From Microbacterium sp. SCN 70-27 (lineage in GTDB: Bacteria > Actinomycetota > Actinomycetes > Actinomycetales > Microbacteriaceae): a stretch of DNA of 64,000 bases. The notes below the pieces were generated by a model. It had not been told where the DNA came from and searched no databases. It saw nothing but the letters and a program-made list of their open reading frames with translations. The stretch covers positions 36,968 through 100,967 of the forward strand of contig MEEK01000016.1 in NCBI GenBank assembly GCA_001724425.1, given 5' to 3'. Position numbers and translations under genes: made by a program. Every line of letters starts with the position of its first letter. The stretch's first letter is position 1. Of the stretch, positions 1 through 64,000 are shown one piece after another.

Positions 1-60
1 ACGCGCCACCGTGAGCCCGCCGACGCCGGAGTCGAAGATCCCGATCGGCGCGTCATTCAC
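1..60 (-). CDS. murI: Glutamate racemase, N-terminal fragment
   Basis: Only the first 20 codons lie in the window; the gene runs off the left edge. Read from a GTG at 60 the peptide starts VNDAPIGIFDSGVGG, the strongly conserved racemase N-terminus in which the Asp of the IFDSGVGG motif abuts the substrate pocket. The enzyme makes D-glutamate for peptidoglycan in the cytoplasm. An in-frame GTG two codons upstream is possible, but the -10 hexamer at 69-74 lies too close to it. The gene is divergent from pncB. Confidence 0.85.
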   Translation of the reverse strand, partial: MNDAPIGIFDSGVGGLTVAR

Positions 61-68
61 GATCACCC

Positions 69-91
69 AGCCTACCCGTCGTCGCTAGAGT
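69..91. promoter_or_regulatory. Divergent murI/pncB -10 elements
   Basis: TAGGCT on the minus strand (74-69) lies 8 nt before the murI GTG, and TAGAGT on the plus strand (86-91) lies 6 nt before the pncB ATG. The whole intergenic gap is 37 bp, so both transcripts must be leaderless or nearly so. No clear -35 boxes are visible. Confidence 0.6.
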
Positions 92-97
92 GACGGC

Positions 98-1420
98 ATG
101 GCCTCGAGCGCTCTGCTGACCGACCGGTACGAACTCACGATGATCGATGCGGCGCTGCGCGACGGCACCGCCTCGCGCCCGTGCGTGTTCGAGCTGTTCG
201 GCAGACGCCTCCCGGGTGCGCGACGCTTCGGCGTCGTCGCGGGCACCGGCCGCCTGCTGCAGCAGCTGCGCGACTTCCGCTTCGACGACGACGAGCTGCG
301 CTACCTCCGCGACAACCGGGTCGTGAGCGCAGAGGCGATCTCGTTCTTCGAGGGGTACCGCTTCAGCGGGTCGATCCTCGGCTACCGCGAAGGCGAGGCG
401 TACTTCCCGGGGTCGCCGGTGCTCACGGTGGAGGGCACGTTCGCGGAGGCGGTCGTGCTCGAGACCCTCGCCCTCAGCATCCTGAACCACGACTCGGCCG
501 TCGCGAACGCCGCGGCGCGCATGTCGATCGCCGCGGGTGACCGCCCGCTCGCCGAGATGGGCTCGCGCCGCGCCGCCGAGCGGTCGGCCGTCGCCGCCGC
601 CCGTGCCGCCTACATCGCCGGGTTCGGTGCGACGAGCAACCTCGAGGCGGGCCGCGCATGGGGCATCCCCACGATGGGCACCGCCGCGCATGCGTGGACG
701 CTCCTGCACGACACGGAGGAGGACGCGTTCCGCAGCCAGATCGAGGCTCTCGGCGCCGACACGACCCTCCTCGTCGACACGTACGACATCCGCACGGGTG
801 TCGAGACGGCCGTGCGCGTCGCGGGCACGGGGCTCGGCGGCGTGCGCATCGACTCGGGCGATCTGCCGACGGTCGCCGCCGAGGTGCGTGCGCAACTCGA
901 CGGGCTCGGGGCGACGGGAACCAAGATCACCGTGACGAGCGACCTCGACGAGTTCGCGATCGCGGCGCTTGCCGCCTCCCCCGTGGATGCCTACGGCGTC
1001 GGCACCTCGGTCGTCACCGGGTCCGGGGCCCCCACGGCGGGCATGGTCTACAAGCTCGTGGCACGCCAGGGCGCCGACGGCGGCTGGGTGGGGGTCGCGA
1101 AGGCATCCACCGACAAGGCGTCCAAGGGCGGACGCAAGGCGGCGTTCCGGACACTCGAGCGCGGTACGGCGACGAGTGAGCTCATCGTCGTCTCCGACGG
1201 CTTCGAGGAGGTCGCGACGGCGGCGGAGCACCCCGACGCGCGGGCGCTGCAGGTCGTCCTCGTCGACCACGGCGAGCCCGACCCGGCGTACGAAGGCCAC
1301 GCCGGCGTCGCCCTCGCCCGCGAGCACCACGCCATGGTCCGCGAGGAGTTGCCGGTCAAGGCGCTCGCGCTCAGCAGGTCCGACCCGGCGCTGCCGACGG
1401 TCTACGTCGACGCGGAGTGA
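98..1420 (+). CDS. pncB: Nicotinate phosphoribosyltransferase
   Basis: Preiss-Handler enzyme joining nicotinate and PRPP to form nicotinate mononucleotide, with ATP hydrolysis, in the cytoplasm. The 440-aa protein shows the family hallmarks: TDRYELTM near residue 8, GTAAHAW near 194-200 whose His (about 198) is the expected phospho-acceptor, RIDSGDL near 250-256 in the PRPP-binding region, and YGVGTSVV. The length fits the bacterial/actinobacterial form. The ATG at 98 has no Shine-Dalgarno sequence but sits 6 nt after a TAGAGT -10, so a leaderless start is likely. It is monocistronic: the next gene converges on it 6 bp downstream. Confidence 0.95.
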   Translation: MASSALLTDRYELTMIDAALRDGTASRPCVFELFGRRLPGARRFGVVAGTGRLLQQLRDFRFDDDELRYLRDNRVVSAEAISFFEGYRFSGSILGYREGEAYFPGSPVLTVEGTFAEAVVLETLALSILNHDSAVANAAARMSIAAGDRPLAEMGSRRAAERSAVAAARAAYIAGFGATSNLEAGRAWGIPTMGTAAHAWTLLHDTEEDAFRSQIEALGADTTLLVDTYDIRTGVETAVRVAGTGLGGVRIDSGDLPTVAAEVRAQLDGLGATGTKITVTSDLDEFAIAALAASPVDAYGVGTSVVTGSGAPTAGMVYKLVARQGADGGWVGVAKASTDKASKGGRKAAFRTLERGTATSELIVVSDGFEEVATAAEHPDARALQVVLVDHGEPDPAYEGHAGVALAREHHAMVREELPVKALALSRSDPALPTVYVDAE

Positions 1421-1426
1421 ACCGGG

Positions 1427-1693
1427 TCAGTTCATGAGCGACTCGTAGATCTCCTTGCACGTCGGGCACACGGGGAACTTCTCCGGGTCGCGGCCGGGGG
1501 TCCACTTCTTGCCGCACAGGGCCCGTACCGGCTTTCCGGTGAGGGCGGATTCGAGGATCTTGTCCTTCTTGACGTAGTGCGAGAACCGCTCGTGATCGCC
1601 CGGCTCGATGTTCTCTTCGCGCAGGAGCTCTTCGAGCTCGCGGTCGAGGGTCAGGGTGCCGCCCTCGTCGGGGCGGTCGAGAGGGGTGCTCAT
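1427..1693 (-). CDS. DUF3039 family protein (small zinc-ribbon-like)
   Basis: 88-aa protein starting MSTPLDRPDEGG. The second half carries paired cysteines, CGKKW and CPTC, about 20 residues apart, which look like a zinc ribbon, after a basic segment YVKKDKI. This is the DUF3039 pattern, a small family found across Actinobacteria with no established function. The frame stays open further upstream, but the ATG at 1693 is preferred because TACACT (1707-1702) lies 8 nt upstream and the extension is unlike the family. It converges on pncB and is not in an operon with the ABC genes that follow. Confidence 0.85.
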   Translation of the reverse strand: MSTPLDRPDEGGTLTLDRELEELLREENIEPGDHERFSHYVKKDKILESALTGKPVRALCGKKWTPGRDPEKFPVCPTCKEIYESLMN

Positions 1694-1701
1694 GGCATCC
1701 G

Positions 1702-1707
1702 AGTGTA
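1702..1707 (-). promoter_or_regulatory. -10 element of the DUF3039 gene
   Basis: TACACT read on the minus strand, 8 nt upstream of the ATG at 1693. It implies a leaderless or very short-leader transcript. Confidence 0.45.
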
Positions 1708-1733
1708 GCCGTGGCACACCGCACGGGATCCGA

Positions 1734-3293
1734 TCAGGTCGACTCGGCGAACTCCATGAGGCGCCCACCCCGGCGCTCGAAGACCGCGCCACCGCCGAAG
1801 ATGCCGGCGAGGAGGACGACGAACCCGACGCCGAGTCCCGTCCACAAGGCCGTCCATGCGAACGACGGATCGTCGCTGAGCGCCCGCCACGCGAACCACA
1901 GCGCCGGGGCGCTCAGCGCGATCGCCCCGAGCAGGACGACGGCCTGTGCGAGCCCGCCCGACGTGCGCTGAGGCTGCTGGAACGGGCTGTCGCCGGGCCG
2001 GGAGACGGGGTACGGCAGGAGCACGGAAGACAGCGACGACAGACCCAGTCCGCAGAGGAACAGGCTCGCACAGACCCCGATCATGGCGGGCAGCATCGCC
2101 CACCGGCCATGCAGTGAGATGAGCATCGGCACGGCGACCGCGAGCACCGCGGTGCCGATGAGCGCGACCGGCACGAGGCGGCCGCTGCGATCGGATGCCC
2201 CGCGCACGGCGGCGGCCACGTGCATCCACACGGCGGAGGAGTCGTAGGCGAGGTCGTTGTGGGCGATCCACCCGAAGAAGAGCGCCATGAGGGGCGCGGG
2301 GACGAGCACGACGTACTCCGGCGGGACTCCCACGATGAGCAGCGGGACGACGACCACGGCGGCGACGACGGGCACGATGAAGAGGTCCACGAGGTGCCGC
2401 GGATCGCGCAGCCAGTAGAGGAGGCTCCGCGCCGCGATGCCTCCGCCGGGGGTGCTGGGGGTCAGGGCGAACCATCCGAGGCCCGCGCTCTCGCGCCCGG
2501 ATCCGGGCCGCTCCGTCGTCGTCAGCAGCAGTCGGACGAGCCAGAACCACAGGGCGCCGAGGCCCAGCACCGTGAGCACCGCGACGGTCACGCTCACACC
2601 CACGGACCCGTGCAGGACGGAAGCACCGGGAAGCGCCCACGCGGCGCCGAGCGGAGTCATCGCCAGGACACGCACGGCCTCTGCGAGTGCGGACGGTACC
2701 TCGCCGTCCCACTCGAGCGAGACGAAGAACACCGCGATCGGCACGGCGACGATGATGAGACCGACGAGGAGGAGTCCGCTGAGCTCGCGCGAGCGCCGCT
2801 CCCTGAGCGCCAAGCCACCGAGGGCGAGGGCGACCTTGGCCGCGAGGAGGCACGTGAGCACGCCCAGCACCAGGGCGGACACCGCGAGGGCGGGCGCCGC
2901 GCCCTGCGCCACCCACAGCATCCCCAATGCGACGGCGATGGCGGTCAACGCGATCACCGGGACGCTGATGATGCTCGCGAGGAGCGTGACGCCGGCCACC
3001 CGCGCGGGTGAGGCGCCGAAGACGGCGAAGCGTCGCGGGTCGAGCTGATCGTCGAACCCGCCGACGAGGGCTCCGGCGAAATAGCCGACGGTGAGGGCGG
3101 TTCCTGCGACGACGGTGACCGTGTACGCGACCTCGGTGTCGACGCCGCGGAGCCGCAGCGCCCCGAAGAACACCGCACCCACGGCGATCACGAGGAGCAC
3201 GAGCCCGACGATGCGCCGCGTCAATTGGCGCCCTCGGCCGCGCAGGGCTCCGACGAGGAGGTCGAATCTCAGTCGGAGAACGTGTGCAACCAC
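1734..3293 (-). CDS. ABC transporter permease (multi-span exporter subunit)
   Basis: 519-aa very hydrophobic protein with about a dozen membrane segments, for example around residues 24-45, 55-80, 100-125 and 130-155, and a strongly hydrophobic C-terminus ending RRGGRLMEFAEST. It is translated from a GTG that overlaps the 3' end of the ATPase gene by 25 bp, with GGAGG about 9 nt upstream, so the two are translationally coupled. Substrate is unknown. Pairing with an ABC-2 type ATPase suggests export. The hydrophilic loop around KTTTERPGSG-like residues is the only long soluble part. I do not recognise a closer family. Confidence 0.8.
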   Translation of the reverse strand: MVAHVLRLRFDLLVGALRGRGRQLTRRIVGLVLLVIAVGAVFFGALRLRGVDTEVAYTVTVVAGTALTVGYFAGALVGGFDDQLDPRRFAVFGASPARVAGVTLLASIISVPVIALTAIAVALGMLWVAQGAAPALAVSALVLGVLTCLLAAKVALALGGLALRERRSRELSGLLLVGLIIVAVPIAVFFVSLEWDGEVPSALAEAVRVLAMTPLGAAWALPGASVLHGSVGVSVTVAVLTVLGLGALWFWLVRLLLTTTERPGSGRESAGLGWFALTPSTPGGGIAARSLLYWLRDPRHLVDLFIVPVVAAVVVVPLLIVGVPPEYVVLVPAPLMALFFGWIAHNDLAYDSSAVWMHVAAAVRGASDRSGRLVPVALIGTAVLAVAVPMLISLHGRWAMLPAMIGVCASLFLCGLGLSSLSSVLLPYPVSRPGDSPFQQPQRTSGGLAQAVVLLGAIALSAPALWFAWRALSDDPSFAWTALWTGLGVGFVVLLAGIFGGGAVFERRGGRLMEFAEST

Positions 3294-4927
3294 TCCAGGC
3301 CCTCCACGTCGCCGCCGCTGCTGGACAGTTCGAGGAATCGCTCTTCGAGGGTCGACCCTCCGCGCACCTCGTCGAGGGTGCCCTGCGCGAGCACCTGTCC
3401 CGCCACGATCACCGCGACGCCGCTGCAGACCCGCTCGACGAGTTCCATGCCGTGACTCGACAGCACGACCGTGCCGCCGTGCTCGACGTACGCGGAGAGG
3501 ATGTCGAGGATGACCGACGACGACACGGGATCGACCGACTCGAAGGGTTCGTCGAGCACGAGGACCCGTGGCGAATGGATCATCGCACCGGCGAGCATGA
3601 TCTTCTTCGTCATGCCCGTGGAATAGTCCGAGACCTTGCGTCCGAGCGCATCGGAGAGATCGAACGCGCGGGCGAGATCCGCCGTGCGCGACTCGACGAC
3701 GGCGGAACGCAGGCCCCGCAGCACGCCGTAGTAGTACAGGAGCTGACGGCCGGTGAGGCGGTCGAAGGTGCGGAGGCGATCGGGCAGGATGCCCATCTGC
3801 CGCTTCGCCCGGGCCGGGTCCTTCGTGAGGTCGATGCCGGCGACCTCGATCGAACCGGCATCCGGGCGCAACAGGCCGGCGATGAGCGACAGCGTCGTGG
3901 TCTTGCCGGCGCCGTTCGGGCCGACGATCCCGTAGAAGGTGCCCGCCGGGACGGTGAGGTCGATCGCGTCGACGGCCGCCGTCTGACCGAACCATTTCGA
4001 GACGCCGCTGAGGCGCAGCGCCGGGACGGCGGCGTCGGCGTCGATCTCGACGTCGATCTGCGGGAGCACGTCGACGTCGTCGCCGACGTCCCCCGTTTCC
4101 TCGCGTGCGTCCGGGATATCCTCGGGCGCCGTCTCGACGACGGCCTCCGCCGCGAAGACCTCGTCCGCGATCTCAAGGGTCGCGTCGGGCTCGGGGGCCG
4201 GCTGTGCGCCGGTGCTCGAGTCGAGGACCGCTTCGGGTTCCGCGACGGGCTCAGGCTCGGGCTCGGGCTCGGGCTCAGGCTCGGGCTCAGGCTCAGGCTC
4301 GGGCTCGGGCTCGACGACCGTCGCGAGATCAGGCTCAGGCTCGACGACGATGCTGGGATCGACGGCGGCCTCGACCTCGTCGACGATCTCGGGCTCCGCC
4401 GCGGCATCCGGCACGTCCTCGGGAGCCGGCTCATCGGTCGCGACAGGCCCCGGCATCGGCGGCACGTCCGGAACCGCCGGCACATCGACGACCTCAGGGA
4501 GGGCGGGAACAGGCGGCAGGTCGACCGGCACAGCGTGCGCCTCGGCGTCGAGACGTGCCGCCGCGACGGCGGCGGGAACGGCGGGCGGCGGGGGCGGCGT
4601 GGCCTTGGCCGTGCGGGGAGCGCGCTTCTTGGCGGGCGGCGCCGGGCGCTTCGCTGGCACCGGGGGCGGCGCGGCTGCCGGAGGGGATGCCTCCTCCGCC
4701 GCCGCCGCGCTGTCCGCATCGCTTTTCGCCGGGGTCGCCGGAGCGGCCGCAGGCTTCGCCGCGGGGCGTCGCGGAGGGCGTGCCGCTCCGGGCGTGCGCT
4801 TCTTCGTCGGCGACGTCGACCGAGGGGGCGTCGCCGCGGCATCCGCTGCGCTCACCGTCGGCAACGGAGGCACCGCCGGACCGAGTCCTCCGTCCTCGTT
4901 CTGGGGGATCGGCAGAGCGGCGGTCAC
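3269..4927 (-). CDS. ABC transporter ATP-binding protein with long Pro/Ala/Glu-rich N-terminal extension
   Basis: The C-terminal 250 residues are a standard ABC ATPase: Walker A GPNGAGKTT at about 336-344, signature YSTGMTKK at about 435-442 (a divergent LSGGQ, as in many exporter ATPases), Walker B VLVLDEP at about 455-461 and the switch His in LSSHG. Residues 1 to about 300 are low complexity: Ala/Pro/Lys-rich to about 125, then acidic and Pro-rich, with eleven uninterrupted Glu-Pro pairs at 206-227. Ordinary family members begin near residue 300, so this is a very unusual head, probably an extended cytoplasmic spacer. The start is a GTG 6 nt after TAGGTT. No internal start with a good ribosome site is evident near 300. 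It is in an operon with the permease. Confidence 0.85.
   Translation of the reverse strand: MTAALPIPQNEDGGLGPAVPPLPTVSAADAAATPPRSTSPTKKRTPGAARPPRRPAAKPAAAPATPAKSDADSAAAAEEASPPAAAPPPVPAKRPAPPAKKRAPRTAKATPPPPPAVPAAVAAARLDAEAHAVPVDLPPVPALPEVVDVPAVPDVPPMPGPVATDEPAPEDVPDAAAEPEIVDEVEAAVDPSIVVEPEPDLATVVEPEPEPEPEPEPEPEPEPEPEPVAEPEAVLDSSTGAQPAPEPDATLEIADEVFAAEAVVETAPEDIPDAREETGDVGDDVDVLPQIDVEIDADAAVPALRLSGVSKWFGQTAAVDAIDLTVPAGTFYGIVGPNGAGKTTTLSLIAGLLRPDAGSIEVAGIDLTKDPARAKRQMGILPDRLRTFDRLTGRQLLYYYGVLRGLRSAVVESRTADLARAFDLSDALGRKVSDYSTGMTKKIMLAGAMIHSPRVLVLDEPFESVDPVSSSVILDILSAYVEHGGTVVLSSHGMELVERVCSGVAVIVAGQVLAQGTLDEVRGGSTLEERFLELSSSGGDVEGLEWLHTFSD
4247..4312. repeat. 11 x 6-bp tandem repeat coding for (Glu-Pro)11
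   Basis: Eleven uninterrupted hexamers of GGGCTC or AGGCTC on the plus strand, read as Glu-Pro codons by the minus-strand ATPase gene. Hexamers keep the frame, so copy-number change would only lengthen or shorten the rod-like EP segment. Confidence 0.9.
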
Positions 4928-4933
4928 CCCTCC

Positions 4934-4939
4934 AACCTA
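4934..4939 (-). promoter_or_regulatory. -10 element of the ABC operon
   Basis: TAGGTT on the minus strand, 6 nt from the GTG at 4927. The six spacer bases are GGAGGG, which looks like a ribosome site but would abut the start codon. Confidence 0.45.
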
Positions 4940-5123
4940 CCAAGCGCGACCGACTCTCGCGGGGGGTGTTGCGCGGCGCGACACATTCCCAAGAACATCA
5001 CAAAAAGGCAACAGACCGGGCACTTCCCAAGGATTCCCAGGCAGCTTCGCTACCATGTCCGACGGCACGAAGGAGTGTCCACTCGTCGAACAGACAGTGA
5101 ACAAAATCCTCCAGGAGCACCCC

Positions 5124-5816
5124 TTGACCCTTCAGACCGTCATCCTCGCCGCAGGAATGGGCTCGCGTCTCGGTCGCAGTCTGCCCAAGTCCCTCACCGA
5201 ACTGCAGGACGGGCGCACGATCATGCGCCAGCAGCACGACAACATCCGCGCCGCGTTCGGCACGCACGCGCGCATCACGACCGTCGTCGGCTACCGCGCG
5301 GAGACCATCATCGACGCGTTCCCGCACGTCGACTACGTCCACAACGACCGCTACGACCAGACGAACACCTCCAAGAGCCTGCTCCGCGCCCTCAAGGCCA
5401 CGGGCCGGGGCGGCGTCCTCTGGATGAACGGCGATGTCGTCTTCGACCCGCGCGTACTCGGCCGTGCCGTCGCCCTCATCGAACGCGACCAGTCGTTCGT
5501 CACCGTCAACACCGCCAAGGTCAGCGACGAAGAGGTCAAGTACACCGTCACCGCCGAGGGCTACATCAAGGAACTCTCCAAGGTCGTCCGGGGTGGCATC
5601 GGCGAGGCCGTCGGCATCAACTACATCTCGAGCGCCGACAAGCACGCACTCATCACGCAGCTCGGCCGGGTCGGCGACCAGGACTACTTCGAGCGCGGGC
5701 TCGAACTCGCGATCATCGAGAACGGGCTGCTCGTCGAGCCGCTGGACATCTCCGACCTGTACGCCGTCGAGGTCGACTTCGCCGAAGACCTCGAACGCGC
5801 GAACCAGTTCGTCTGA
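5124..5816 (+). CDS. NTP transferase family protein (sugar/alditol-phosphate cytidylyltransferase-like)
   Basis: The protein begins MTLQTVILAAGMGSRLG, the Rossmann-type nucleotidyltransferase signature with the phosphate-binding LAAGMGSRLG at residues 7-16, followed by LPKSLTEL, NDRYDQTN, WMNGDVVF (metal-binding Asp) and a C-terminal VEVDFAEDLERAN. This resembles phosphocholine, inositol-phosphate or glycerol-phosphate cytidylyltransferases. The substrate cannot be told from sequence. The TTG at 5124 is chosen because AGGAG precedes it by 7 nt and the signature then starts at the usual place. An in-frame ATG at 5055 would add 23 residues but has no ribosome site. Neighbouring glycerophosphotransferases suggest it activates a building block for a wall glycopolymer. 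Confidence 0.75.
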   Translation: MTLQTVILAAGMGSRLGRSLPKSLTELQDGRTIMRQQHDNIRAAFGTHARITTVVGYRAETIIDAFPHVDYVHNDRYDQTNTSKSLLRALKATGRGGVLWMNGDVVFDPRVLGRAVALIERDQSFVTVNTAKVSDEEVKYTVTAEGYIKELSKVVRGGIGEAVGINYISSADKHALITQLGRVGDQDYFERGLELAIIENGLLVEPLDISDLYAVEVDFAEDLERANQFV

Positions 5817-5838
5817 TCCGCCGCTGACGCCCGCTGCC

Positions 5839-6738
5839 ATGGCGAAGGTCCACCGGATCCACTCCATGCCGGACGACTCGCCGTGGGACGGCGGTCTGCC
5901 GCCGCAGGGCTCCTCGGAGCATCCCGCCGCCATCCGTGCGCTCGACGGGGTGCTGCGCGTGCAGCGACCCGTGGTGGTCGCGCATCTCCGCAGCATCCGG
6001 CTGCGGCATCCGAACGCCTCGACGGCGGACATCGTACGGATGCTCGAGCGTCGCTACCTCGCCGCCGTCACGACGGGCGGCGCGGCCGTCGGCGCGACCG
6101 CGGTCGTCCCCGGCATCGGCACGGGCGTCACCCTCGCGCTCTCCGGCGTCGAGACGATCGGGTTCCTGGATGCCACAGCGCTGTTCGCCCAGTCGCTCGC
6201 CGAACTCCACGGCATCCCCGTCGAGAACCCCGACCGTGCCCGCGCGCTCGTGCTCACCCTCATGCTGGGCCAGGAGGGCGTCGACCTCGTCGCCCAGCTG
6301 AGCCGCCAGGCCGTCGGCAAGGGCGGCACACGGTCGGCGTACTGGGGCGAGACGATCACGAAGTCGCTCCCCCGCGCGGCCGTCGGCCCCTTGCTCGACC
6401 GGCTCAAGGGCGCGTTCATCCATCAGTTCGCCGCCAAGGGCAGCGCGTCGGTGATCGGCAAGGCGCTCCCGTTCGGCATCGGTGCGGCGATCGGCGGCAC
6501 CGGCAATCACCTCCTCGGTCGCCGCGTCGTGATCGGATCGCGCAAGGCGTTCGGGGTGGTGCCTGTGCAGTACCCGACCGAGCTCGAACCACGCCCCGGC
6601 GCATCTCGACTCGAGGCGGCCGCATTCGGCACCGCCCGCAGGGTGGGGGCCGCGATCGGTGCCGGTGGACGCCGCACGATCGCGGCCGTGCGACCGAAGC
6701 GCGGCGTCGAGAAGGAATCGGCACCCCCGGAGCAGTGA
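5839..6738 (+). CDS. EcsC-like hypothetical protein
   Basis: 299-aa protein with a glycine-rich hydrophobic core: TTGGAAVGATAVVPGIG near residues 77-93 and LPFGIGAAIGGTGNHLLG near 213-230. The first fits the GG-x-lPGiG pattern and the second the lP-x-G-igg-N pattern of the EcsC family. EcsC proteins are membrane-associated and of uncertain role. It starts 22 bp after the nucleotidyltransferase stop without a convincing ribosome site. ATG 5866 is an alternative start, which would remove nine residues. The family call is tentative. Confidence 0.6.
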   Translation: MAKVHRIHSMPDDSPWDGGLPPQGSSEHPAAIRALDGVLRVQRPVVVAHLRSIRLRHPNASTADIVRMLERRYLAAVTTGGAAVGATAVVPGIGTGVTLALSGVETIGFLDATALFAQSLAELHGIPVENPDRARALVLTLMLGQEGVDLVAQLSRQAVGKGGTRSAYWGETITKSLPRAAVGPLLDRLKGAFIHQFAAKGSASVIGKALPFGIGAAIGGTGNHLLGRRVVIGSRKAFGVVPVQYPTELEPRPGASRLEAAAFGTARRVGAAIGAGGRRTIAAVRPKRGVEKESAPPEQ

Positions 6739-6769
6739 CCGCGTGCCCGGGAAGGCGCACAATGGACAT

Positions 6770-6976
6770 ATGGGTGTGTTCCAGAGCCGTCCCGAAGAGC
6801 CGAACGAGTGGGCAGGCCTTCCCAGCGAGCCCTGGGAGCCGCGCGTTCCCGGGGAGATCCTGCCGCCCGCGACCGACGACCTCGGTGTCCTCGGCACTGC
6901 CGGCATCTCCTTCTCCGTGCCCACCGAACTCCTCGCGGCGGAGGTCCAGGTCGACGCCGACGGCGACGGCGACTGA
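6770..6976 (+). CDS. Small conserved hypothetical protein
   Basis: 68-aa acidic protein (MGVFQSRPEEPNEWAGLPSE at the N-terminus, acidic DADGDGD tail), without transmembrane segments or cysteines. I recognise the N-terminal style as a short protein seen in related actinobacteria but know no function. The upstream hexamer CACAAT lies 6 nt before the ATG, a poor but possible -10. It lies 58 bp before the maltokinase start and may be unrelated to it. Confidence 0.6.
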   Translation: MGVFQSRPEEPNEWAGLPSEPWEPRVPGEILPPATDDLGVLGTAGISFSVPTELLAAEVQVDADGDGD

Positions 6977-7022
6977 CAGCGGCACGTCGCGCCCACAGCG
7001 CCGCTGGCGCGACGTTCGCCGC

Positions 7023-7028
7023 TACCCT
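7023..7028 (+). promoter_or_regulatory. -10 element of the maltokinase gene
   Basis: TACCCT, 6 nt before the ATG at 7035. No Shine-Dalgarno sequence is present, so the mRNA is expected to start at or next to the start codon. Confidence 0.55.
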
Positions 7029-7034
7029 GTGCAC

Positions 7035-8318
7035 ATGCATCACGCACTCCCCCTCCTCATCGACTGGGTGCCCCGCCAGCGCTGGTTCGCCGCGACGGGC
7101 GGGACTGCGCGGCTGCGCCTGCTGGCGGAGATCCCCATGGACGGTGCCGCGCCGGATGCCGAGGTGTCGGTCCTGCTCATCGCCGATGATGCGACGGACC
7201 GCCCGGTCGTCTATCAGGTGCCGGTCGTCGTGCGCCACGACCCTTCGCCCGCGCCGAGCGCCGCCGTCATCGGCACGACCTCCGACGGGATGACTCTCCT
7301 CGACGGTCCGCACGATCCCGCCTTCACGAGCGCCCTGATGCGGCAGATCGCGCCGGGCGTCGAAGCCACGGCGGAGGTGCTGCGCGGCGAGCAGTCGAAC
7401 ACGTCGATCATCTTCCACCCGACCGCGGGTCGACCCGTCATCTGCAAGGTCTTCCGTCAGGTCGAGGAAGGCACGAACCCCGACATCGAGCTTCAGACAG
7501 TGCTCACGGATGCCGGGTCGAGCCACGTCCCCGCGGTGATCGGCGCCGTCACGGGATCCTGGCCGGACCCGCTCGTCGGCGCGCACATCGCCTCGGGGTC
7601 GCTTGCGTTCGCGCAGGAGTTCTTCCCCGGCGTCTCCGATGCCTGGCGCGTCGCGCTGGGCGCCGCGGCCGACGATACGGACTTCACCGCGGCCGCCGCG
7701 GACCTCGGACGGACGACGGCGGACGTCCATCGCGACCTGGCGCGGCTTCTGCCGACGCGGCCCGCGACCGGCACCGCTCGCGAGACCGTGGCCGCCGCCT
7801 GGCTGCGACGCCTCGACATCGCGCTCGTCGAAGTGCCCGCGCTCCGCCCCCATGAGGCGGCGATCCGCGCGTGCTACGCGGATGCCATGGGCGTCGACTG
7901 GCCCGACCTGCAGCGCATTCACGGCGACTATCACCTCGGGCAGGTCCTCCAGGTGCCCGGGCGCGGCTGGGTCCTCCTCGACTTCGAAGGCGAGCCGATG
8001 CGGCCCATCGGGGAGCGGCGCGAACCCGACCTCGCTCTCCGCGATATCGCGGGCATGCTGCGCTCGTTCGACTACGTCGCCGGATCGGTGCTGCAGGAGG
8101 GACCGCCGTCGGTGCCGGCCGTCCTCGCCTGGGCGGATGCCGCACGAACCGCGTTCCTCGCGGGCTACGCCGCGGCCATGCCCGGCGCCGCCGGCGGCCC
8201 GCTCCTCGCCGCACTCGAACTGGAGAAGGCCGTCTACGAAGCGATCTACGAGGCTCGCCACCGTCCCGGCTGGCTCTCGATCCCCCTCGCCGCCGTGGAG
8301 CGACTGGCCGAGGACTGA
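7035..8318 (+). CDS. mak: Maltokinase
   Basis: 427-aa protein with an N-terminal cap domain (DWVPRQRWF near residue 9, as in maltokinases) followed by an aminoglycoside-phosphotransferase-like kinase fold. The catalytic loop is IHGDYHLGQ at about 295-303 and the metal-binding motif LLDFEGEP at about 314-321, the exact pattern of Mak/Pep2. The enzyme makes maltose 1-phosphate from maltose and ATP, feeding GlgE-dependent alpha-glucan synthesis. In most actinobacteria it is next to or fused with treS, or near glgE and glgB. None of these is in the window, so here it stands alone. The product could act on a different glucoside. Confidence 0.85.
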   Translation: MHHALPLLIDWVPRQRWFAATGGTARLRLLAEIPMDGAAPDAEVSVLLIADDATDRPVVYQVPVVVRHDPSPAPSAAVIGTTSDGMTLLDGPHDPAFTSALMRQIAPGVEATAEVLRGEQSNTSIIFHPTAGRPVICKVFRQVEEGTNPDIELQTVLTDAGSSHVPAVIGAVTGSWPDPLVGAHIASGSLAFAQEFFPGVSDAWRVALGAAADDTDFTAAAADLGRTTADVHRDLARLLPTRPATGTARETVAAAWLRRLDIALVEVPALRPHEAAIRACYADAMGVDWPDLQRIHGDYHLGQVLQVPGRGWVLLDFEGEPMRPIGERREPDLALRDIAGMLRSFDYVAGSVLQEGPPSVPAVLAWADAARTAFLAGYAAAMPGAAGGPLLAALELEKAVYEAIYEARHRPGWLSIPLAAVERLAED

Positions 8319-8330
8319 GCGCGCTCAGTC
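8313..8330. terminator. Palindrome across two convergent stop codons
   Basis: A perfect 18-bp palindrome (GACTGAGCG and its complement) contains the TGA of the maltokinase and the TGA of the facing glycerophosphotransferase gene. It can fold as a 7-bp stem with a CGCG loop on either transcript. No U-tract follows. Confidence 0.5.
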
Positions 8331-9599
8331 ATCGTCGAGTTCCGCGTCGTCGCCGGCACCCTCCGCGGCATCCTCGCCGGTCGCCGCGTGCCACGCCTGC
8401 CACCGCGCCATCAGGGTCGCGACCGCGGCCTCGAATCGCGCGGTCGCGGCGCCGGGCGCGGTATCGCCGAAGTAGTGACGCACCCAGCCTTCGAGCTTGC
8501 CGACGGCATCCGGATCGGACAGCACGCGCTCCGCCTCGGTGAGGAACGTCACCGACGCCTCCGCGGTCAGCCACTCGGCATCGGAGAGGTACCCGTGGGT
8601 GTCGACGACCGCCGCGGGATCGACCGGTCGCGTGACCATCAGCGGCCGGTCGGCGGCGAGACGGTCGTAGACCATCGCGGAGATGTCGACGACCGCGACG
8701 TCGGCGGCCGCGAGCTGCCAGCCGAGGTCGGGGGCACTGTCGTAGACATGGTGCGCCGTGGCATCCGCCGCGTTCGCCGCCTCGATCGCACCGACGATGC
8801 GCCGGTGCGCGGCGCCGTAGGCCGCATCGACCACACCCGAACGCGGATGCGGCCGGTAGATCAGCCGGTGCGCGGGAGATGCCAGCACGGCGGCCGCGAT
8901 CGCCTCCCCGTGCGAACGGATCGACCCGTAGTGGGCGGACGGGCGGTCGCCCTCCCACGTCGGCGCGTACAGCACCACGGTGCGCTCGTCGGGCGTGTAC
9001 GGCAGCGTGCCCGAATAGTAGTCCGCCTGCGGGCGGCCGATCTCGATCGTGCGGGCATCGAGGTCGTAGTCCCACAGCACGCGGGAGAGCCGCGCACGCG
9101 CCGCGTCACCGGCGACGAACGCGAAGTCGTACGCCTTGAACTGGTTGGTGGTCATGTACATCTTGTCCGACTCGCCGTGGTTGATGAACACATGCCACCG
9201 GCGGCCGTAACGGAACATCTGGAAGTTCCGCGTGTTCTGGTTCACGTAGAGCACGACAGCGATGTCCTGCGTCGCGATGTAGCGTTCGAGGTCACGGACG
9301 GTCGGCACGAAAGCGACGGGGATCCCCCCGTCGGCGAGGATAGCCCGTGCGCCGGTCGGGTTCCGCGCGAGCACCACGACGGGCCAGGTCTGGGCGAGGT
9401 GCGCGAGCGGCTTGTACCACTGACGGATCTGGTACATGTTGACCTCGCCGTCGGCGAAGTACACCGCAACGCGGAACCCGCCGGCGGTGTGGGGGCCCTG
9501 CGCCGCGAGGGTCGCCCGCACCTCACGCGCGGCGACGCGGTTGCGCAGGGCTTTGCGCACGAGTGCGGCGGCTTTGCGCCCGTCGGAGAGGAGACCCAC
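8325..9599 (-). CDS. CDP-glycerol glycerophosphotransferase-like protein
   Basis: 424-aa protein of the TagB/TagF fold type. Residues 40-200 form the acceptor half (FINHGESDKMY near 139-149, where members have a conserved HG). The C-terminal half has VLYAPTWEGD near 229-238, YRPHPRSG near 266-273 and a conserved acidic loop VAVVDISAMVYDRLA, where classical members read DYSS. It probably transfers glycerol-phosphate or a related alditol-phosphate, or a sugar, to a wall polymer at the cytoplasmic membrane face. Start GTG 9599 lies 6 nt after TAGGCT. The Asp/Glu/Gly-rich tail (last 20 residues) is not part of the fold. Confidence 0.75.
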   Translation of the reverse strand: MGLLSDGRKAAALVRKALRNRVAAREVRATLAAQGPHTAGGFRVAVYFADGEVNMYQIRQWYKPLAHLAQTWPVVVLARNPTGARAILADGGIPVAFVPTVRDLERYIATQDIAVVLYVNQNTRNFQMFRYGRRWHVFINHGESDKMYMTTNQFKAYDFAFVAGDAARARLSRVLWDYDLDARTIEIGRPQADYYSGTLPYTPDERTVVLYAPTWEGDRPSAHYGSIRSHGEAIAAAVLASPAHRLIYRPHPRSGVVDAAYGAAHRRIVGAIEAANAADATAHHVYDSAPDLGWQLAAADVAVVDISAMVYDRLAADRPLMVTRPVDPAAVVDTHGYLSDAEWLTAEASVTFLTEAERVLSDPDAVGKLEGWVRHYFGDTAPGAATARFEAAVATLMARWQAWHAATGEDAAEGAGDDAELDDD

Positions 9600-9605
9600 C
9601 GCCCC

Positions 9606-9611
9606 AGCCTA
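9606..9611 (-). promoter_or_regulatory. -10 element of glycerophosphotransferase-like gene
   Basis: TAGGCT on the minus strand, six bases from the GTG at 9599. Confidence 0.5.
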
Positions 9612-9655
9612 CCGATGCTCCGTCTGCCGGCTCCGGGCGTGAAAGGATCGGAGCC

Positions 9656-10747
9656 ATGCACGATGTCGCAGCCGGCCACAGGGATGCCCCCGTCCCGTCG
9701 CCGGATGCCGGGGTCAGCTTCGTCATGCCCGTCCTGAACGAAGAGCGCTACCTCGCCGTGGCCGTCCGGAGCGTCCTCGCGCAGGAGTTCGTCGGCCCGA
9801 TGGAGCTCATCCTCGCCCTCGGACCGTCGACGGACGGCACGGATGCCATCGCCGAGCGATTCGCCTCGGACGACCCGCGCATCCGCCTCCTCCGAAACCC
9901 CGCGGCCGACATCCCGATCGGCCTGAACCTCGCGATCCGCGCGGCGCGGCATCCGACGATCGTCCGGGTGGACGCGCACTCGGCGCTCGACGCGGGCTAC
10001 ACCGCGACGGCGCTCGACACTCTGACCCGCACGCGGGCGGCCAACGTCGGCGGGGTCATGCGCGCCGAGGGGCGCACGCCCTTCCAGCGAGCGGTCGCCC
10101 GCGCCTACAACTCCCCCGTCGGCCTCGGCGGCGGCGCCTATCACTCCGGCGGCGCGGACGGCCCGGCGGAATCGGCGTATCTCGGCGTCATGCGCCGGAG
10201 CGTGCTCGATGAAGTGGGGCCCTTCGACGAGACCATCCGCCGCGGCGAGGACTGGGAGTTGAACCTCCGCATCCGTCGCGCCGGGTATCGCGTCTGGTTC
10301 GACCCCGCGCTCGCCGTCACGTACTGGCCGCGTGAGCGATGGACCCGGCTCGTCCGGCAGTTCCGCTCGACCGGGACGTGGCGCGGAGAACTCGTCCGCC
10401 GCTACGGCAGGCGGAACTCGCTGCGGTTCTTCGCGCCTCCCGCCCTCCTCGGCGTCGTCGCGCTCGCGATCGTCGTGGGGGTCCTGCAGTTGACCGGCGT
10501 TCTGCGCGGAGCCCCGTCGATCGTGGCATCCCTCGTCTATGTGCCGCTCGCGGCATACCTCGCCCTCGTCGGCGCGTACGCCGCAAGCAGGCGTGCGGGG
10601 CCGGGATGGCGGGAGCGGCTGTGGGCGCTCGTCGTGATCCCGTCGATGCACCTCGCGTGGGGCGCGGGATTCCTCGTCGGGGCCGTGAGCGGGGCGCGTG
10701 AGAACATCGACACGTCGCGCCTGCATCGCAACACGCCGCTGCCCTGA
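9656..10747 (+). CDS. Glycosyltransferase family 2 protein
   Basis: 363-aa GT-A enzyme. VSFVMPVLNEERYL at about 20-33 is the nucleotide-sugar binding strand, IVRVDAHS near 101-108 holds the DxH variant of the DxD metal motif, and RRGEDWELNLRIRRAGY near 195-211 is the acceptor-side ED motif. Two C-terminal hydrophobic stretches (about 265-285 and 293-316) and a third near 335 anchor it in the membrane. This architecture is typical of ExoA-like polysaccharide transferases. GAAAGGA sits 8 nt before the ATG, so this gene uses a leader. It lies back-to-back with the preceding minus-strand glycerophosphotransferase gene. Confidence 0.85.
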   Translation: MHDVAAGHRDAPVPSPDAGVSFVMPVLNEERYLAVAVRSVLAQEFVGPMELILALGPSTDGTDAIAERFASDDPRIRLLRNPAADIPIGLNLAIRAARHPTIVRVDAHSALDAGYTATALDTLTRTRAANVGGVMRAEGRTPFQRAVARAYNSPVGLGGGAYHSGGADGPAESAYLGVMRRSVLDEVGPFDETIRRGEDWELNLRIRRAGYRVWFDPALAVTYWPRERWTRLVRQFRSTGTWRGELVRRYGRRNSLRFFAPPALLGVVALAIVVGVLQLTGVLRGAPSIVASLVYVPLAAYLALVGAYAASRRAGPGWRERLWALVVIPSMHLAWGAGFLVGAVSGARENIDTSRLHRNTPLP

Positions 10748-10774
10748 CGCCGCTGCCCGAACGCCGCTGCCCGG
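10733..10774. repeat. 3 x 14-bp tandem repeat over a stop codon
   Basis: Three abutting copies of ACGCCGCTGCCC plus two variable bases (TG, GA, GG). Copy 1 encodes the last residues of the glycosyltransferase, whose TGA straddles copies 1 and 2. Copies 2 and 3 are non-coding. Confidence 0.9.
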
Positions 10775-10784
10775 ACCTGCCCAT

Positions 10785-10802
10785 CCGGTCATGCCTGACC
10801 GG
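10785..10802. terminator. Hairpin between convergent glycosyltransferase genes
   Basis: CCGGTCA and TGACCGG form a perfect 7-bp stem around a TGCC loop, between the GT2 stop and the facing glycerophosphotransferase stop. No U-run is present. A bidirectional role is plausible. Confidence 0.5.
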
Positions 10803-10810
10803 TGCGCCCG

Positions 10811-12268
10811 TCAGCCCCGCTCGACGAACCCCTGATCCAGGATGCGCGCGACGACCCGTTCGCTCGCGTGGCCGTCGTCACGAGCGTTGAAGCGCTGCCG
10901 CCACGTCGCATATCGTTCCGCATACTCGGCGGGGACGGTCTCGGCGGCGAGCGCCTCGGTGAGCGCGTCCTGGGTCGAGACCATGGGGCCCGGCGCGTAC
11001 GCCGCGAGGTCGAAGTAGAAGCCGCGCAGCTGTTCGCGATAGTGCTCGAGGTCGGGCGTGAAGAAGACGATCGGCTTACCGGTCGCCGTGTAGTCGAACA
11101 TGGCGGACGAGTAGTCCGTGACGAGGGCGTCCGCGACGACCAGCAGTTCGGCGATGTCGGGGTACGCCGTCACGTCGATCACCCGCTCTCCGTGCGCATC
11201 CGAGCCGGGGAGGATCGTGCGCGAGTGGCCACGGACGAGGATGACGGCGCCCGTGTCCGCCGCAAGACGCGCCAGGTCGAGGAAGTCGACGATCTCGTCG
11301 CGATCGTCACGCCACGTGGGTGCGTAGAGGATGACCCGCTCGCCGGGGGCGATCCCGAGGGCCGCCCGCGTCGCCGCTCCGTCACCGGTCGTGAGCACGT
11401 CGTTGCGCGGATACCCCTCGACCCACACGGGCCGGCGGAGGAACGCATAGGCCTTCCGGAGGATCCGCTCCCCGTAGGGGTTCTGGGCGAGGAGCACGTC
11501 CCACCGCCGGCTCTCCCGCAGCACGGCGAGCATGCGCCGCGGGTCGAACCCGGGGCGGTGCAGCGCGAGGCGCTTGAGCGGCGTGCCGTGCCATGTCTGC
11601 AGCACGACCTGCCCGCTGCGGCGCGCGTACCGGCGACGCAGCCAGTCGTTGACGACGAGCAGTCGGGCGCTCCCCCGCGCGCGCCACCATTGCGGCGTCC
11701 CCTCGACCACCGGGATCGCACCGTCCGGCACCGCGACCGAGAGATCGACGACGCTCCAGTACCGCGTGACGTTCGGGGCGACGCGCGCGAGTTCCCGGTC
11801 GATCGCGCGCGGGTTGCAGCCGGCGTTGCGTCCGTAGAAGCTCTCGAAGAAGACGGCGTTCTCGAGGCCCCGCGGACGCGTCGCATAGCGGCGTTCCAGC
11901 GCGGACTGCCCCTCACCCGTCTCGTATGCGGGGTCGAGCGGCGGCCGGACGTCGAGCGTCCCGGACACGAGTTCCGCGCGCATCGTCGCCGTGAGGAGTG
12001 CGGGGGCGGAGGCATCCACCGAGCCCTCGGCGCCGTCGGCGTCGACGATCCTCAACGTGTACTCGCCGCTCGGGAGGGGCAGGGCCGGCCTGCCCCACCG
12101 CGCCGCCTCGAGCGGCAGCCGAGCGGTCCAGGTCGCCCCCCGCCCGGCCAGGCGCGCGGCGATCTCCGCGCGCCGCCCCGTGAGCGTCACCCGCTGGGGC
12201 CGCGCCCCCTTCCCCGAGAGCACGAGGGTCGGCACGGCGTCGTCGTCGAGGCGTGCGGTGATCGTCAT
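10811..12268 (-). CDS. CDP-glycerol glycerophosphotransferase family protein
   Basis: 485-aa protein. Residues 1 to about 110 are a beta-rich N-terminal domain (TLVLSGKG, GEYTLRIVDADG), then the TagF-type catalytic region: LQTWHGTPLKRL near 225-236, GYPRNDVL near 285-292, ILYAPTWRDD near 315-324, LVRGHSRT and VTDYSSAMFDY near 388-398. All recognised TagF motifs are present, unlike the homologue at 8325. It should polymerise or prime an alditol-phosphate chain on a lipid-linked acceptor. Its ATG overlaps the preceding stop by 4 bp, so it is translationally coupled. Confidence 0.85.
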   Translation of the reverse strand: MTITARLDDDAVPTLVLSGKGARPQRVTLTGRRAEIAARLAGRGATWTARLPLEAARWGRPALPLPSGEYTLRIVDADGAEGSVDASAPALLTATMRAELVSGTLDVRPPLDPAYETGEGQSALERRYATRPRGLENAVFFESFYGRNAGCNPRAIDRELARVAPNVTRYWSVVDLSVAVPDGAIPVVEGTPQWWRARGSARLLVVNDWLRRRYARRSGQVVLQTWHGTPLKRLALHRPGFDPRRMLAVLRESRRWDVLLAQNPYGERILRKAYAFLRRPVWVEGYPRNDVLTTGDGAATRAALGIAPGERVILYAPTWRDDRDEIVDFLDLARLAADTGAVILVRGHSRTILPGSDAHGERVIDVTAYPDIAELLVVADALVTDYSSAMFDYTATGKPIVFFTPDLEHYREQLRGFYFDLAAYAPGPMVSTQDALTEALAAETVPAEYAERYATWRQRFNARDDGHASERVVARILDQGFVERG

Positions 12269-13524
12269 GGGGCCCTCTCGATGGGTGCGGCGGATGCCTG
12301 GATGCGCTTGATCTCGCGGTACACGCGCTCGGTGCTGCGACCGTCCGCGTAGGCGTGGACGCGCGCGCTCAACGCTGCCGCGGTGTCCGCGCGTCGGGCG
12401 CGTTCGGCGGGCTCCGTGAGCGTCGCACGCAGGTCGCCGGCGAGCTGACGCCACGTGCGCGCGGGGTCCGCTCCTGCGACGTCGGCATACGTTCCGTAGA
12501 ACCCGCGCGAGCGCGCGTAGTCGTCGAGGTCGGAGGCGAAGAAGACCGTCGGGACGGGCACGTACGCCGCGTCGTAGGCGAGCGACGAGTAGTCCGTGAT
12601 GAGGACGTCGATGCCCGGAAGGAGCGGCGTGACATCGGCGACCACGTCGCTGCCGAGCGCCCGCGTGCGAGCGCCCTGGAGGGCCGCGTAGTCCCCGGAG
12701 CCGAGGTGGTGCGAACGGATGAGGAGAAGCGCGCCCGCGGCATCGAGCGCGTCGACGAGGGCCGCGACGTCGTCGGCGCCGGGAAGGGCGGGGTCCGCGG
12801 CGCCATCGCGCCAGGTGGGCGCGTAGAGGACGATCGGCGTCTCGTCGTCGACGCCGTCGACGAGCTCCGCGAGCTGTGTGCGGGCCCGGGCGCGGCGCTC
12901 CTGCGCGGTGCCGCGCGTCAGGACATCCGTGCGGGGCTCCCCCGTCACGGGAACGCGCGTGCCGCGCAGCCCGAACGCCGACTCGAGCCTCCCGCGGACG
13001 AGCTCCGAGGCGGCCGGCAGCACGCGGATACGGCCCTGCGTGCGCCGGTACAGGGCGGACAGGAGCGCCTCTGCGGGACCGCGCAGGATGGGCAGGGGGC
13101 TCGCCGTCGTCGCCGTCGTGTCGAGGCCGATGCGCTTGAGCGGAATGCCGTGCCACAGCTGAACGATCACCCCGCCGGTCGCGGCGTATCGGTTGACGTC
13201 GCCGAACCCGTGCGTCACGACCGTGACGGCCGCGCGCGCCGTGAGCCGGAAGCCGCGGAGCGTGCCCTTGCGGGCGAAGGGGATGCCTCGCAACCGCGCC
13301 GCCTCGTCGTCGGCGGCCGATCCCGTGAGCCACACCGCACGCTCCCCCGCGGCCCGGGCGTGCTCCCACAGCGCCCACGCCCCGTCGGCGAGGCCCACGG
13401 CCGAACCGAACACCCACAGATCGCGCGAGCGCGGCACGAGCGCCGTCGCGATGCGTCCCAGCGCGTACAGCGGGATGCGCAGAAGCTTCCCGGCGTTGCC
13501 GGCGCCGAACGAGAAGGACGCCAC
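12265..13524 (-). CDS. CDP-glycerol glycerophosphotransferase family protein
   Basis: 419-aa protein with VQLWHGIPLKRIG near 122-134, GEPRTDVL near 196-203, IVLYAPTWRDG near 231-241, LIRSHH and LITDYSSLAYDAAY near 310-323, the complete TagF-like set. The first 30 residues are basic and hydrophobic, as expected for a membrane-surface enzyme. It forms a two-gene operon with the downstream homologue. Start is GTG 13524, 6 nt after TAGGCT. Both the -10 and the start codon lie inside a 16-bp perfect inverted repeat, which is unusual and could occlude initiation. A nearby shorter start is not evident. Confidence 0.85.
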   Translation of the reverse strand: MASFSFGAGNAGKLLRIPLYALGRIATALVPRSRDLWVFGSAVGLADGAWALWEHARAAGERAVWLTGSAADDEAARLRGIPFARKGTLRGFRLTARAAVTVVTHGFGDVNRYAATGGVIVQLWHGIPLKRIGLDTTATTASPLPILRGPAEALLSALYRRTQGRIRVLPAASELVRGRLESAFGLRGTRVPVTGEPRTDVLTRGTAQERRARARTQLAELVDGVDDETPIVLYAPTWRDGAADPALPGADDVAALVDALDAAGALLLIRSHHLGSGDYAALQGARTRALGSDVVADVTPLLPGIDVLITDYSSLAYDAAYVPVPTVFFASDLDDYARSRGFYGTYADVAGADPARTWRQLAGDLRATLTEPAERARRADTAAALSARVHAYADGRSTERVYREIKRIQASAAPIERAP

Positions 13525-13552
13525 CCCGCGAGCCTATCGCGGGGTGGCGTCC
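13516..13552. promoter_or_regulatory. 16-bp inverted repeat holding terminator, -10 element and start codon
   Basis: Positions 13516-13531 and 13537-13552 are perfect complements, with a 5-nt loop. On the minus strand the loop and inner stem contain TAGGCT (13536-13531), the -10 of the glycerophosphotransferase operon, and the distal arm contains its GTG (13524-13522). The same structure ends 14 bp beyond the htrA stop and would serve as its terminator. Confidence 0.75.
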
Positions 13553-13565
13553 GGGTCGGGGATGC

Positions 13566-15227
13566 CTATTCCGTCAGCGTCCCGAGCGTGACCTCCGTGG
13601 TGGCGGACTGGCCGTCACGCAGGTAGACGAGCTTCGCCGTGCTGCCGGCGGCGAGTGCGCGCACCTGGGCGGTGAGGTCCGTGGCATCCGTCACCGGGAA
13701 GCCGTTGAAGGACGTCACGACGTCACCCTTCTTGAGCCCGGCGTTCGCGGCCGCGCCACCAGAGGTGACCCCGCTGATCAAGGCTCCGGCGGTCGTCGCG
13801 CCCTCCTGCGCAGCGGCGTTGCCAACCGTCGCGCCGAGCAGACCGTGCGTCGCCGCACCGTCCTTGATGAGCTCGTCGGAGATGCGCTTGACGATGTCGG
13901 ACGGGATCGAGAACCCGACGCCGATGGATCCGGCCTGGCCCGAGCCGTTCGACGAACCCGTCGACGCGATCGCCACGTTGATGCCGATGAGCTTTCCCTC
14001 GCCGTTCACGAGCGCGCCACCGGAATTCCCGGGGTTGATCGCGGCATCCGTCTGCACGACGGCGATCGAGATCGAGGCGGAGCCGGACTGCTGCTGGCCC
14101 TGACCGAAGTCGAACTGGAACGGCGAGTCCTGCTCCCCCTGCTGAGGCGACTGGTCCTGCTGGTCGCCGCCCTTGGGCGCGGCCGAGGATGCGATCTGGA
14201 TCGACCGGTTCAGCGCGCTGACGATGCCCGTGGTCACGGTGTTCGAAAGGCCGAGCGGCGCACCGATGGCGACCGTCTGGTCTCCGACGTTGAGCTTCGA
14301 CGAGTCGCCGAACTCGATGGGCGTGAGGCCGCTCGCCCCCTTGAGCTTGATGACCGCGAGGTCGTAGGTGGGGTCGGTGCCGACGATCGTCGCCGCGTAG
14401 ACCTTGCCGTCGGAGGCGGTGACGGAGAGCTTGGCGTTCCCTGTCTCACCGTCGAGGGTCACGACGTGCGTGTTGGTGACGACGTAGCCGTCGCTCGTGA
14501 GCACGACGCCCGAGCCCGTGCCGCCAGAGGATCCTGAGGATGCCTCGATCGTGACGACGCTCGGCACCACCTTCGCAGCGATCGCCGTCGTCTGGTTGAC
14601 GGAGTCCGTGTTGTTGACCGTGACGTTCTGCGGGGTCGCGACCGCGACGGTCTGGGAGGTCGGGACGAAGGAGGCCCACGCCGCGGCGCCCCCGATCCCC
14701 GCCGCGCCGCCGACGAGCGCCGCGGCGACCATCATCCCGACGACCTTGCCGGCACCGCCCTTGCCCGACGCCTGAGCCGACGGCTGGGTGGTCGACGACG
14801 AGGTGGACGGCTGGGCGGCAGCGGCCCCGCCGAAGGCCGACCCGTAGGGCACGGTCGGCTGCGTCGCGTGTGTGGGCGAGCCGGGCTGTGCCGGGCCGGG
14901 CTGTGCCGTCCCATACTGCGCGGCGGCTTCCGCGTACGTCGGCACGCGCGGGGGGGTGTACGGCGCCTGCGCGGCATAGCCTCCGTACGGGGCCTGCCCG
15001 TGTGCGGGGGGCGTCTGTGCGGCGTACGGCTGGTGAGCGGATGCCGCACCGGGGTGCACCGGCGCGGACTGAGCCAGCGGGGCGGACTGAGCCGGGGCGG
15101 CGGGCTGGGCCGGAGGCGCGACGGGCGGCATCTGTGCGGCGGCGTCGGCGCTGTGCGGCGGCAGCGGCGGACGCACGGACTCGTCGGTCGGCTCGGGAGT
15201 GTTCGAGGTGGGGACGTTGTCGCTCAT
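13566..15227 (-). CDS. HtrA/DegP-type serine protease with PDZ domain
   Basis: 553-aa membrane-anchored protease. Residues 1-158 are a cytoplasmic Pro/Ala/Gln-rich tail, 161-183 a transmembrane helix, about 205-435 the trypsin-like domain with catalytic His254 (TNTHVV), Asp289 (PTYDLAV) and Ser402 (NPGNSGGA), and about 460-550 a PDZ domain (GLKKGDVVTSFNG). A Gln/Gly/Asp-rich insert (about 350-380) sits in loop LA/L1 territory. The protein should degrade or refold damaged exported proteins outside the membrane. Start ATG 15227 has GAAGGAA 5-7 nt upstream, so this is a leadered mRNA. In mycobacteria htrA sits by sigE and tatB; here it is about 37 kb from tatB. Confidence 0.9.
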   Translation of the reverse strand: MSDNVPTSNTPEPTDESVRPPLPPHSADAAAQMPPVAPPAQPAAPAQSAPLAQSAPVHPGAASAHQPYAAQTPPAHGQAPYGGYAAQAPYTPPRVPTYAEAAAQYGTAQPGPAQPGSPTHATQPTVPYGSAFGGAAAAQPSTSSSTTQPSAQASGKGGAGKVVGMMVAAALVGGAAGIGGAAAWASFVPTSQTVAVATPQNVTVNNTDSVNQTTAIAAKVVPSVVTIEASSGSSGGTGSGVVLTSDGYVVTNTHVVTLDGETGNAKLSVTASDGKVYAATIVGTDPTYDLAVIKLKGASGLTPIEFGDSSKLNVGDQTVAIGAPLGLSNTVTTGIVSALNRSIQIASSAAPKGGDQQDQSPQQGEQDSPFQFDFGQGQQQSGSASISIAVVQTDAAINPGNSGGALVNGEGKLIGINVAIASTGSSNGSGQAGSIGVGFSIPSDIVKRISDELIKDGAATHGLLGATVGNAAAQEGATTAGALISGVTSGGAAANAGLKKGDVVTSFNGFPVTDATDLTAQVRALAAGSTAKLVYLRDGQSATTEVTLGTLTE

Positions 15228-15333
15228 GATCGGTTCCTTCTTCTGCAGGACGTGTCCAGCATCGCGCGCGATTCTGTGTGTTCCGTATGGCCGCGCCTGC
15301 TTCACCCTATGCATGCCGCAAGAACGAGGGATG

Positions 15334-15339
15334 TACGCT
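15334..15339 (+). promoter_or_regulatory. -10 element of the aminotransferase gene
   Basis: TACGCT, 6 nt before ATG 15346. It overlaps an in-frame upstream ATG (15331), which argues that 15346 is the true start. Confidence 0.55.
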
Positions 15340-15345
15340 GGCGCG

Positions 15346-16560
15346 ATGCCAGACCTTCCCGGCGCCTGGCGGCGCACGGCCCAGGGCGCGGGCCTCCTCT
15401 CCCCCGACGGTGTCGCCGCTCCCACCGTGTTCGCCGAGATGACAGCGCTCGCCCACCACACCGGCGCGATCAATCTCGGGCAGGGCTTCCCCGACGAGGA
15501 CGGCCCCGCAGAGGTGCTCGACGCGGCGCGTGCCGCGATCTCCGCGGGCGAGAACCAGTACGCGCCCGGGCGGGGGGTCCCCACGCTTCTCGAGGCGATC
15601 AGCGCCCACCAGCACCGTTTCTACGGCGTCGCGCTCGATCCGGCACGCGAGGTGCTCGTGACCGCGGGCGCAACCGAAGCGCTCGCCGCGACGATCCTCG
15701 CCCTCATCGACTCGCCCGAGGACGAGGTCGTCGTGTTCGAGCCGTACTACGACGCATACGCCGCCTGCGTCGCACTCGCCGGCGCGCGCCTCGTCACGGT
15801 GCCGCTGCGCTTCCCCGACTTCCAGCCCGACCTCGGCGACCTCGCGCGCGCCGTCACCGATCGCACTCGTCTCATCCTCGTCAACGACCCCCACAACCCC
15901 ACCGGGGCGGTGTTCTCCGCCGAGGTGCGCGCCGAGATCGTGCGGCTCGCCGAGCGTCGCGACGCCCTCATCGTCACCGACGAGGTGTACGAACACCTCG
16001 TGTTCGGCGCTCCGCACACCCCGATCGCGACGCTTCCGGGCGCGGCCGAGCGGACGCTGTCGATCTCGTCGGGCGGAAAGACGTTCTCCGCGACCGGCTG
16101 GAAGATCGGCTGGGTCACCGGTCCCGCGCCGCTCGTCGACGCCGTCCTCGCCGTGAAGCAGTTCCTCACCTACGTCAACGGCACGCCCTTCCAGCACGCC
16201 ATCGCCGCCGGGCTCGCGCTGCCGGATGCCTTCTTCACGGGCATCGCCGACACGCTGCGCAGCCAGCGCGATCAGCTGGGCGAAGGCCTGCGCACGGCGG
16301 GCTTCGACGTGTCGGAGCCCGCCGGGACATACTTCACGGTCGCCGACGCCGCGCCGTTGCTCGCTGCGGGCGAGGATGCCGCGGACTTCTGCCGCGGCCT
16401 TCCCGAGCGCGCCGGTGTCGTCGCGATCCCCCTCACGGCCTTCGCATCCCCCGCGAACCGCGCCGAGTATGCGAGCCTCGTACGGTTCGCCGCCTGCAAG
16501 CGGGTCGAAGTCATCGCCGAGGCATCCGCCCGTCTCGCGCGTCTCACCTCCGCCGACTGA
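15346..16560 (+). CDS. Class I/II pyridoxal-phosphate aminotransferase
   Basis: 404-aa fold-type I enzyme: LGQGFPDEDGP near 43-53 (substrate-side loop), GATEALAATIL near 107-117 (phosphate-binding turn), NDPHNPTGAVF near 183-193, and the PLP lysine in SSGGKTFSATGWKIGW near 241-256. The N-terminal LGQGFPD and YAPGRG features resemble kynurenine-oxoglutarate/methionine aminotransferases (YbdL/KAT type) more than aspartate aminotransferase. The exact amino acid donor is unknown. It converges with the nitrilase gene 12 bp downstream. Confidence 0.85.
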   Translation: MPDLPGAWRRTAQGAGLLSPDGVAAPTVFAEMTALAHHTGAINLGQGFPDEDGPAEVLDAARAAISAGENQYAPGRGVPTLLEAISAHQHRFYGVALDPAREVLVTAGATEALAATILALIDSPEDEVVVFEPYYDAYAACVALAGARLVTVPLRFPDFQPDLGDLARAVTDRTRLILVNDPHNPTGAVFSAEVRAEIVRLAERRDALIVTDEVYEHLVFGAPHTPIATLPGAAERTLSISSGGKTFSATGWKIGWVTGPAPLVDAVLAVKQFLTYVNGTPFQHAIAAGLALPDAFFTGIADTLRSQRDQLGEGLRTAGFDVSEPAGTYFTVADAAPLLAAGEDAADFCRGLPERAGVVAIPLTAFASPANRAEYASLVRFAACKRVEVIAEASARLARLTSAD

Positions 16561-16572
16561 GAGTGGCGGCGG

Positions 16573-17385
16573 TCAGCGCGGCTCGACGCGGAAACGCCGG
16601 AGGGCGAGGGACGGATTGATGCGGCGCACCCGGTCGACGGTCGCCGCGTCGACGAACGCCACGGCCACGTCGGTCGCGGTGCCGATCCCGGCGATCTCGA
16701 CCCCCTGCGGATCGACGACGATCGAGGCGCCCACCCCGAGCGGCGGCGGGTGATCGGCCCCCGCCACGTACAGGGTGTTCTCGATGGCGCGCGCCTGCAG
16801 GAGCGTGCGCCAATGGTGCTCCTTGAGCGGTCCGCGCACCCATTCCGCCGCCGTGAGGACGACGTGCGCCCCCGCGTCCGCGAGCGTTCGCGCCACCTCG
16901 GGAAACCGCAGGTCGTAACAGGTCATCAGGGCGAACCGCACGCCGCCGACCGCGAACGTCTCGGGGGCATCGAGACCCCCCGCCTCGACCCAGTCCGACT
17001 CGCGCTGCCCGAAGGCGTCGTACAGGTGGAGCTTCCGGTAGGTCGCCTGGACCCCGCCCGCATCGACCGCGACGACGGTGTTGCGCACGCGCTCCCCGTC
17101 GCCGCTCTCGAGCAGGCCCGCGACGATCTCGACGCCGTGGCGTTCGGCGATCGCGCGAAGGGCCGTCGTGAAAGGACCGTCGACGTTCTGGGCGTGCTCG
17201 AGAAGCGACGCGTCGAACGGATCGATGAAGTAGCTCGCGTACTCCGGGAACAGCACGACCTCCGCGCCGCGGCGCGCCGCGGTCCCGGTGAGCTCCGCGA
17301 TCGCCTCGAGGTTCGCCGCCTCGTCGGCGGTCGGGGCGAACTGGGCGACGGCGACCCCGATCGGGCGGCCCGTGGCATCCGTCAT
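16573..17385 (-). CDS. Carbon-nitrogen hydrolase (nitrilase superfamily)
   Basis: 270-aa cytoplasmic hydrolase with the Glu-Lys-Cys triad: Glu in VLFPEYAS near 46-50, Lys in TYRKLHLYD near 118, and Cys in LMTCYDLRFPE near 154. The size and the CYDLRFPE motif match the omega-amidase / Nit-type branch that cleaves alpha-keto acid amides or deaminated glutathione. The adjacent aminotransferase is of the kind that can make such ketoamides, which supports (by inference) a shared salvage role although they face each other. The ATG overlaps the upstream DUF6328 stop by 4 bp. Confidence 0.85.
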   Translation of the reverse strand: MTDATGRPIGVAVAQFAPTADEAANLEAIAELTGTAARRGAEVVLFPEYASYFIDPFDASLLEHAQNVDGPFTTALRAIAERHGVEIVAGLLESGDGERVRNTVVAVDAGGVQATYRKLHLYDAFGQRESDWVEAGGLDAPETFAVGGVRFALMTCYDLRFPEVARTLADAGAHVVLTAAEWVRGPLKEHHWRTLLQARAIENTLYVAGADHPPPLGVGASIVVDPQGVEIAGIGTATDVAVAFVDAATVDRVRRINPSLALRRFRVEPR

Positions 17386-17921
17386 CGTGTCATCCCCTGT
17401 CTGCGCAGGGCCAGCGGGAAGACGAGCCACATCGCGATCACGGCCGCCGCGGCGACCGCCCCGGCTGTCCAGGCCGCCGCCGCACCGAGCACGATGTCGA
17501 AGACGAAGGCGAGCACGCCGACGAGCAGGAGCGAGACGGTGACGAGAGCCGTCACGAGCGCGGCGTGCCCGTAGGCGACGACGACGCGCTTCTCGCGGCG
17601 GCCGAAGACCATGCGATGCAGTGCGACGGGTGCGAGCGCGACGATGGCGCTGAGCCCCGCGAGCACGACGAGCGTGAGGTAGAAGACGCGCTGCGCGTAG
17701 CCGAGATCGCCGAACGCGGGTTGGAACGCGAGCGCCAGCAGGAACCCCGTGAGGATCTGCGTCCCCGTCTGAAGCACTCGCAGTTCCTGCAGCGCCTCGG
17801 TCCAGTTGCGGTCTGCGCGCTCGTTCGGCGTCTCGTCGCGCCCGTCCGCACGGTCATCGCCCTCGCGCAGATCACGCCGCGACGGCGGCCCGGAGCGGGC
17901 AGGCGGCGCGGCTTCGGTCAT
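17382..17921 (-). CDS. DUF6328 family membrane protein
   Basis: 179-aa protein with a charged N-terminus (about 1-45, many Arg/Asp), then TGTQILTGFLLALAFQPAF and three further hydrophobic segments, giving four transmembrane helices (about 52-72, 82-105, 122-145, 150-172). This matches the DUF6328 pattern of actinobacterial membrane proteins without known function. AGGA lies about 8 nt before the ATG. It is first in a two-gene operon with the nitrilase-family hydrolase. Confidence 0.7.
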   Translation of the reverse strand: MTEAAPPARSGPPSRRDLREGDDRADGRDETPNERADRNWTEALQELRVLQTGTQILTGFLLALAFQPAFGDLGYAQRVFYLTLVVLAGLSAIVALAPVALHRMVFGRREKRVVVAYGHAALVTALVTVSLLLVGVLAFVFDIVLGAAAAWTAGAVAAAAVIAMWLVFPLALRRQGMTR

Positions 17922-17985
17922 GCGCTCATCCTGCCTCTCGCATCCGGATGCCTGCAAACGGGCACCCGCACCCGCGAACCCGTGC

Positions 17986-17991
17986 TAGGCT
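17986..17991 (+). promoter_or_regulatory. -10 element of the initiator tRNA gene
   Basis: TAGGCT, 12 nt upstream of the mature tRNA 5' end. This fits a short 5' leader removed by RNase P. Confidence 0.5.
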
Positions 17992-18003
17992 ATCTTCTTG
18001 TGC

Positions 18004-18077
18004 CGCGGGGTGGAGCAGCTCGGTAGCTCGCTGGGCTCATAACCCAGAGGTCGCAGGTTCAAATCCTGTCCCCGCAA
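18004..18077 (+). tRNA. Initiator tRNA-Met (CAT)
   Basis: 74-nt cloverleaf. The acceptor stem pairs CGCGGGG with CCCCGCA so that position 1 is C opposite A72, the unpaired end that marks bacterial initiators. The anticodon stem has three stacked G-C pairs (GGG/CCC) around CTCATAA, with CAT at 18038-18040, and the T-loop is GTTCAAATC. CCA is not encoded. Both initiator identity features are visible, so this is the formyl-methionine tRNA rather than the elongator. Confidence 0.97.
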
Positions 18078-18082
18078 CAAGT

Positions 18083-18118
18083 GAAGGCCCCGGAAGCCGC
18101 AAGGCTTCCGGGGCCTTC
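18083..18118 (+). terminator. Strong hairpin after initiator tRNA
   Basis: 16-bp perfect stem (18083-18098 with 18103-18118) closed by a GCAA tetraloop, 5 nt after the tRNA. The following bases (GGCATG) lack a U-tract. Confidence 0.85.
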
Positions 18119-18414
18119 GGCATGCGCCGACGAGAGTCATCCGTGCGGGCCATCTCGTCCGATCGACTGCGGCAGGCGCCCCGACTCCGCCGAGGCGCGG
18201 GCGGCGAACCCCCGCATTCGCGATCGCCGGTTTCAGATCGCTGCGATCCTGCCCCCATCTCCCGCCGCATGTGTACGCACCCGAAGGGTTGCCGCCGAAG
18301 GCGGCGCCCGCCGCCTTCGGCGAGCAGATCGCCCTCCGCCGCATCCGATACTTAGGGGAAGCTCGCGCCGCGCGCAAGACATGGACGCCCCTCTGCCCTG
18401 CGGCTAGGATCGAG
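18119..18414. other. Non-coding stretch between tRNA terminator and idi promoter, with second hairpin
   Basis: No credible gene is seen on either strand. It holds one strong inverted repeat: CGCCGAAGGCGG at 18293-18304 and its complement at 18311-18322 around a 6-nt loop, about 93 bp upstream of the idi -10. No U-tract follows. It could be a late tRNA terminator, a boundary element, or the site of a small RNA that I cannot confirm. Low-complexity reading frames antisense to the tRNA are spurious. Confidence 0.6.
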
Positions 18415-18436
18415 TAGTATCGCTAGTCTGCCTAGC
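18415..18436 (+). promoter_or_regulatory. idi/crt operon promoter and candidate operator
   Basis: TAGTAT at 18415-18420 is a good -10. Directly downstream GCTAG (18422-18426) and CTAGC (18432-18436) form a perfect inverted repeat with 5-bp spacing over the expected transcription start (about 18427). A further CTAG occurs at 18404. The placement suits a dimeric repressor such as the MarR-type CrtR known for corynebacterial crt operons, but no regulator gene is in the window. Confidence 0.55.
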
Positions 18437-18461
18437 AAAAGCGAGAGGAGGGAGGGCGATC

Positions 18462-19022
18462 ATGATCGACGGCGACACGGGCACGGACCTGGTCGTGCTG
18501 CTCGATGAGAGCGGTGAGCCCATCGGAACAGCGCCGAAGTCGACCGTCCACACCCGCAACACCGCCCTTCACCTCGCATTCTCCTGTCACGTCTTCTCGC
18601 CGACAGGACAGGTGCTGGTCACGCGCCGCGCACTCCACAAGCCCACGTGGCCGGGCGTGTGGACGAACTCCTTCTGCGGGCATCCTCAGCCCGGCGAGCT
18701 TATGGTCGACGCGGTTCATCGGCGTGCCGAGGCGGAGCTCGGTCTTCGGATCGAGGATGTCCGACTCGTGCTGGGCGACTTCCGCTACCGCGCCGTCGAT
18801 GCGAGCGGCATCGTCGAGAACGAGCACTGCCCGGTGTTCACGGCGCGCGCCGCCGGGGACCCCCACCCGAACCCCGACGAAGTCGTCGAGTTCCGCTGGG
18901 TCGACGCGCACGACCTGCGCGCATCACTGCGCGCGACGCCGTGGGCGTTCAGCCCGTGGCTCGTGCTGCAGGCCGAGCACCTCTATGGGCTCGCTCCCCT
19001 CATGACCGGGGCGCCGGCATGA
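18462..19022 (+). CDS. idi: Isopentenyl-diphosphate delta-isomerase, type I
   Basis: 186-aa Nudix-fold enzyme interconverting IPP and DMAPP, the entry to the carotenoid pathway. TNSFCGHPQPGE near 68-79 contains the catalytic Cys72, and ENEHCPVF near 125-132 the catalytic/metal Glu; conserved His ligands lie in the NTALHLAFSCH region. Length matches the bacterial type. GGAGGGAGGG lies 5-8 nt before ATG 18462, an unusually strong ribosome site for this window. It is first of seven genes; its TGA overlaps the crtE ATG. Confidence 0.95.
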   Translation: MIDGDTGTDLVVLLDESGEPIGTAPKSTVHTRNTALHLAFSCHVFSPTGQVLVTRRALHKPTWPGVWTNSFCGHPQPGELMVDAVHRRAEAELGLRIEDVRLVLGDFRYRAVDASGIVENEHCPVFTARAAGDPHPNPDEVVEFRWVDAHDLRASLRATPWAFSPWLVLQAEHLYGLAPLMTGAPA

Positions 19023-20089
19023 TCGCCCTCGACGACACCGATCAGCGCGGCGTCGACGGCGCCATCGACGCCGCGTTGGAACGCCTGGTCCGCCGCGGCG
19101 GGGCTCTCGGCGGCGGCAGCACGCACCTCACCCAGGCCGCGGCGTCCGCAGCCTCCGGCGGGAAGAGACTGCGCCCCCGGCTCGTCGTCGCCTCGTACCG
19201 ATCGTTCTCCGCACCCGCCCACGCGGCGGTGTCCGACGAGGACGCCTGGCAGGTCGCCGCCGCGTTCGAACTGCTCCACGCCGCCTTCGTCGTGCACGAC
19301 GACATCATCGACGGCGACGTCGAACGGCGCGGAGTGCCCAACGTCGCCGGTCGCTTCCAGGATCGTGCGCGCCGTCACGATGCCACCCCCGACGACACGG
19401 CCGCCGTCGGCAGGGCGGCGGGGCTCCTCGCCGGCGACCTCCTGCTGTTCGAGGCGACGCGTCTGGTCGCCTCGATCGGTGCGGACGCCCGCGTCCGCAC
19501 CGAGCTGATCGACGTCCTCGACGAGGCGATCCTCGTCTCCGCCGCCGGCGAACTCGCCGATGTCGAGAACGCCGCCTACCGGGTCGTTCCCGACACGGAT
19601 GCCCTGCTGCGCGCGGCACACGACAAGACCTCCGCATACTCCTTCGAAGCCCCGCTCGTGGCGGGTGCGATCCTCGCGGGGGCTCCGCGCGGCGCGCAGC
19701 GTGCGCTCGCGGACGCCGCCGCCGACCTCGGTCTCGCCTTCCAGCTCGTCGACGATCTCATCGGCACGTTCGGCACGCGGGTGCAGGCAGGTCGCGCCCC
19801 GGGTGCGGACCTGCGCCAAGCGAAGCGGACTCCCCTCATCGGCATCGCGCGGGACACCGACGCCTGGCCCGAAGTGCGCACCGCCCTCGCACTCGCCCAC
19901 ACCGGCCCTGTGGCGGTCCGCCGTGCCCAGCGCGTGCTGGAAGCCAGCGGCGCGCGGCACGACGTCGTCGCACTCGTCGGCGACGCCCTCCAGCGTGCGC
20001 GCGCGAACGCCTCCCATCCGAAGCTTCCCGCGCCGACCGTGTCGCTGCTGGCCCGCATCGCCGATGCGGTGGAGAGTCGGGTGCCATGA
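19019..20089 (+). CDS. crtE: Geranylgeranyl diphosphate synthase
   Basis: 356-aa trans-prenyltransferase. KRLRPRL near 49-55 binds IPP pyrophosphate, HDDIIDGD at 93-100 is the first Asp-rich motif, and VDDLIGTFG near 244-252 plus KRTPL near 269 form the second-motif region, with Gly in place of the last Asp, as is common in actinobacterial crtE. It condenses IPP onto DMAPP to C20 diphosphate for phytoene and also supplies the C5 units' context for C50 elongation. ATGA overlap with idi and with crtB. Confidence 0.93.
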   Translation: MIALDDTDQRGVDGAIDAALERLVRRGGALGGGSTHLTQAAASAASGGKRLRPRLVVASYRSFSAPAHAAVSDEDAWQVAAAFELLHAAFVVHDDIIDGDVERRGVPNVAGRFQDRARRHDATPDDTAAVGRAAGLLAGDLLLFEATRLVASIGADARVRTELIDVLDEAILVSAAGELADVENAAYRVVPDTDALLRAAHDKTSAYSFEAPLVAGAILAGAPRGAQRALADAAADLGLAFQLVDDLIGTFGTRVQAGRAPGADLRQAKRTPLIGIARDTDAWPEVRTALALAHTGPVAVRRAQRVLEASGARHDVVALVGDALQRARANASHPKLPAPTVSLLARIADAVESRVP

Positions 20090-20940
20090 CCGCACCGACG
20101 CTCTACGACCGGTGCGCCCAGGATGCCGCCGGCGCCGTCATCGCCGCATACTCGACGTCCTTCTCCCTCGCGTGCCGTCTTCTCGGGCCGCGGGTGCGCA
20201 CCGGCATCCGCAGCGTGTACGCCCTCGTGCGGATCGCCGACGAGATCGTCGACGGCGCCGCGGCGAGCGCGGGCCTGCCCGCACCGACTCAGCGTCTCCT
20301 CCTCGACGCGTTCGAAGCGGAGACGCTCGCCGCCGTCGAGCGCGGCTTCAGTACCGACCTCATCGTCCATGCATTCGCCTTGGCAGCTCGCGAGTGCGGC
20401 ATCGGCACGGACCTCATCCGCCCCTTCTTCGCCTCGATGCGCACCGACCTCACCCGCATGCAGCACGACGCGTCGTCCCACGACGCGTACGTGTACGGCT
20501 CCGCTGAGGTCGTGGGTCTCATGTGCGTGCAGGTCTTCGTGAACGCCGGCAGGGAGGCACACACGCCACCCGCCGCCGAACTCACCGACGGGGCGCGCCG
20601 GCTCGGCTCGGCGTTCCAAGACGTCAACTTCCTGCGCGACCTCGCCGACGACCGCGACCGCCTCGGGCGCGACTACCTCGGCATCGACGGCAAGGGCGTC
20701 GACCGCGCGGCCGTCCTGGACCGCATCGATCGCGACCTGGATGCCGCCGCCGCGGCGATCCCGCTGCTGCCTGCCGACTGTCGACGGGCGGTCACGACGG
20801 CGCACGGACTGTTCGCGGAGCTCGCCCGGCGCCTGCGTGATGACACGACGGAGGGCCGCGTCTCGGTGCCGACCTCGGTGAAGGCGACGATCGCGGCGAA
20901 AGCGATCGCGGGTCGGCCTCCGAGGCGGGTCGTCGCGTGA
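20086..20940 (+). CDS. crtB: Phytoene synthase
   Basis: 284-aa squalene/phytoene synthase-family protein joining two GGPP to 15-cis-phytoene. First Asp-rich motif RIADEIVDG (Asp52, Asp56) and second QDVNFLRDLADDRDRLGRDY near 178-197 are intact, with YSTSFSLAC at the N-terminal substrate entry (residues 22-30). ATGA overlap upstream with crtE and GTGA overlap downstream with crtI. Confidence 0.95.
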   Translation: MTAPTLYDRCAQDAAGAVIAAYSTSFSLACRLLGPRVRTGIRSVYALVRIADEIVDGAAASAGLPAPTQRLLLDAFEAETLAAVERGFSTDLIVHAFALAARECGIGTDLIRPFFASMRTDLTRMQHDASSHDAYVYGSAEVVGLMCVQVFVNAGREAHTPPAAELTDGARRLGSAFQDVNFLRDLADDRDRLGRDYLGIDGKGVDRAAVLDRIDRDLDAAAAAIPLLPADCRRAVTTAHGLFAELARRLRDDTTEGRVSVPTSVKATIAAKAIAGRPPRRVVA

Positions 20941-22499
20941 GCGGTACGGCCGCGGTGGTCGGCGGAGGAATCTCCGGCCTCGCGACGGCGGCGCTGCTCG
21001 CACGGGAGGGCTGGGATGTCTCACTGTGGGAGGCGCGCGATGAACTGGGCGGCCGGGCGGGCTCATGGGAGCAGGACGGCTTCCGGTTCGACACGGGGCC
21101 CAGCTGGTACCTCATGCCGGAGGTGTTCGACCACTTCTTCCGTCTGCTGGGAACCACCGCACAGCGCGAGCTCGACCTCGTGCCGCTCACTCCGGCCTAT
21201 CGGGTGTACGGCGAGCCGGATGCCGCCGGGGCGGGCCCTGTGGTCGATGTCGTCTCGGGGCGGGGCGCAGCGCGCGCCCTCTTCGAGGATCGCGAACCGG
21301 GCGCCGGAGTACGCCTGGATGCCTACCTCGACTCCGCTCGGGAGGCCTACGACCTCGCGGTCGACCGCTTCCTCTACGACACATACGCGACGGGCGAAAG
21401 CCTCCGTGATCCCGCGCTCCTGCGCCGCCTCCCCACGCTCGCGCCCCTGCTCGCCCGCTCTCTGGAGAAGCATGTCGCCGCGCGGTTCGAGGACCCGCTG
21501 CTGCGGCAGATCCTCGGCTACCCCGCCGTGTTCCTCGGCGCGTCGCCCGACACGGCGCCCGCGCTCTACCACCTGATGAGCCACCTCGACCTCGACGAGG
21601 GCGTCCTCTACCCGCGAGGCGGGTTCACGGAGGTGATCGCGGCGATCGCGCGGCTGGCCGAGGGCGCGGGCGCGCACCTGCACACGAACACCCCGGTGGA
21701 CCGCATCATCGTCGAGTCCGGGCGGGCGCGCGGCATCCGCCTCGCCGACGGCACCGAGCACCGCACCGACCTCGTCGTCTCGACCGCCGATCTCCACCAC
21801 ACCGAGGCACGTCTGCTCGACCAGACGGACCGCAGCTACTCCGAGCGGTGGTGGCGGCGACGCAACCCCGGCCCGGGCGCCCTCCTGCTTCTCCTGGGAG
21901 TCGATGGCGAGCTTCCGCAGCTCGCCCACCACACGCTCCTGTTCGCGAAGGACTGGGAGCGGAACTTCGCGGATGTGTTCGGCCCCGCGGGGCGGATCCC
22001 GGATCCCGCCTCCATCTACATCTGCCGACCCTCGGCCACCGACGACACGGTCGCGCCGGCCGGAGCGGAGAACCTCTTCGTGCTCGTGCCGATGCCCGCC
22101 GATCCGGGGCTCGGACACGGGGGTGTCGGCCGTGCCGGCGACACACTGATCGAAGAGGCCGCGGACCGCGTCATCGCCCAGATCGCGCAGTGGGCGCAGA
22201 TCCCGGATCTCGCGAGCCGCATCCGCGTGCGACGCACGATCGCCCCCGCCGATTTCGAAGCCGATCTCGGCGCGTGGCGCGGGGGTGCCCTCGGCCTCGC
22301 GCACACGCTCCGCCAGAGCGCCCTGTTCCGCCCCCGGAACGCTTCCCGCCGGGTGGAGTCGCTCCTGTACGCGGGAACGTCCGTCCTCCCCGGCATCGGA
22401 CTGCCGATGTGTCTCATCTCGGCCGAACTCGTGGTGAAGCGTGTGCGTGGACGCAGTGGCGCCGCCCGCCTCCCCGAGCCGGCACCGATCGGGCAGTGA
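20937..22499 (+). CDS. crtI: Phytoene desaturase
   Basis: 520-aa flavoprotein oxidase converting phytoene to lycopene. The N-terminal FAD-binding turn is VVGGGISGLATA near 6-17, followed by DELGGRAGSW and DTGPSWYLMP; the C-terminal flavin motif reads LYAGTSVLPGIGLPMCLISAE near the end. Start is GTG within the GTGA overlap with crtB; no alternative start fits the FAD motif as well. Probably membrane-associated. Confidence 0.95.
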   Translation: MSGTAAVVGGGISGLATAALLAREGWDVSLWEARDELGGRAGSWEQDGFRFDTGPSWYLMPEVFDHFFRLLGTTAQRELDLVPLTPAYRVYGEPDAAGAGPVVDVVSGRGAARALFEDREPGAGVRLDAYLDSAREAYDLAVDRFLYDTYATGESLRDPALLRRLPTLAPLLARSLEKHVAARFEDPLLRQILGYPAVFLGASPDTAPALYHLMSHLDLDEGVLYPRGGFTEVIAAIARLAEGAGAHLHTNTPVDRIIVESGRARGIRLADGTEHRTDLVVSTADLHHTEARLLDQTDRSYSERWWRRRNPGPGALLLLLGVDGELPQLAHHTLLFAKDWERNFADVFGPAGRIPDPASIYICRPSATDDTVAPAGAENLFVLVPMPADPGLGHGGVGRAGDTLIEEAADRVIAQIAQWAQIPDLASRIRVRRTIAPADFEADLGAWRGGALGLAHTLRQSALFRPRNASRRVESLLYAGTSVLPGIGLPMCLISAELVVKRVRGRSGAARLPEPAPIGQ

Positions 22500-22843
22500 C
22501 AGTGCCCGGGCTCTACCTGCTGCTCCTGCTCGTCTCGTTCGCCGGCATGATGGTCCTCGACGCGCGGCATCGCCTCGCCCTCTGGGCAGCGCCCGTACCC
22601 GCGGGGCTCGCGGTCGTCATCGGCACGGTCTTCTTCCTCGCGTGGGATGCCGCGGGCATCGCGACGGGAGTGTTCGTGAGGGGCGACTCGCCACTGCTTC
22701 TCGGGATAGATCTGGCCCCGCACCTCCCGCTGGAGGAACCGGTCTTCCTCGCCTTCCTGTGTCATCTCGCCCTCGTCGTGCACGCCACGGCGATTCGCCT
22801 GCGCGCGCGACGGCGCACCGCCCGCGAGGACGGTGCCCGATGA
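22496..22843 (+). CDS. crtYe: Carotenoid cyclase subunit A (lycopene cyclase domain)
   Basis: 115-aa protein with three transmembrane helices (about 6-24, 33-56, 84-106) and the conserved loop PLLLGIDLAPHLPLEEPVFL-type motif (PLEEPVF near 84-90), characteristic of the half-size cyclase subunits of C50 pathways. It must pair with the next gene product to form a heterodimeric cyclase. GTG 22496 is chosen because it makes the GTGA overlap with crtI seen at every other junction in the operon; GTG 22502 is two codons later. Ring type (epsilon, beta or gamma) cannot be deduced here. Confidence 0.85.
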   Translation: MTVPGLYLLLLLVSFAGMMVLDARHRLALWAAPVPAGLAVVIGTVFFLAWDAAGIATGVFVRGDSPLLLGIDLAPHLPLEEPVFLAFLCHLALVVHATAIRLRARRRTAREDGAR

Positions 22844-23169
22844 CCTACGCGCTCATCGTGCTCCCGTTCCTCGTCGTCGCCGTCATCGTGACACTCGCCT
22901 CGGCCGTCCGTCCGCGCTTCAGCGAACGCCTGCGCGCATCGACACTCACGGCGATCGTGCTCGTCATCCTCACCGCGGTCTTCGACAACCTCATGATCGC
23001 CGCCGACCTGTTCACCTATCCCGCGCACCTCATCAGCGGCATCCGCGTCGGCCTCGCGCCGATCGAGGACTTCTCGTATCCGTTGGCCGCCGCCTTCATG
23101 GTCCCGGCCGTCCGGTCGCTGCTCAGCCCTCGGGCTGCGGACGCGACAGACCCGGAGCCGGAGTCGTGA
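22840..23169 (+). CDS. crtYf: Carotenoid cyclase subunit B (lycopene cyclase domain)
   Basis: 109-aa protein with three transmembrane helices (about 3-22, 36-55, 78-95) and the motifs FDNLMIAADLF near 48-58 and APIEDFSYPL near 73-82, where the PIEDF element is the hallmark of this cyclase family. It partners CrtYe. The hydrophilic C-tail is short. ATGA overlap upstream, GTGA overlap downstream. Confidence 0.85.
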   Translation: MTYALIVLPFLVVAVIVTLASAVRPRFSERLRASTLTAIVLVILTAVFDNLMIAADLFTYPAHLISGIRVGLAPIEDFSYPLAAAFMVPAVRSLLSPRAADATDPEPES

Positions 23170-24032
23170 TCCGGCAGCTGCTGGTCTCCTCGCGCCCGGT
23201 GAGCTGGGTCAACACGGCGTACCCGTTCGCGGCCGCGTACCTCTTGACGACGCGCGAGATCGATCCGACTCTCGTCGTGGGCACGCTCTTCTTCCTCGTG
23301 CCGTACAACCTCGCCATGTACGGGATCAACGACGTCTTCGACTACGCGTCCGACCTTCGCAACCCGCGCAAAGGCGGCGCACACGGCGCGGTGCTCGATC
23401 CGCGACTGCACCGCGCGACGCTCTGGGCCGCGGCACTCGCCTGCGCACCGTTCATCGTGTTCCTCGTCATCGTGGGATCCCCCGTGTCGTGGGTCGTGCT
23501 CGCACTGAGCCTCTTCTTCGTGGTCGCGTATTCGGCGCCGCCGCTGCGCCTGAAGGAGCGACCCGTCGCCGATTCGGTCACGAGCAGCATCCACTTCGTC
23601 TCCCCGGCGGTCTACGGCCTGGTGCTCGCGGGAGCGGAACTCACACTGCCGCTGGCAGCGATCCTGCTGGCGTTCTTCCTCTGGGGCGTGGCCTCGCACG
23701 CCTTCGGTGCCGTGCAGGATGTCGCGGCGGATCGGGCGGCGGGGATCGCGTCGATCGCGACGGCGTTCGGTCCTGCTCGCACCGTCCGGCTCGCGCTCAT
23801 CGCCTATGCGCTCGCCGGGGTCGCGATGCTCGCGACCTCGTGGCCCGGGCCACTCGCCGCCCTCCTCGCGCTGCCCTACCTCGCCACGGTCTGGCCGTAC
23901 CGCACGGTGACGGATGCCACGGCCGACCGCGCCACGCGCGGCTGGGACCGCTTCCTCTGGCTCAATCAGGGCACCGGCTTCGCGGTCACGCTTCTGCTGA
24001 TCTGGTGGTGGGCGCGGGCGCTCACCTCGTGA
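23166..24032 (+). CDS. crtEb: Lycopene elongase / C50 carotenoid prenyltransferase (UbiA family)
   Basis: 288-aa UbiA-type membrane prenyltransferase with about eight hydrophobic helices. Two Asp-rich motifs face the membrane: INDVFDYASD near 54-63 and QDVAADRAAG near 184-193, and YSAPPLRLKERP lies between. It adds two hydroxylated or dehydrated C5 units to lycopene, converting C40 to C45/C50 (as in flavuxanthin, the precursor of decaprenoxanthin-type pigments), before cyclisation by CrtYe/CrtYf. Last gene of the operon; its stop codon lies in a 10-bp hairpin. Confidence 0.9.
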   Translation: MIRQLLVSSRPVSWVNTAYPFAAAYLLTTREIDPTLVVGTLFFLVPYNLAMYGINDVFDYASDLRNPRKGGAHGAVLDPRLHRATLWAAALACAPFIVFLVIVGSPVSWVVLALSLFFVVAYSAPPLRLKERPVADSVTSSIHFVSPAVYGLVLAGAELTLPLAAILLAFFLWGVASHAFGAVQDVAADRAAGIASIATAFGPARTVRLALIAYALAGVAMLATSWPGPLAALLALPYLATVWPYRTVTDATADRATRGWDRFLWLNQGTGFAVTLLLIWWWARALTS

Positions 24033-24038
24033 GCGCCC
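24016..24038. terminator. Bidirectional hairpin at crtEb / UPF0182 junction
   Basis: GGGCGCTCAC (24016-24025) and GTGAGCGCCC (24029-24038) form a perfect 10-bp stem with a 3-nt loop that includes the crtEb TGA. Flanking CTGGTGG and CCACCAG extend the pairing with one bulge. Confidence 0.75.
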
Positions 24039-24054
24039 ACCCACCAGATGGAGA

Positions 24055-26958
24055 TCACTGTCCGCTGAGCGAGAGCAGCTTCTGCACGGCCGCGGTCAGA
24101 CGCGCGTCGGCCTCGGCGAACTTCGTCAGGTCGCCGCTCTTCAGTGCCGTGTCGCGGTCGGTCATCGCCTGCTGGGCTTCCTTCAGCGCCGCCTGGAAGG
24201 CGACGTCGGAGCTGGAACCGCCCCCCGTGTCGCCCCCGCCGGGCTGACCGGACTCGCTCGGGCTCGGCGTCGGCGTGACATCGCCGTCGCCGGTGGATGC
24301 CCCCGAGTCCCCGCCGAAGAGGGCGTCCAGCGCCTCCTGCAGGGTGTCCTCGAAGGCGACCTTGTCACCGAACGCGACGAGCACCTTCCGCAGCGTCGGC
24401 AGCTTCGTCCCACTCGAGGCCTGGACGAACACGGGCTGCACGTACAGCAGACCACCGCCGACGGGGAGCGTCAGCAGATTGCCGTTGAGTACCTCGGACT
24501 GCCCCTGCTTGAGCAGGTTCAGCTGCTGCGAGATGGTCTCGTTGGAGTTGAACGTGTTCTGCACCTGGCCGGGCCCGGGGACGCTGACGTCGGCGCTGAT
24601 CTGCAGCATCCTCAGCTTCCCATAGTCGGCGGACTTCTGGCCGGCCACGGCCCCCGCGTCGGAGTCGACGGCGAGGTACCCCATCAGGACGTTCCGCGCC
24701 TCATCGCCCTCGGAGGCGGGGATGAACGACGTGAACATCGAGAACGTCGGCGACTCCTGGCCGGGCATCTTCATCGTCAGGTAGTACGGCGGCTGCAGGA
24801 TGTTGTTCTTCTGCACCGGGTCATCCGGCGTCCGCCACGCGTTGTCGCGGGCGTAGAAGGATGCCGCGTCATCGACGTGGTAGGTCCCGAGCATGGCGCG
24901 CTGCACCTTGAAGAGATCGGTCGGGTAGCGCACGTGGCTCATGAGGTCGGCGCTCATGTCCGAGACCGGCTTGAGCGTCGAGGGGTAGATCTTCTGCCAG
25001 GCCTGGAGCATCGGATCGGTCTCGTCCCACGCGTACAGCGTCACCTTGCCGGAGTAGGCGTCGACCGTCGCCTTCACCGAGTTTCGGATGTAGTTCACGT
25101 CGTCGAGAGCCACCCGCGGGTTGCTGTTCGTCGTGTCGCTGATCGCGTTGCGCAGGCTTACGAGCGACGAGTACGGGTAGTTGGAGCTCAGGGTGTAGCC
25201 GTCGACGATCCAGACGATCCGCCCGTCGACGATCGACGGGTACGGGTCGTTGTCGAGCTCCAGGTACGGTGCCACCTTCTGCACGCGCGTGATGGGGTCA
25301 CGGTCGTAGAGGATCTGCGACTTCTCGTTGATGGAGTCGGAGAAGAGGATGTCCGTCGACTGGAACTTCAGCGCGTAGATCATCCGGTTCAGGAGATTGC
25401 CGACCGCGGGGCCGCCGTCGCCCGTGAAGGTGTTCTTCGTCTGCGCGGCACCGTCGGTTCCGCGCGGGTAGTCGAGTTCGATCGGGTCGACGCCCTCGGG
25501 CGCGCCGACGATCGAGTAGGTCGGCGAGTTCTCACCGAAGTAGACCCGCGGTTCGTACTTCGTCTGGTCGGTGAGGGTGCCCGCCGTCGGGATGCCGCGC
25601 TCGAGGAACACGGGGTTCCCGTCGTTCGTGCGCTCGTTGCCCTTGGCCGCGACCAAGCCGTAGCCGTGCGTGTAGACGAGGGTCGTCGTGTACCACGATG
25701 CGGCGGCGCCGAGCTGAGCGAGGTTCAGGTCGCGTACAGACACGACGGTGTCCTGCGACTTCCCGTCGATCTGGTAGCGGTCGACGTCGAGCGGGTCGGA
25801 GAACTGGTAGTACGGACGGTACTGCTCGAGCTGACGGACCGTGGGCGGGATGATCGCGGGGTCCATGATGCGGATGGATGCCGTCGTGTCGGCATCCTCA
25901 CGCAGCTGACCCGGCTCGGCATCCGTCGCCGCCGTGAAGTCCTTCTTCTCGAGTCCGGCGATGCCGTACGCGGCCTTCGTCGCGTCGATGTTGCGCTGGT
26001 AGTAGGGGCTCTCGAGCGTCTCCTGGTTCGGTCGCACCTGGATGTTGTTGACGAGGTACGGGTACGCGACCGTCAGCACGAGGGACGACACGATGAGCAG
26101 CGCCGTTCCGATGAGCGGGAACCGCCACCGGCCGATCACCGCCGTCACGAAGAAGAGGACCGCGACGAACGCGGCGGCGATCGAGAGGATCGTGAGCCCC
26201 GGGATGATCGCGTGCACGTCGACGTAGCTCGCGCCCGTGATCCGGTCGCTCTGCGCGGTGAGCGTCTTGTACCGGTCGAGCCAGAGGCTCGCGCCCTGCA
26301 CGAGCAGGTAGAGCCCGGCGATGATCGCGAGCTGGATGCGCGCCGCCTTCGAGATGCGCAGCTCGCGCTGGCCCACGCGCACCGACCCGTACAGGTAGGA
26401 CACGAGCGCCGTGACCGCGAGGCAGACGAGCAGCACGGCGGACAGGAACCCGAGGAGCGCGCTCAGGAACGGCAGGGAGAAGAGGTAGAACCCGACGTCC
26501 ATGTTGAATTCCGGGTCGACCGTGCCGGTGTCGACGCCGTTCGCCCACAGCCACGCCGTCTCCCACTGCGCGGACGCGGCGAAGCCTGCGAAGAAGCCGA
26601 AGAACACGGGGATGCCCCACATCGCCAGACGCCGGAGCGGTTCGACGACCTCCTGGTAGTGATCCAGCTGCGAGGTGAGGCGCGCGTACACGGGCCGCAG
26701 GCGGTAGGCGAACTGGATCGCCGCGAAGACGGGGACCGCCATCGCCGCGAAGCCGATGAGGAACATCACGACGCGCGCCGTCCACTGCGTCAACAGAACG
26801 CTCGAGAATCCGAGCTGGTCGAACCACAGCCAATCGGCGAACAGGCTCGCGAAGACGAAGAAGCCCACCACGATGACCGCGATGACGGCGAGGGTGATGC
26901 CGATCGCGCGGCGGACGGGACTCGGCGTGGCCTGATTCGGCGCTGAGGTCGTGGTCAC
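24055..26958 (-). CDS. UPF0182 family large membrane protein
   Basis: 967-aa protein. Seven transmembrane helices occupy about residues 17-300 (for example ITLAVIAVIVVGFFVFASLFA near 20 and the paired helices around WGIPVFFGFFAGF), followed by a large soluble domain (about 310-860) rich in Tyr, Asn and Asp that is predicted outside the membrane, and an acidic Gly/Ser/Pro tail. This is the UPF0182/COG1615 family (Rv3193c in M. tuberculosis), function unknown. Start GTG 26958 lies 6 nt after TAGGAT. The neighbouring PDZ/Lon-like protease lies upstream on the same strand. Confidence 0.9.
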   Translation of the reverse strand: MTTTSAPNQATPSPVRRAIGITLAVIAVIVVGFFVFASLFADWLWFDQLGFSSVLLTQWTARVVMFLIGFAAMAVPVFAAIQFAYRLRPVYARLTSQLDHYQEVVEPLRRLAMWGIPVFFGFFAGFAASAQWETAWLWANGVDTGTVDPEFNMDVGFYLFSLPFLSALLGFLSAVLLVCLAVTALVSYLYGSVRVGQRELRISKAARIQLAIIAGLYLLVQGASLWLDRYKTLTAQSDRITGASYVDVHAIIPGLTILSIAAAFVAVLFFVTAVIGRWRFPLIGTALLIVSSLVLTVAYPYLVNNIQVRPNQETLESPYYQRNIDATKAAYGIAGLEKKDFTAATDAEPGQLREDADTTASIRIMDPAIIPPTVRQLEQYRPYYQFSDPLDVDRYQIDGKSQDTVVSVRDLNLAQLGAAASWYTTTLVYTHGYGLVAAKGNERTNDGNPVFLERGIPTAGTLTDQTKYEPRVYFGENSPTYSIVGAPEGVDPIELDYPRGTDGAAQTKNTFTGDGGPAVGNLLNRMIYALKFQSTDILFSDSINEKSQILYDRDPITRVQKVAPYLELDNDPYPSIVDGRIVWIVDGYTLSSNYPYSSLVSLRNAISDTTNSNPRVALDDVNYIRNSVKATVDAYSGKVTLYAWDETDPMLQAWQKIYPSTLKPVSDMSADLMSHVRYPTDLFKVQRAMLGTYHVDDAASFYARDNAWRTPDDPVQKNNILQPPYYLTMKMPGQESPTFSMFTSFIPASEGDEARNVLMGYLAVDSDAGAVAGQKSADYGKLRMLQISADVSVPGPGQVQNTFNSNETISQQLNLLKQGQSEVLNGNLLTLPVGGGLLYVQPVFVQASSGTKLPTLRKVLVAFGDKVAFEDTLQEALDALFGGDSGASTGDGDVTPTPSPSESGQPGGGDTGGGSSSDVAFQAALKEAQQAMTDRDTALKSGDLTKFAEADARLTAAVQKLLSLSGQ

Positions 26959-26964
26959 CCCTCC

Positions 26965-26970
26965 ATCCTA
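26965..26970 (-). promoter_or_regulatory. -10 element of the UPF0182 gene
   Basis: TAGGAT on the minus strand, 6 nt from the GTG. The spacer GGAGGG mimics a ribosome site but would abut the start. Confidence 0.5.
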
Positions 26971-27003
26971 GGCGGGGCACTCCGAGTGGATGCTGGGCGA
27001 AGG

Positions 27004-28128
27004 CTATGGCGCCGTGCAGGTGGGAAGCGCGTCGAGGTCGCCACCCGTGCGGATCGTGTCGAGGACCGTGATCGCCTGATCGAGCGTCGAGACGGAGAAG
27101 ACGCGGAGCCCCGCGGGGACGTGACCGACGACCTCGTCGCAGTTCGACGCGGGCGCGAGGAACCAATGCGCTCCCGCACCGACGGCACCGAACATCTTCT
27201 GCCGGATGCCGCCGATCGGCCCGACCTCGCCCGCGGCATCGATCGTGCCGGTGCCGGCGACCTGTTCGCCCCCGTTGAGCTCGCCCGGGCTCAGCGTGTC
27301 GACGATGCCGAGCGCGAACATCATGCCCGCCGACGGGCCGCCGACGTTGTCGAGCTGGATCGTCACATCGATCGGGAAGTCGTAGTCGTGCAGGGTCGTG
27401 ACTCCGATGAGCCACGTGGTCTTGCCGTCCGTCGTCGCCGACTTCGGGGTGACGGTGTCGGTGAGGGTCTTGCCGTCCCGCTCGATCTCGAGCTCGACCG
27501 GCGCCCCGGCGCCCTGGTTGATGACGGCTCGCAGCTGGTCGGTCTCGGTGATCGGCGTCCCGTTCGCCGCACGGATGATGTCGTCCTTCTGCAGGATGCC
27601 CTGCGCCGCGGAGTCATCGGTCAGCCCGTACACCCGCACCATCGCTTTGACGTCGTAGCCGAGGTGGATGAGCGCCGCGGCGGTCGCCTCCTTCTGGGAG
27701 TCGACCATCATGACGGCGCTCTCCTGGTTTCGCTCCTCGGTGCTCTGCCCCTTCGGGAAGACGTCGTCGATCGGAAGGACGGCCTTCGCCGGGTCGAACC
27801 AGGCGAGGGCGAGCTCGAACCAGGAGGACGTGCGCTCGCGCGAACCCGCCACCTGCACCGTCAGCAGGTCGAGCGCACCCTTCGTCGGGTACGTCTGAGC
27901 CCCGTCGACCGAGATGAGCGGGACCTCTTCACCCGCGGAGGTCTTCACCGTCCCCAGGGTGTTGAAGACGGGCCCGGGCTGCTGGATGACGAAGGTCGTC
28001 GGCAGCACGGTGAGGGCGAGGAGCGAGAACAGTGCGACGGTGAGGGACCAGATCCCCACCGTCATCGCCCGGGGCATCCGCCGTCGCGGCGCGGGGACGA
28101 CCGTCATCCCTTCGTCGAACAGTGCCAC
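27004..28128 (-). CDS. PDZ-containing Lon-like (S16) membrane protease
   Basis: 374-aa protein anchored by an N-terminal helix (about 20-42), with an extracytoplasmic PDZ domain (about 155-220; GILQKDDIIRAANG) and a Lon-type proteolytic domain (about 235-350). The Ser-Lys dyad is visible: Ser266 in GGPSAGMM and Lys311 in GGIRQKMFG, 45 residues apart as in Lon. No AAA+ domain is present. It is the Rv3194c counterpart. GTG 28128 is preferred because AAAGGG lies 6 nt upstream; an ATG at 28179 would add 17 residues with no ribosome site. Substrates are unknown. Confidence 0.88.
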   Translation of the reverse strand: MALFDEGMTVVPAPRRRMPRAMTVGIWSLTVALFSLLALTVLPTTFVIQQPGPVFNTLGTVKTSAGEEVPLISVDGAQTYPTKGALDLLTVQVAGSRERTSSWFELALAWFDPAKAVLPIDDVFPKGQSTEERNQESAVMMVDSQKEATAAALIHLGYDVKAMVRVYGLTDDSAAQGILQKDDIIRAANGTPITETDQLRAVINQGAGAPVELEIERDGKTLTDTVTPKSATTDGKTTWLIGVTTLHDYDFPIDVTIQLDNVGGPSAGMMFALGIVDTLSPGELNGGEQVAGTGTIDAAGEVGPIGGIRQKMFGAVGAGAHWFLAPASNCDEVVGHVPAGLRVFSVSTLDQAITVLDTIRTGGDLDALPTCTAP

Positions 28129-28218
28129 GACAGCCCTTTCCGGCCGGTCGTTCGCGATCGGCGTACAGTCGACCCTCATCTTGCGGCGCCGGGCGCGCCG
28201 CGGCGGAAGCCGTGCGAC

Positions 28219-28225
28219 TAGCGTA
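28219..28225. promoter_or_regulatory. Overlapping back-to-back -10 elements (TAGCGTA)
   Basis: The plus strand reads TAGCGT (28219-28224) toward the DUF2342 gene and the minus strand reads TACGCT (28225-28220) toward the PDZ protease gene. One 7-bp segment can therefore serve both directions, with leaders of about 32 and 85 nt that each carry AAAGG sites. Confidence 0.5.
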
Positions 28226-28262
28226 GAGCGCGACGACCTGAGCCTGCTGAAAGGCGCCTGAC

Positions 28263-29693
28263 ATGGCTGACGACGACTCCCCCGACGGCTTCGATCCCGA
28301 CGACCTGCGTGACATGCTGCGAAACCTCCTCGGGGGCGACGGCTCCCTCGATCCCGTACAGCTGGAGGGCCTGTCCCGCATGGGCCTCGACCCCGCGATG
28401 CTGCAGCAGATGATGGCCCAGATGCAGGCCGCCTTCACGAATGCCGGGGCGGCCGGCGACTCCGGCGAGATCGACTGGAGCACCGCGAAGACGCAGGCCC
28501 TGCACCTCGCGAACCAGGACGGCCTCGGCATCTCGACGGGCGAGCGCACCGAGTTCGACCAGGCGTTCGCCCTCGCGACGCTGTGGCTCAGCGAGGCGAC
28601 GACGATCTCCGACCTCGCCCAGCCCGCTGTCGCGATGACCCGCGGGCAGTGGGTCGAGCAGACGCTCCCGATCTGGCAGGAGCTCGCAGAGCCCGTCGCC
28701 GACTCGATCGCGGGGGCGATGACCTCGGCGATCGACGAGCAGCTTCCCGACGAGATGCGGCAGATGGTCGCCGGCGCCGGCGCGTTCATGCGCCGCATCG
28801 GCGGGTCGCTGTTCGCCGCGCAGGTGGGCGGCGTCATCGGTCGCCTCTCGCGCGAGGTCGTCTCGGGCGGCGACGTCGGCATCCCCGTGATGCCCGACGG
28901 GGTCGCGGCGATCCTTCCGCAGAACTTCGCCGACTTCGGCCGCGACCTCGGCGTCACCGACGACCAGCTCGCGCTGTATCTCGCGACGCGCGAGCTCGCG
29001 CACGCGCGCCTGTTCCGCCACGCGAAGTGGCTGCGCCTGCACGTCATCACGCAGGTGACGGAGTTCGCCCGCGGCATCCACATCGACACGTCGCGCCTCG
29101 AGGATCTCGCCGGGCGCTTCGATCCCTCCAACCCCGAAGAGCTGCAGTCGCTCCTCGCCTCGGGCGAGCTGATCCCGCCGCGGACGGAGGCGCAGGCTGC
29201 TGCCCTCTCCCGCCTCGAGAACCTGCTTGCGACGATCGAGGGCTGGGTCGACGTCGTGACGGCGGATGCCACGGCGCGCCTTCCCGAGGCGGCACGGATC
29301 GCGGAGGCGGTCCGTCGCCGCCGCGCGGTCGGAGGCCCCGCCGAGCAGGCGATGGCCTCGCTCGTCGGCCTCGAGCTGCGCCCGCGGCGCCTGCGCGAGG
29401 CGGCGGCGATGTGGCGCGCCGTCACCGACGCGGTCGGCACCGCGGAGCGCGACAGCCTGTGGGACTACCCGGACCTCATGCCCACGTCCGAAGACATCGA
29501 TGCGCCGGAGTCGCTCATCGCCCGCCTCACCGCTCGTGCCGCGGGCGAGGCGCCGCCGCGCGACGCGTTCGACGACGCCCTCGACGAGCTGCTCGCGCAG
29601 GCCGCGGCCGAAGAGAGCGGCGAAACGCCTCGCGACGGCCAGGACGGGCAGGACGGACGGGACGATGCTCCGGAGGACCCCCGCCCCGTCTGA
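28263..29693 (+). CDS. DUF2342 zinc-dependent metalloprotease-like protein
   Basis: 476-aa zincin-fold protein of the family once labelled F420-biosynthesis-associated. The N-terminus (1-70) is acidic and Leu/Met-rich, then a helical domain with GGVIGRLSREVV, and the metal motif TRELAHARLFRH with Glu244 and His247, the family's REAAHARLF variant of HExxH. The C-terminus beyond about 440 is acidic and disordered. It is the Rv3195 counterpart. Activity is unproven for the family. ATG 28263 has AAAGG 10 nt upstream. Divergent from the PDZ protease. Confidence 0.82.
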   Translation: MADDDSPDGFDPDDLRDMLRNLLGGDGSLDPVQLEGLSRMGLDPAMLQQMMAQMQAAFTNAGAAGDSGEIDWSTAKTQALHLANQDGLGISTGERTEFDQAFALATLWLSEATTISDLAQPAVAMTRGQWVEQTLPIWQELAEPVADSIAGAMTSAIDEQLPDEMRQMVAGAGAFMRRIGGSLFAAQVGGVIGRLSREVVSGGDVGIPVMPDGVAAILPQNFADFGRDLGVTDDQLALYLATRELAHARLFRHAKWLRLHVITQVTEFARGIHIDTSRLEDLAGRFDPSNPEELQSLLASGELIPPRTEAQAAALSRLENLLATIEGWVDVVTADATARLPEAARIAEAVRRRRAVGGPAEQAMASLVGLELRPRRLREAAAMWRAVTDAVGTAERDSLWDYPDLMPTSEDIDAPESLIARLTARAAGEAPPRDAFDDALDELLAQAAAEESGETPRDGQDGQDGRDDAPEDPRPV

Positions 29694-29743
29694 CCTGTGG
29701 ACAACGAGCGCGACCGCGGCAGGCGCCCGGGCATGATCGGCGC

Positions 29744-30613
29744 ATGCTGCGACTCGCCCCGTCCTCACGACCGCTCTGGCGCACCGACACGTCGCTCCAG
29801 CTCGGCGCCGACACGGACGTGCGCCTCGACGCCGTCACGCCCTGGCAGGAGCGCGTGCTCGACGCGCTCCTCGACCCCGAGGGCGTGGGAGAGGACAGGC
29901 TCGTGCCGCTCGCCCGCGCGTTCGGTGCGTCGCAGATCGAGGCCGAGCGCTTCGTCGCCGCGATCGGCACCGCACTGCTGCCCGCCGAGACACCGGCGCT
30001 GCCCGTCCGCGCCGAGCTCCCCGGAGATCTGGGCTTCGCGGCGGCGGAGGCGCTCGCGCACGGGTGGCGGGCGGCGGGGATCGATGCCGCCGACGTGAGG
30101 CGCTGGGTCGATGACGGGGCCGACACGGCGACGCCCGTCATCCTGGTGGCCGACGGGCTCGTCGACCCGCGCCGTGCCGCCGCCCTCATGGCGCGTGACA
30201 CTCCGCACCTGCCGATCGAACTGAACGGCGACCAGGTCACGGCCGGGCCCGTCGTCGTCCCCGGCCGAACCGCCTGCCTCTCCTGCCGCCACGCGGAGCG
30301 GACCGAAGCCGACCCGCAGTGGCCGCTCGTCGCGGCGCAGCTCGTCGGACGGCGGGCGCCCTACACCGACGCGGCACTCGTACTGGAGGCCGCCGTGCTG
30401 TCGGCGCGGCTTCTGCGAGCGGCGATGGCCGAACCGGCATCCGCCGCCGTGTCGGTGACCCTCACCTCGGGCGAGGTGCGGAGGGTGTGGCGCGTGCAGC
30501 GGATGCACGCAGCGTGCCTGTGCCGATCTCCTCGAGGAACCGCGAGCGCTGACGCGGGCGCGCCCCCGAACGCTCCGACCACGACAGCGACAGGGTACGC
30601 GCGGCCCGCGTGA
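29744..30613 (+). CDS. Orphan ocin_ThiF-like / cyclodehydratase-partner-like protein
   Basis: 289-aa protein resembling the ThiF-like proteins that accompany thiazole/oxazole-modified peptide pathways. PVVVPGRTACLSCRHAER near 167-185 supplies a CxxC pair (Cys178, Cys181), and a second pair Cys258/Cys260 (ACLC) completes a zinc-site pattern. No precursor peptide, YcaO or dehydrogenase gene is present in the window. It is the position of Rv3196 in M. tuberculosis, always next to the DUF2342 gene. The last 151 bp (30462-30613) overlap the 3' end of uvrD2 on the other strand, including the second cysteine pair. CATGAT lies 6 nt before the ATG, a weak -10. Confidence 0.65.
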   Translation: MLRLAPSSRPLWRTDTSLQLGADTDVRLDAVTPWQERVLDALLDPEGVGEDRLVPLARAFGASQIEAERFVAAIGTALLPAETPALPVRAELPGDLGFAAAEALAHGWRAAGIDAADVRRWVDDGADTATPVILVADGLVDPRRAAALMARDTPHLPIELNGDQVTAGPVVVPGRTACLSCRHAERTEADPQWPLVAAQLVGRRAPYTDAALVLEAAVLSARLLRAAMAEPASAAVSVTLTSGEVRRVWRVQRMHAACLCRSPRGTASADAGAPPNAPTTTATGYARPA

Positions 30614-32171
30614 TCCCGACGTACGCGAGACGCCGCTCCTCGGCGATCTGCTCGAGGCTCGTCGCGTAGGAGATCGGCAGAAGCCCCTCCGAGAGTCCGA
30701 CGAGGTGCACGTGCGGCCATTCCAGGCCCTTCGCCGCGTGCAGGGTCGCGAGCGTGACGGTGCGCATCGCGGGCTCGTGCTGGTCGCGTCCGCGGGCGAT
30801 GAGCCCGTCGGTGAAGGCGCGCAGAGTCGTGCCGCCCGGCGCCTCCTCCGCGAGCCGCAGCACGGCGGCGCGAGCCTCCCACGCGTCGCGCAGCGCACCT
30901 CCCGCAGGCGGCGGGTCGTCGGTGAGTCCGAGAGAACGCAGCACGTCGCGGACGGCGGCGACGAACGTCGTCTCCACGGGCGCGACGGATGCCCCGCGCA
31001 GCGCCATGACGGCCTGCCGCACCTCCGGCATGTCGAAGAAGCGCGTTCCGCCGAGCACCGATGCGGGGATGCCGCGTGCCGCGAGCGCCGACAGCAGCGG
31101 CGCCGACTGGGCGTTGGCACGGTAGAGGATCGCGATCTCGTCGGGACGCGTCCCGGCCGCGACCTGATCTGCGACCGCCGCGGCGACGCCCGCCGCCTCC
31201 GCCGCGTCATCGGCGTACGCGCTGACGGTCGGCGCCGGACCCGCGGGGCGCTCGGACGACAGGACGAGCGCACCGGGCCTCCCGCGCATGAGGGCGTTCG
31301 CGACCTCGAGGATCGCCGGGTCGGAGCGGTAGTTGTGCTCCAGTCGCACGACATGCGCATCGGGGTACGCCCCCGCGAACTCGAGCAGGTAGCGCGGGTC
31401 GGCGCCCGCGAACGAGTAGATCGTCTGGCTCGCATCGCCGACGACGCAGAGGTCTCGCCGCTCCCCCAGCCACAGTTCGAGGAGCCGCTGCTGGACGGGC
31501 GAGACGTCCTGATACTCGTCGACCGTGAGGTGGCGGTACTGCTCGTGCACCGCGGCGGCGACCCGCGGCTCCGACTCGAGCATTCCCGCGCAGGCGAGGA
31601 GCACGTCCTCGAAGTCGAGCTGGCGCCGCTCGTCCTTCACCTTCTCGTAGGCCCGCATGATGTCGGCGACCGCGCCGGCGTCGAGCCCGCCGAGGCCCGT
31701 GGGGTGCGCCGCGGCATCCTGCTCGATCGTGCGCATCGCGACTTTCCGCCACTCGATGCGACTCGCGACATCGCGGAGGGTTGCCGCGTCGAGGTGCAGG
31801 CGCAGCGAATCGGCCGCCTGACCCAGGACGCGCACCTTCTTGTCGACGATGGAAGGCGCCGAGTCACCCGCGAGCTGCGGCCAGAAGAAGTTCAGCTGGG
31901 CGAGCGCCGTCGCGTGGAAGGTCCGCGCAGCGACCCCTTCCACGCCGAGGGCACGCAGACGTCCGCGCATCTCGCCCGCCGCCTTCGCGGTGAACGTGAC
32001 CGCCATGACGCGCGCGGGCGAGTACGCGCCGGTGTCGACGCCGTGCGCGATCCGGTGCGTGATGACGCGCGTCTTGCCCGTACCGGCACCCGCGAGCACG
32101 CACACGGGGCCGCGGAGGAGGGATGCCGCGGCCCGTTGCTGCTCGTCGAGGCCGGCGAGCGGGTCGCTCAC
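30462..32171 (-). CDS. uvrD2: UvrD/PcrA-type DNA helicase UvrD2, core only
   Basis: 569-aa SF1A helicase: Walker A AGAGTGKTRV (Lys33), DEYQDVSP (motif II), GDASQTIYSFAGADP (motif III), LEHNYRS (IV), TLHAAKGLEW (V) and YVGITRAAR (VI) are all present. Mycobacterial UvrD2 has a C-terminal tetracysteine segment and HRDC domain; both are missing here, the protein ending about 45 residues after motif VI. Start is GTG 32171, overlapping the nudC stop by 4 bp. Its 3' end overlaps the convergent ThiF-like gene by 152 bp. Confidence 0.9.
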   Translation of the reverse strand: MSDPLAGLDEQQRAAASLLRGPVCVLAGAGTGKTRVITHRIAHGVDTGAYSPARVMAVTFTAKAAGEMRGRLRALGVEGVAARTFHATALAQLNFFWPQLAGDSAPSIVDKKVRVLGQAADSLRLHLDAATLRDVASRIEWRKVAMRTIEQDAAAHPTGLGGLDAGAVADIMRAYEKVKDERRQLDFEDVLLACAGMLESEPRVAAAVHEQYRHLTVDEYQDVSPVQQRLLELWLGERRDLCVVGDASQTIYSFAGADPRYLLEFAGAYPDAHVVRLEHNYRSDPAILEVANALMRGRPGALVLSSERPAGPAPTVSAYADDAAEAAGVAAAVADQVAAGTRPDEIAILYRANAQSAPLLSALAARGIPASVLGGTRFFDMPEVRQAVMALRGASVAPVETTFVAAVRDVLRSLGLTDDPPPAGGALRDAWEARAAVLRLAEEAPGGTTLRAFTDGLIARGRDQHEPAMRTVTLATLHAAKGLEWPHVHLVGLSEGLLPISYATSLEQIAEERRLAYVGITRAARTLSLSWSERSGARPRQRSRFLEEIGTGTLRASAARATPSAPRPR

Positions 32172-33100
32172 GGGTCCGTCCGCTCGTGCGCCCATTCCTC
32201 GATGAGGGCGCGGGCGATGGATGCCGAGCCGGGGAGCGCGAACTCGCGGGCCCCGGCGAGGCCCGCCCGCACCTCGGCACGGTCGAACCAGCGCGCGTCG
32301 ACGATCTCGACGCCGTCGGGCGTCGCCGTGGCATCCGCCGCGACCTTCGCGCGGAACCCGATCATGAGCGAACGCGGGTAGGGCCAGGCCTGCGACCCGC
32401 GGTACCCGCTCGCGGTGACCTCGACGCCGGCCTCCTCGCGGATCTCGCGGACGATGGCCGATTCGAGGGACTCGCCCGCCTCGACGAACCCGGCGAATGT
32501 GGAGTACATGTTCCGGTCCGCCCAGAGCGCGTTCTTGCCGAGGAGGATCCGCTCTCCGTCCGCGGAGGTCACGGCGACGATCACGGCAGGGTCGGTGCGC
32601 GGGAAGTGCTCGCGACGGCACGAGGGGCACGTCCGCGCCCAGCCGGCGGCCCGGATGACGGTGCGCGTGCCGCATGCGGAGCAGAAAGGGGCGTCGACGA
32701 GCCACCGACCGAGCGACACCGCGGTCGCGAAAAGGCCCGCGTCAACCGCCTCGAGCACGCCGCCGACGGCGCGCAGGCTCCCCCACTCAGCCCCTCCGGA
32801 CAGGGCTGGGGCAGCAGGCTCCGCCGAATCGGGCAGGGCCGCGAGCAACAGAGCACGCCCGTCGTCGTCGCGACCGAGGAAGGCCCACTCGGCGCGCTCT
32901 CCGATCTCGTCCGGCGCGAGGGTGTGCAGACGGTCACCGGAGACGGACAGCAGCGTGCGGTCGCCGCGGACGGCGATGACGCGCGCCAGCGGATCCGCGC
33001 GGAGGCGATCCAGGAGGCCGGGTTCGTCGCGCTCGTCGGCCGCGCGGTCGATCTCCGTTCGCGCCAGCGGGGGCAGCAGGGGCGCGTTCCAACCGAGCAT
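32168..33100 (-). CDS. nudC: NADH pyrophosphatase NudC
   Basis: 310-aa Nudix hydrolase that cleaves NAD(H) and can remove NAD caps from RNA. Zinc ribbon CSACGTRT and CPSCRREH (four Cys, residues about 142-165), Nudix box GFVEAGESLESAIVREIREE near 204-223 and the NudC signature SQAWPYPRSLM near 233-243 are intact. ATG 33100 is chosen for AAGGAAGG about 6 nt upstream; the open frame continues but has no further homology. In an operon with uvrD2 (4-bp overlap) and divergent from the phosphotransferase-like gene. The same order occurs in mycobacteria. Confidence 0.93.
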   Translation of the reverse strand: MLGWNAPLLPPLARTEIDRAADERDEPGLLDRLRADPLARVIAVRGDRTLLSVSGDRLHTLAPDEIGERAEWAFLGRDDDGRALLLAALPDSAEPAAPALSGGAEWGSLRAVGGVLEAVDAGLFATAVSLGRWLVDAPFCSACGTRTVIRAAGWARTCPSCRREHFPRTDPAVIVAVTSADGERILLGKNALWADRNMYSTFAGFVEAGESLESAIVREIREEAGVEVTASGYRGSQAWPYPRSLMIGFRAKVAADATATPDGVEIVDARWFDRAEVRAGLAGAREFALPGSASIARALIEEWAHERTDP

Positions 33101-33153
33101 GCGGGACCTTCCTTGCCGGGCGTGGCGCGCGCTCTCCGGGGGCACCTCACACC

Positions 33154-33159
33154 TACCCT
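33154..33159 (+). promoter_or_regulatory. -10 element of the phosphotransferase-like gene
   Basis: TACCCT, 6 nt before ATG 33166; leaderless arrangement. Confidence 0.55.
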
Positions 33160-33165
33160 GGGGGC

Positions 33166-34416
33166 ATGGCACGCTCACCCCTCACTCTAGCCGCGTCGGT
33201 GACCTCGGCCCTGCCCCGCGTCGAGGTGACGAAGGTGGGCATCCTCAGCGAAGGCACGTCGGGGCGCTACGACAGTGCGGTCGCCGAACTCGAGGACGGC
33301 CGCCGCGTCGTCGTGCGCGTTCCCGTGGACGACGAGGCAGACGCGGACCTGCGCGCAGAGTCGCGGGCGCTCGCCTCGCTCACGGCCGGAGTGCGCGCCG
33401 TCCTGCCCTTCGGCGCACCTGATGTGCTCGGCGAGACCCGTGTCGACGGTCGCCACACGCTCGTGCAGACGCTCCTGCCCGGCTACCGTGTCGATGCGGC
33501 GCACGTGCCCGCCGGCCCCGGCATCGCGACGGCACTCGGCACCGCGACCGCGCAGGTCCACGATCTCCCCGTGACGGTCATCCGCGACGCGGGGCTGCCC
33601 GTGCAGACCTCCGCGCAGGTGCGCGACGAGGCCGAGCGCCTGCTCGACCGTGCTGAGGCGACCGGCCTCCTCCCCTTCGGGTTGCTGCGCAGGTGGTCGA
33701 CCGCCCTGGCATCCGACGCGCTCTGGCGCTTCGAGACGACCGTCGTGCTCGGCGGCGTCGACCCCGCGTCCTTCGTCTTCGAGGACGACGCGGACGGCTT
33801 CCCCGTCGTGACGGGGCTGCTGACCTGGGGCTCGCTCAGTGTCGGCGACCCGGCCGTCGACCTCCGCTGGACGGCATCCGCACCCGACGCACGCGATGAC
33901 GTGCTCGACACGTACGCCCACGCGTCGCACCGCGCGCCCGACCCGCAGCTCGCCGAACGTGCGCGCCTGCACGCCGAGCTCGAGTTCGCGCGGTGGCTCG
34001 TGCACGGGCACACGACAGGCGCGGCAGACGTCGTGGACGACGCCGTCGCGCTTCTCCGCTCGCTCGATGAGAGTGTCCGCGATCAACCCGCCGTGACCCC
34101 GGGGGCCGTGACCGCCGATGACGCGATCGCCGCGAGCGCCCGCGTGCCGTCCGGGTCGGCCGGACCCGTCGACACCTCGATGCACACCGACACGTACGAC
34201 GCCGACACGCTGTCGACCCTGATCGAGCAGGCGAGCACCGCGACGGGTGTGGTCGACCCCGATGCGACGGCCCCCATCGAACTGTCCGCGTGGACGGGGC
34301 TGAACGCCACCGGTGAGGTGCCTGCCGCGGCCGAATCAGAGGACGAAGAGGTCGGCTCGGACGACCCCGATGCGGCCGCACGGAACGCCCTGCGCCGCTG
34401 GACCGGGACGGCCTGA
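33166..34416 (+). CDS. Aminoglycoside/macrolide phosphotransferase-fold protein, probable pseudokinase
   Basis: 416-aa protein with a kinase-like N-lobe (LSEGTSGRYDSAVAEL near 27-42, VVVRVP Lys-equivalent region) and C-lobe. The catalytic HGD loop of the family is replaced by VLGGVDPASF near 195-204, and the DxD/DWE loop by LLTWGSLSVGDPAVDL, so the catalytic Asp and the metal Asp are not in standard positions. This suggests a binding or regulatory protein rather than an active kinase. A Thr/Asp/Glu-rich tail (about 300-416) follows the fold. Conserved by position between nudC and adnB. No resistance role should be assumed. Confidence 0.7.
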   Translation: MARSPLTLAASVTSALPRVEVTKVGILSEGTSGRYDSAVAELEDGRRVVVRVPVDDEADADLRAESRALASLTAGVRAVLPFGAPDVLGETRVDGRHTLVQTLLPGYRVDAAHVPAGPGIATALGTATAQVHDLPVTVIRDAGLPVQTSAQVRDEAERLLDRAEATGLLPFGLLRRWSTALASDALWRFETTVVLGGVDPASFVFEDDADGFPVVTGLLTWGSLSVGDPAVDLRWTASAPDARDDVLDTYAHASHRAPDPQLAERARLHAELEFARWLVHGHTTGAADVVDDAVALLRSLDESVRDQPAVTPGAVTADDAIAASARVPSGSAGPVDTSMHTDTYDADTLSTLIEQASTATGVVDPDATAPIELSAWTGLNATGEVPAAAESEDEEVGSDDPDAAARNALRRWTGTA

Positions 34417-34435
34417 GCGCCACCCTCGCGCCGCG

Positions 34436-37400
34436 TCAGTCGCGGAGGATCACGTCGTCGGCGACGTAGTAGAGCACGACGTCGATGAGGTCGCGCGGGA
34501 TGCCGTGCCGCGCGTGGTAGGCGTCGCGGTAGAGCCGCAGCTGCAGCAGGCGCTCCTCGCGCTCGGCCGCCGTCCGGGGCGGGCGCCCCGTCTTCCAGTC
34601 GACGATCTCGATCCGTTCGCCGCGACGGTACACGGCATCGAGCTTGCAGATGATGACGTGCGGGCGACCGTCGCCGAGGGCGTCGGGGACGGCCACGTCG
34701 ATCTCGGTCTCGACCTCGATGGGCTGAAGCGCCGCCCACTCCGACGCGAGGAACCGCTGCTGCAGAGCGGCGAGGGCCGACGATTCGGCGTCCTCCGCCG
34801 GTGCGAGGTCTTCGTCGAGCTCCCACAGCGCGTCGTCGAGGGATGCCCCGACACCCGTGAGCCCCGACCGCTGCTCGACCCACGCGTGGAAGAGCGTGCC
34901 GAGGCGGGTCTGACGGTAGGGGCGCTCCGGCATCGCACGGCCGAGGGCCGGCGCGTCGCCGACGAAGTCCTTGAACCGTGACGCGGGGATGCGCACGGGA
35001 GCCACCGGCGGGCCCGGATTCTCGCGCGCCTCGCGTTCGGCGAGCAGGAGCGCGAGCTCCGGATCGGGGGCGGGCGGCGCGCTCTCGGCGTCGTGTTGCG
35101 CCTGCCGCACCGCCTGCACGGCTCGGGTCACGGCGGGCCGTCTCGACCCGAGCGGGTCGAGCGGCCACTGGAGCGTCCGGCGACGTCCCTCGAAGGGGTT
35201 GTCGCCGGCGTCCTCGGGGACCGTGAGATCGCGCCCCAGGGCATCCGCGATCTCCCGGAGGAACGGGCTCGGCCCGCGCGGGTTCTTGGTCCCCGACCAG
35301 CTCGAACCGCTCAGGAGCAGATGCTCGCGCGCGCGGGTGACCGCGACGTACGCGAGACGGCGCTCCTCTTCGACCTGCCGATCCGTGAGCGCGCCCTTGA
35401 AGCGTCCCAACTCGTCGCGGAGGTCTTGCTGGGTGGGTGCATCGGCCGCGGTCCACCCGAAGCGCGGCAGCCAATCCCGGTCGCCGCGGAAGTCGTACGG
35501 CAGGATGCCGAACCGCAGCCAGCCGACGCCCTCGCGCGGCTTGGCGGGGAGTTCGTCCTCGACGAGACGGACGACGGCGACGGCATCCCACTCCAGCCCC
35601 TTCGACCCGTGGATCGTCAGCAGCTGGACGACGTCCTCCTCGGGCGGCTCGGTGCGGGGCGCGAACTCGTCCAGCCGCTCGGCGTGGTCGAGCCAGGCGA
35701 GGAGGCTCGTGAGCGACCCGCGCTCGTCGGTCGCGAGGAATCCGTGCAGTTCGTCGACGAAGGCGCGCAGCTGGTCGCTCGCGATCCGCGCGGGGCCGCG
35801 CGCTTCGTTCGCGGCGAGCTCGATGTCGAGGCGCAGCTCCAGCTCGATGAGCCGCACGAGCTCGGGCGCGGGGAGCGTCGCCTGACGCCGGAGGCCCGCG
35901 AAGACCGCAGCGGCATCGCGCAGGCGCTCACGCGCCGCGGGCGTGAAGTCCTCGAGCCACCGGTGCTCGGCGGGGTGGCGCAGCACGAAGTCGAGCGCGT
36001 CGATCAGAGAGCCCTGCTCGTCCCCCGCGGACGTGCGGATCCGTTCGATGACGTCCGCCTCGAGCGGCTGGAGGGCGCTGTCGTGCCGGGAGATCCGTGC
36101 CGCGAGCCGTGACAGCGCGCGGAGGTCCGCGAGCCCGATCGCCCAGCGCGGCCCCGACAGCAAGCGGATGAGCGCGGAGCCGGCGCGCGGGTCGCTGATG
36201 ACACGGAGGGCCGCCACGACGTCCGTCACCTCGGGGGTCGACAGCAGTCCCCCGAGCCCGAGGATCCGGTGCGGGATGCCGTGCCGCCCGAGCGCGTCCG
36301 CGAAGTGCACCATGTGCTTCTTGCTGCGGAAGAGCACCGCGCCCGTCGTGGGCTCGCCGTTCGCAGCCCGCTCCGAGCGGACGCCTGCGAACCAGGCGGC
36401 GACGCGTTCGGCCTCCGCGTCGATGTCGAGGTCGAAGGCGACCTCGACCCGCCCCGCGGGGGCACCCGGTCGCGGGCGCAGTTCGTCGACGGCGACGGGG
36501 GCGCTGTCGGCGAGCGGGGCGAGGACCGCGCCGGCGGACGTCAGGATGTCGACGCTGTTGCGCCAGCTCGTCATGAGGGAGTACGTCTCGGCGCGTCCTG
36601 TGCTCGAGAACGCGGCGGCGAACCCGCCCAGGTTGCCGGCGCTCGCGCCGCGCCACCCGTAGATGGACTGGTGCGGGTCGCCGACCGCCATGACGGCGCC
36701 GCCGCGGAACACGGCCGCCAGAAGGTCGGTCTGCACGACGGAGGTGTCCTGGTACTCGTCGAGCAGCACGACCCGGTACCTGTCACGCAGCTCGGCGCCG
36801 ACCTGCGGGTGCGCGCTGACGATGTCGTAGGCACCGGCGACCTGGTCGGAGAAGTCGATCACCCCCGCGCGGGCCTTGCGGCGTGCGTACTCCACCGCGA
36901 GCTCCGTCAGCACCTCGAGCCCGCCGAGGGCGACGGCCGCCTTCGTGATGTCCGCGTAGACGGTCACCCGCGACGTGGTCGAGGGCCGCTCGAGGACATC
37001 CCAGAACCGCTCGGGGAAGCGCGCCAGCTCGGCGAAGTCGACGCGGTTGTCCACGCCGTCTCGCGCGATGCGCAGCGCGCCGTCGATGATCGAGCGGAGC
37101 GCCTCTTCGCGCACCTCGAGACGCGGATCGTCACTCTCGAGCACGACGCGACGCATGAGCAGCCACGCCGCCGACTCGCTGAGGACCGCGACCTCGGCAT
37201 CCCGCCCGATGCGGAGCGCGTTCTCGCGGACGATCGCATCGGCGAAGCTGTTGTACGTCGCGACCGCGGGTCGCTCGAGAAGACCGGATGCCGCGGGGGC
37301 ACCCGCCTCTGTCCCGGCCTGCGCGGTCACGACCGCCGAAGCGAGGGCATCGAGCGCCGCGCGGCGCTCCGCCTCTCCCCCGCCGCGCTGTTCGATCGCG

Positions 37401-37750
37401 CGGAAGACGTCGAGCCGCCCCTCGCGGTGCAGTGCGTCGAGGTGCGGCACGAGCCCGCGCCGTTCGAACTCCCCGAGCCGGTCCAGGCGACGATGGATGC
37501 GTTCGGCGAGCTCGCCCGCTGCTTTCCGGGTGAACGTCAGGCCGAGGATCTCCTCCCGCCCCACCTGCCCGCTCGCGACGAGCCACACGACACGCCCCGC
37601 CATCGTCTCGGTCTTGCCGCTGCCCGCCCCCGCGACGACGAGCGCCGGCACGAGCGGCGCGGCGATGACGCGCGCCTGCTCGTCCGTCGGCGGGAACTGT
37701 CCGAGAGCGGCTGCGAGGGCGGCGGGGCTCGGCGGCACGATCGCGGTCAC
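34436..37750 (-). CDS. adnB: AdnB-type helicase-nuclease subunit
   Basis: 1104-aa fusion of a UvrD-like SF1A motor and a C-terminal RecB-family nuclease. Walker A AGAGSGKTE (Lys46), LLDEYQDTSVVQ (II), VGDPHQSIYGWRGA (III), MTSWRNS (IV), TIHGSKGLEWDAV (V) and YVAVTRARE (VI) are complete. The nuclease domain has LFHAWVEQRSG (His) and ICKLDAVYRRG plus EIVDWKTGRPP (Asp, Lys) near 1030-1065. It is the lead motor that pairs with AdnA in mycobacterial double-strand-break end resection. GTG 37750 overlaps the adnA stop by 4 bp. The gene is the position of Rv3201c. Confidence 0.9.
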   Translation of the reverse strand: MTAIVPPSPAALAAALGQFPPTDEQARVIAAPLVPALVVAGAGSGKTETMAGRVVWLVASGQVGREEILGLTFTRKAAGELAERIHRRLDRLGEFERRGLVPHLDALHREGRLDVFRAIEQRGGGEAERRAALDALASAVVTAQAGTEAGAPAASGLLERPAVATYNSFADAIVRENALRIGRDAEVAVLSESAAWLLMRRVVLESDDPRLEVREEALRSIIDGALRIARDGVDNRVDFAELARFPERFWDVLERPSTTSRVTVYADITKAAVALGGLEVLTELAVEYARRKARAGVIDFSDQVAGAYDIVSAHPQVGAELRDRYRVVLLDEYQDTSVVQTDLLAAVFRGGAVMAVGDPHQSIYGWRGASAGNLGGFAAAFSSTGRAETYSLMTSWRNSVDILTSAGAVLAPLADSAPVAVDELRPRPGAPAGRVEVAFDLDIDAEAERVAAWFAGVRSERAANGEPTTGAVLFRSKKHMVHFADALGRHGIPHRILGLGGLLSTPEVTDVVAALRVISDPRAGSALIRLLSGPRWAIGLADLRALSRLAARISRHDSALQPLEADVIERIRTSAGDEQGSLIDALDFVLRHPAEHRWLEDFTPAARERLRDAAAVFAGLRRQATLPAPELVRLIELELRLDIELAANEARGPARIASDQLRAFVDELHGFLATDERGSLTSLLAWLDHAERLDEFAPRTEPPEEDVVQLLTIHGSKGLEWDAVAVVRLVEDELPAKPREGVGWLRFGILPYDFRGDRDWLPRFGWTAADAPTQQDLRDELGRFKGALTDRQVEEERRLAYVAVTRAREHLLLSGSSWSGTKNPRGPSPFLREIADALGRDLTVPEDAGDNPFEGRRRTLQWPLDPLGSRRPAVTRAVQAVRQAQHDAESAPPAPDPELALLLAEREARENPGPPVAPVRIPASRFKDFVGDAPALGRAMPERPYRQTRLGTLFHAWVEQRSGLTGVGASLDDALWELDEDLAPAEDAESSALAALQQRFLASEWAALQPIEVETEIDVAVPDALGDGRPHVIICKLDAVYRRGERIEIVDWKTGRPPRTAAEREERLLQLRLYRDAYHARHGIPRDLIDVVLYYVADDVILRD

Positions 37751-40700
37751 GAGGCCGACACCGGGCCGATCGTGTGGATGCGGCACAGTCCGTACGAGAA
37801 GTCGTCGCGACAGTGCTCTTCGAAGGGAGCCGTGAACGACGTTCCGCGCATGATGTCGACGGCGCTGCGGACACGGCCGAGGAACGCCGCGCGCGCCTCG
37901 TCGTCCATCGGCGGCTGCGTCGGCTCGGCGTAGTCCTTCGTCGCCGCCGTCGGCCGCAGGACGAGGAGCTTCGCACCGCCCGGCTCGCCGTCCGTCGCCT
38001 CCGGGATCGACCCGGAGGCGAGGGCGAGCTGGTACGCCGCGAGCTGCGGGTTGTCGGTCACCTTGGCATCCGTCTGCGGCTCGTTCTTGCCGGTCTTGAG
38101 GTCGACGATGACGATCTTCCCGGTGCCGGTGCGTTCGACGCGGTCGATGTACCCGCTGACGATGACGCGGCCTTCCGCGGCGTGGCCGACGTCACCAGCG
38201 GCGGGTGCCTCGCCCGCGGCGGAGGCGTCGCCCTCGACCGGGATCTCGACCTCGAAGTGCGGCTCGGCGCCGATGAGCGTGCCCCCGGATGCCTCGAAAC
38301 GCTGCAGATACAGGGCGAGGCGGCGCACGAGGGCCTTCGCCCGCGCCTGCTCCGCGCGGTCGCGCCACGCCGATTCGAAGTCGAGTTCGCCCCACCTCGC
38401 GGCGACGACCTCCCAGAGGGAAGCCTCGTCGATACCGTCGGCCTGCTCCATCGCCGCGTGGATGATCGTCCCGACACCGGCGGTCGTCCCGCCCGCGTCG
38501 GCGCCGAGGTCGGCGATGACCCAGTCGAGCTCGCACCGCTCGAGCGCGTCGAGACGCGACGGCGACACGCGCACGTCCTCCCGTGCGAGGTCTCGGAGGG
38601 GCGCCGTCGAGGTCGGCTCCGACACCCCGTACCAGCTGTCCGGAGCGGCACCGGCGACCCGGGCCTCCGCGAGCACGACGAGCTGGTCAGCCGCGTGACG
38701 GCGCGCGCTCTCGCCCGCGCGGCTCTCGGTGAGAGTCCGCCGGTGACGGGCCACGGCTCCGCGAAGGGTCAGCGGATGCTCGGCCCCGCGCGCAGGAGGC
38801 AGCGCGTCGGGGAGCAGTTCGAACAGCGGGCTCGGCCCGGTGTCGTCGTCGTCCACGGCCGTCACGACGAGGAGCGAACGGGCGCGCGAGCACGCACGGG
38901 CGAAGAGCCTCAGCTCGTCGTGGACGAGTGCGCGCCGCCGATCCGCGGCGTCGAGCGCCTGTTCTTCGTCGGGTGCGCCCAGAAGGCCGAGCCGCCAGGT
39001 TTCGAGGAGACTGCCGCGCGAGCGGAGGTTCGGCCACACGCCGTCCTGCACCCCCGCGACCACGACGGTGTCGAACTCGAGCCCGAGCGCCCCGGCCGGC
39101 GTGAGGATCTGGACGACGTCGTCGTCGGCCGCCGCGCGGAGGCGGTCCTCCGCGACGTCGGAGTCGAGGATGCCGCGCAGGAACGACACCGGCGAGGTTC
39201 CGTCGGCCCGCTCCCCGTGGCGCTTCGCCGCCTGGAAGAGCTCCACCACGGCATCCAGCTCACGACCCGCCTGCGCGGCCGCGGGGCCTGTGCCTGCGGC
39301 CGCCGCACCCCAGACCCGGTCGCCGTCGACGCCGTCCCACGCCTCCCAGAGCAGCTCGTGCGCCGTCGCGCCGGCGGCCTCTGCAACCCGCACCCGGTCG
39401 ACCGCACGGGCGATCTTCTCGGCACGACGCCCTTCGCGGGTGTCGATCAGGGCGAACTCCAGCGGGTGCGCGAGGCCGGAGGCGAGCAGCTCGGCGCCGG
39501 TCGCCACGACGCCGTCCGCCGGGCTGCCCGCGAGCGATTGCTGCCGGAGGGCCGTGCGCAGGCGTCGGATCTCCACGGGGTCCATGCCGCCGCCCCGCAG
39601 CGCGTCGGCGACATCGGCGGGCGCCCATGTGTCGGGCGGTTCGAGGGCGAGCAGCACACGGCGCAGCAGATCGCGGACGGCGCTCGAGGCGGCGAGCGGT
39701 CGCCCCTGCCCCGTCGCGCGCGTCGGCACCTCGCGCGCGGCAAGTTCCGCTTCGAGCGTCGCAACCTGGCGCGTGTCGTGCGCGATCACGGCGCACGCAC
39801 GCCACGGCACGGCCTCGTGCACGTGCCGTTCCCGCAGCAGGCGTGCGATCAGGTCCTGCTCCTCGGCGGGCGACCGCGCGGCGAGCACGCGGATGCTGTC
39901 ATCGGGCGTCGCCGGAAGGGGCGGCCGACGGTGCGCGACCACGCCGACGGCGCCGATGTGAGACGTGACGGATGCCACGAGCGCCTGTTGCGCCGCGGTG
40001 CCCCGGTGCGGCGTGCCGAGCACGTGGATGGGGCCGCTCGCCGCCAGGCGGGCGAAGTTCTCCGGCGTCGCGCCGCGGAAGGACCCCGAGCCGACATCGG
40101 GATCGCCGAAGGCGAGCACCGCGACGCCGCGGGCGCGGCACGCCTCGAGCAGTTCGACGCCGCCGAGCGTCAGCTCCTGCGCATCGTCGACGAGGAGGAC
40201 GCGCAATCGCGTGAGCACGCCGAGCGCAGGAGAGGCATCCGGCAGCGTCCGCACGAGTCCCACCGCTTCGCGCACGAGGCCGGCGGCATCGCGGTGCGCG
40301 CCGCGCAGGCGGTCGCGTACCGCGTGGTACTCCCCCGCGAAGGACGCCGCCGCGTGCCACACCTCGATGTCGTGGCGCGTCGCGCCACGATCGAGCTCGC
40401 CCGGCTCGATGCCGAGCGTCGTGCACTCCGCCAGGAGCGTGCGCAGCTCCGCACGGAAGCCGGCGGTGGCGCGCACGCCGACCGGGAGCCAGTCGGGCCA
40501 GCGCGGCGATCCGGACGCCTCGTCCTCCGCGTCGCCTGCGAGGAGGTCCGCGATGAGCTGATCGTCGTCGGGGCCTGTGAGAAGCTGCGGGCTCTCCTGG
40601 CCCGTGTGCACGGCGTGGGCCCGGACGAGCTGATACGCGAAGGCCGCGACGGAGCGTGCCATGGCGCCCCCGGTCGCCGTACCGACGGCGAGAGCGAGCC

Positions 40701-40896
40701 GGTCGCGCAGGAGCGTCGCGGCGGGCCTGCTGGGCGTGAGGACGAGGACCTCATCGGGCTGGAGGCCGCCCGCGACGAGGTGCCGCACGCGCTCGATCAG
40801 GACCTCCGTCTTGCCCGACCCGGGAGAGCCCACGACGACCCCCGAGGCATCCCGCGCCAGCTCCGCCACGGCGCGCTGGGCAGGGTCGAGGGGCAT
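37747..40896 (-). CDS. adnA: AdnA-type helicase-nuclease subunit
   Basis: 1049-aa partner of AdnB. Walker A GSPGSGKTEV (Lys29) is intact, but motif II reads LLVDDAQEL rather than DEAQ, and the QSIYGFRGA-type motif is DPDVGSGSFRGA, so the motor looks weakened. The C-terminal nuclease has KIVIVDLKTGKNEP. Cysteines that could hold the iron-sulfur cluster of AddB-like nucleases are Cys788 (LERCELD) and Cys1029 and Cys1038 in the C-terminal segment, while the intervening ligand position (1032) is Asp. ATG 40896 lies 7 nt after TAGCGT. In an operon with adnB, matching Rv3202c-Rv3201c. Confidence 0.85.
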   Translation of the reverse strand: MPLDPAQRAVAELARDASGVVVGSPGSGKTEVLIERVRHLVAGGLQPDEVLVLTPSRPAATLLRDRLALAVGTATGGAMARSVAAFAYQLVRAHAVHTGQESPQLLTGPDDDQLIADLLAGDAEDEASGSPRWPDWLPVGVRATAGFRAELRTLLAECTTLGIEPGELDRGATRHDIEVWHAAASFAGEYHAVRDRLRGAHRDAAGLVREAVGLVRTLPDASPALGVLTRLRVLLVDDAQELTLGGVELLEACRARGVAVLAFGDPDVGSGSFRGATPENFARLAASGPIHVLGTPHRGTAAQQALVASVTSHIGAVGVVAHRRPPLPATPDDSIRVLAARSPAEEQDLIARLLRERHVHEAVPWRACAVIAHDTRQVATLEAELAAREVPTRATGQGRPLAASSAVRDLLRRVLLALEPPDTWAPADVADALRGGGMDPVEIRRLRTALRQQSLAGSPADGVVATGAELLASGLAHPLEFALIDTREGRRAEKIARAVDRVRVAEAAGATAHELLWEAWDGVDGDRVWGAAAAGTGPAAAQAGRELDAVVELFQAAKRHGERADGTSPVSFLRGILDSDVAEDRLRAAADDDVVQILTPAGALGLEFDTVVVAGVQDGVWPNLRSRGSLLETWRLGLLGAPDEEQALDAADRRRALVHDELRLFARACSRARSLLVVTAVDDDDTGPSPLFELLPDALPPARGAEHPLTLRGAVARHRRTLTESRAGESARRHAADQLVVLAEARVAGAAPDSWYGVSEPTSTAPLRDLAREDVRVSPSRLDALERCELDWVIADLGADAGGTTAGVGTIIHAAMEQADGIDEASLWEVVAARWGELDFESAWRDRAEQARAKALVRRLALYLQRFEASGGTLIGAEPHFEVEIPVEGDASAAGEAPAAGDVGHAAEGRVIVSGYIDRVERTGTGKIVIVDLKTGKNEPQTDAKVTDNPQLAAYQLALASGSIPEATDGEPGGAKLLVLRPTAATKDYAEPTQPPMDDEARAAFLGRVRSAVDIMRGTSFTAPFEEHCRDDFSYGLCRIHTIGPVSAS

Positions 40897-40903
40897 GCAC
40901 ACC

Positions 40904-40945
40904 ACGCTAGCGGGCGGCGCCGACACGCCCCGGGTGTCGTAGAGT
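40904..40945. promoter_or_regulatory. Divergent adnA / DUF3107 promoter region
   Basis: On the minus strand TAGCGT (40909-40904) lies 7 nt before the adnA ATG. On the plus strand TAGAGT (40940-40945) would start a leader of about 45-50 nt before the DUF3107 GTG. Between them CGACAC (40921-40926) and GTGTCG (40934-40939) form an inverted repeat. Confidence 0.5.
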
Positions 40946-40999
40946 TTGAGAGCGCCCGGACTCGGGCGACACCCTCTTCAGAAAGGTGAGGCCGGCATC

Positions 41000-41224
41000 G
41001 TGGAGATCCGCATCGGCATCGCGAACACCGCCCGTGAGCTCACGTTCGAGTCCGGAGAGTCGGCGGACGCCGTGACCACAGCCGTCTCGACGGCGCTCGA
41101 ATCGGGTCAGACGGCCGTGACGTTCACCGACGTCAAGGGCAACACCTTCATCGTGCCGACGGCCGGCATCGCGTTCGTCGAGGTGGGCACCGAAGAGTCC
41201 CGCCGCGTCGGCTTCGTGGCCTGA
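41000..41224 (+). CDS. DUF3107 family protein
   Basis: 74-aa protein (VEIRIGIANTARELTFES at the N-terminus) with DVKGNTFIVPTAGIAFVEVG in its C-terminal half, the conserved DUF3107 pattern. Homologous to the small M. tuberculosis protein encoded at Rv3208A. Function is unknown. Start GTG 41000 is preceded by AAAGGTGAGG, 9-12 nt upstream. The following small membrane-protein gene begins 4 bp after its stop. Confidence 0.85.
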   Translation: MEIRIGIANTARELTFESGESADAVTTAVSTALESGQTAVTFTDVKGNTFIVPTAGIAFVEVGTEESRRVGFVA

Positions 41225-41228
41225 TCCC

Positions 41229-41519
41229 GTGCAGATCCTCCTCGCGCTCATCTTCGGCGCGACCTACGGTGCGGCGCTGCACTTCCTCATGCCGGGGCGC
41301 GAGGCCCGCGGAGCGGCTTTCGCCCCCGTGCTCGGCGCTGTCCTCGGCGGTCTCGTGTACGCGATCCTCACGTGGGTCGGCGTCACGGCGGACGACCTCC
41401 GCCTCTGGCTCGCGTCGCTCGGCGCTCCGATCGTCGTGGTTCCCCTGGTGCTCATCGCCCTGACGCGCTCGCGTGCGACGCACGACGCGCGCGAGCGCCT
41501 GCGCCTCGGCATCGCCTGA
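41229..41519 (+). CDS. Small membrane hypothetical protein
   Basis: 96-aa protein with three hydrophobic helices (about 3-20, 32-52, 63-81) and a basic C-terminus with RSRATHDARERLRLG. Starts at GTG 41229, 4 bp after the DUF3107 stop, so probably co-transcribed and coupled. I do not recognise a family. Its stop lies in an inverted repeat shared with the convergent ferritin-like gene. Confidence 0.65.
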   Translation: MQILLALIFGATYGAALHFLMPGREARGAAFAPVLGAVLGGLVYAILTWVGVTADDLRLWLASLGAPIVVVPLVLIALTRSRATHDARERLRLGIA

Positions 41520-41537
41520 GCGGACCCCGGTCAGGCG
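41513..41537. terminator. Inverted repeat spanning convergent stop codons
   Basis: CGCCTGA (41513-41519) and TCAGGCG (41531-41537) are perfect complements separated by 11 nt. They contain the stop codons of the small membrane protein and the ferritin-like gene. Confidence 0.5.
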
Positions 41538-42244
41538 TCGAGGCCGAGGGCGGCCATCCGCCGCGAGTGCCCGGCGAGAAGAGCCGTGAACACCGGCTCG
41601 ACCTTCTTCTCTTCGGCGGCATCCAGCGTCTGCGGGCGCAGTGCCCCTCGCGCGATGAGCAGCGTGTCCCCCACGAGGCGGCGCCCCCAGAGGGCCAGCA
41701 GGTCGCGCCACTGCTCGTCGGCGGCGATGGCGTCCGTGATGATCCCGACGAGGCCCTCGCGACCGTCGCCGTGCAGGATCTCGGCGACGCGGTTCCCCGT
41801 CGCGCCGTAGCTCGCCGAGAGCGACAGGTAGAAGTCGTCGAGCATCCCCGCCGTGATGTGGACCGAGAGCATCGTCTCGAGCGGACGCGCGCCGTGCGTG
41901 GCCCGACGGAAGGCATCGAGCGGCTCGCGGAACGGGAGCATCAGCTCGAGCGGGTCGTCGCCGCGCCCCCGGATCACGCCGACGAGCTCACGGTGCTTCG
42001 TCAGGGCGGTGCCCGCCGCGACCGAGAGCGACTCCTTCTGCGTGAGCTCGGGCGTGGGAGCGATCAGCTGGCTGAGCGTCTCGAAGAAGCCGAGCTGCAG
42101 GTACGCGGCCTGGCCGAGATAGGTGTCGATCAGGGGCGCGAGTTCCTCGAAATCGACGCGGGTGACGTCGCCGTAGTCTCCGCGGGAGCGCAGTTTCAGC
42201 GTTCGCGCGGCGCTGCGATCGCGCTGCCAGGGCCATGTCACCAC
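41531..42244 (-). CDS. Ferritin-like fold protein
   Basis: 237-aa helical protein, position and size matching Rv3210c. Helical blocks contain DFEELAPLIDTYLGQAAYLQ near 30-49, KHRELVGVIR near 83-92 and DDFYLSLSASYG near 133-144, consistent with a ferritin-like four-helix bundle, as in MiaE-like proteins. The iron-ligand ExxH pairs of classical ferritins are only partly visible (KHREL), so metal binding is unproven. GTG 42244 lies 6 nt after TAGGCT; the next GTG (42241) is a possible alternative. Confidence 0.65.
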   Translation of the reverse strand: MVTWPWQRDRSAARTLKLRSRGDYGDVTRVDFEELAPLIDTYLGQAAYLQLGFFETLSQLIAPTPELTQKESLSVAAGTALTKHRELVGVIRGRGDDPLELMLPFREPLDAFRRATHGARPLETMLSVHITAGMLDDFYLSLSASYGATGNRVAEILHGDGREGLVGIITDAIAADEQWRDLLALWGRRLVGDTLLIARGALRPQTLDAAEEKKVEPVFTALLAGHSRRMAALGLDA

Positions 42245-42250
42245 GGGTAC

Positions 42251-42304
42251 AGCCTAGGACGCGCGGCGCACGATCGAAGCCCCTCGGGCGGCCTCGGGTA
42301 GGCT
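42251..42304. promoter_or_regulatory. Divergent ferritin-like / RhlE promoters
   Basis: Minus-strand TAGGCT (42256-42251) starts a leaderless ferritin-like transcript. Plus-strand TAGGCT (42299-42304) would start the helicase mRNA with a leader of about 95 nt. Confidence 0.5.
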
Positions 42305-42407
42305 GGAGCCGTCCCGGCGACGGATCGGGACCACCGCGCCTGTGGCTGAGTGAAGGGCGTGGACACCTCACCCCGGCGGCTTCTCACCGCCAGACAGGCA
42401 TGTATCA

Positions 42408-43934
42408 GTGACGACTTTCACCGACATGGGCGTGGACGCCGACATCGTCGAGGCCCTCGCGGCCAAGGGCATCGTGGATGCGTTCCCCATCCAGGAGCAG
42501 ACGATCCCCCTCGGCCTCCCCGGCCAGGACATCATCGGGCAGGCCAAGACCGGCACCGGCAAGACCTTCGGCTTCGGCATCCCCGTCGTCCAGCGGCTCG
42601 GGCTCGACCCGGCGCCGGGCGTCAAGGCCCTCATCGTCGTTCCGACGCGCGAACTGGCCGTCCAGGTCTACGAGGACATGGACATGCTGACCTCGAACCG
42701 CTCGACGAGCGTCGTGGCGATCTACGGCGGCAAGGCGTACGAGGGGCAGATCGACCAGCTGAAGGCCGGCGCGCAGATCGTCGTCGGCACCCCGGGCCGT
42801 CTCATCGACCTCAACAACCAGCGCCTGCTCGACCTCTCGAACGCGACCGAGGTCGTGCTCGACGAGGCCGACAAGATGCTCGACCTGGGGTTCCTCCCCG
42901 ACATCGAGAAGATCTTCCAGAAGGTCGCCCCCGTCCGCCACACGATGCTGTACTCGGCGACCATGCCGGGCCCGATCGTGGCGCTCGCCCGCCGGTTCAT
43001 GTCGAACCCGATCCACATCCGTGCGACCGACCCCGACGAGGGCCTCACACAGGCGAACATCAAGCACCTCGTCTACCGCGCGCATTCGCTCGACAAGGAC
43101 GAGGTCATCGCCCGCATCCTGCAGGCCGAGGGCCGCGGAAAGACCGTCGTGTTCACGCGCACGAAGCGCGCCGCGCAGCGCCTCGTCGACGAGCTGAACG
43201 ACCGCGGCTTCAACGCGGGTGCCGTCCACGGTGACATGAGCCAGGAGGCGCGCGAGCGCTCCATGGCCGCGTTCAAGGCGGGCAAGAAGGACATCCTCAT
43301 CGCGACCGACGTCGCCGCGCGCGGCATCGACGTGGACGACGTGACGCACGTCATCAACCACACGATCCCCGACGACGAGAAGACCTACCTGCACCGCGCC
43401 GGCCGCACGGGCCGCGCCGGCAAGACCGGTATCGCGGTGACCTTCGTCGACTGGGAGGACCTGCACAAGTGGGCCCTCATCAACCGCGCGCTCGAGTTCG
43501 GTCAGCCCGAGCCCGTCGAGACCTACTCGTCGAGCCCGCACCTGTACGAGGACCTCGACATCCCCGCCGGCACCAAGGGCCGGATCGCCAAGGCGCCGAA
43601 GACCGACACCGTTCGCACGCAGCGCGCGCGGACTCCGGAGCGCGCCGCGGACGCCGCCGAGGCCGGGACGGACGAGGGCGGCACGCGTCGCCGTCGCCGT
43701 CGTCGTTCGGGCGGCACCCCGGTGGGCTCGACCTTCGCCGAGGGCGCCGACGGCGGATCGGATGTCTCGGGCTCCGCAGCGGGTTCGTCGGAGCGCGACG
43801 CCGAGGGCGGCGGAACGCACGACGGCGCCGGCAAGGAGCACCACGACGGCAAGCCGGCCCCGGCGCGCCGTCGTCGCCGCCGCCGCGGCGGTTCGGGCGG
43901 TGCGGGCGCAGCGGCGCAGGCTCCGCAGTCCTGA
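42408..43934 (+). CDS. DEAD-box ATP-dependent RNA helicase (RhlE/CsdA type)
   Basis: 508-aa SF2 helicase: Q motif FPIQEQTIP near 25-33, AKTGTGKTF (I), PTRELAVQVYED (Ia), GGKAYEGQ, TPGRLID, VLDEADKML (II), SATMPG (III), VFTRTKR, ATDVAARGIDVDD (V) and HRAGRTGRAGKTG (VI). The 130-residue tail is Arg-rich with repeated RRRRRR-type patches separated by Gly/Glu/Asp runs, typical of RNA-contacting tails of RhlE-like proteins. It unwinds structured RNA, for example in ribosome assembly or at low temperature. GTG 42408 has only a weak AGG upstream, and the long leader may be regulatory. Matches Rv3211 by position. Confidence 0.92.
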   Translation: MTTFTDMGVDADIVEALAAKGIVDAFPIQEQTIPLGLPGQDIIGQAKTGTGKTFGFGIPVVQRLGLDPAPGVKALIVVPTRELAVQVYEDMDMLTSNRSTSVVAIYGGKAYEGQIDQLKAGAQIVVGTPGRLIDLNNQRLLDLSNATEVVLDEADKMLDLGFLPDIEKIFQKVAPVRHTMLYSATMPGPIVALARRFMSNPIHIRATDPDEGLTQANIKHLVYRAHSLDKDEVIARILQAEGRGKTVVFTRTKRAAQRLVDELNDRGFNAGAVHGDMSQEARERSMAAFKAGKKDILIATDVAARGIDVDDVTHVINHTIPDDEKTYLHRAGRTGRAGKTGIAVTFVDWEDLHKWALINRALEFGQPEPVETYSSSPHLYEDLDIPAGTKGRIAKAPKTDTVRTQRARTPERAADAAEAGTDEGGTRRRRRRRSGGTPVGSTFAEGADGGSDVSGSAAGSSERDAEGGGTHDGAGKEHHDGKPAPARRRRRRRGGSGGAGAAAQAPQS

Positions 43935-44079
43935 CGCCTGTCGGCCATCGCCGCGGGCATCCACGCAGGTCACCCGCGGCGCGTGAGGCCTGCCGTCGGA
44001 TGCAATCGCTCCCACCCAACCGCGCTACGGTGATCCCAAGCGGCATTTCGCCGCGACTCTCCCTCTTGAAAGGCACGTC

Positions 44080-44499
44080 ATGCGGTTCATCGACACCACC
44101 GTGGAATACCACGGATTCTGGGGCTCCTTCTGGGACCTCGTCTGGTGGTTCCTGCTCGTGTTCGTCTTCTTCGCCTACCTGATGGCGCTGTTCTCGATCA
44201 TCGGCGACATCTTCCGTGACCGGAAGCTGAGCGGATGGGCGAAGGCGGTCTGGCTGATCTTCCTGATCTTCCTGCCCGTGCTCACGGCGCTCGTCTACCT
44301 GATCGCGCGCGGCGGCGGCATGGCCGACCGTCAGGCGGCGGCGGTCTCGGAGTACAAGGCCGCGTCGGACTCGTACATCAAGTCGGTCGCCGGCACCGCG
44401 ACCCCGGCGGACCAGATCGCTCAAGCGAAGGCGCTGCTCGACGCGGGCACGATCTCCGCGGCGGAGTTCGAGGCGCTGAAGGCCAAGGCGCTCGCCTGA
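44080..44499 (+). CDS. PLDc_N / SHOCT domain membrane protein
   Basis: 139-aa protein. An N-terminal aromatic stretch (FWGSFWDLVWWFLLVFVFFAY near 13-33) and a second helix (VWLIFLIFLPVLTALVYLI near 58-76) form the PLDc_N-type double helix, followed by a soluble linker and a C-terminal SHOCT motif (AQAKALLDAGTISAAEFEALKAKAL near 113-137). Such proteins are widespread in actinobacteria without defined function. GAAAGG lies 7 nt before ATG 44080, and TACGGT (44026-44031) is a possible -10 with a 40-nt leader. Followed by a convergent terminator. Confidence 0.85.
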   Translation: MRFIDTTVEYHGFWGSFWDLVWWFLLVFVFFAYLMALFSIIGDIFRDRKLSGWAKAVWLIFLIFLPVLTALVYLIARGGGMADRQAAAVSEYKAASDSYIKSVAGTATPADQIAQAKALLDAGTISAAEFEALKAKALA

Positions 44500-44512
44500 C
44501 CGACATCCTCCC

Positions 44513-44562
44513 AGCGCCCTCGTCCCCTCCGACCCCCGCGGTCAGGGGTGGACGGGGGCGCT
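44513..44562. terminator. Terminator-like inverted repeat between SHOCT and PHP genes
   Basis: Positions 44513-44525 and 44550-44562 pair over 13 bp with one G-U. The intervening 24 nt include the PHP-gene stop. Confidence 0.5.
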
Positions 44563-45399
44563 GCCCGTTCCGGCGGCGATGATGCGCGCAACCATCTCGT
44601 CAGAGGTCGTGTGCTCGCCCGGCTGGTTCGGCTTCCCGAGGCCGTGGTAGTCGCTCGACCCGGTCACGATGAGATCGCGCTCGGCGACGAGGCGTCGGAG
44701 CTCCCCGAGCGCGGGCTCGACGTTCTCGCGATGACCGAGCTCGAACCCCGCGAGCCCGGCATCCAGCATCCCGTCGACGATCCGCTTCGGCAGAAGGCCC
44801 GCCCGCCCCGCCGGGTGCGCGATGATCGCGACACCCCCGGCATCCGTGATCGCCGCCACGGCCGTGACGGGGTCCGGCGCGTACAGTGCGACGTAGTAGT
44901 CGCTCCGCGGGTGCAAGATGCCGGCGAAGGCCTCACCCCGATCGCGGACGACGCCCATCGCGACGAGGGCGTCGGCGAGGTGGGGGCGTCCGACGGTGGC
45001 GCCGACGGCGGTCTGGGCCTGCACGTCATCCCAGCTGAGGTCGAAGTCGCGCCCGATCCGGTCGGCCATCTCCCGCGCACGCGTCAGGCGCGACGAACGG
45101 ATCCGATCCGTGACCGCGCGGACGGCCTCGTCGTCGGGGTCGAACAGGTACCCGAGCACGTGGACGCTGCGCCACTCGTGGCGTGCGGAGAGCTCCATCC
45201 CCGGGAGGAACGTCAACCCGAGTGACACCGCCGCGTCGGCCGCCTCCGCCCATCCCGAGGTCGTGTCGTGGTCGGTGAGCGCGACGGTCCGAAGACCCGC
45301 ACGGTGCACGGATGCCATGACACCGGCCGGGGGCTCGGTGCCGTCGGAGCGGTCCGAATGCAGATGCAGATCGCTCGGACCGTGGAAGGGCACGGACAT
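44542..45399 (-). CDS. PHP-domain phosphoesterase (RNase AM / YciV-like)
   Basis: 285-aa metal-dependent phosphoesterase. PHP motifs in order: DLHLHSDRSDG near 11-21, LTDHDT near 41-46, GMELSA near 67-72, HVLGY, IAHPAGRAG near 193-201 and SSDYHGLG near 246-253, all ligand positions present. This length and layout match the 3',5'-nucleoside bisphosphate phosphatase / 5'-3' exonuclease group (RnmV/YciV). ATG 45399 lies 6 nt after TACGCT. Divergent from the EEP-family membrane gene. Confidence 0.85.
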   Translation of the reverse strand: MSVPFHGPSDLHLHSDRSDGTEPPAGVMASVHRAGLRTVALTDHDTTSGWAEAADAAVSLGLTFLPGMELSARHEWRSVHVLGYLFDPDDEAVRAVTDRIRSSRLTRAREMADRIGRDFDLSWDDVQAQTAVGATVGRPHLADALVAMGVVRDRGEAFAGILHPRSDYYVALYAPDPVTAVAAITDAGGVAIIAHPAGRAGLLPKRIVDGMLDAGLAGFELGHRENVEPALGELRRLVAERDLIVTGSSDYHGLGKPNQPGEHTTSDEMVARIIAAGTGSAPVHP

Positions 45400-45405
45400 G
45401 ATCCG

Positions 45406-45457
45406 AGCGTATCCGGTCGCATCGTGTGGCTTGCTCCCAGGCTGTGTGACGTAGAGT
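45406..45457. promoter_or_regulatory. Divergent PHP / EEP-gene promoters
   Basis: Minus-strand TACGCT (45411-45406) is 6 nt before ATG 45399. Plus-strand TAGAGT (45452-45457) is 7 nt before GTG 45465. The 65-bp gap leaves about 40 bp between the two -10s. Confidence 0.55.
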
Positions 45458-45464
45458 CACGACC

Positions 45465-46478
45465 GTGTTCCGCCTGCTCGGTCTTCTGGTGACGGTCCTC
45501 GCGGCGATCGCCGCCGCGATCGTCACGTGGCCGCAGTTCTTCCGGCTGGAACGGACCTTCCCGTTCGCGCAGATCGTGTCGCTCCGGGGCCTTCTCGTGG
45601 TGGTCTTCGTCGTCGTCCTCGTGGTGGCCGCGCTGACGGCGCTCGCGCGGCCGCTCCGCGCCTTCGCCGCGTCGATCGCCGTGATCGCGGTCCTCGGAGC
45701 CGCCGCGAACGGCGGCATCCTGATGCTCCGGGGCACGGGCGGCGATGGGCTGCCCGAGAAGACGGCGACGTCGCTGCGGATCATGACGTGGAACACGGCG
45801 GGCTCGGCGACCAGCCCGCAGCTGATCGCGCAGACGGCAATCGCGATGCGCGCCGACGTCGTGTCTCTGCCCGAGACGACGATCGAGACGGGCGAGGCCG
45901 TCGCCGTCGCCATGCGCGAACTGGGCTCGCCCATGTGGGCGCATCACGAGGCGTACCCCGGCTGGGCGGCCAACTCGACGACGCTGCTCATCTCCCCCGC
46001 GCTCGGGGACTACGCCGTCGTGCGGTCGGAGTCGGGCGGCGCATCGAACACGACGACGGTGCCCTCGGTGGTGGCGATGCCCGTCAATGGCACCGGCCCG
46101 ACGATCGTGGCCGCTCATGCGATCGCACCTCGCCCCGAGGACATGGAGCACTGGCGGTCGGGGCTCACGTGGCTCGCCGATCAGTGTGCGAGCGCCGACG
46201 TCATCATGGCGGGCGATTTCAACGCCACGATCGACAACATGGACCGTCTCGGCGTCGACGGCGCCGACTTCGGCCACTGCCGTGATGCCGCGGTCGCGAC
46301 CGGGACGGCAGCCGTCGGCACCTGGACGACGGCGTGGCCGACGCTGCTCGGCTCCCCCATCGACCATGTCCTCGCGACGGATGCCTGGAAGCCCACCGGT
46401 TCGGTCGTGCTGACCTCGCTCGATGAGAGCGGCAGCGATCACCGCCCGCTCGTCGTCCAGCTCGAGCGCGCGGGATAG
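45465..46478 (+). CDS. Membrane-anchored endonuclease/exonuclease/phosphatase (EEP) family protein
   Basis: 337-aa protein with three N-terminal helices (about 3-22, 40-62, 66-84) and a C-terminal EEP domain outside or inside the membrane. Catalytic motifs: MTWNTAG near 106-112 (Asn), SLPETT near 132-137 (Glu), MAGDFNAT near 246-253 (Asp/Asn) and GSDHRPLVV near the C-terminus (Asp-His). Substrate could be a nucleic acid, phospholipid or phosphoinositide-like compound; this cannot be settled here. GTG 45465 in a leaderless arrangement. Confidence 0.85.
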   Translation: MFRLLGLLVTVLAAIAAAIVTWPQFFRLERTFPFAQIVSLRGLLVVVFVVVLVVAALTALARPLRAFAASIAVIAVLGAAANGGILMLRGTGGDGLPEKTATSLRIMTWNTAGSATSPQLIAQTAIAMRADVVSLPETTIETGEAVAVAMRELGSPMWAHHEAYPGWAANSTTLLISPALGDYAVVRSESGGASNTTTVPSVVAMPVNGTGPTIVAAHAIAPRPEDMEHWRSGLTWLADQCASADVIMAGDFNATIDNMDRLGVDGADFGHCRDAAVATGTAAVGTWTTAWPTLLGSPIDHVLATDAWKPTGSVVLTSLDESGSDHRPLVVQLERAG

Positions 46479-46525
46479 GCGAGCGCACACCGGCCGAACC
46501 CGCGCAGGAGTGCGAGACTGGACTC

Positions 46526-47938
46526 ATGAGCACGGACGCGACCACCTCCCCCGAGACCGCCGAGGCACCGGTCGAGAACCAGAACCGCAAGCAGCCGTTC
46601 CCGCGGGGCTTCCTCGACACGATCTCGACGGGCTGGGCGGAGCGCCCCGACCTGGTCCCGCCCGCGCGCGAGCAGGCGACGTTCGCCGCCGCCCGCCGCG
46701 ACGCCGTGTCGGCTGCCTTCCCGGGCCGCCGCCTCGTGATCCCCGCCGGCGCGTACAAGCAGCGCTCCAACGACACCGACTACCCGTTCCGCGCGCACTC
46801 GGCGTTCTCGCACCTCACCGGGTGGGCGAGCGACTCGGTGCCGGACTCCGTGCTCGTGTTCGAGCCGACGGGCGAGAGCGGTCACGACGTGACCCTCCAC
46901 CTCCGCGAACGCGCCGACCGCACGACCGCCGAGTTCTACGGCGACGCGACGATCGGCGAGTTCTGGATCGGCCCTCGCCCGGCGCTGCGCGGTGTGGCAT
47001 CCGATCTCGCGCTCACGACCGCGCACATCGACGCCTTCGAGGCGCGCGACGGCGACCTCGTCCTCGACGAGGACGATGAGCTCACCCGGTTCGTCTCGGA
47101 GCTCCGACTCGTGAAGGATGCCTACGAGATCGCGCAGCTGCGACTCGCCGTCGAGGTCACCGCCCGTGGCTTCGACGACATCATCGCGGACCTCCCCCGC
47201 ATCATCGCCACGCCGCGCGGCGAGCGCGCCGTCGAGGGCATCTTCCACCAACGGGCCCGCATCGAGGGCAACGGCGAGGGCTACGACACCATCGCGGCAT
47301 CCGGGCCCCACGCCTGCTACCTGCACTGGACGCGCAACGACGGCGCGGTCGTCCCGGGAGACCTCATCCTGATCGACGCGGGCGTCGAGGTCGACAGCCT
47401 CTACACGGCCGACATCACGCGGACCCTTCCCGTCTCGGGCACGTTCTCGGACGTGCAGCGGAAGGTCTACGAAACCGTCCGCGAAGCGGCCGATGCGGCG
47501 TTCGCCGTCGCGAGGCCGGGCGTGAAGTTCCGCGCCGTGCACGAAGCGGCGATGGCCGTCATCGCGCAGCGCACCGCGGAGTGGGGCCTTCTTCCCGTGA
47601 CTGCGCAAGAGGCGCTGGATGCCGATGCGGGCGGCCAGCACCGCCGGTACATGGTGCACGGGACGAGCCATCACCTCGGCATCGACGTCCACGACTGCGC
47701 GCAGGCGCGTCGCGAGATGTACTACGACGGGGTGCTCGAGCCCGGCATGGTGTTCACGATCGAGCCCGGGCTGTACTTCCAGATCGATGACCTGACCGTC
47801 CCGGAAGAGTACCGTGGCATCGGCGTGCGCATCGAGGACGACGTCCTCGTCACGGCGGACGGCGTGGAGAACCTCTCTGGAGGAATCCCGCGCACGGCCG
47901 ACGAGGTCGAGGCCTGGATCGCCCGACTGCGCGCGTGA
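46526..47938 (+). CDS. pepP: Xaa-Pro aminopeptidase (aminopeptidase P family)
   Basis: 470-aa M24 metallopeptidase with an N-terminal creatinase-like domain (about 40-210; FRAHSAFSHLTG near 90) and a pita-bread domain. Metal ligands: Asp in LIDAGVEVDSLY near 282-293 and in TADITRT, His in HGTSHHLGIDVHD near 375-387, Glu in TIEPGLYF and Glu in GVRIEDDVLV. It removes N-terminal residues before proline in the cytoplasm. The acidic 1-20 region is disordered. GAGACT lies 6 nt before the ATG, an imperfect -10. Confidence 0.93.
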   Translation: MSTDATTSPETAEAPVENQNRKQPFPRGFLDTISTGWAERPDLVPPAREQATFAAARRDAVSAAFPGRRLVIPAGAYKQRSNDTDYPFRAHSAFSHLTGWASDSVPDSVLVFEPTGESGHDVTLHLRERADRTTAEFYGDATIGEFWIGPRPALRGVASDLALTTAHIDAFEARDGDLVLDEDDELTRFVSELRLVKDAYEIAQLRLAVEVTARGFDDIIADLPRIIATPRGERAVEGIFHQRARIEGNGEGYDTIAASGPHACYLHWTRNDGAVVPGDLILIDAGVEVDSLYTADITRTLPVSGTFSDVQRKVYETVREAADAAFAVARPGVKFRAVHEAAMAVIAQRTAEWGLLPVTAQEALDADAGGQHRRYMVHGTSHHLGIDVHDCAQARREMYYDGVLEPGMVFTIEPGLYFQIDDLTVPEEYRGIGVRIEDDVLVTADGVENLSGGIPRTADEVEAWIARLRA

Positions 47939-47975
47939 GCGGCCACGTCGTCGGAGCTCGGCGGCCTCGGCGCGC

Positions 47976-48659
47976 CTACGCGCGGGTCGGCACCCCGAGT
48001 CGGCGGCAGAGCCACGGCACGACCACGTCCGCGAGTGAGGCGCCCACCTCCTCGGGCGTCCGCTTCACCCCCGCGACCTCGAAGGAGTGCCGCGCCCCGG
48101 GCAGCCATGCGATCTCGGCGTCGGGCGCGGTCGCCACGGCCCGCTCGAAGCGGTCGAGGGGCTGGATGAACGGGTCGGCGTCGCCCTCGACGAACAACTG
48201 CGGCGGGCGCACGTCGGCCAGGTGCTCACCGCGTTCGGCGTCGGGCTTCCCCGGCGCGTGGAACGGGTAGCCGAGGTAGACGAGGGCGGCGGGATCGATG
48301 ACACCCTCGGCCGCCGCCATCGACGCCATCCGTCCGCCGTAGGACTTCCCGGCCGCGACGAACGGCACCCCGGGCACCGTCGCCGTGAGGTGCGCGCCGA
48401 CCGCAGCCCAGGTCGCGACGGCGTGGGCGGGCGGCCCGGGCATCCGTCGTCCCGCCTCGCGGTACGGGAAGGCGAAGCGGAGCGTCGCGATACCGGATGC
48501 CTGCAGGGCCCCGGCGAACCCGGTGAGGAACGGGTGGTCCATCCCCACACCCGCGCCGTGCGCGATGGCGAGCGCCGCCCACGGTTCGGATGCCGGCGAC
48601 TCGAGCTCGGCCGATACCGTCACCTCGCCGTTCGGAAGCGCGACCGCGAGGCGGGTCAT
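47976..48659 (-). CDS. Alpha/beta hydrolase (dienelactone hydrolase-like)
   Basis: 227-aa esterase-fold protein. Nucleophile elbow GKSYGGRMA near 104-112 (Ser in G-x-S-x-G form), Asp in VEGDADPF near 160-167 and His in GARHSFEV near 192-199 form a plausible triad; HGAGVGMDH near 34-42 supplies the oxyanion region. Resembles the KANL3/Tex30 or dienelactone-hydrolase groups of small serine hydrolases. Overlaps the preceding stress-protein gene by 4 bp (ATGA). Confidence 0.8.
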   Translation of the reverse strand: MTRLAVALPNGEVTVSAELESPASEPWAALAIAHGAGVGMDHPFLTGFAGALQASGIATLRFAFPYREAGRRMPGPPAHAVATWAAVGAHLTATVPGVPFVAAGKSYGGRMASMAAAEGVIDPAALVYLGYPFHAPGKPDAERGEHLADVRPPQLFVEGDADPFIQPLDRFERAVATAPDAEIAWLPGARHSFEVAGVKRTPEEVGASLADVVVPWLCRRLGVPTRA

Positions 48660-49291
48660 CGGTGCTGGTCGCCGCCGCTCGCCCCATCGGAGCCGGCCTG
48701 ACCGGACGCGCCCTGACCAGGCACACCCTGCCCCGACCCGTTCTGCCCGGGCGCCGTGTGGGGATCGATCCGCTCGCCGTACTGCGGCGGGATCGAGAGG
48801 TCGACGGGTTCTGCGGCGGGCGCAGGGTGTGCGACCGTGCGGCCGAGCACTTCGCGCGCGCGGTGGATGCTCGTCGCGAGGACGGTGATCTCGTACCGGT
48901 CGGCCAGCACCTGCGTGACCGACGTGTAGTCGCGACGCCGGCGCAGCAGCGCGTACATGACGAGGCTCAGGAGCATTCCGACGGCGATGCCGACGAACAT
49001 GACGCCGATGAACAGCTGGATGGCCGCGTTGGGCGTTCCGAGGACGAAGATCGCCGAGAACAGCAGCCCGAGCAGGATGCCGTTGATGGCTCCCGACCTC
49101 GCGGCGGCGGCGTAGCCGAGGCGTCCGGTGACGGTCTCCACGGAGCGCAGGCCATGACCGACGATCGCGATCTCGCTGGCCGGGATGTCCGACTGGATGA
49201 GCTTCGAGACGGCCTCCTGGGCGGCCTGGTAGGTCGCATACTCGGCGATCCTCTCGCCGTCGTGCTGCGGTGCTCCGCCGATCATGCTCAT
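48656..49291 (-). CDS. General stress protein-like membrane protein
   Basis: 211-aa protein. Residues about 13-60 match the YflT/general stress protein 17M-like fold (ATYQAAQEAVSKLIQSD, EIAIVGHGL), followed by two membrane helices (about 67-90 and 95-115) and a Pro/Gly/Gln-rich C-terminal tail (about 165-211). Role is inferred only from the family name. It is first of a two-gene operon with the hydrolase and divergent from the MgtE_N/CBS gene, as in mycobacteria (Rv1231c/Rv1232c area). Confidence 0.75.
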   Translation of the reverse strand: MSMIGGAPQHDGERIAEYATYQAAQEAVSKLIQSDIPASEIAIVGHGLRSVETVTGRLGYAAAARSGAINGILLGLLFSAIFVLGTPNAAIQLFIGVMFVGIAVGMLLSLVMYALLRRRRDYTSVTQVLADRYEITVLATSIHRAREVLGRTVAHPAPAAEPVDLSIPPQYGERIDPHTAPGQNGSGQGVPGQGASGQAGSDGASGGDQHR

Positions 49292-49338
49292 CGGCCCATC
49301 TTCTCACGACGCAACCGGGCGGCGGGGCCTGTGCGGAC

Positions 49339-49344
49339 TACGCT
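49339..49344 (+). promoter_or_regulatory. -10 element of the MgtE_N/CBS gene
   Basis: TACGCT, 6 nt before GTG 49351. Confidence 0.55.
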
Positions 49345-49350
49345 GGACGG

Positions 49351-50616
49351 GTGAGTACGCAGAGGGTTTTCGTGGCACGCCTGGTGGGCTGCACCGTCTT
49401 CGACCCCGCGGGCGACCGGCTCGGCAAGGTCCGTGACGTCGTCGTCATCTACCGCAAAGACGATCCCCCGCGCGTCGTCGGTCTCGTCGTCGAGATCCCC
49501 GGTCGCCGGAACGTCTTCCTCTCGATCGGGCGGGTCACCTCGATCCAGACCGGCCAGATCATCACGACGGGCCTCATCAACGTGCGCAGGTTCCAGCAGC
49601 GCGGCGGCGAGGTGCGGGTCATGGCCGAACTCCTCGGTCGACGCGTCTACTTCACCGACGGCTCCGGCGAGGCCGTGATCGAGGATGTCGCGATCGAGCG
49701 CAATCGCCTCGGCGAGTGGGACATCGGGCAGCTGTTCCTGCGGAAGCCCAAGACCACCGCTTCCCCCTTCGGCAAGGGCCCGACGACGTTCGCCGAGTGG
49801 GCGGATGTCCGCGAGCAGCAGGCCCCGGGCGAGGCGCAGTCGGCCGAACAGCTCGTCGCGACCTACTCGGAGCTGAAGCCCGCCGACCTCGCCAACACCC
49901 TCCTCGACCTGCCCGACGAGCGCCTCCTCGAAGTCGCCGAAGAGCTCAGCGACGACCGCCTCGCCGACGCCCTCGAAGAGATGCCCGAGGACGATCAGGT
50001 GCACATCCTCGAAGCCCTCGGCGATGAGCGCGCCGCCGACATCCTCGACCAGATGGAACCGGATGACGCGGCGGACGTCCTCGCGCAGCTGCCCGAGGAC
50101 CAGCGCGAAGAGCTCCTCGAGCTCATGGAGCCCGAGGAGGCGGAGGACGTTCGCGCCCTGCTGAAGTACGGGCCCGACACCGCCGGCGGTCTCATGACGC
50201 CGGAGCCGATCGTGCTCTCGGCGGATGCCACCGTCGCCGAGGCGCTCGCCCTCATCCGGCGTCACGAGCTGCACCCCGCGCTCGCGGCGGCCGTGTTCGT
50301 GACGCTGCCTCCCTACGAGACGCCCACGGGGCGCCTCCTCGGCACGGTGCATTTCCAGCGGATGCTCCGCTACCCGCCCCACGAGCGGCTCGGGGCGATC
50401 ATCGACGACACGGTCGAGGCCCTTCCTGCGACCGCATCGGCCGCAGAGGTGGCGCGCCTGCTCGCGAGCTACAACCTCGTGTCCGTCCCCGTCGTCGACC
50501 AGGCGCACCGCCTCGTCGGCGCCGTCTCGATCGATGACGTCCTCGACTATCTGCTGCCCGAGGACTGGCGTTCGCACGATGAGCCGCACACGGCCGACGC
50601 GGCAGGGGCGCGCTGA
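49351..50616 (+). CDS. PRC-barrel / MgtE N-domain / CBS-pair protein, soluble
   Basis: 421-aa protein without membrane helices. Two PRC-barrel-like segments (about 5-80 and 90-150; VFDPAGDRLGKVRDV and YFTDGSGEAVIEDV) precede an MgtE intracellular N domain (about 170-280, acidic helical repeats such as DEEERAADILDQMEPDDAAD) and a CBS pair (about 285-410; TAGGLMTPEPIVL). Full MgtE magnesium channels end in a 5-helix membrane domain that is missing here, so it is likely a magnesium or nucleotide sensor. Rv1232c is the positional homologue. The stop overlaps the DUF1003 gene ATG by 1 bp. Confidence 0.88.
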   Translation: MSTQRVFVARLVGCTVFDPAGDRLGKVRDVVVIYRKDDPPRVVGLVVEIPGRRNVFLSIGRVTSIQTGQIITTGLINVRRFQQRGGEVRVMAELLGRRVYFTDGSGEAVIEDVAIERNRLGEWDIGQLFLRKPKTTASPFGKGPTTFAEWADVREQQAPGEAQSAEQLVATYSELKPADLANTLLDLPDERLLEVAEELSDDRLADALEEMPEDDQVHILEALGDERAADILDQMEPDDAADVLAQLPEDQREELLELMEPEEAEDVRALLKYGPDTAGGLMTPEPIVLSADATVAEALALIRRHELHPALAAAVFVTLPPYETPTGRLLGTVHFQRMLRYPPHERLGAIIDDTVEALPATASAAEVARLLASYNLVSVPVVDQAHRLVGAVSIDDVLDYLLPEDWRSHDEPHTADAAGAR

Positions 50617-51143
50617 TGGCCCGCGCATCGCGTCAGCCGACGCTCGACGCCCCGCTCGGCCGTACCACCCGCCGCGCACCGCAGCCTTCGCGCGACCGCT
50701 TCGGCCGCTTCTCCGAAGCCTTCGCGCGCGCGATGGGAACCTCAGGGTTCCTCATCGGCATGACCGTCTTCGTCACGGTGTGGCTCGTGTGGAACACGAT
50801 GGCGCCGCGCGACTGGCAGTTCGACGCCGCAGAGAACAACTTCACGCTCCTGACGCTCATCCTCTCGCTCCAGGCGTCGTATGCGGCTCCCCTCATCCTT
50901 CTCGCGCAGAACCGGCAGGACGACCGCGACCGTGTGCAGATCGAGCAGGACCGGCAGCGCGCCGAGCGCAACCTCGCCGACACCGAGTACCTCGCCCGTG
51001 AGGTCGTGGCCCTGCGGATGGCGGTGTCGGATGCCACGGGGCAGCTCGTCACCCGCGACGTGCTCCGTCAAGAGCTGAAGGCCCTGCTCGACCAGATCGA
51101 GTCACGCGAAGCGCCCGCCGCGGGCGCCGCCGACGCGAAATGA
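50616..51143 (+). CDS. DUF1003 family membrane protein
   Basis: 175-aa protein, basic N-terminus then two transmembrane helices (about 44-65 and 75-98; TSGFLIGMTVFVTVWLVWN and LTLLTLILSLQASYAAPL) and a long charged coiled region (RDRVQIEQDRQRAERNLADTE) to the end, the standard DUF1003 layout. Starts in a TGATG overlap with the MgtE_N/CBS gene, so co-translated with it. The pairing is conserved in actinobacteria (Rv1232c-Rv1233c) and suggests that the sensor and membrane protein act together. Confidence 0.88.
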   Translation: MARASRQPTLDAPLGRTTRRAPQPSRDRFGRFSEAFARAMGTSGFLIGMTVFVTVWLVWNTMAPRDWQFDAAENNFTLLTLILSLQASYAAPLILLAQNRQDDRDRVQIEQDRQRAERNLADTEYLAREVVALRMAVSDATGQLVTRDVLRQELKALLDQIESREAPAAGAADAK

Positions 51144-51150
51144 CGCGCCC

Positions 51151-52287
51151 GTGAGCGCACAGGACGACGTCCGCCGCGCGGTCGGCGCCGTCACCGACCC
51201 GGAGCTTCGACAGCCGATCGCCGACCTCGACATGGTGCGCGGCGTGCGAGTGGAAGGCACTGCGGCGCACGTTGCGATCGCACTCACGATCGTGGGCTGC
51301 CCGGCCGCGGACCGCATCGAGCGCGAGGTGCGCGAGGCCGCGGCATCCGTCCCGGGCATCGAGAGCGTCGAGGTCGAGGTCGGCGTGATGACGCCCGCAG
51401 AGCGGCACGCCCTCACCGAGCGCCTCCGCGGCGGGCGCGCGCGGGTCATGCCGTTCGGGCCCGATTCGCTGACGCGCGTGATCGCGGTCACGAGCGGCAA
51501 GGGCGGGGTCGGCAAATCGACGCTCACCGCGAACCTGGCCGTCGCCCTCGCGCAGCGCGGCCTCGCCGTGGGTCTCATCGACGCCGATGTGCACGGCTTC
51601 TCCATTCCTGGGCTCCTCGGCCTCGTCGAACCCGATGGGCTCCCCCCGCAGCCGACGCGCATCGACGATCTCATGCTCCCGCCGGTCGCCTACGGGGTGA
51701 AGACCATCTCGATCGGGATGTTCCTGCCGCGCGACCAGCCCGCCGCGGCCGTCGCCTGGCGCGGACCCATGCTCCACCGGACGGTGCAGCAGTTCCTCAC
51801 CGACGTCTTCTTCGGCGACCTCGACGTGCTGCTGCTCGACATGCCGCCCGGCACCGGCGACGTCGCGATCTCCGTGGGCCAACTCCTCCCCCACGCGGAG
51901 GTCCTCGTCGTGACGACGCCGCAGTCCGCCGCCTCGGGCGTCGCCGTCCGAAGCGGCCTCGTCGCCGGACAGACCGGCCAGAAGGTCATCGGGGTCGTCG
52001 AGAACATGTCCGCGATGACCCTCCCCGACGGGACGGTCGTCGATCTGTTCGGCTCGGGAGGGGGCGAGGCCGTCGCCCGGGAGTTGTCGACGGATGCCGC
52101 ACCCGTGCCGCTTCTCGGTCATGTGCCGCTGAGTCCCGCGCTGCGGCGCGGCGGCGACGACGGCGTCCCCGTCGTGATCGCCGATCCCGACGATGCCGCG
52201 GCGCGGGCGATCACCGACATCGCGCGATCGCTCGCCGAGACCCCGCGGGGTCTCGCCGGCCGGACGCTCCCCTTCCGTCCGCGCTGA
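51151..52287 (+). CDS. mrp: Mrp/NBP35-type P-loop ATPase (iron-sulfur carrier)
   Basis: 378-aa protein. N-terminal MIP18/DUF59 domain (about 1-90; TDPELRQPIADLDMV near 15-29) followed by the P-loop NTPase: deviant Walker A SGKGGVGKST near 115-124, DADVHGFS switch I near 144-151, DMPPGTGD near 230-237 and a C-terminal region without the CxxC of eukaryotic NBP35. It carries and transfers Fe-S clusters in the cytoplasm. GTG 51151 lies 7 bp after the DUF1003 gene stop, so it is the third gene of the operon. Converges with tatB. Confidence 0.92.
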   Translation: MSAQDDVRRAVGAVTDPELRQPIADLDMVRGVRVEGTAAHVAIALTIVGCPAADRIEREVREAAASVPGIESVEVEVGVMTPAERHALTERLRGGRARVMPFGPDSLTRVIAVTSGKGGVGKSTLTANLAVALAQRGLAVGLIDADVHGFSIPGLLGLVEPDGLPPQPTRIDDLMLPPVAYGVKTISIGMFLPRDQPAAAVAWRGPMLHRTVQQFLTDVFFGDLDVLLLDMPPGTGDVAISVGQLLPHAEVLVVTTPQSAASGVAVRSGLVAGQTGQKVIGVVENMSAMTLPDGTVVDLFGSGGGEAVARELSTDAAPVPLLGHVPLSPALRRGGDDGVPVVIADPDDAAARAITDIARSLAETPRGLAGRTLPFRPR

Positions 52288-52298
52288 GCGGGCAGTTG

Positions 52299-52676
52299 CT
52301 ACGTCGCCTCGGAGTCGAACGGCACCGCGGCGTCCGGGTCGAACGCCGTCGTCACCGGCGCAGGTGAGGTGGCGGCGGCGGCCGCCCCGACCGCAGCGGC
52401 CTGCACGACCGGCACGGGTGCGTCGTCCAGGAGCGCGTCTCGGATGATCCGTCGCGGGTCGTACTGGCGCGGGTCGAGCTTCTGCCATTCGACCGCGTCG
52501 AAGTCCTCGCCCATCTCGTCCTTGACGCGCGTGCGCGCCTCACCCGCCCACGCCCGTGCCCGCTTCGTGAACTGCGCGAGCTTCTCCGCGTAGCGGGGAA
52601 GCCGCTCGGGGCCGAGGAGGACGGCGGCGACGACGAGGAGCAGGAGGAACTTCTCCATGTCGTAGCCGAAGAACAT
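52299..52676 (-). CDS. tatB: Sec-independent translocase subunit TatB
   Basis: 125-aa protein. The N-terminal hydrophobic helix (about 8-24) contains LLLVVAAVLLGPERLP with the TatA/B-family Glu-Pro-like LGPERLP hinge, followed by a long amphipathic basic helix (AEKLAQFTKRARAWAGEART) and an acidic/Ala-rich tail. ATG 52676 lies 6 nt after TAACCT; an internal ATG at 52658 (MEKFLLLL) would also leave the helix intact. It functions with TatC (not in window) for twin-arginine export. Confidence 0.85.
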   Translation of the reverse strand: MFFGYDMEKFLLLLVVAAVLLGPERLPRYAEKLAQFTKRARAWAGEARTRVKDEMGEDFDAVEWQKLDPRQYDPRRIIRDALLDDAPVPVVQAAAVGAAAAATSPAPVTTAFDPDAAVPFDSEAT

Positions 52677-52682
52677 GCCTCA

Positions 52683-52730
52683 AGGTTACCCGTGCGCCTC
52701 GGCGGCGAGAGTCCGATCGCACCGTACGCT
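52683..52730. promoter_or_regulatory. Divergent tatB / O-methyltransferase promoters
   Basis: Minus-strand TAACCT (52688-52683) is 6 nt before ATG 52676. Plus-strand TACGCT (52725-52730) precedes a short leader with GAGAGGA and ATG 52751. In mycobacteria sigE, rseA and htrA lie in this gap; here it is 74 bp. Confidence 0.55.
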
Positions 52731-52750
52731 GGCGGACGAGAGGAATGGTC

Positions 52751-53392
52751 ATGGCCGATTCAGAAGCGATCCGTCGATACGTCGACGAGGCGACCGTCGA
52801 ACCCGAGACGATCGAGCGCGCCCGCGCACGCGCGGTGGAGCTCGGAGCCGACCCGATCAGTCCGGCCGTGGGTGCTCAGATCGCCGTGCTCAGCGCAGCG
52901 ACGGCCGCCCTCAACATCGTCGAGATCGGCACGGGCGCGGGCGTCTCCGGGCTGTGGCTGCTGCGCGGCTCACCGCGCGCGACGCTCACGACGATCGACA
53001 ACGAGCCCGAGCACCTCGCCGCTGCCCGCACGGCCTTCGCCGAGGCGAAGATCGCGCCCGCCCGCGCCCGCTTCATCACGGGGCGCGCCGCGGACGTCCT
53101 GCCGCGGATGAACGAGGCATCCTATGACATCGTCCTCGTCGACGCGGATGCCGACGGCGTCATCGAGTACGTCGAGCACGGCCTGCGGCTCGTCCGGGCC
53201 GGAGGCACGGTACTCGTACCTCGCGTCCTCGCCGGCGGCGCCGTCGCCGATCCCGTGCGACGCGACGCGACCACGAGCGCGTATCGCTCGCTCATCCAGG
53301 AGACGCAGTCCTCGCCGGCCGTGCTCGGTGCGCTGTCGATCGTCGGAGAGGGCCTCCTGCAGCTCACCACGGTGCCGCCCGAGGAGCACTGA
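52751..53392 (+). CDS. Class I SAM-dependent O-methyltransferase
   Basis: 213-aa Rossmann-fold methyltransferase: VEIGTGAGVSGLWLL near 57-71 binds SAM, DNEPEHLAAAR near 85-95, and VLVDADADGVIEYVEHGLRLVRAGG near 130-154 is the acidic-metal region of the catechol-O-methyltransferase-like group (as Rv1220c). The substrate is not known. ATG 52751 is preferred over ATG 52745 because GAGAGGA then lies 6 nt upstream. Confidence 0.88.
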   Translation: MADSEAIRRYVDEATVEPETIERARARAVELGADPISPAVGAQIAVLSAATAALNIVEIGTGAGVSGLWLLRGSPRATLTTIDNEPEHLAAARTAFAEAKIAPARARFITGRAADVLPRMNEASYDIVLVDADADGVIEYVEHGLRLVRAGGTVLVPRVLAGGAVADPVRRDATTSAYRSLIQETQSSPAVLGALSIVGEGLLQLTTVPPEEH

Positions 53393-53410
53393 CCAGAGCG
53401 CGGAAACGCC

Positions 53411-53438
53411 GAACGGCCGGTCCGAAGACCGGCCGTTC
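53411..53438. terminator. Bidirectional terminator between O-methyltransferase and DUF3117
   Basis: A perfect 12-bp stem (53411-53422 with 53427-53438), GAACGGCCGGTC on the left arm, and a CGAA tetraloop, between two convergent stops. Confidence 0.85.
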
Positions 53439-53452
53439 GAAGATCGTGAAGG

Positions 53453-53623
53453 TCAGGCGCCGACGACTTCGCCGAGCACGCCGTGGAGCTCCTTCGCCTC
53501 GTCATCGTTGACGGAGACGACCAGCCGGCCGCCACCCTCGAGGGGAACACGCACGATGATCAGGCGTCCCTCCTTCACGGCCTCCATAGGTCCGTCACCG
53601 GTACGCGGCTTCATGGCTGCCAT
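53453..53623 (-). CDS. DUF3117 family protein
   Basis: 56-aa basic protein starting MAAMKPRTGDGPMEAVKEGR, the strongly conserved N-terminus of DUF3117, with RLVVSVNDDEAKELHGVLGE at the C-terminus. Function is unknown, near-universal in actinobacteria (Rv1211). ATG 53623 has AAAGGGAG about 6 nt upstream, a clear leader start. TAAACT at 53664-53659 is the likely -10. Confidence 0.93.
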   Translation of the reverse strand: MAAMKPRTGDGPMEAVKEGRLIIVRVPLEGGGRLVVSVNDDEAKELHGVLGEVVGA

Positions 53624-53658
53624 GAGAGACTCCCTTTTCTTCAGTGGACAACACTCCA

Positions 53659-53664
53659 AGTTTA
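53659..53664 (-). promoter_or_regulatory. -10 element of DUF3117 gene
   Basis: TAAACT on the minus strand. It gives a leader of about 30 nt with an AAAGGGAG ribosome site. Confidence 0.5.
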
Positions 53665-53714
53665 CCGGTACCGCACGACACCGGCAGTCACCGCCGCCGT
53701 GACAACGCCCTCGC

Positions 53715-54929
53715 TCAGGGAATCTGCGTGAACGTCGTGCCCTGGATGAGCATCTGGTCGATCCACCACCACTGCCCGAGAAGCCCCAGCGCGAGCATCG
53801 ACACCCGCCACGCGGTGCTCCGCGGCAGTGCGATCGCGCCGTACAGGGGCCCGAGCGGCATGAGGAGGCGGAAGATGCTCGACTGCGGGAAGAAGACGAG
53901 CAGGAGGTACACGACATAGCTCGCCGACCAGAGCCGGATCTCCATGCCGAGCCGCTTCACGTGCGGCTCGAACAGCAGCGTGGCCGCCACCGCCGCGACC
54001 ACGACGGCGAGGGTGACGTACCCCGCGGCTTCGGGGAGCCCCCAGACGCGGAACCAGATGGCGGATGCCTGCACGAACCCCGAGAACGGCACGAACCCGC
54101 CGTCCTCCCCCGTCCAGCCGCGTCGCCACGACAGCTCGGTCTCCATGTACGCCTGCGGATCGCCCGTCGCATACCCCGCGATCAGTTGCCAGGCGAAGCC
54201 GATGAGCACGGCCAAGAGCCCGGCGAAGACGATGTGCACGGCCTCCGTCGCCGGGAGCGGGTCGGTACGGCGACGCACCCACCGGACCGTGCCGTACACC
54301 CCGAGCATCAGCGCGAAAGCCAGGACGCCGGGCCGAGTGAACCCCATGAGCGGGATGAACAGATAGAGCCAGGCATACCGGCGCTTCACGAGGGCGAGGA
54401 GGGCGAGGAAGAGCCACAGCAGAAACAGGCTCTCGGCATACCCCATCTGGAAGAGCGCCGCGAGCGGACCCGAGGCGAACAGCGCCACGGCCCAGAGCGC
54501 CGCAGTGTCCCCCGTCCGCTCCCGCAGCAGACGGAACAGCACGAGGGATGCCCCGTACCCGGCACCGATCGCGACAAGGATCGCCGCGAGCGGATACGCC
54601 CCGCCGAAGACCACCGCGACGGCACGCGACAACCAGGGATACACGGGCATGAACGCCCACGCGTTCGAGGTCACGTTACCCGCCGTGTCGAGAGGCAGCG
54701 TCGCGGGGTATCCCTGCGTCGCGATGAGCCAGTACCACTGACCGTCCCAGCGCATCGAGAGATTCTCGAACGTCGTGGCGCTGCCCGTCGCGCGCTCCTG
54801 CATGCCCACCCCGATGAAGATGAACAGCGTCGTGACGACGCGGGCAGTGAGATAGATCGCCGCGACGACCAGGGCGGGATGACGCGCGGCGCGATCGCGC
54901 AGCGTCGGCACGGACGGCGCAGCCGTCAC
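53715..54929 (-). CDS. PIG-V-like integral membrane mannosyltransferase
   Basis: 404-aa protein with about ten membrane helices. The first luminal loop carries MRWDGQWYW near 59-67, the RxDG/W-D-G motif of PIG-V/GPI-mannosyltransferase II-like GT-C enzymes, followed by AFMPVYPWL near 93-101 and FTRPGVLAF. It should use a polyprenyl-phosphate sugar donor to glycosylate a lipid or wall glycan on the outer face. GTG 54929 overlaps the dapE stop by 4 bp; this operon partner is functionally unrelated. Confidence 0.75.
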
Positions 54930-56002
54930 GTCGCGGACAACCAGGTGCGAAGCCCCCGCTCGACGTCCTCGATCTGCGCGATCGACACGCGCTCATGATC
55001 GTGGTGCGCGAGCGACGGGTCGCCCGGGCCGTAGTTCACGGCGGGGACGCCGAGCGCCGAGAAGCGGGCGACATCCGTCCAGCCGTACTTCGGTCGGGGT
55101 TCGGCCCCGACCGCCGCGAGGAACTCCTGCGCCAGCGGGGCATCCAGCCCCGGCCGTGCGCCCTCGGCGCAGTCGACGATCTCGACCTCGAAGCCTTCGA
55201 ACACGCGGCGCACGTGTGCCTCCGCCTCCTCCGCCGACCGGCTGGGCGCGAAACGGAAGTTGACCTCGACTTCGCAGAGGTCGGGGATGACGTTCCCGGC
55301 GACCCCGCCCCGGATGCCGACGGCGTTGAGGCCTTCGCGATAGACGAGACCCTCGACCTCCTTCTCGCGCGGGCGGTACTCCGCGAGGCGCGCGAGGATC
55401 GGCGCCGCGCGGTGAATGGCGTTCTCCCCCATCCAGGCGCGCGCACTGTGCGAGCGGACCCCGTGGGTGCGGACGACGGCGCGGAGCGTCCCGTTGCAGC
55501 CGCCCTCGACCTGCCCGTTGGACGGTTCGCCGAGGATCGCGAAGTCGCCCGCGAAGAGGTCCGGCCGGCTGCGGGAGAGCCGGGTCAGACCGTTCCGCTC
55601 CGAATCGACCTCCTCGTTGTCGTACCACATCCAGGTGATGTCGACGCGGGGATCGGTGAGCTCGGCGGCGAGCTTCAGCTGGACCGCGGTGCCACCCTTC
55701 ATATCGACCGTGCCGCGCCCCCACAGCATCGGCACCCCGCCCTCCTCGATGTCTCGGACCGGGAGGTTGTCGTTGATCGGGACCGTGTCGATGTGCCCCG
55801 CGATGACGACTCGCTGGGCACGGCCCAGCCGGGTGCGCGCGACGATCGTGTTGCCGTCGCGGTAGACCTCGAGGTGCGACAGCGGTTCGATCGCGGCGAA
55901 GATCGCGTCGGCGAGCACCTCCTCCTCGCCCGACACGCTCGGGATGTCGCAGATCGTGCGGGTGAGATCCACGGACGACGCGGTCAGATCCAGGCGCGGC
56001 AT
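54926..56002 (-). CDS. dapE: Succinyl-diaminopimelate desuccinylase
   Basis: 358-aa M20 di-zinc amidohydrolase releasing LL-diaminopimelate from its succinyl form. [10 protein letters not shown] near 69-78 (His), [10 protein letters not shown] near 95-104 (Asp), DNEEVDS near 128-134 (Glu-Glu) and GEPSNGQ near 157-163 are the metal and catalytic elements, and the penultimate SLAHHDHE near 334-341 gives the last ligand. ATG 56002 is 6 nt after TAGACT. Divergent from dapD. In an operon with the PIG-V-like gene. Confidence 0.93.
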
Positions 56003-56008
56003 GATCCG

Positions 56009-56053
56009 AGTCTACCGACCGGGCACGGACGCTCCCGCGCGGGCCGATACCCT
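56009..56053. promoter_or_regulatory. Divergent dapE/dapD promoters
   Basis: Minus-strand TAGACT (56014-56009) and plus-strand TACCCT (56048-56053) each lie 6 nt from their start codons. The 33 bp between them must hold both -35 regions, so polymerases could compete or a shared regulator could act here. Confidence 0.6.
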
Positions 56054-56059
56054 GGGTGC

Positions 56060-57004
56060 ATGACTGAACAGCGGTGGGTATGGGGTGCCGGGCTCGCGAC
56101 GATCGCGCCCGATGGCACGGTTCTGGACACGTGGTTCCCCTCCCCGGCGCTCGGCTCAGCTCCCGAGGACCCCGACACGTCCGCGCTCGAGGCGGCTGCC
56201 GGGCCCGACGACCGTCGCGAGGTGACCGTCGAGGTCGTCGTCGTCGAGATCGATCTCGACGCTCCGCCGCAGGCGACGAGCGACGCGTACCTGCGCCTGC
56301 ACGCCCTGTCGCACCTCCTCGTCGCGCCGAACGAGGTGAACCTCTCCGGAGTGTTCGCGCACCTGCCGAACGTCGCGTGGACAAACGCGGGCCCCGTGCA
56401 CCCGGACGCGTTCGCGCGCCTCCGGCCGCAGCTGCAGCGCGCCGGCATCCAGCTGCAAGGCCTCGACAAGTTCCCGCGCCTCACCGACTACGTCGTCCCC
56501 GCCGGTGTGCGCATCGCGGATGCCTCGCGCGTGCGCCTCGGCGCGCACCTCGCCCCCGGCACGACCGTCATGCACGAGGGCTTCGTCAACTTCAACGCCG
56601 GCACCCTCGGCGCCTCCATGGTCGAGGGCCGCATCTCGCAGGGGGTCACGGTCGGCGACGGCTCCGACATCGGCGGCGGGGCGTCCATCATGGGCACCCT
56701 CTCCGGCGGCGGCACCCACCGCGTGTCGATCGGGGCACGCACGCTCCTCGGCGCGAACGCCGGCATCGGGATCTCGCTCGGCGACGACTGCATCGTCGAG
56801 GCGGGCCTGTACGTCACGGCGGGCTCGAAGATCGTCCTCCCGCAGGAGGCGCCGCTGCACGACGGGTCGCGCCCCGTCGTGAAGGGTGCGCAGCTGTCGG
56901 GTCAGAACGGCATCCTGTTCCGCCGCAACTCGCTGACGGGCGCCGTCGAGGCGGTCCGCCGCGAAGGCGTCGGCGTCACCCTCAACGAGGCGCTGCACGC
57001 CTGA
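56060..57004 (+). CDS. dapD: 2,3,4,5-tetrahydropyridine-2,6-dicarboxylate N-succinyltransferase
   Basis: 314-aa actinobacterial-type DapD. The C-terminal left-handed beta helix is visible as hexapeptide-like repeats from about 180 ([46 protein letters not shown]). It succinylates tetrahydrodipicolinate for the lysine/diaminopimelate route. ATG 56060 is 6 nt after TACCCT. Divergent from dapE, which acts later in the same branch. Confidence 0.95.
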
Positions 57005-57007
57005 GCG

Positions 57008-58108
57008 TCACGCGCCGCCTGTGCGGCGCCACGGCCCTTCCTGATCGTCCGCACGCCAGTGCACGCGCGGGCCTTCGACCTCGCGGACGCGCCCGGTGAG
57101 CCAGTAGGTCTCATCGGGCCCCCAGCCGCCGATGACGCTCGAGCGCTCCTCGTCGACGACGATCTCGCGCGTCGCGGCCGTGAGATAGGCCCAGGCGCTG
57201 AGGTGCACGGCATCCCACTCTTCGGCGACCCGCATCCAGTCCGGCACGAGCCAGCGCCGGTCGCGACCCGTGACTCGGTACCAGTCGTGGCGCCGTGCGG
57301 CGGTGACCTCGAGCGGATAGGTGCGGCACAGGTTCGCCCAGTCCCGCCCGTCCCGCACCTCGAGGATGCGCCCGGTCCCCCGGACGGGGATCGCCACGGC
57401 GCGCGTCCACCCGAAGGAGTCCTCGACGTTGGGGATGCCGACGGGAAGCCCGCCGGGGAGCTCGCCCGTCGTGTGCGGGGCGCCCCACGGATGCGACCAC
57501 CACGTCCCCGACCACGCCGCCGCCGGGTCCGTGGGTCGATCGCGGCGTGAGCGCTCCTCGTCCTTCGCGGTCGCCTCCCGCCAGGCCCTCACCGCTCCGG
57601 GTGCCGGGTCGAACGGCGCGCCGTCGCCGTCGGGGTCGAACTCCACCGCCCACTGCGTGACCGTCATGTCGCGGGTCCACCACACGGTGTCCGCCCGGTC
57701 CGCGAGATCGCGACCCGCCTCCGCGAGCGCCGCCCGTACGGCGGGCACGGCGGCGACGATGTCCTCTCCGCCCGGTGGCTGCCAGTACGCGGCCGCGTCC
57801 ACCGAGCGGCGCAGCGCCTCCTGCAGCTCCTCGCTCGTCGGGTGGAGGCGTCCGAGCCGTCCGATCGCGCGGACGAGGCCCTCCTCCGAGTGCGGGCTCT
57901 CCACCGTGTCGTGCGTCTCGAAGGTGCTGCCGTCGTCGGCCGCGCCGAAGAGCGCGACGCTATGCCCCGAGGCGACGGCGGCGTTGTAGGCGAGGTAGAA
58001 GAGCGCCATGCGCACGTCCTCGTCGGCCCCTGCGGTGAGCTCGAGCACGAGCCGACGCCCGCGCGGGCCTTCAGTGAGGCCGGTGGGACCGGTGAGGTCG
58101 GTGTCCAT
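57008..58108 (-). CDS. Hypothetical protein, Trp/Arg-rich
   Basis: 366-aa soluble protein. I recognise no family. The N-terminal third has VALFGAADDGSTF and LGRLHPTSEELQEAL and looks Rossmann-like; the C-terminal two thirds is rich in Trp (WWTRDMT, TWWSHPWG, DWYRVTGRDRRW) and Asp/Arg. GGAGG lies 8 nt before ATG 58108. It converges tightly on dapD (3 bp between stops) and is back-to-back with ppk2. A short GC stem (57012-57029) at its end could end both transcripts. Confidence 0.7.
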   Translation of the reverse strand: MDTDLTGPTGLTEGPRGRRLVLELTAGADEDVRMALFYLAYNAAVASGHSVALFGAADDGSTFETHDTVESPHSEEGLVRAIGRLGRLHPTSEELQEALRRSVDAAAYWQPPGGEDIVAAVPAVRAALAEAGRDLADRADTVWWTRDMTVTQWAVEFDPDGDGAPFDPAPGAVRAWREATAKDEERSRRDRPTDPAAAWSGTWWSHPWGAPHTTGELPGGLPVGIPNVEDSFGWTRAVAIPVRGTGRILEVRDGRDWANLCRTYPLEVTAARRHDWYRVTGRDRRWLVPDWMRVAEEWDAVHLSAWAYLTAATREIVVDEERSSVIGGWGPDETYWLTGRVREVEGPRVHWRADDQEGPWRRTGGA

Positions 58109-58135
58109 GATCCGATCCTCCCACCCGCGGTCCGA

Positions 58136-58141
58136 TACGCT
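58136..58141 (+). promoter_or_regulatory. -10 element of ppk2
   Basis: TACGCT, 6 nt before ATG 58148; leaderless arrangement in a 39-bp divergent gap. Confidence 0.55.
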
Positions 58142-58147
58142 CGGGAG

Positions 58148-58963
58148 ATGAGCGACCGCATGCCGAAGAAGCTGTACGAACGCGAACTCAAGAGGCTGCA
58201 GTCGCAGCTCGTCGACCTGCAGGCCTGGGTGCAGGCATCCGGCGCCCGCATCATCGTCATCTTCGAAGGGCGGGATGCCGCGGGCAAGGGCTCCACGATC
58301 AGTCGGGTCTCGCAATACCTGAACCCCCGCATCACGCGCACGGTCGCCCTGCCCACCCCGACCGAGCGCGAGAAGACGGAGTGGTACTTCCAGCGCTACA
58401 TCGCCCACCTTCCGGCGGCCGGCGAGATCGTGCTGATGGACCGCTCCTGGTACAACCGCGCCGGGGTCGAGCACGTCATGGGCTACTGCAGCAACGCGGA
58501 GTACCACCGGTTCCTCCACCAGGCGCCGATCTTCGAGCGGATGCTCGTGGAGGACGGCATCCTGCTGAAGAAGTACTGGTTCAGCGTGTCGGACGTCGAG
58601 CAGGAGGCGCGGTTCCGCTCCCGCAACGACGACCCCATGCGACGGTGGAAGCTCTCCCCCAACGACGTCCTGTCGATCACGAAGTGGGAGGACTACTCGC
58701 GGGCCAAGGACACGATGTTCGTGCACACGGACATCCCCGAATCGCCGTGGTTCGAGGTCGACAACGAGGACAAGCGCCGCGGCCGGATCAACATGATCCA
58801 CCACCTGCTCGGCCAGATCCCCTACCAGAGCGTGGAGCGCGACCCGATCGAGATCCCGTCGCGCCCCGCGTCGGGCGGGTACGAGCGCCCGCCGCGCGAG
58901 CTGCAGAACTACGTGCCGGACTATGCCGCGACGATCGAGGCGCAGGCCGCCGACGACGACTGA
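58148..58963 (+). CDS. ppk2: Polyphosphate kinase 2 family protein
   Basis: 271-aa single-domain PPK2. Walker A FEGRDAAGKGS near 39-49, lid ERWYFQR-like TEWYFQRYI near 78-86, Walker B LMDRSWYNRAGVEHVMG near 97-113, and KYWFSVSDVEQ near 139-149 are as in class I/III members. It transfers phosphate between polyphosphate and nucleotides, making (d)NTP or NDP; class cannot be assigned without modelling. Converges with gltA, which lies 24 bp downstream. Confidence 0.9.
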   Translation: MSDRMPKKLYERELKRLQSQLVDLQAWVQASGARIIVIFEGRDAAGKGSTISRVSQYLNPRITRTVALPTPTEREKTEWYFQRYIAHLPAAGEIVLMDRSWYNRAGVEHVMGYCSNAEYHRFLHQAPIFERMLVEDGILLKKYWFSVSDVEQEARFRSRNDDPMRRWKLSPNDVLSITKWEDYSRAKDTMFVHTDIPESPWFEVDNEDKRRGRINMIHHLLGQIPYQSVERDPIEIPSRPASGGYERPPRELQNYVPDYAATIEAQAADDD

Positions 58964-58987
58964 CCCGCGGGGGTACGGTCCGGCCGC

Positions 58988-60280
58988 TCAGGCGCCCGGA
59001 TAGTCGCGCTGCGGCGCGCCCACGTACAGCTGCTGGGGGCGGCCGATCTTCGTCTGCGGGTCGTGCTGCATCTCGGTCCAGTGCGCGAGCCAGCCGGGCA
59101 GGCGCCCGATCGCGAACAGCGGCGTGAACATCCGCGTCGGGAAGCCCATCGCCTTGTAGATGACGCCCGTGTAGAAGTCGACGTTCGGGTAGAGGCGACG
59201 CTCCTTGAAGTAGTCGTCGCTGAGCGCGATCTCCTCGAGCTCCTTCGCGAGGTCGAGGAGCGGGTCGTGCACGCCGAGCTCCGCGAGCACCTCGTCCGCC
59301 GACTGCTTGACGAGCTTCGCGCGCGGGTCGTAGTTCTTGTAGACGCGGTGACCGAAGCCCATGAGCTTCACGCCGTCTTCCTTGTTCTTGACGCGCTCGA
59401 CGAAGCGCTGCACGCTCTCACCCGAGTCGCGGATGCGCGCGAGCATGTCGAGGACGGCCTCGTTGGCGCCGCCGTGGAGCGGGCCGTAGAGGGCGTTGAT
59501 GCCGGCGGAGATCGACGAGAACTGGTTCGCGCCCGTCGAGCCGACGAGACGCACGGTCGAGGTCGATGCGTTCTGCTCGTGGTCCTCGTGCAGGATGAGG
59601 AGGCGCTCGAGGGCGCGCGAGGTGACGGGGTTCACCTGGTAGAGCTCGGCGAGGTTGCCGAAGTTGAGCTTCAGGAAGTTGTCGACGAAGCTCAGCGAGT
59701 TGTCGGGGTACAGGAACGCCTGACCGATCGACTTCTTGTGCGCGTACGCCGCGATGACCGGGAGCTTCGCGAGCAGTCGGATCGTGTTGAGTTCGACGTG
59801 CTCGGGGTTGTTCGGGTCGGACTGGCCCTCGTAGTAGGTCGACAGCGCCGCAGTCGCCGCCGAGAGCACCGACATCGGGTGCGCCGTGTGCGGCAGCGAC
59901 GAGAAGAAGCGCTTCAGGTCTTCGTGGAGGAGCGTGTGATGACGGATGTCGTCGTCCCACTGCGCCAGCTGGTCGGCAGTCGGAAGCTCACCGCGCAGGA
60001 GCAGCCAGGCGACCTCGAGGTAGGTGCTGTTCTGGGCGAGCTGCTCGATCGGATAGCCGCGGTAGCGCAGGATGCCTTCGTCGCCGTCGATGAACGTGAT
60101 GGCGGACTTCGTGGCGGCGGTGTTCACGAAGCCGTAGTCGAGGGACGTGTGGCCCGTCTGCTTCGTGAAGGTCGAGAAGTCGACGCTCGGGGTACCCTCG
60201 GTGCCCTTCAGAATCGGCAGAGTCGCTGTCGTGTCACCGATCGTGACGGTGGCTGCCTGGGGTGTGCCCGTTTCGCTCAC
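58988..60280 (-). CDS. gltA: Citrate synthase
   Basis: 430-aa type II-like (hexameric group length) citrate synthase. HGGANEAVLDM near 275-285 and MGFGHRVYKNYDPRA near 312-326 hold the catalytic His residues, and the catalytic Asp is in the following conserved block. It condenses oxaloacetate and acetyl-CoA in the TCA cycle. GTG 60280 has a near-ideal AAGGAGG 5 nt upstream. TAGGCT at 60320-60315 gives a short leader of about 25-30 nt. Same strand as, but separated by 100 bp from, dapC. Confidence 0.95.
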   Translation of the reverse strand: MSETGTPQAATVTIGDTTATLPILKGTEGTPSVDFSTFTKQTGHTSLDYGFVNTAATKSAITFIDGDEGILRYRGYPIEQLAQNSTYLEVAWLLLRGELPTADQLAQWDDDIRHHTLLHEDLKRFFSSLPHTAHPMSVLSAATAALSTYYEGQSDPNNPEHVELNTIRLLAKLPVIAAYAHKKSIGQAFLYPDNSLSFVDNFLKLNFGNLAELYQVNPVTSRALERLLILHEDHEQNASTSTVRLVGSTGANQFSSISAGINALYGPLHGGANEAVLDMLARIRDSGESVQRFVERVKNKEDGVKLMGFGHRVYKNYDPRAKLVKQSADEVLAELGVHDPLLDLAKELEEIALSDDYFKERRLYPNVDFYTGVIYKAMGFPTRMFTPLFAIGRLPGWLAHWTEMQHDPQTKIGRPQQLYVGAPQRDYPGA

Positions 60281-60314
60281 GAAGCCTCCTTGCGGTCGTC
60301 GGGGGATGCTCTAC

Positions 60315-60320
60315 AGCCTA
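60315..60320 (-). promoter_or_regulatory. -10 element of gltA
   Basis: TAGGCT on the minus strand; expected start near 60308. The 100-bp gap to dapC holds no other feature that I can see. Confidence 0.5.
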
Positions 60321-60380
60321 CTGGCCCTCATGGCCTACTCCGATCCACGCCAAAGGATCGCGCGATCGGTCGGAGGAAAC

Positions 60381-61496
60381 CTACCAGGCTTCGGCGCCCG
60401 ACAGCCGCGCGGCGGCCTCCGCGATGCGCTCATCGGTGGCCGTGAGCGAGAAGCGGACGTGCTCGGGGAAGCCGTCGCCGTAGAAGACGCCGGGGCCGGC
60501 GAGGATGCCGCGCTCGGCGAGGGCGCCCATCGTCGTCCAGGCATCCCTCCCCTCGGTCGCCCAGAGGTAGAGGCCGCCCTCGGAGTGGTCGATGCGGAAG
60601 CCCGCCGCCTCGAGCGCGGGCTTCAGCACGCGCCGGCGCTCCCGGTAGCGCTCGCGCTGCGCGGCGACGTGGGCGTCGTCACCGAGTGCGACGGTCATCG
60701 CCGCCTGCACGGGAGCGGGGAGCATGAGGCCGAGATGCTTGCGCGCCGTCAGCAGTCGCGCGACCAGGGCACGGTCGCCCGCGAGGAACGCGGCACGGTA
60801 GCCGGCGAGATTCGACTGCTTGGAGAGCGAGTAGACCGACAGGATGCCGGTGCGGTCCTCCCCCACGACGCGCGGGTCGAGCACGCTCGGCACGGGCTCC
60901 GAGGCCCAGGGGCCCTCCCAGCCGAGTTCGGCGTAGCATTCGTCGCTCGCGAGCACGGCACCGATCTCGCGCGCCCGCGCCGCCGCGGTACGCAGTTCGT
61001 CCACCCCGAGCACGCGGCCGTCGGGGTTCCCGGGCGAGTTGATCCAGACGAGCTTCGCGCCCTCCGGCCACTGCGCCGGGTCGTCCGCCGCGACGGGCAC
61101 GGCTCCGACGAGCTTGGCGCCGACCGCGTACGTCGGGTACGCCGCGCGCGGATGCACGACGACATCCCCCTCGCCGAGGCCCAGAAGCAGCGGCAGCAGC
61201 GCCACGAGTTCCTTCGATCCGACCGTGGGGAGCACCTCGTCGATGCCGAGGCCCGGAACGCCGCGGCGGCGCGCGTACCAGTCGACGATCGCTTCACGGA
61301 GCCCGCGCGTCCCCACCGTCTGCGGATAGGCGTGGGCGTCGGTCGCGGCGCGCAGCGCGTCGGCGACGACGGCGGGCGTCGCATCGATGGGAGACCCGAT
61401 CGAGAGGTCGACGATGCCGCCCGGGTGTTCGGCGGCGCGCGCCGCGTACGGGGCGACCGAGTCCCAGGGGTACTCGTCGAGGTCGCTGACGGCCAC
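60381..61496 (-). CDS. dapC: Succinyl-diaminopimelate aminotransferase
   Basis: 371-aa fold-type I aminotransferase. IVDLSIGSPID near 28-38 and VGSKELVALLPLLLG near 92-106 lead to INSPGNPDGR near 152-161 and the PLP lysine in YSLSKQSNLAGYRAAF near 219-234 (SLSKQSN is characteristic of actinobacterial DapC). It transaminates N-succinyl-2-amino-6-ketopimelate. GTG 61496 is 6 bp after the fdxA stop, so the two form an operon, an order conserved in actinobacteria (Rv1177-Rv1178). Confidence 0.93.
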   Translation of the reverse strand: MAVSDLDEYPWDSVAPYAARAAEHPGGIVDLSIGSPIDATPAVVADALRAATDAHAYPQTVGTRGLREAIVDWYARRRGVPGLGIDEVLPTVGSKELVALLPLLLGLGEGDVVVHPRAAYPTYAVGAKLVGAVPVAADDPAQWPEGAKLVWINSPGNPDGRVLGVDELRTAAARAREIGAVLASDECYAELGWEGPWASEPVPSVLDPRVVGEDRTGILSVYSLSKQSNLAGYRAAFLAGDRALVARLLTARKHLGLMLPAPVQAAMTVALGDDAHVAAQRERYRERRRVLKPALEAAGFRIDHSEGGLYLWATEGRDAWTTMGALAERGILAGPGVFYGDGFPEHVRFSLTATDERIAEAAARLSGAEAW

Positions 61497-61502
61497 GCGG
61501 GA

Positions 61503-61823
61503 TCAGTGTCCCTGCGGAGGGAGGGCGGCGATGATCGGGTGGTCCTTCGCGATCACACCGACCTTGGCGGCGCCGCCGGGAGACCCGATGTCATCGAAGA
61601 ACTCGACGTTGGCCGTGTAGTAGTCCTGCCACTCTTCGGGCAGGTCGTCCTCGTAGTAGATCGCCTCGACGGGGCACACGGGCTCGCAGGCGCCGCAGTC
61701 GACGCACTCGTCGGGGTGGATGTAGAGCGACCGTTCGCCTTCGTAGATGCAGTCGACGGGACATTCGTCGATGCAGGCACGGTCCTTCACATCCACGCAC
61801 GGAAGAGCGATCACATACGTCAC
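61503..61823 (-). CDS. fdxA: 7Fe ferredoxin (3Fe-4S/4Fe-4S)
   Basis: 106-aa ferredoxin. The N-terminal cluster motif CVDVKDRACIDECPVD spaces cysteines as in 7Fe ferredoxins that bind one 3Fe-4S and one 4Fe-4S cluster, and CVDCGACEPVCPVEAIY near 40-56 gives the second set. The acidic C-terminal extension is typical. It is a low-potential electron carrier. GTG 61823 is 6 nt after TAGACT. Co-operonic with dapC, with no known mechanistic link. Confidence 0.95.
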   Translation of the reverse strand: MTYVIALPCVDVKDRACIDECPVDCIYEGERSLYIHPDECVDCGACEPVCPVEAIYYEDDLPEEWQDYYTANVEFFDDIGSPGGAAKVGVIAKDHPIIAALPPQGH

Positions 61824-61827
61824 ATGG

Positions 61828-62241
61828 TCAGTCTAGTTCGTGACGAGCGGCAGGGCCGTCGGTCTTGCGCGCTGTGGCGGTCAGCGACGGCCACCCCACG
61901 ATGATCGCGGCGACGACCGGCAGCGCGAATGTCCAGATGATGCCCGTCGAGATCTCGCCCGTCGGCGGTGCGGGCACGACGACGGAGCCTCCCGGGCCCT
62001 TGCCGGAGAAGACCAGGGTCGCCACCACGGCGCCCAGGGCGCAGGCGAGCGCCGTCCAGCGATCCCCCGAAAGGAGGCGCACCGCGAGGATCAGCGCTCC
62101 CGCTCCGATGACGGCGATGACGAGCCCCAGCGGGATCGGTCCCCACATCGCGGCCTGGCCGATCGTGCCGGCGACGCCGAACACCACCCCGATGACGAGG
62201 GCGACCGCCCAGGTGCCCACGCGTGTCCACGACATTCCCAC
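61828..62241 (-). CDS. Small four-helix membrane protein
   Basis: 137-aa protein with four predicted transmembrane helices (about 8-32, 35-57, 63-81, 100-118), short loops and a basic C-terminus ending RHELD. I know no family for it. GTG 62241 lies 6 nt after TACACT; an ATG two codons in is possible. Its stop codon overlaps the fdxA -10 element, so fdxA may be transcribed both from this promoter and by read-through. Confidence 0.6.
   Translation of the reverse strand: MGMSWTRVGTWAVALVIGVVFGVAGTIGQAAMWGPIPLGLVIAVIGAGALILAVRLLSGDRWTALACALGAVVATLVFSGKGPGGSVVVPAPPTGEISTGIIWTFALPVVAAIIVGWPSLTATARKTDGPAARHELD
61830..61835 (-). promoter_or_regulatory. -10 element of fdxA-dapC, inside the upstream gene
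   Basis: TAGACT on the minus strand, 6 nt from GTG 61823, overlaps the last codons of the four-helix membrane-protein gene, whose stop codon is 61830-61828. Confidence 0.55.
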
Positions 62242-62247
62242 CCGCTC

Positions 62248-62253
62248 AGTGTA
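62248..62253 (-). promoter_or_regulatory. -10 element of the four-helix protein gene
   Basis: TACACT on the minus strand, 6 nt before GTG 62241. Confidence 0.5.
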
Positions 62254-62310
62254 GGTCCCGGAACCCTGACCGAAGTCCGGGTCGAGTGCGACGACACCGG
62301 GAGCGCACGG

Positions 62311-62625
62311 TCAGGCGGCGAGCCCCCACAGGCGAAGAAGCGCCGCAACGAGCGCGGCAGCCAGCACGACGACGAGGAACGGGGCGCGCAGAAGCAGCAG
62401 CCCCGCCGCGACGAGGACGGCGGGCACCCGGGCATCCACGACGATGTGCTGGCCTTCGCCGAGAGTCTGCACGGCGACGAGCGCCCCGAGCAGCGCGACG
62501 GTGAGGAGGTCGATGACCCGCGTCGGCGCCGGGCCTTCGAACCACGCCGCGGGAATGATGTACCCGACGGCTTTCAGCGCGAGGCAGATGACGGATGCCA
62601 GGAGGACGGCGGTCCACAGGGTCAC
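62311..62625 (-). CDS. azlD: AzlD family branched-chain amino acid exporter subunit
   Basis: 104-aa protein with three to four transmembrane helices and the AzlD-like GYIIPAAWF near 22-30 and VARVPAVLVAAG-like segments. It is the small partner of AzlC. GTG 62625 overlaps the azlC stop by 4 bp (GTGA). Together they export branched-chain or azaleucine-type amino acids by homology; the natural substrate here is unproven. Confidence 0.85.
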   Translation of the reverse strand: MTLWTAVLLASVICLALKAVGYIIPAAWFEGPAPTRVIDLLTVALLGALVAVQTLGEGQHIVVDARVPAVLVAAGLLLLRAPFLVVVLAAALVAALLRLWGLAA

Positions 62626-63338
62626 GACGGCTCCCCCGTCGTCGCGGCGGGCCGCGCCGCGCGACCGAGCCAGTTGGTCCAGCCCACGACGACGGCCACG
62701 AGTGCGGCGACGAGCACCGGCATCCCGGGCATGAGCACCGGGGTGAGGGACGCCGCGACGACGGCCGCCGCAACCCCGACGGCGATCGCCTGTCGCCGCC
62801 GGAGACGCGGCCACAGGAGCGCGAGGAAGGCCGCGGCCGCCGCGGCATCCAGCCCGTACGCGCGCGGGTCGCCGAGCACGTCGCCGAGGAGCGCGCCGAG
62901 GAGGGTCGTGAGGTTCCAGCCGATGTAGATCCCGACGCCCGTGATCCAGAAGCCGATCCGCCGCGCCCTCGGCTCCGTGTGGGCGAGGGCGACGGCCGTC
63001 GACTCGTCGATCGTGACGTGCGGGGCGAGCGCGCGCCGGAGCGGCGTCGTGCCGACGAGGGGCGCCATTCGGAGGCCGTATGCGACGTTCCGGACGCCGA
63101 GGAGCCCCGCCGACGCGATCGCCGCGGGCGCGGCCGCCAGTCCCCCGGCGCCGATCACCCCGATGAACGCGAACTGCGAGCCGCCCGTGAACATCACGAG
63201 GCTGAGGACGCACGTCTGCCACACGTCGAGCCCGGATGCCACCGACAACGCCCCGAACGAGATGCCGTACGCGCTCGTCGCGAGCACGACGCCGAGCGCT
63301 TCTCGCCGCGCGCGGCGCTCCGCGGTGTCCGTGCTCAC
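62622..63338 (-). CDS. azlC: AzlC family branched-chain amino acid exporter subunit
   Basis: 238-aa membrane protein with six to seven helices. VASGLDVWQTCVLSLVMFTGGSQFA near 33-57 (with the conserved FTGGSQFA) and NVAYGLRMAP near 82-91 are hallmarks of AzlC/YgaZ. GTG 63338 is 7 nt after TAGGCT. No adjacent Lrp-type regulator is visible. Divergent from the DUF2200 gene. Confidence 0.9.
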   Translation of the reverse strand: MSTDTAERRARREALGVVLATSAYGISFGALSVASGLDVWQTCVLSLVMFTGGSQFAFIGVIGAGGLAAAPAAIASAGLLGVRNVAYGLRMAPLVGTTPLRRALAPHVTIDESTAVALAHTEPRARRIGFWITGVGIYIGWNLTTLLGALLGDVLGDPRAYGLDAAAAAAFLALLWPRLRRRQAIAVGVAAAVVAASLTPVLMPGMPVLVAALVAVVVGWTNWLGRAARPAATTGEPS

Positions 63339-63345
63339 CCGCCCG

Positions 63346-63369
63346 AGCCTATCGAGCGGTGGGTAGTCT
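63346..63369. promoter_or_regulatory. Divergent azlC / DUF2200 promoters
   Basis: Minus-strand TAGGCT (63351-63346) is 7 nt from GTG 63338, and plus-strand TAGTCT (63364-63369) is 6 nt from ATG 63376. Only 12 bp separate the hexamers, so the two promoters must exclude each other. Confidence 0.55.
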
Positions 63370-63375
63370 CGACGC

Positions 63376-63726
63376 ATGGATCGCACAGAGCGCATCTCGC
63401 GCATGCCCGTCGCCGAGGTGTATCCGCTCTACATCAAGAAGGTCGAGCGGAAGGGACGCACGAAGGACGACGTCGATGCTGTCACGCGATGGCTGACGGG
63501 GTACACGCAGCACGAGATCGACGACCACCTCGCGGCGCGCACGTCGTTCGAGGACTTCTTCGCGGGTGCCGAGCTCAACCCGGGTGCGTCGCTCATCACC
63601 GGGATCATCTGCGGTGTCCGGGTGCAGGACATCGAGGACCCGCTGATGCAGCGGATCCGCTACCTCGACAAGCTCGTCGACGAGATCGCGAAGGGCAAGG
63701 CGCTGGAGAAGATCCTCCGGTCCTGA
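63376..63726 (+). CDS. DUF2200 family protein
   Basis: 116-aa soluble protein. The N-terminus MDRTERISRMPVAEVYPLYI, WLTGYTQHEID near 40-50, FFAGAELNPGASLITGIICG near 61-80 and DPLMQRIRYLDKLVDEIAKG match the DUF2200 pattern. Function is unknown. Monocistronic and leaderless; convergent with typA. Confidence 0.88.
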   Translation: MDRTERISRMPVAEVYPLYIKKVERKGRTKDDVDAVTRWLTGYTQHEIDDHLAARTSFEDFFAGAELNPGASLITGIICGVRVQDIEDPLMQRIRYLDKLVDEIAKGKALEKILRS

Positions 63727-63743
63727 CCCGCCCGCCGGTCAGG
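63722..63743. terminator. Inverted repeat holding convergent stop codons
   Basis: CCTGACC (63722-63728) and GGTCAGG (63737-63743) form a 7-bp stem around 8 nt. The arms contain the DUF2200 and typA stop codons. Confidence 0.5.
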
Positions 63744-64000
63744 CGTTCTGGTCCTGCTTCTTCGCCCGCGAGGCCGCACGCCCGCGCTCGGTCGCATCCA
63801 GCACGACCTTGCGGATGCGCACCTTCTCCGGCGTGACCTCGACGCATTCGTCGTCGCGCGCGAACTCGAGCGACTCCTCGAGGGTCAGCACGCGCGGCGG
63901 CGTCATCGACTCGAAGGAGTCCGACGTCGACGAACGCATGTTCGTGAGCTTCTTCTCCTTCGTGATGTTGACGTCCATGTCGTCGGCGCGCGAGTTCTCG
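63739..64000 (-). CDS. typA: Translational GTPase TypA/BipA, C-terminal fragment
   Basis: Only the last 87 codons are inside the window; the gene continues past the right edge. The peptide has MDVNITKEKKLTNMRSSTSD followed by LTLEESLEFARDDECVEVTP and IRKVVLD, the conserved C-terminal domain of BipA that contacts the ribosomal A site. The final RAASRAKKQDQNA is a typical basic tail. BipA acts in ribosome assembly and stress-dependent translation. Confidence 0.95.
   Translation of the reverse strand, partial: ENSRADDMDVNITKEKKLTNMRSSTSDSFESMTPPRVLTLEESLEFARDDECVEVTPEKVRIRKVVLDATERGRAASRAKKQDQNA

Follow-up and report, generated by a model that had tools for sequence, protein, structure and literature searches.

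GGATGCC, a clade-specific over-represented heptamer of Microbacterium, as a possible recognition word for AdnAB

What keeps a single heptamer abundant in a bacterial chromosome, and what might read it? The stretch of the Microbacterium sp. SCN 70-27 genome analysed here (64,000 bp, hereafter the window) had been described, from the sequence alone, as holding about 100 copies of GGATGCC or its complement GGCATCC, against about 15 predicted. An exact count gives 130 (Table 1), which confirms the excess and makes it larger than first stated. Composition predicts 15.2 copies, and Markov models of order 1, 2 and 3 predict 14.2, 19.1 and 26.6; GGATGCC is the top-ranked 7-mer of the window at all three of these orders, which were the ones ranked there. 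All 14 positions cited in the sequence-only reading have a copy within 0–6 bp, six of them exactly; the copies cited as 27208 and 31061 start at 27204 and 31067.

Table 1. Copies of the word and candidate reader genes in the window
Feature	Position	Strand	Basis
GGATGCC copies (69; starts)	985, 2193, 3787, 4685, 6168, 7154, 7508, 7880, 8135, 9682, 9703, 9841, 12292, 13281, 13560, 14538, 15039, 16224, 16374, 17946, 19597, 20121, 20739, 21218, 21317, 22645, 23912, 24295, 24859, 25590, 25876, 26610, 27204, 27594, 29264, 30987, 31067, 32121, 32219, 34498, 34841, 35503, 36274, 37286, 38287, 39168, 39970, 45310, 46379, 47116, 47617, 48495, 48588, 49075, 50223, 51029, 52092, 53146, 54063, 54546, 55312, 56518, 57433, 58273, 60070, 60503, 60842, 62593, 63234	+	exact count
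GGCATCC copies (61; starts)	662, 1102, 1694, 3857, 4403, 4838, 6005, 6211, 8367, 8505, 8760, 9948, 10525, 12011, 13683, 14043, 16521, 17374, 18679, 20203, 21732, 23038, 25891, 25918, 28073, 28878, 29073, 30436, 31713, 32330, 33238, 33708, 33873, 35240, 35582, 37196, 38065, 39250, 40234, 40846, 41618, 42576, 43956, 44758, 44839, 45714, 46996, 47296, 48439, 51342, 53116, 55139, 56444, 56909, 57209, 58234, 58556, 60540, 62431, 62719, 62844	-	exact count
Copy cited earlier at its exact position	985..991	+	exact count
Copy cited earlier as 7155	7154..7160	+	exact count
Two copies facing head to head (GGATGCC, start 25876; GGCATCC, start 25891)	25876..25897	.	exact count
AdnA, 1059 aa, UvrD-type helicase-nuclease subunit, candidate reader	37747..40926	-	best PDB matches 7sjr chain A (5e-93), 9np6_A and 6ppj_A, presumably mycobacterial AdnA
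AdnB, 1116 aa, partner helicase-nuclease subunit	34436..37786	-	best PDB matches 6ppu, 6ppr and 7sjr chain B (E down to 7.7e-136), which we take to be mycobacterial AdnB

A force acting on DNA

The whole genome (2,654,246 bp) contains 5,619 copies, 2,810 forward and 2,809 reverse, or one per 472 bp, and the word occupies about 1.5% of it. The reversed pattern CCGTAGG occurs 243 times, but it contains TAG, which is generally rare, and so flatters the contrast; reversed patterns were not taken as a null for the genome counts of relatives. A sample of 451,743 bp (the window and 20 further stretches) has 935 copies, against 124 and 183 expected at Markov orders 2 and 3. Of the 7-mers present 15 times or more in this sample, GGATGCC ranks first at each of orders 2 to 5.

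That the excess is an artefact of codon pairs, dinucleotides or composition is extremely improbable. A G+C content of 71% does make many G+C-rich words common, and the excess in the window shrinks at higher orders (60.7 copies expected at order 4, and 98.4 at order 5 against the 130 observed). Such shrinkage must occur when overlapping 6-mers are inflated too; in the larger sample the word stays first up to order 5, it survives codon shuffling, and it is enriched in all six phases. The 276 called genes (the gene caller was home-made and crude, and called 73% of the sample coding) hold 694 copies, against 162.4 ± 9.9 after synonymous codons were shuffled within genes (maximum 186 in 100 shuffles), and GGATGCC ranks first in this test among all 7-mers with an expectation of at least 3. 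Although GAT is the rarer codon, it is used in 303 of 361 cases (84%) of G-GAY-GCC, compared with 22/73, 53/284 and 96/470 (19–30%) in other contexts. Likewise, GCA takes 185 of 230 positions in G-GCN-TCC and 14/85, 19/113 and 29/263 elsewhere. The suggestion that the word occurs in all reading frames and on both strands is borne out: the six gene-relative phases all lie above the shuffle expectation (observed/expected 303/39.9, 185/6.7, 148/94.7, 26/15.1, 17/3.4 and 15/2.5), with three of them dominating.

The word is also sharply delimited. Nineteen of its 21 single-mismatch neighbours are at or below 1.25 times the shuffle expectation; the synonymous alternative GGACGCC is depleted (164 against 295 expected), and the transition products GGATGTC (128 against 99) and GGATGCT (48 against 35) are in excess. 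From the shuffle excess and the use of GAT in G-GAY-GCC we conclude that the force acts on DNA rather than on protein, as had been proposed; it works on both strands, at synonymous positions and nearly independently at each site. The shuffles and codon-context counts also reject a mutational or codon artefact.

Distribution along the chromosome and among relatives

Spacing is near-random over the 451.7 kb (914 gaps, CV 1.05), and the even spacing suggested by the window alone (CV 0.77) was dropped. The variance-to-mean ratio of copies is 0.94 in 1-kb bins, 1.10 in 2-kb bins and 1.63 in 5-kb bins, the last indicating that density varies regionally; across stretches, density rises with G+C (Spearman 0.71). 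It is lowest in an IS-rich stretch (L024), at 2.9 times the local Markov-2 expectation and hence still above it, followed by a stretch that carries genes for type I restriction (L035), at 4.6 times, their gene content being judged from 4/4 and 5/6 called genes, respectively; the other 19 of the 21 stretches lie at 5.5–11.0 times. Four Microbacterium phages (160 kb), whose hosts are other Microbacterium species, contain 44 copies, against 40.9 (Markov 2) and 32.4 (Markov 3), and are not clearly enriched. Being weakest in IS and restriction stretches and not clearly enriched in phages, the word seems to behave as a host-chromosome signal. The same phages do not avoid it, which led us to reject the earlier idea of a restriction target.

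Potential sites at most 50 bp from another copy are filled in 74.5% of 94 cases, and those in larger distance classes in 81–90%; this neighbour dip is weak (218 of 276 sites filled at up to 150 bp and 270 of 315 at greater distances; Fisher p 0.039). Head-to-head pairs in hairpins make up 42 of 103 close pairs in the window's genome and 18 of 50 in G106, a closed genome of the same genus. Copies in the AdnA and AdnB genes are found at the same aligned place across 14 relatives in 38 of 201 cases (19%), compared with 14.8% identical among all 7-mers. A position-specific function was rejected on this basis, and density rather than position of the copies seems to matter.

A skew between leading and lagging strands, for which a check had been proposed, is absent from G106: in 20 stretches with 663 copies the best of 20 origin placements puts 54.1% on the leading strand; with randomly oriented copies the median is 52.9%, and 55.1% is reached at the 95th percentile. 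Polarity of the KOPS/AIMS type is not seen in this 20-stretch profile. Strands are likewise balanced in the window and its genome, and in the first 40 kb of contig C5 of that genome (29/25 and 26/33).

Comparison with related genera, also suggested earlier, reveals sister words built mostly around GGAT: GGATGCCG, the palindromic GGATCC, GGATGCG, GCGGATC and GCAGGATC. Two possible dialects, in G035 and G010, do not have this core. Dialects differ within one genus, and one genome (G126) holds two, with 6,046 copies of GGATGCC and 3,772 of GGATCC. No comparable word was found in 100 kb of G059 or in G015, and most of 16 genomes sampled from other families of the order are without such a word. The word is thus clade-specific. 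The Microbacterium pool comprised L043–L055, L056 (Asticcacaulis) being dropped before counting, and the word ranking left out L057 and L084 (under 2 kb) and L103, L108 and L144 (under 6 kb). That relatives carry dialects is new here: among the matches listed from the open PMC literature none reports the word or Microbacteriaceae dialects, although a mention among further matches is possible.

Candidate readers of the word

These properties point to some reader of chromosomal DNA, which may be the machinery for repairing DNA breaks. GGATGCC would be the genome-wide recognition word of a sequence-specific DNA-reading factor common to most Microbacteriaceae, whose specificity would drift from clade to clade, each clade filling its chromosome with its own version. 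Our first choice for this factor is AdnAB, the double-strand-break resection machine, with a DNA uptake sequence as second choice. The fast-evolving AdnA subunit may pause at the word, and the pause would switch the enzyme from destructively degrading self DNA to recombination, the word acting like a Chi site by which self and invading DNA are told apart. We hold this reading tentatively, at rather less than even confidence. The narrower proposal, that GGATGCC and its sister words are AdnAB Chi equivalents of an unpolarised, clade-specific, sometimes palindromic kind, evolving with AdnA and undescribed in actinobacteria, is possible but doubtful.

The sequence-only reading had named a Chi-like site for AdnAB among its candidates, and part of the case stands: both subunits are encoded in the window, and AdnA is matched in 30 of 30 Microbacteriaceae genomes from 17 of 17 genera (this set includes G063 and G179, where the sets of 30 used for ComEC, pilins and the methyltransferase have G121 and G015). 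AdnA corresponds to AddB, the subunit that scans for Chi (PMC4824097). In reading frames extracted by tblastn, AdnA of G106 is 72.1, 69.6 and 57.1% identical to that of G291, G305 and G164; for a conserved methyltransferase the values are 84, 79 and 70%, so AdnA diverges fast. Eight AdnA columns separate 11 GGATGCC from 6 GGATCC genomes, and five swaps of G164 with a congener give 2, 7, 3, 3 and 5. The AdnAB reading is weakened because leading-strand polarity is absent in G106, because the GGATCC dialect is palindromic, unlike directional Chi sites, and because dialects change within one genus, faster than enterobacterial Chi. It is also weakened because G059 has AdnA (41% identity) without a comparable word in its 100 kb, perhaps because most other-family genomes sampled show none, and because sites near another copy are mostly filled, whereas a function requiring one site per kilobase needs no such filling.

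If instead competent cells preferentially took up DNA carrying the word, uptake and recombination would fill the genome and dialects would isolate clades. We regard this as rather unlikely, in spite of several parallels. The word is present in many copies, and its dialects across the family mostly have a core in common (G035 and G010 being possible exceptions), GGAT here and CTG in Neisseriaceae; two dialects side by side in a genome, hairpins formed by head-to-head pairs and a similar genome occupancy are also described for Neisseriaceae in PMC3630211. The lack of strand polarity fits, ComEC occurs in 30 of 30 genomes, and two members of the Microbacteriaceae, Rhodoluna lacicola and Aurantimicrobium photophilum, are naturally transformable (PMC11577799). 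Yet G015, without a word, also carries ComEC; G059, which has no comparable word, belongs to a genus with a transformable member; the hairpin pairs could arise passively, the word in one arm giving the other; and site filling depends only weakly on neighbours. No conserved ComP-like receptor was found, with the type IV prepilin signature PF07963 in 7 of 30 genomes, the window's own among them, and the Flp pilin PF04964 in 1 of 30, although divergent pilins could be missed. The same reservation holds for the failure to find PF07963 in G106, G277, G291 and G057, all strong in GGATGCC.

The near-random spacing and the nearly independent filling of sites would also suit a per-site bias without a role in recombination, in which a methyltransferase or Vsr-like sequence-biased repair keeps the word. 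The cyanobacterial HIP1, GCGATCGC, is a hyper-abundant exact word of coding and non-coding DNA, with no settled function, and the dialects containing GATC (GGATCC, GCGGATC and GCAGGATC) recall it. This too is unlikely: GGACGCC is depleted, but the two transition products are in excess rather than depleted, and phages are not clearly enriched, though they may not stay long enough. For methylation, the one conserved PF01555 methyltransferase that we traced is distributed independently of the words and was rejected as driver. It has no clear orthologue in G121, in the window's genome (G000, a draft 95.4% complete), G005 and G051, which have model-tested words, or in G100 and G151, which have high GGATGCG and GGATCC counts, and it is present in the wordless G015 and G059. 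Other methyltransferases, such as a separate 653-aa PF01555 match in G000, may yet be involved. An abundant chromosome-organising, nucleoid-associated protein, with a benefit adding up over its binding sites, would account for the additive, orientation-free and chromosome-wide distribution and for occupancy nearly independent of neighbours, and the palindromic GGATCC would fit a dimer. We consider it improbable; with so few single-mismatch neighbours raised, the word is sharper than is usual for proteins of this class.

Relation to known systems

According to PMC4824097 (2016), it was not known if AdnAB responds to a Chi sequence of any kind. Exact candidate words are now available for this question, and the natural dialects are built-in controls. 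If the reader is the competence machinery, these would be the first uptake dialects outside Proteobacteria, where to our knowledge none is known. Whichever reader applies, codon choice is biased by the word throughout the genome, a point to consider when codon usage is analysed or genes are designed for Microbacteriaceae.

Compared with the uptake sequences of Neisseriaceae, which it resembles in dialects, mixed dialects, hairpin pairs, occupancy and transformable family members, the word is shorter (7 bases against 10–12; PMC3630211) and its host is an actinobacterium; no conserved pilin receptor was found among 30 genomes, and a relative whose genus has a transformable member lacks a comparable word. 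Like HIP1, GGATGCC is hyper-abundant, exact and present in coding and non-coding DNA; unlike HIP1, the main word is non-palindromic and has no GATC, and dialects differ between species. KOPS/AIMS, the polar sequences for FtsK, are likewise over-represented short words, but their defining polarity was not found for GGATGCC in G106. Leading-strand polarity is also a hallmark of Chi (PMC8022716, PMC5443536), although PMC8022716 allows that unpolarised motifs may work. GGATGCC, unpolarised in G106, is about ten times denser than E. coli Chi, at one per 5 kb (PMC8022716), and differs further in its dialects within one genus, one of them palindromic. AdnAB, unlike RecBCD and AddAB, is not known to respond to Chi. 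With the Chi sites of those enzymes (E. coli GCTGGTGG, B. subtilis AGCGG and the putative GCGGTGGT of Caulobacter), GGATGCC shares being short, exact, over-represented beyond Markov expectation and perhaps poorer in foreign DNA; the Microbacteriaceae words, of 6–8 bases, are similar in length to known Chi sites, and all of the genomes searched encode a helicase-nuclease from the same superfamily.

The GGATGCC word and the pressure behind it

The sequence-only reading had proposed that GGATGCC, or its complement GGCATCC, is strongly over-represented, and exact counting bears this out. The window (71.4% G+C) contains 130 copies (69 GGATGCC and 61 GGCATCC), where composition alone predicts 15.2 and Markov models of order 1, 2 and 3 predict 14.2, 19.1 and 26.6; at all three orders the word is the top-ranked 7-mer. 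Each of the 14 example positions given earlier was correct within 0–6 bp. The draft genome to which the window belongs (2,654,246 bp in 69 contigs, 95.4% complete) holds 2,810 forward and 2,809 reverse copies. A larger sample of it, consisting of the window and 20 further stretches (451,743 bp), has 935 copies (461 forward, 474 reverse) versus 124 (Markov 2) or 183 (Markov 3), and GGATGCC ranks first at Markov orders 2–5 among 7-mers present 15 times or more.

A crude gene caller delimited 276 genes in 330.8 kb of this sample, and synonymous codons were shuffled 100 times inside each gene, keeping protein and codon usage. Genic copies number 694 (344 sense, 350 antisense) versus 162.4 ± 9.9 after shuffling (maximum 186). 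Of all 7-mers whose shuffle expectation is 3 or more, GGATGCC comes first (z 41), the runner-up (z 24) being an overlapping word. All six gene-relative phases exceed the shuffle expectation, in keeping with the proposed occurrence in all frames and on both strands. The 121.9 kb without gene calls, which surely contain missed genes, hold 237 copies. Aspartate in G-GAY-GCC is encoded by GAT in 303 of 361 cases, compared with 22/73 where G precedes another Ala codon, 53/284 with GCC but no G, and 96/470 with neither; the odds of GAT at the variable fourth base shift about 21-fold (303/58 versus 149/605). For alanine in G-GCN-TCC, 185 of 230 codons are GCA, compared with 14/85, 19/113 and 29/263 in other contexts. 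GAT and GCA are thus in the minority outside the word contexts, as had been stated, and the shuffle and codon-context controls agree with the suggested DNA-level, rather than protein-level, signal. The pressure is directional, DNA-level, orientation-free and clade-specific.

The word is sharp, with 19 of 21 single-mismatch neighbours at no more than 1.25 times the synonymous-shuffle expectation. The alternatives GGACGCC (164 observed, 295 expected) and GGAGGCC (109, 228) are depleted; the transition products GGATGTC (128, 99) and GGATGCT (48, 35) are in modest excess. Gaps are near-random (n = 914, mean 460 bp, CV 1.05), and the variance-to-mean ratio of counts is 0.94, 1.10 and 1.63 in 1-, 2- and 5-kb bins; word density therefore varies only regionally. 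Potential sites are filled in 74.5% of 94 cases when a neighbour lies within 50 bp, and at increasing distance in 82.1% of 95, 84.4% of 147, 81.4% of 145, 90.1% of 91 and 84.2% of 19. The dip close to a neighbour is weak (218/276 filled within 150 bp versus 270/315 beyond, Fisher p 0.039), so that the force is nearly independent at each site. Adjacent pairs at most 60 bp apart are head-to-head in 42 of 103 cases (about 26 expected at random orientation), six with exactly 2 bases separating the words and several inside longer perfect hairpins; G106, a congener with a closed genome, has 18 head-to-head among 50, the separation being 2 bases in six. One short tandem repeat carries five copies at 16-bp spacing.

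Coordinates of the window and of the features discussed
Feature	Location	Source
Window	C16:36968-100967	Window's genome (G000)
Type I restriction genes (HsdM-like, HsdR-like)	L035:12534-19896	Window's genome, lower-G+C stretch
Short tandem repeat	L036:13207-13277	
Cluster of three prepilin-type signatures	G000:C37:17056-18972	Window's genome
Most lopsided stretch (L001)	G106:C1:1-20000	G106
PF01555 methyltransferase	L178:74-961	G106

Sister words in relatives and regional variation

GGATGCC is enriched 2.8- to 9.1-fold over Markov 2 at every one of 15 named Microbacteriaceae loci, made up of two unclassified records and 13 from Microbacterium, of which four are M. oleivorans. Enrichment in the window's genome holds whatever the flank; the form in G106 (539 versus 60.5) and 13 Microbacterium loci (302 versus 43.8) is GGATGCCG, remaining right flanks reaching at most 2.5-fold. 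In G164, of the same genus, GGATGCC occurs only 22 times versus 24.3, and the palindromic GGATCC has 149 sites versus 46 in 100 kb (6,067 in about 3.3 Mb). GGATCC numbers 5,698, 6,148 and 5,368 in three species of genus g35 (126 versus 42.8 in 80 kb of G034) and 2,680 in the 1.9 Mb of G151; G126 holds both words (6,046 GGATGCC, 3,772 GGATCC). GGATGCG marks G020 (80 observed/14.1 expected; 3,725 in 2.8 Mb), G028 (72/20.8; 4,904 in 4.2 Mb), G046 (50/12.8) and G161 (3,439 in 2.1 Mb). Other words are GCGGATC in G005 (27/5.4 in 20 kb; 1,374 in 1.4 Mb), GATCCAC (34/6.2) and GATCCGC (39/11.4) in G051, and CAGGATC (93/17.9) and GCAGGATC (60/12.7) in G047. Possibly, GGAGGCGC in G035 (61/12.2; stretches L099, L122, L123) and CACCGAT in G010 (72/19.3; L090, L115-L118), both without GGAT, are further dialects.

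No comparable word was found in 100 kb of G059 (best 7-mer z 6.6) or 80 kb of G015 (best z 10, in part repeats); G014 gives a weak signal, and single 20-kb samples (e.g., G012, G013, G016, G024, G031, G045) show no clear word at such depth. In 139 genomes from other families of the order, GGATGCC occurs about 0.1–0.7 times per kb. Among 16 of the order searched for words (at least 19.6 kb each), G241, from another family, has CCGATGCG (26/4.1 in 20 kb, L143), possibly a related word system, and G215 has CGGCATAC (12/0.7), perhaps a local repeat; nothing comparable was found in the others.

Observed/expected ratios climb with G+C (Spearman 0.71 over 21 stretches of the window's genome). The lowest stretch (L024, 2.9-fold) contains a Mutator-family transposase as well as integrase-core transposases; in the second lowest (L035, 4.6-fold) lie genes for an HsdM methylase and for a type I restriction subunit; the remaining 19 span 5.5–11.0-fold. 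Four phages (Min1, and 38 kb from each of three M. foliorum phages) together hold 44 GGATGCC copies versus 40.9 (Markov 2) or 32.4 (Markov 3). GGATCC is nearly absent from the M. foliorum phages L179, L180 and L181 (1, 3 and 0 versus 12.8, 13.4 and 13.7, Markov 2), as would be seen if present or past hosts restricted it; it is not depleted in Min1 (26 versus 27.4).

Candidate readers

A DNA reader with drifting specificity may underlie the words. Both AdnA and AdnB are coded in the window, as the sequence-only reading had it, and match PDB entries that we take to be mycobacterial AdnAB; the AdnA protein matches that of Microbacteriaceae bacterium PS02067 at 100% identity, followed by PS02068 and 13 Microbacterium records. 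In sets of 30 family genomes, of which the AdnA set differs from the others in two members, AdnA and ComEC match in all, prepilin signatures in seven and Flp pilin in one. The window's genome has a cluster of three prepilin-type signatures; of the 29 other genomes searched, only 6 have such signatures. Clear orthologues of a conserved adenine-type PF01555 methyltransferase (295 aa; nearest NCBIfam models PRK11524 and CcrM, both below cut-off) are present in 24 of 30 genomes, even in the 0.9-Mb G015, at 61–84% identity (best segment, G106 versus 23 others); none was found in G000, G005, G051, G100, G121 and G151. Only AdnAB and ComEC, among those tested, are therefore as widespread as the words.

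AdnAB, in a Chi-like role, is our tentative first choice on four grounds: it is universal in the genome set, it works on chromosomal DNA, its subunit equivalent to the Chi scanner evolves faster than the comparison methyltransferase, and enzymes of this kind rely on a self mark that is weaker in foreign DNA. We rate this as possible only, since polarity is missing, one dialect is palindromic and filling is near-independent. In 20 stretches of 20 kb from G106 (3,371,690 bp; 315 forward and 348 reverse copies), leading-strand polarity was not found: the best of 20 origin placements gives 54.1%, random orientation a median of 52.9% and a 95th percentile of 55.1%. L001 has 9 forward versus 29 reverse copies, and carries four of the sample's six DnaA-box matches. 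Reading by competence machinery would best fit the dialects and hairpin pairs, and PMC11577799 describes transformation of two members of the family with linear constructs (about 500-bp homologous flanks) and plasmid DNA; it is rather unlikely, as no conserved receptor was found among the family genomes searched and the wordless G059 conflicts with it. Less likely still is a word kept by repair bias or methylation: site independence and random spacing suit it best, but the one enzyme followed, the PF01555 methyltransferase, fails to track the words.

Relation to Chi and uptake sequences

Among the matches listed, no account of the GGATGCC word was found in the open-access literature. Published work treats Chi candidates in Proteobacteria (PMC8022716), dialects of the DNA uptake sequence (DUS; PMC3630211) and Chi asymmetry in Caulobacter (PMC5443536); Chi regulation of AdnAB is stated as unknown in PMC4824097, and passages of PMC5030088 add nothing further on it. 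We file GGATGCC as a selected, highly iterated genome word and claim membership in neither Chi nor DUS, in the case of Chi because the polarity looked for in G106 did not appear. DUS function in uptake; GGATGCC resembles them in its dialects and hairpin pairs and may have such a role.
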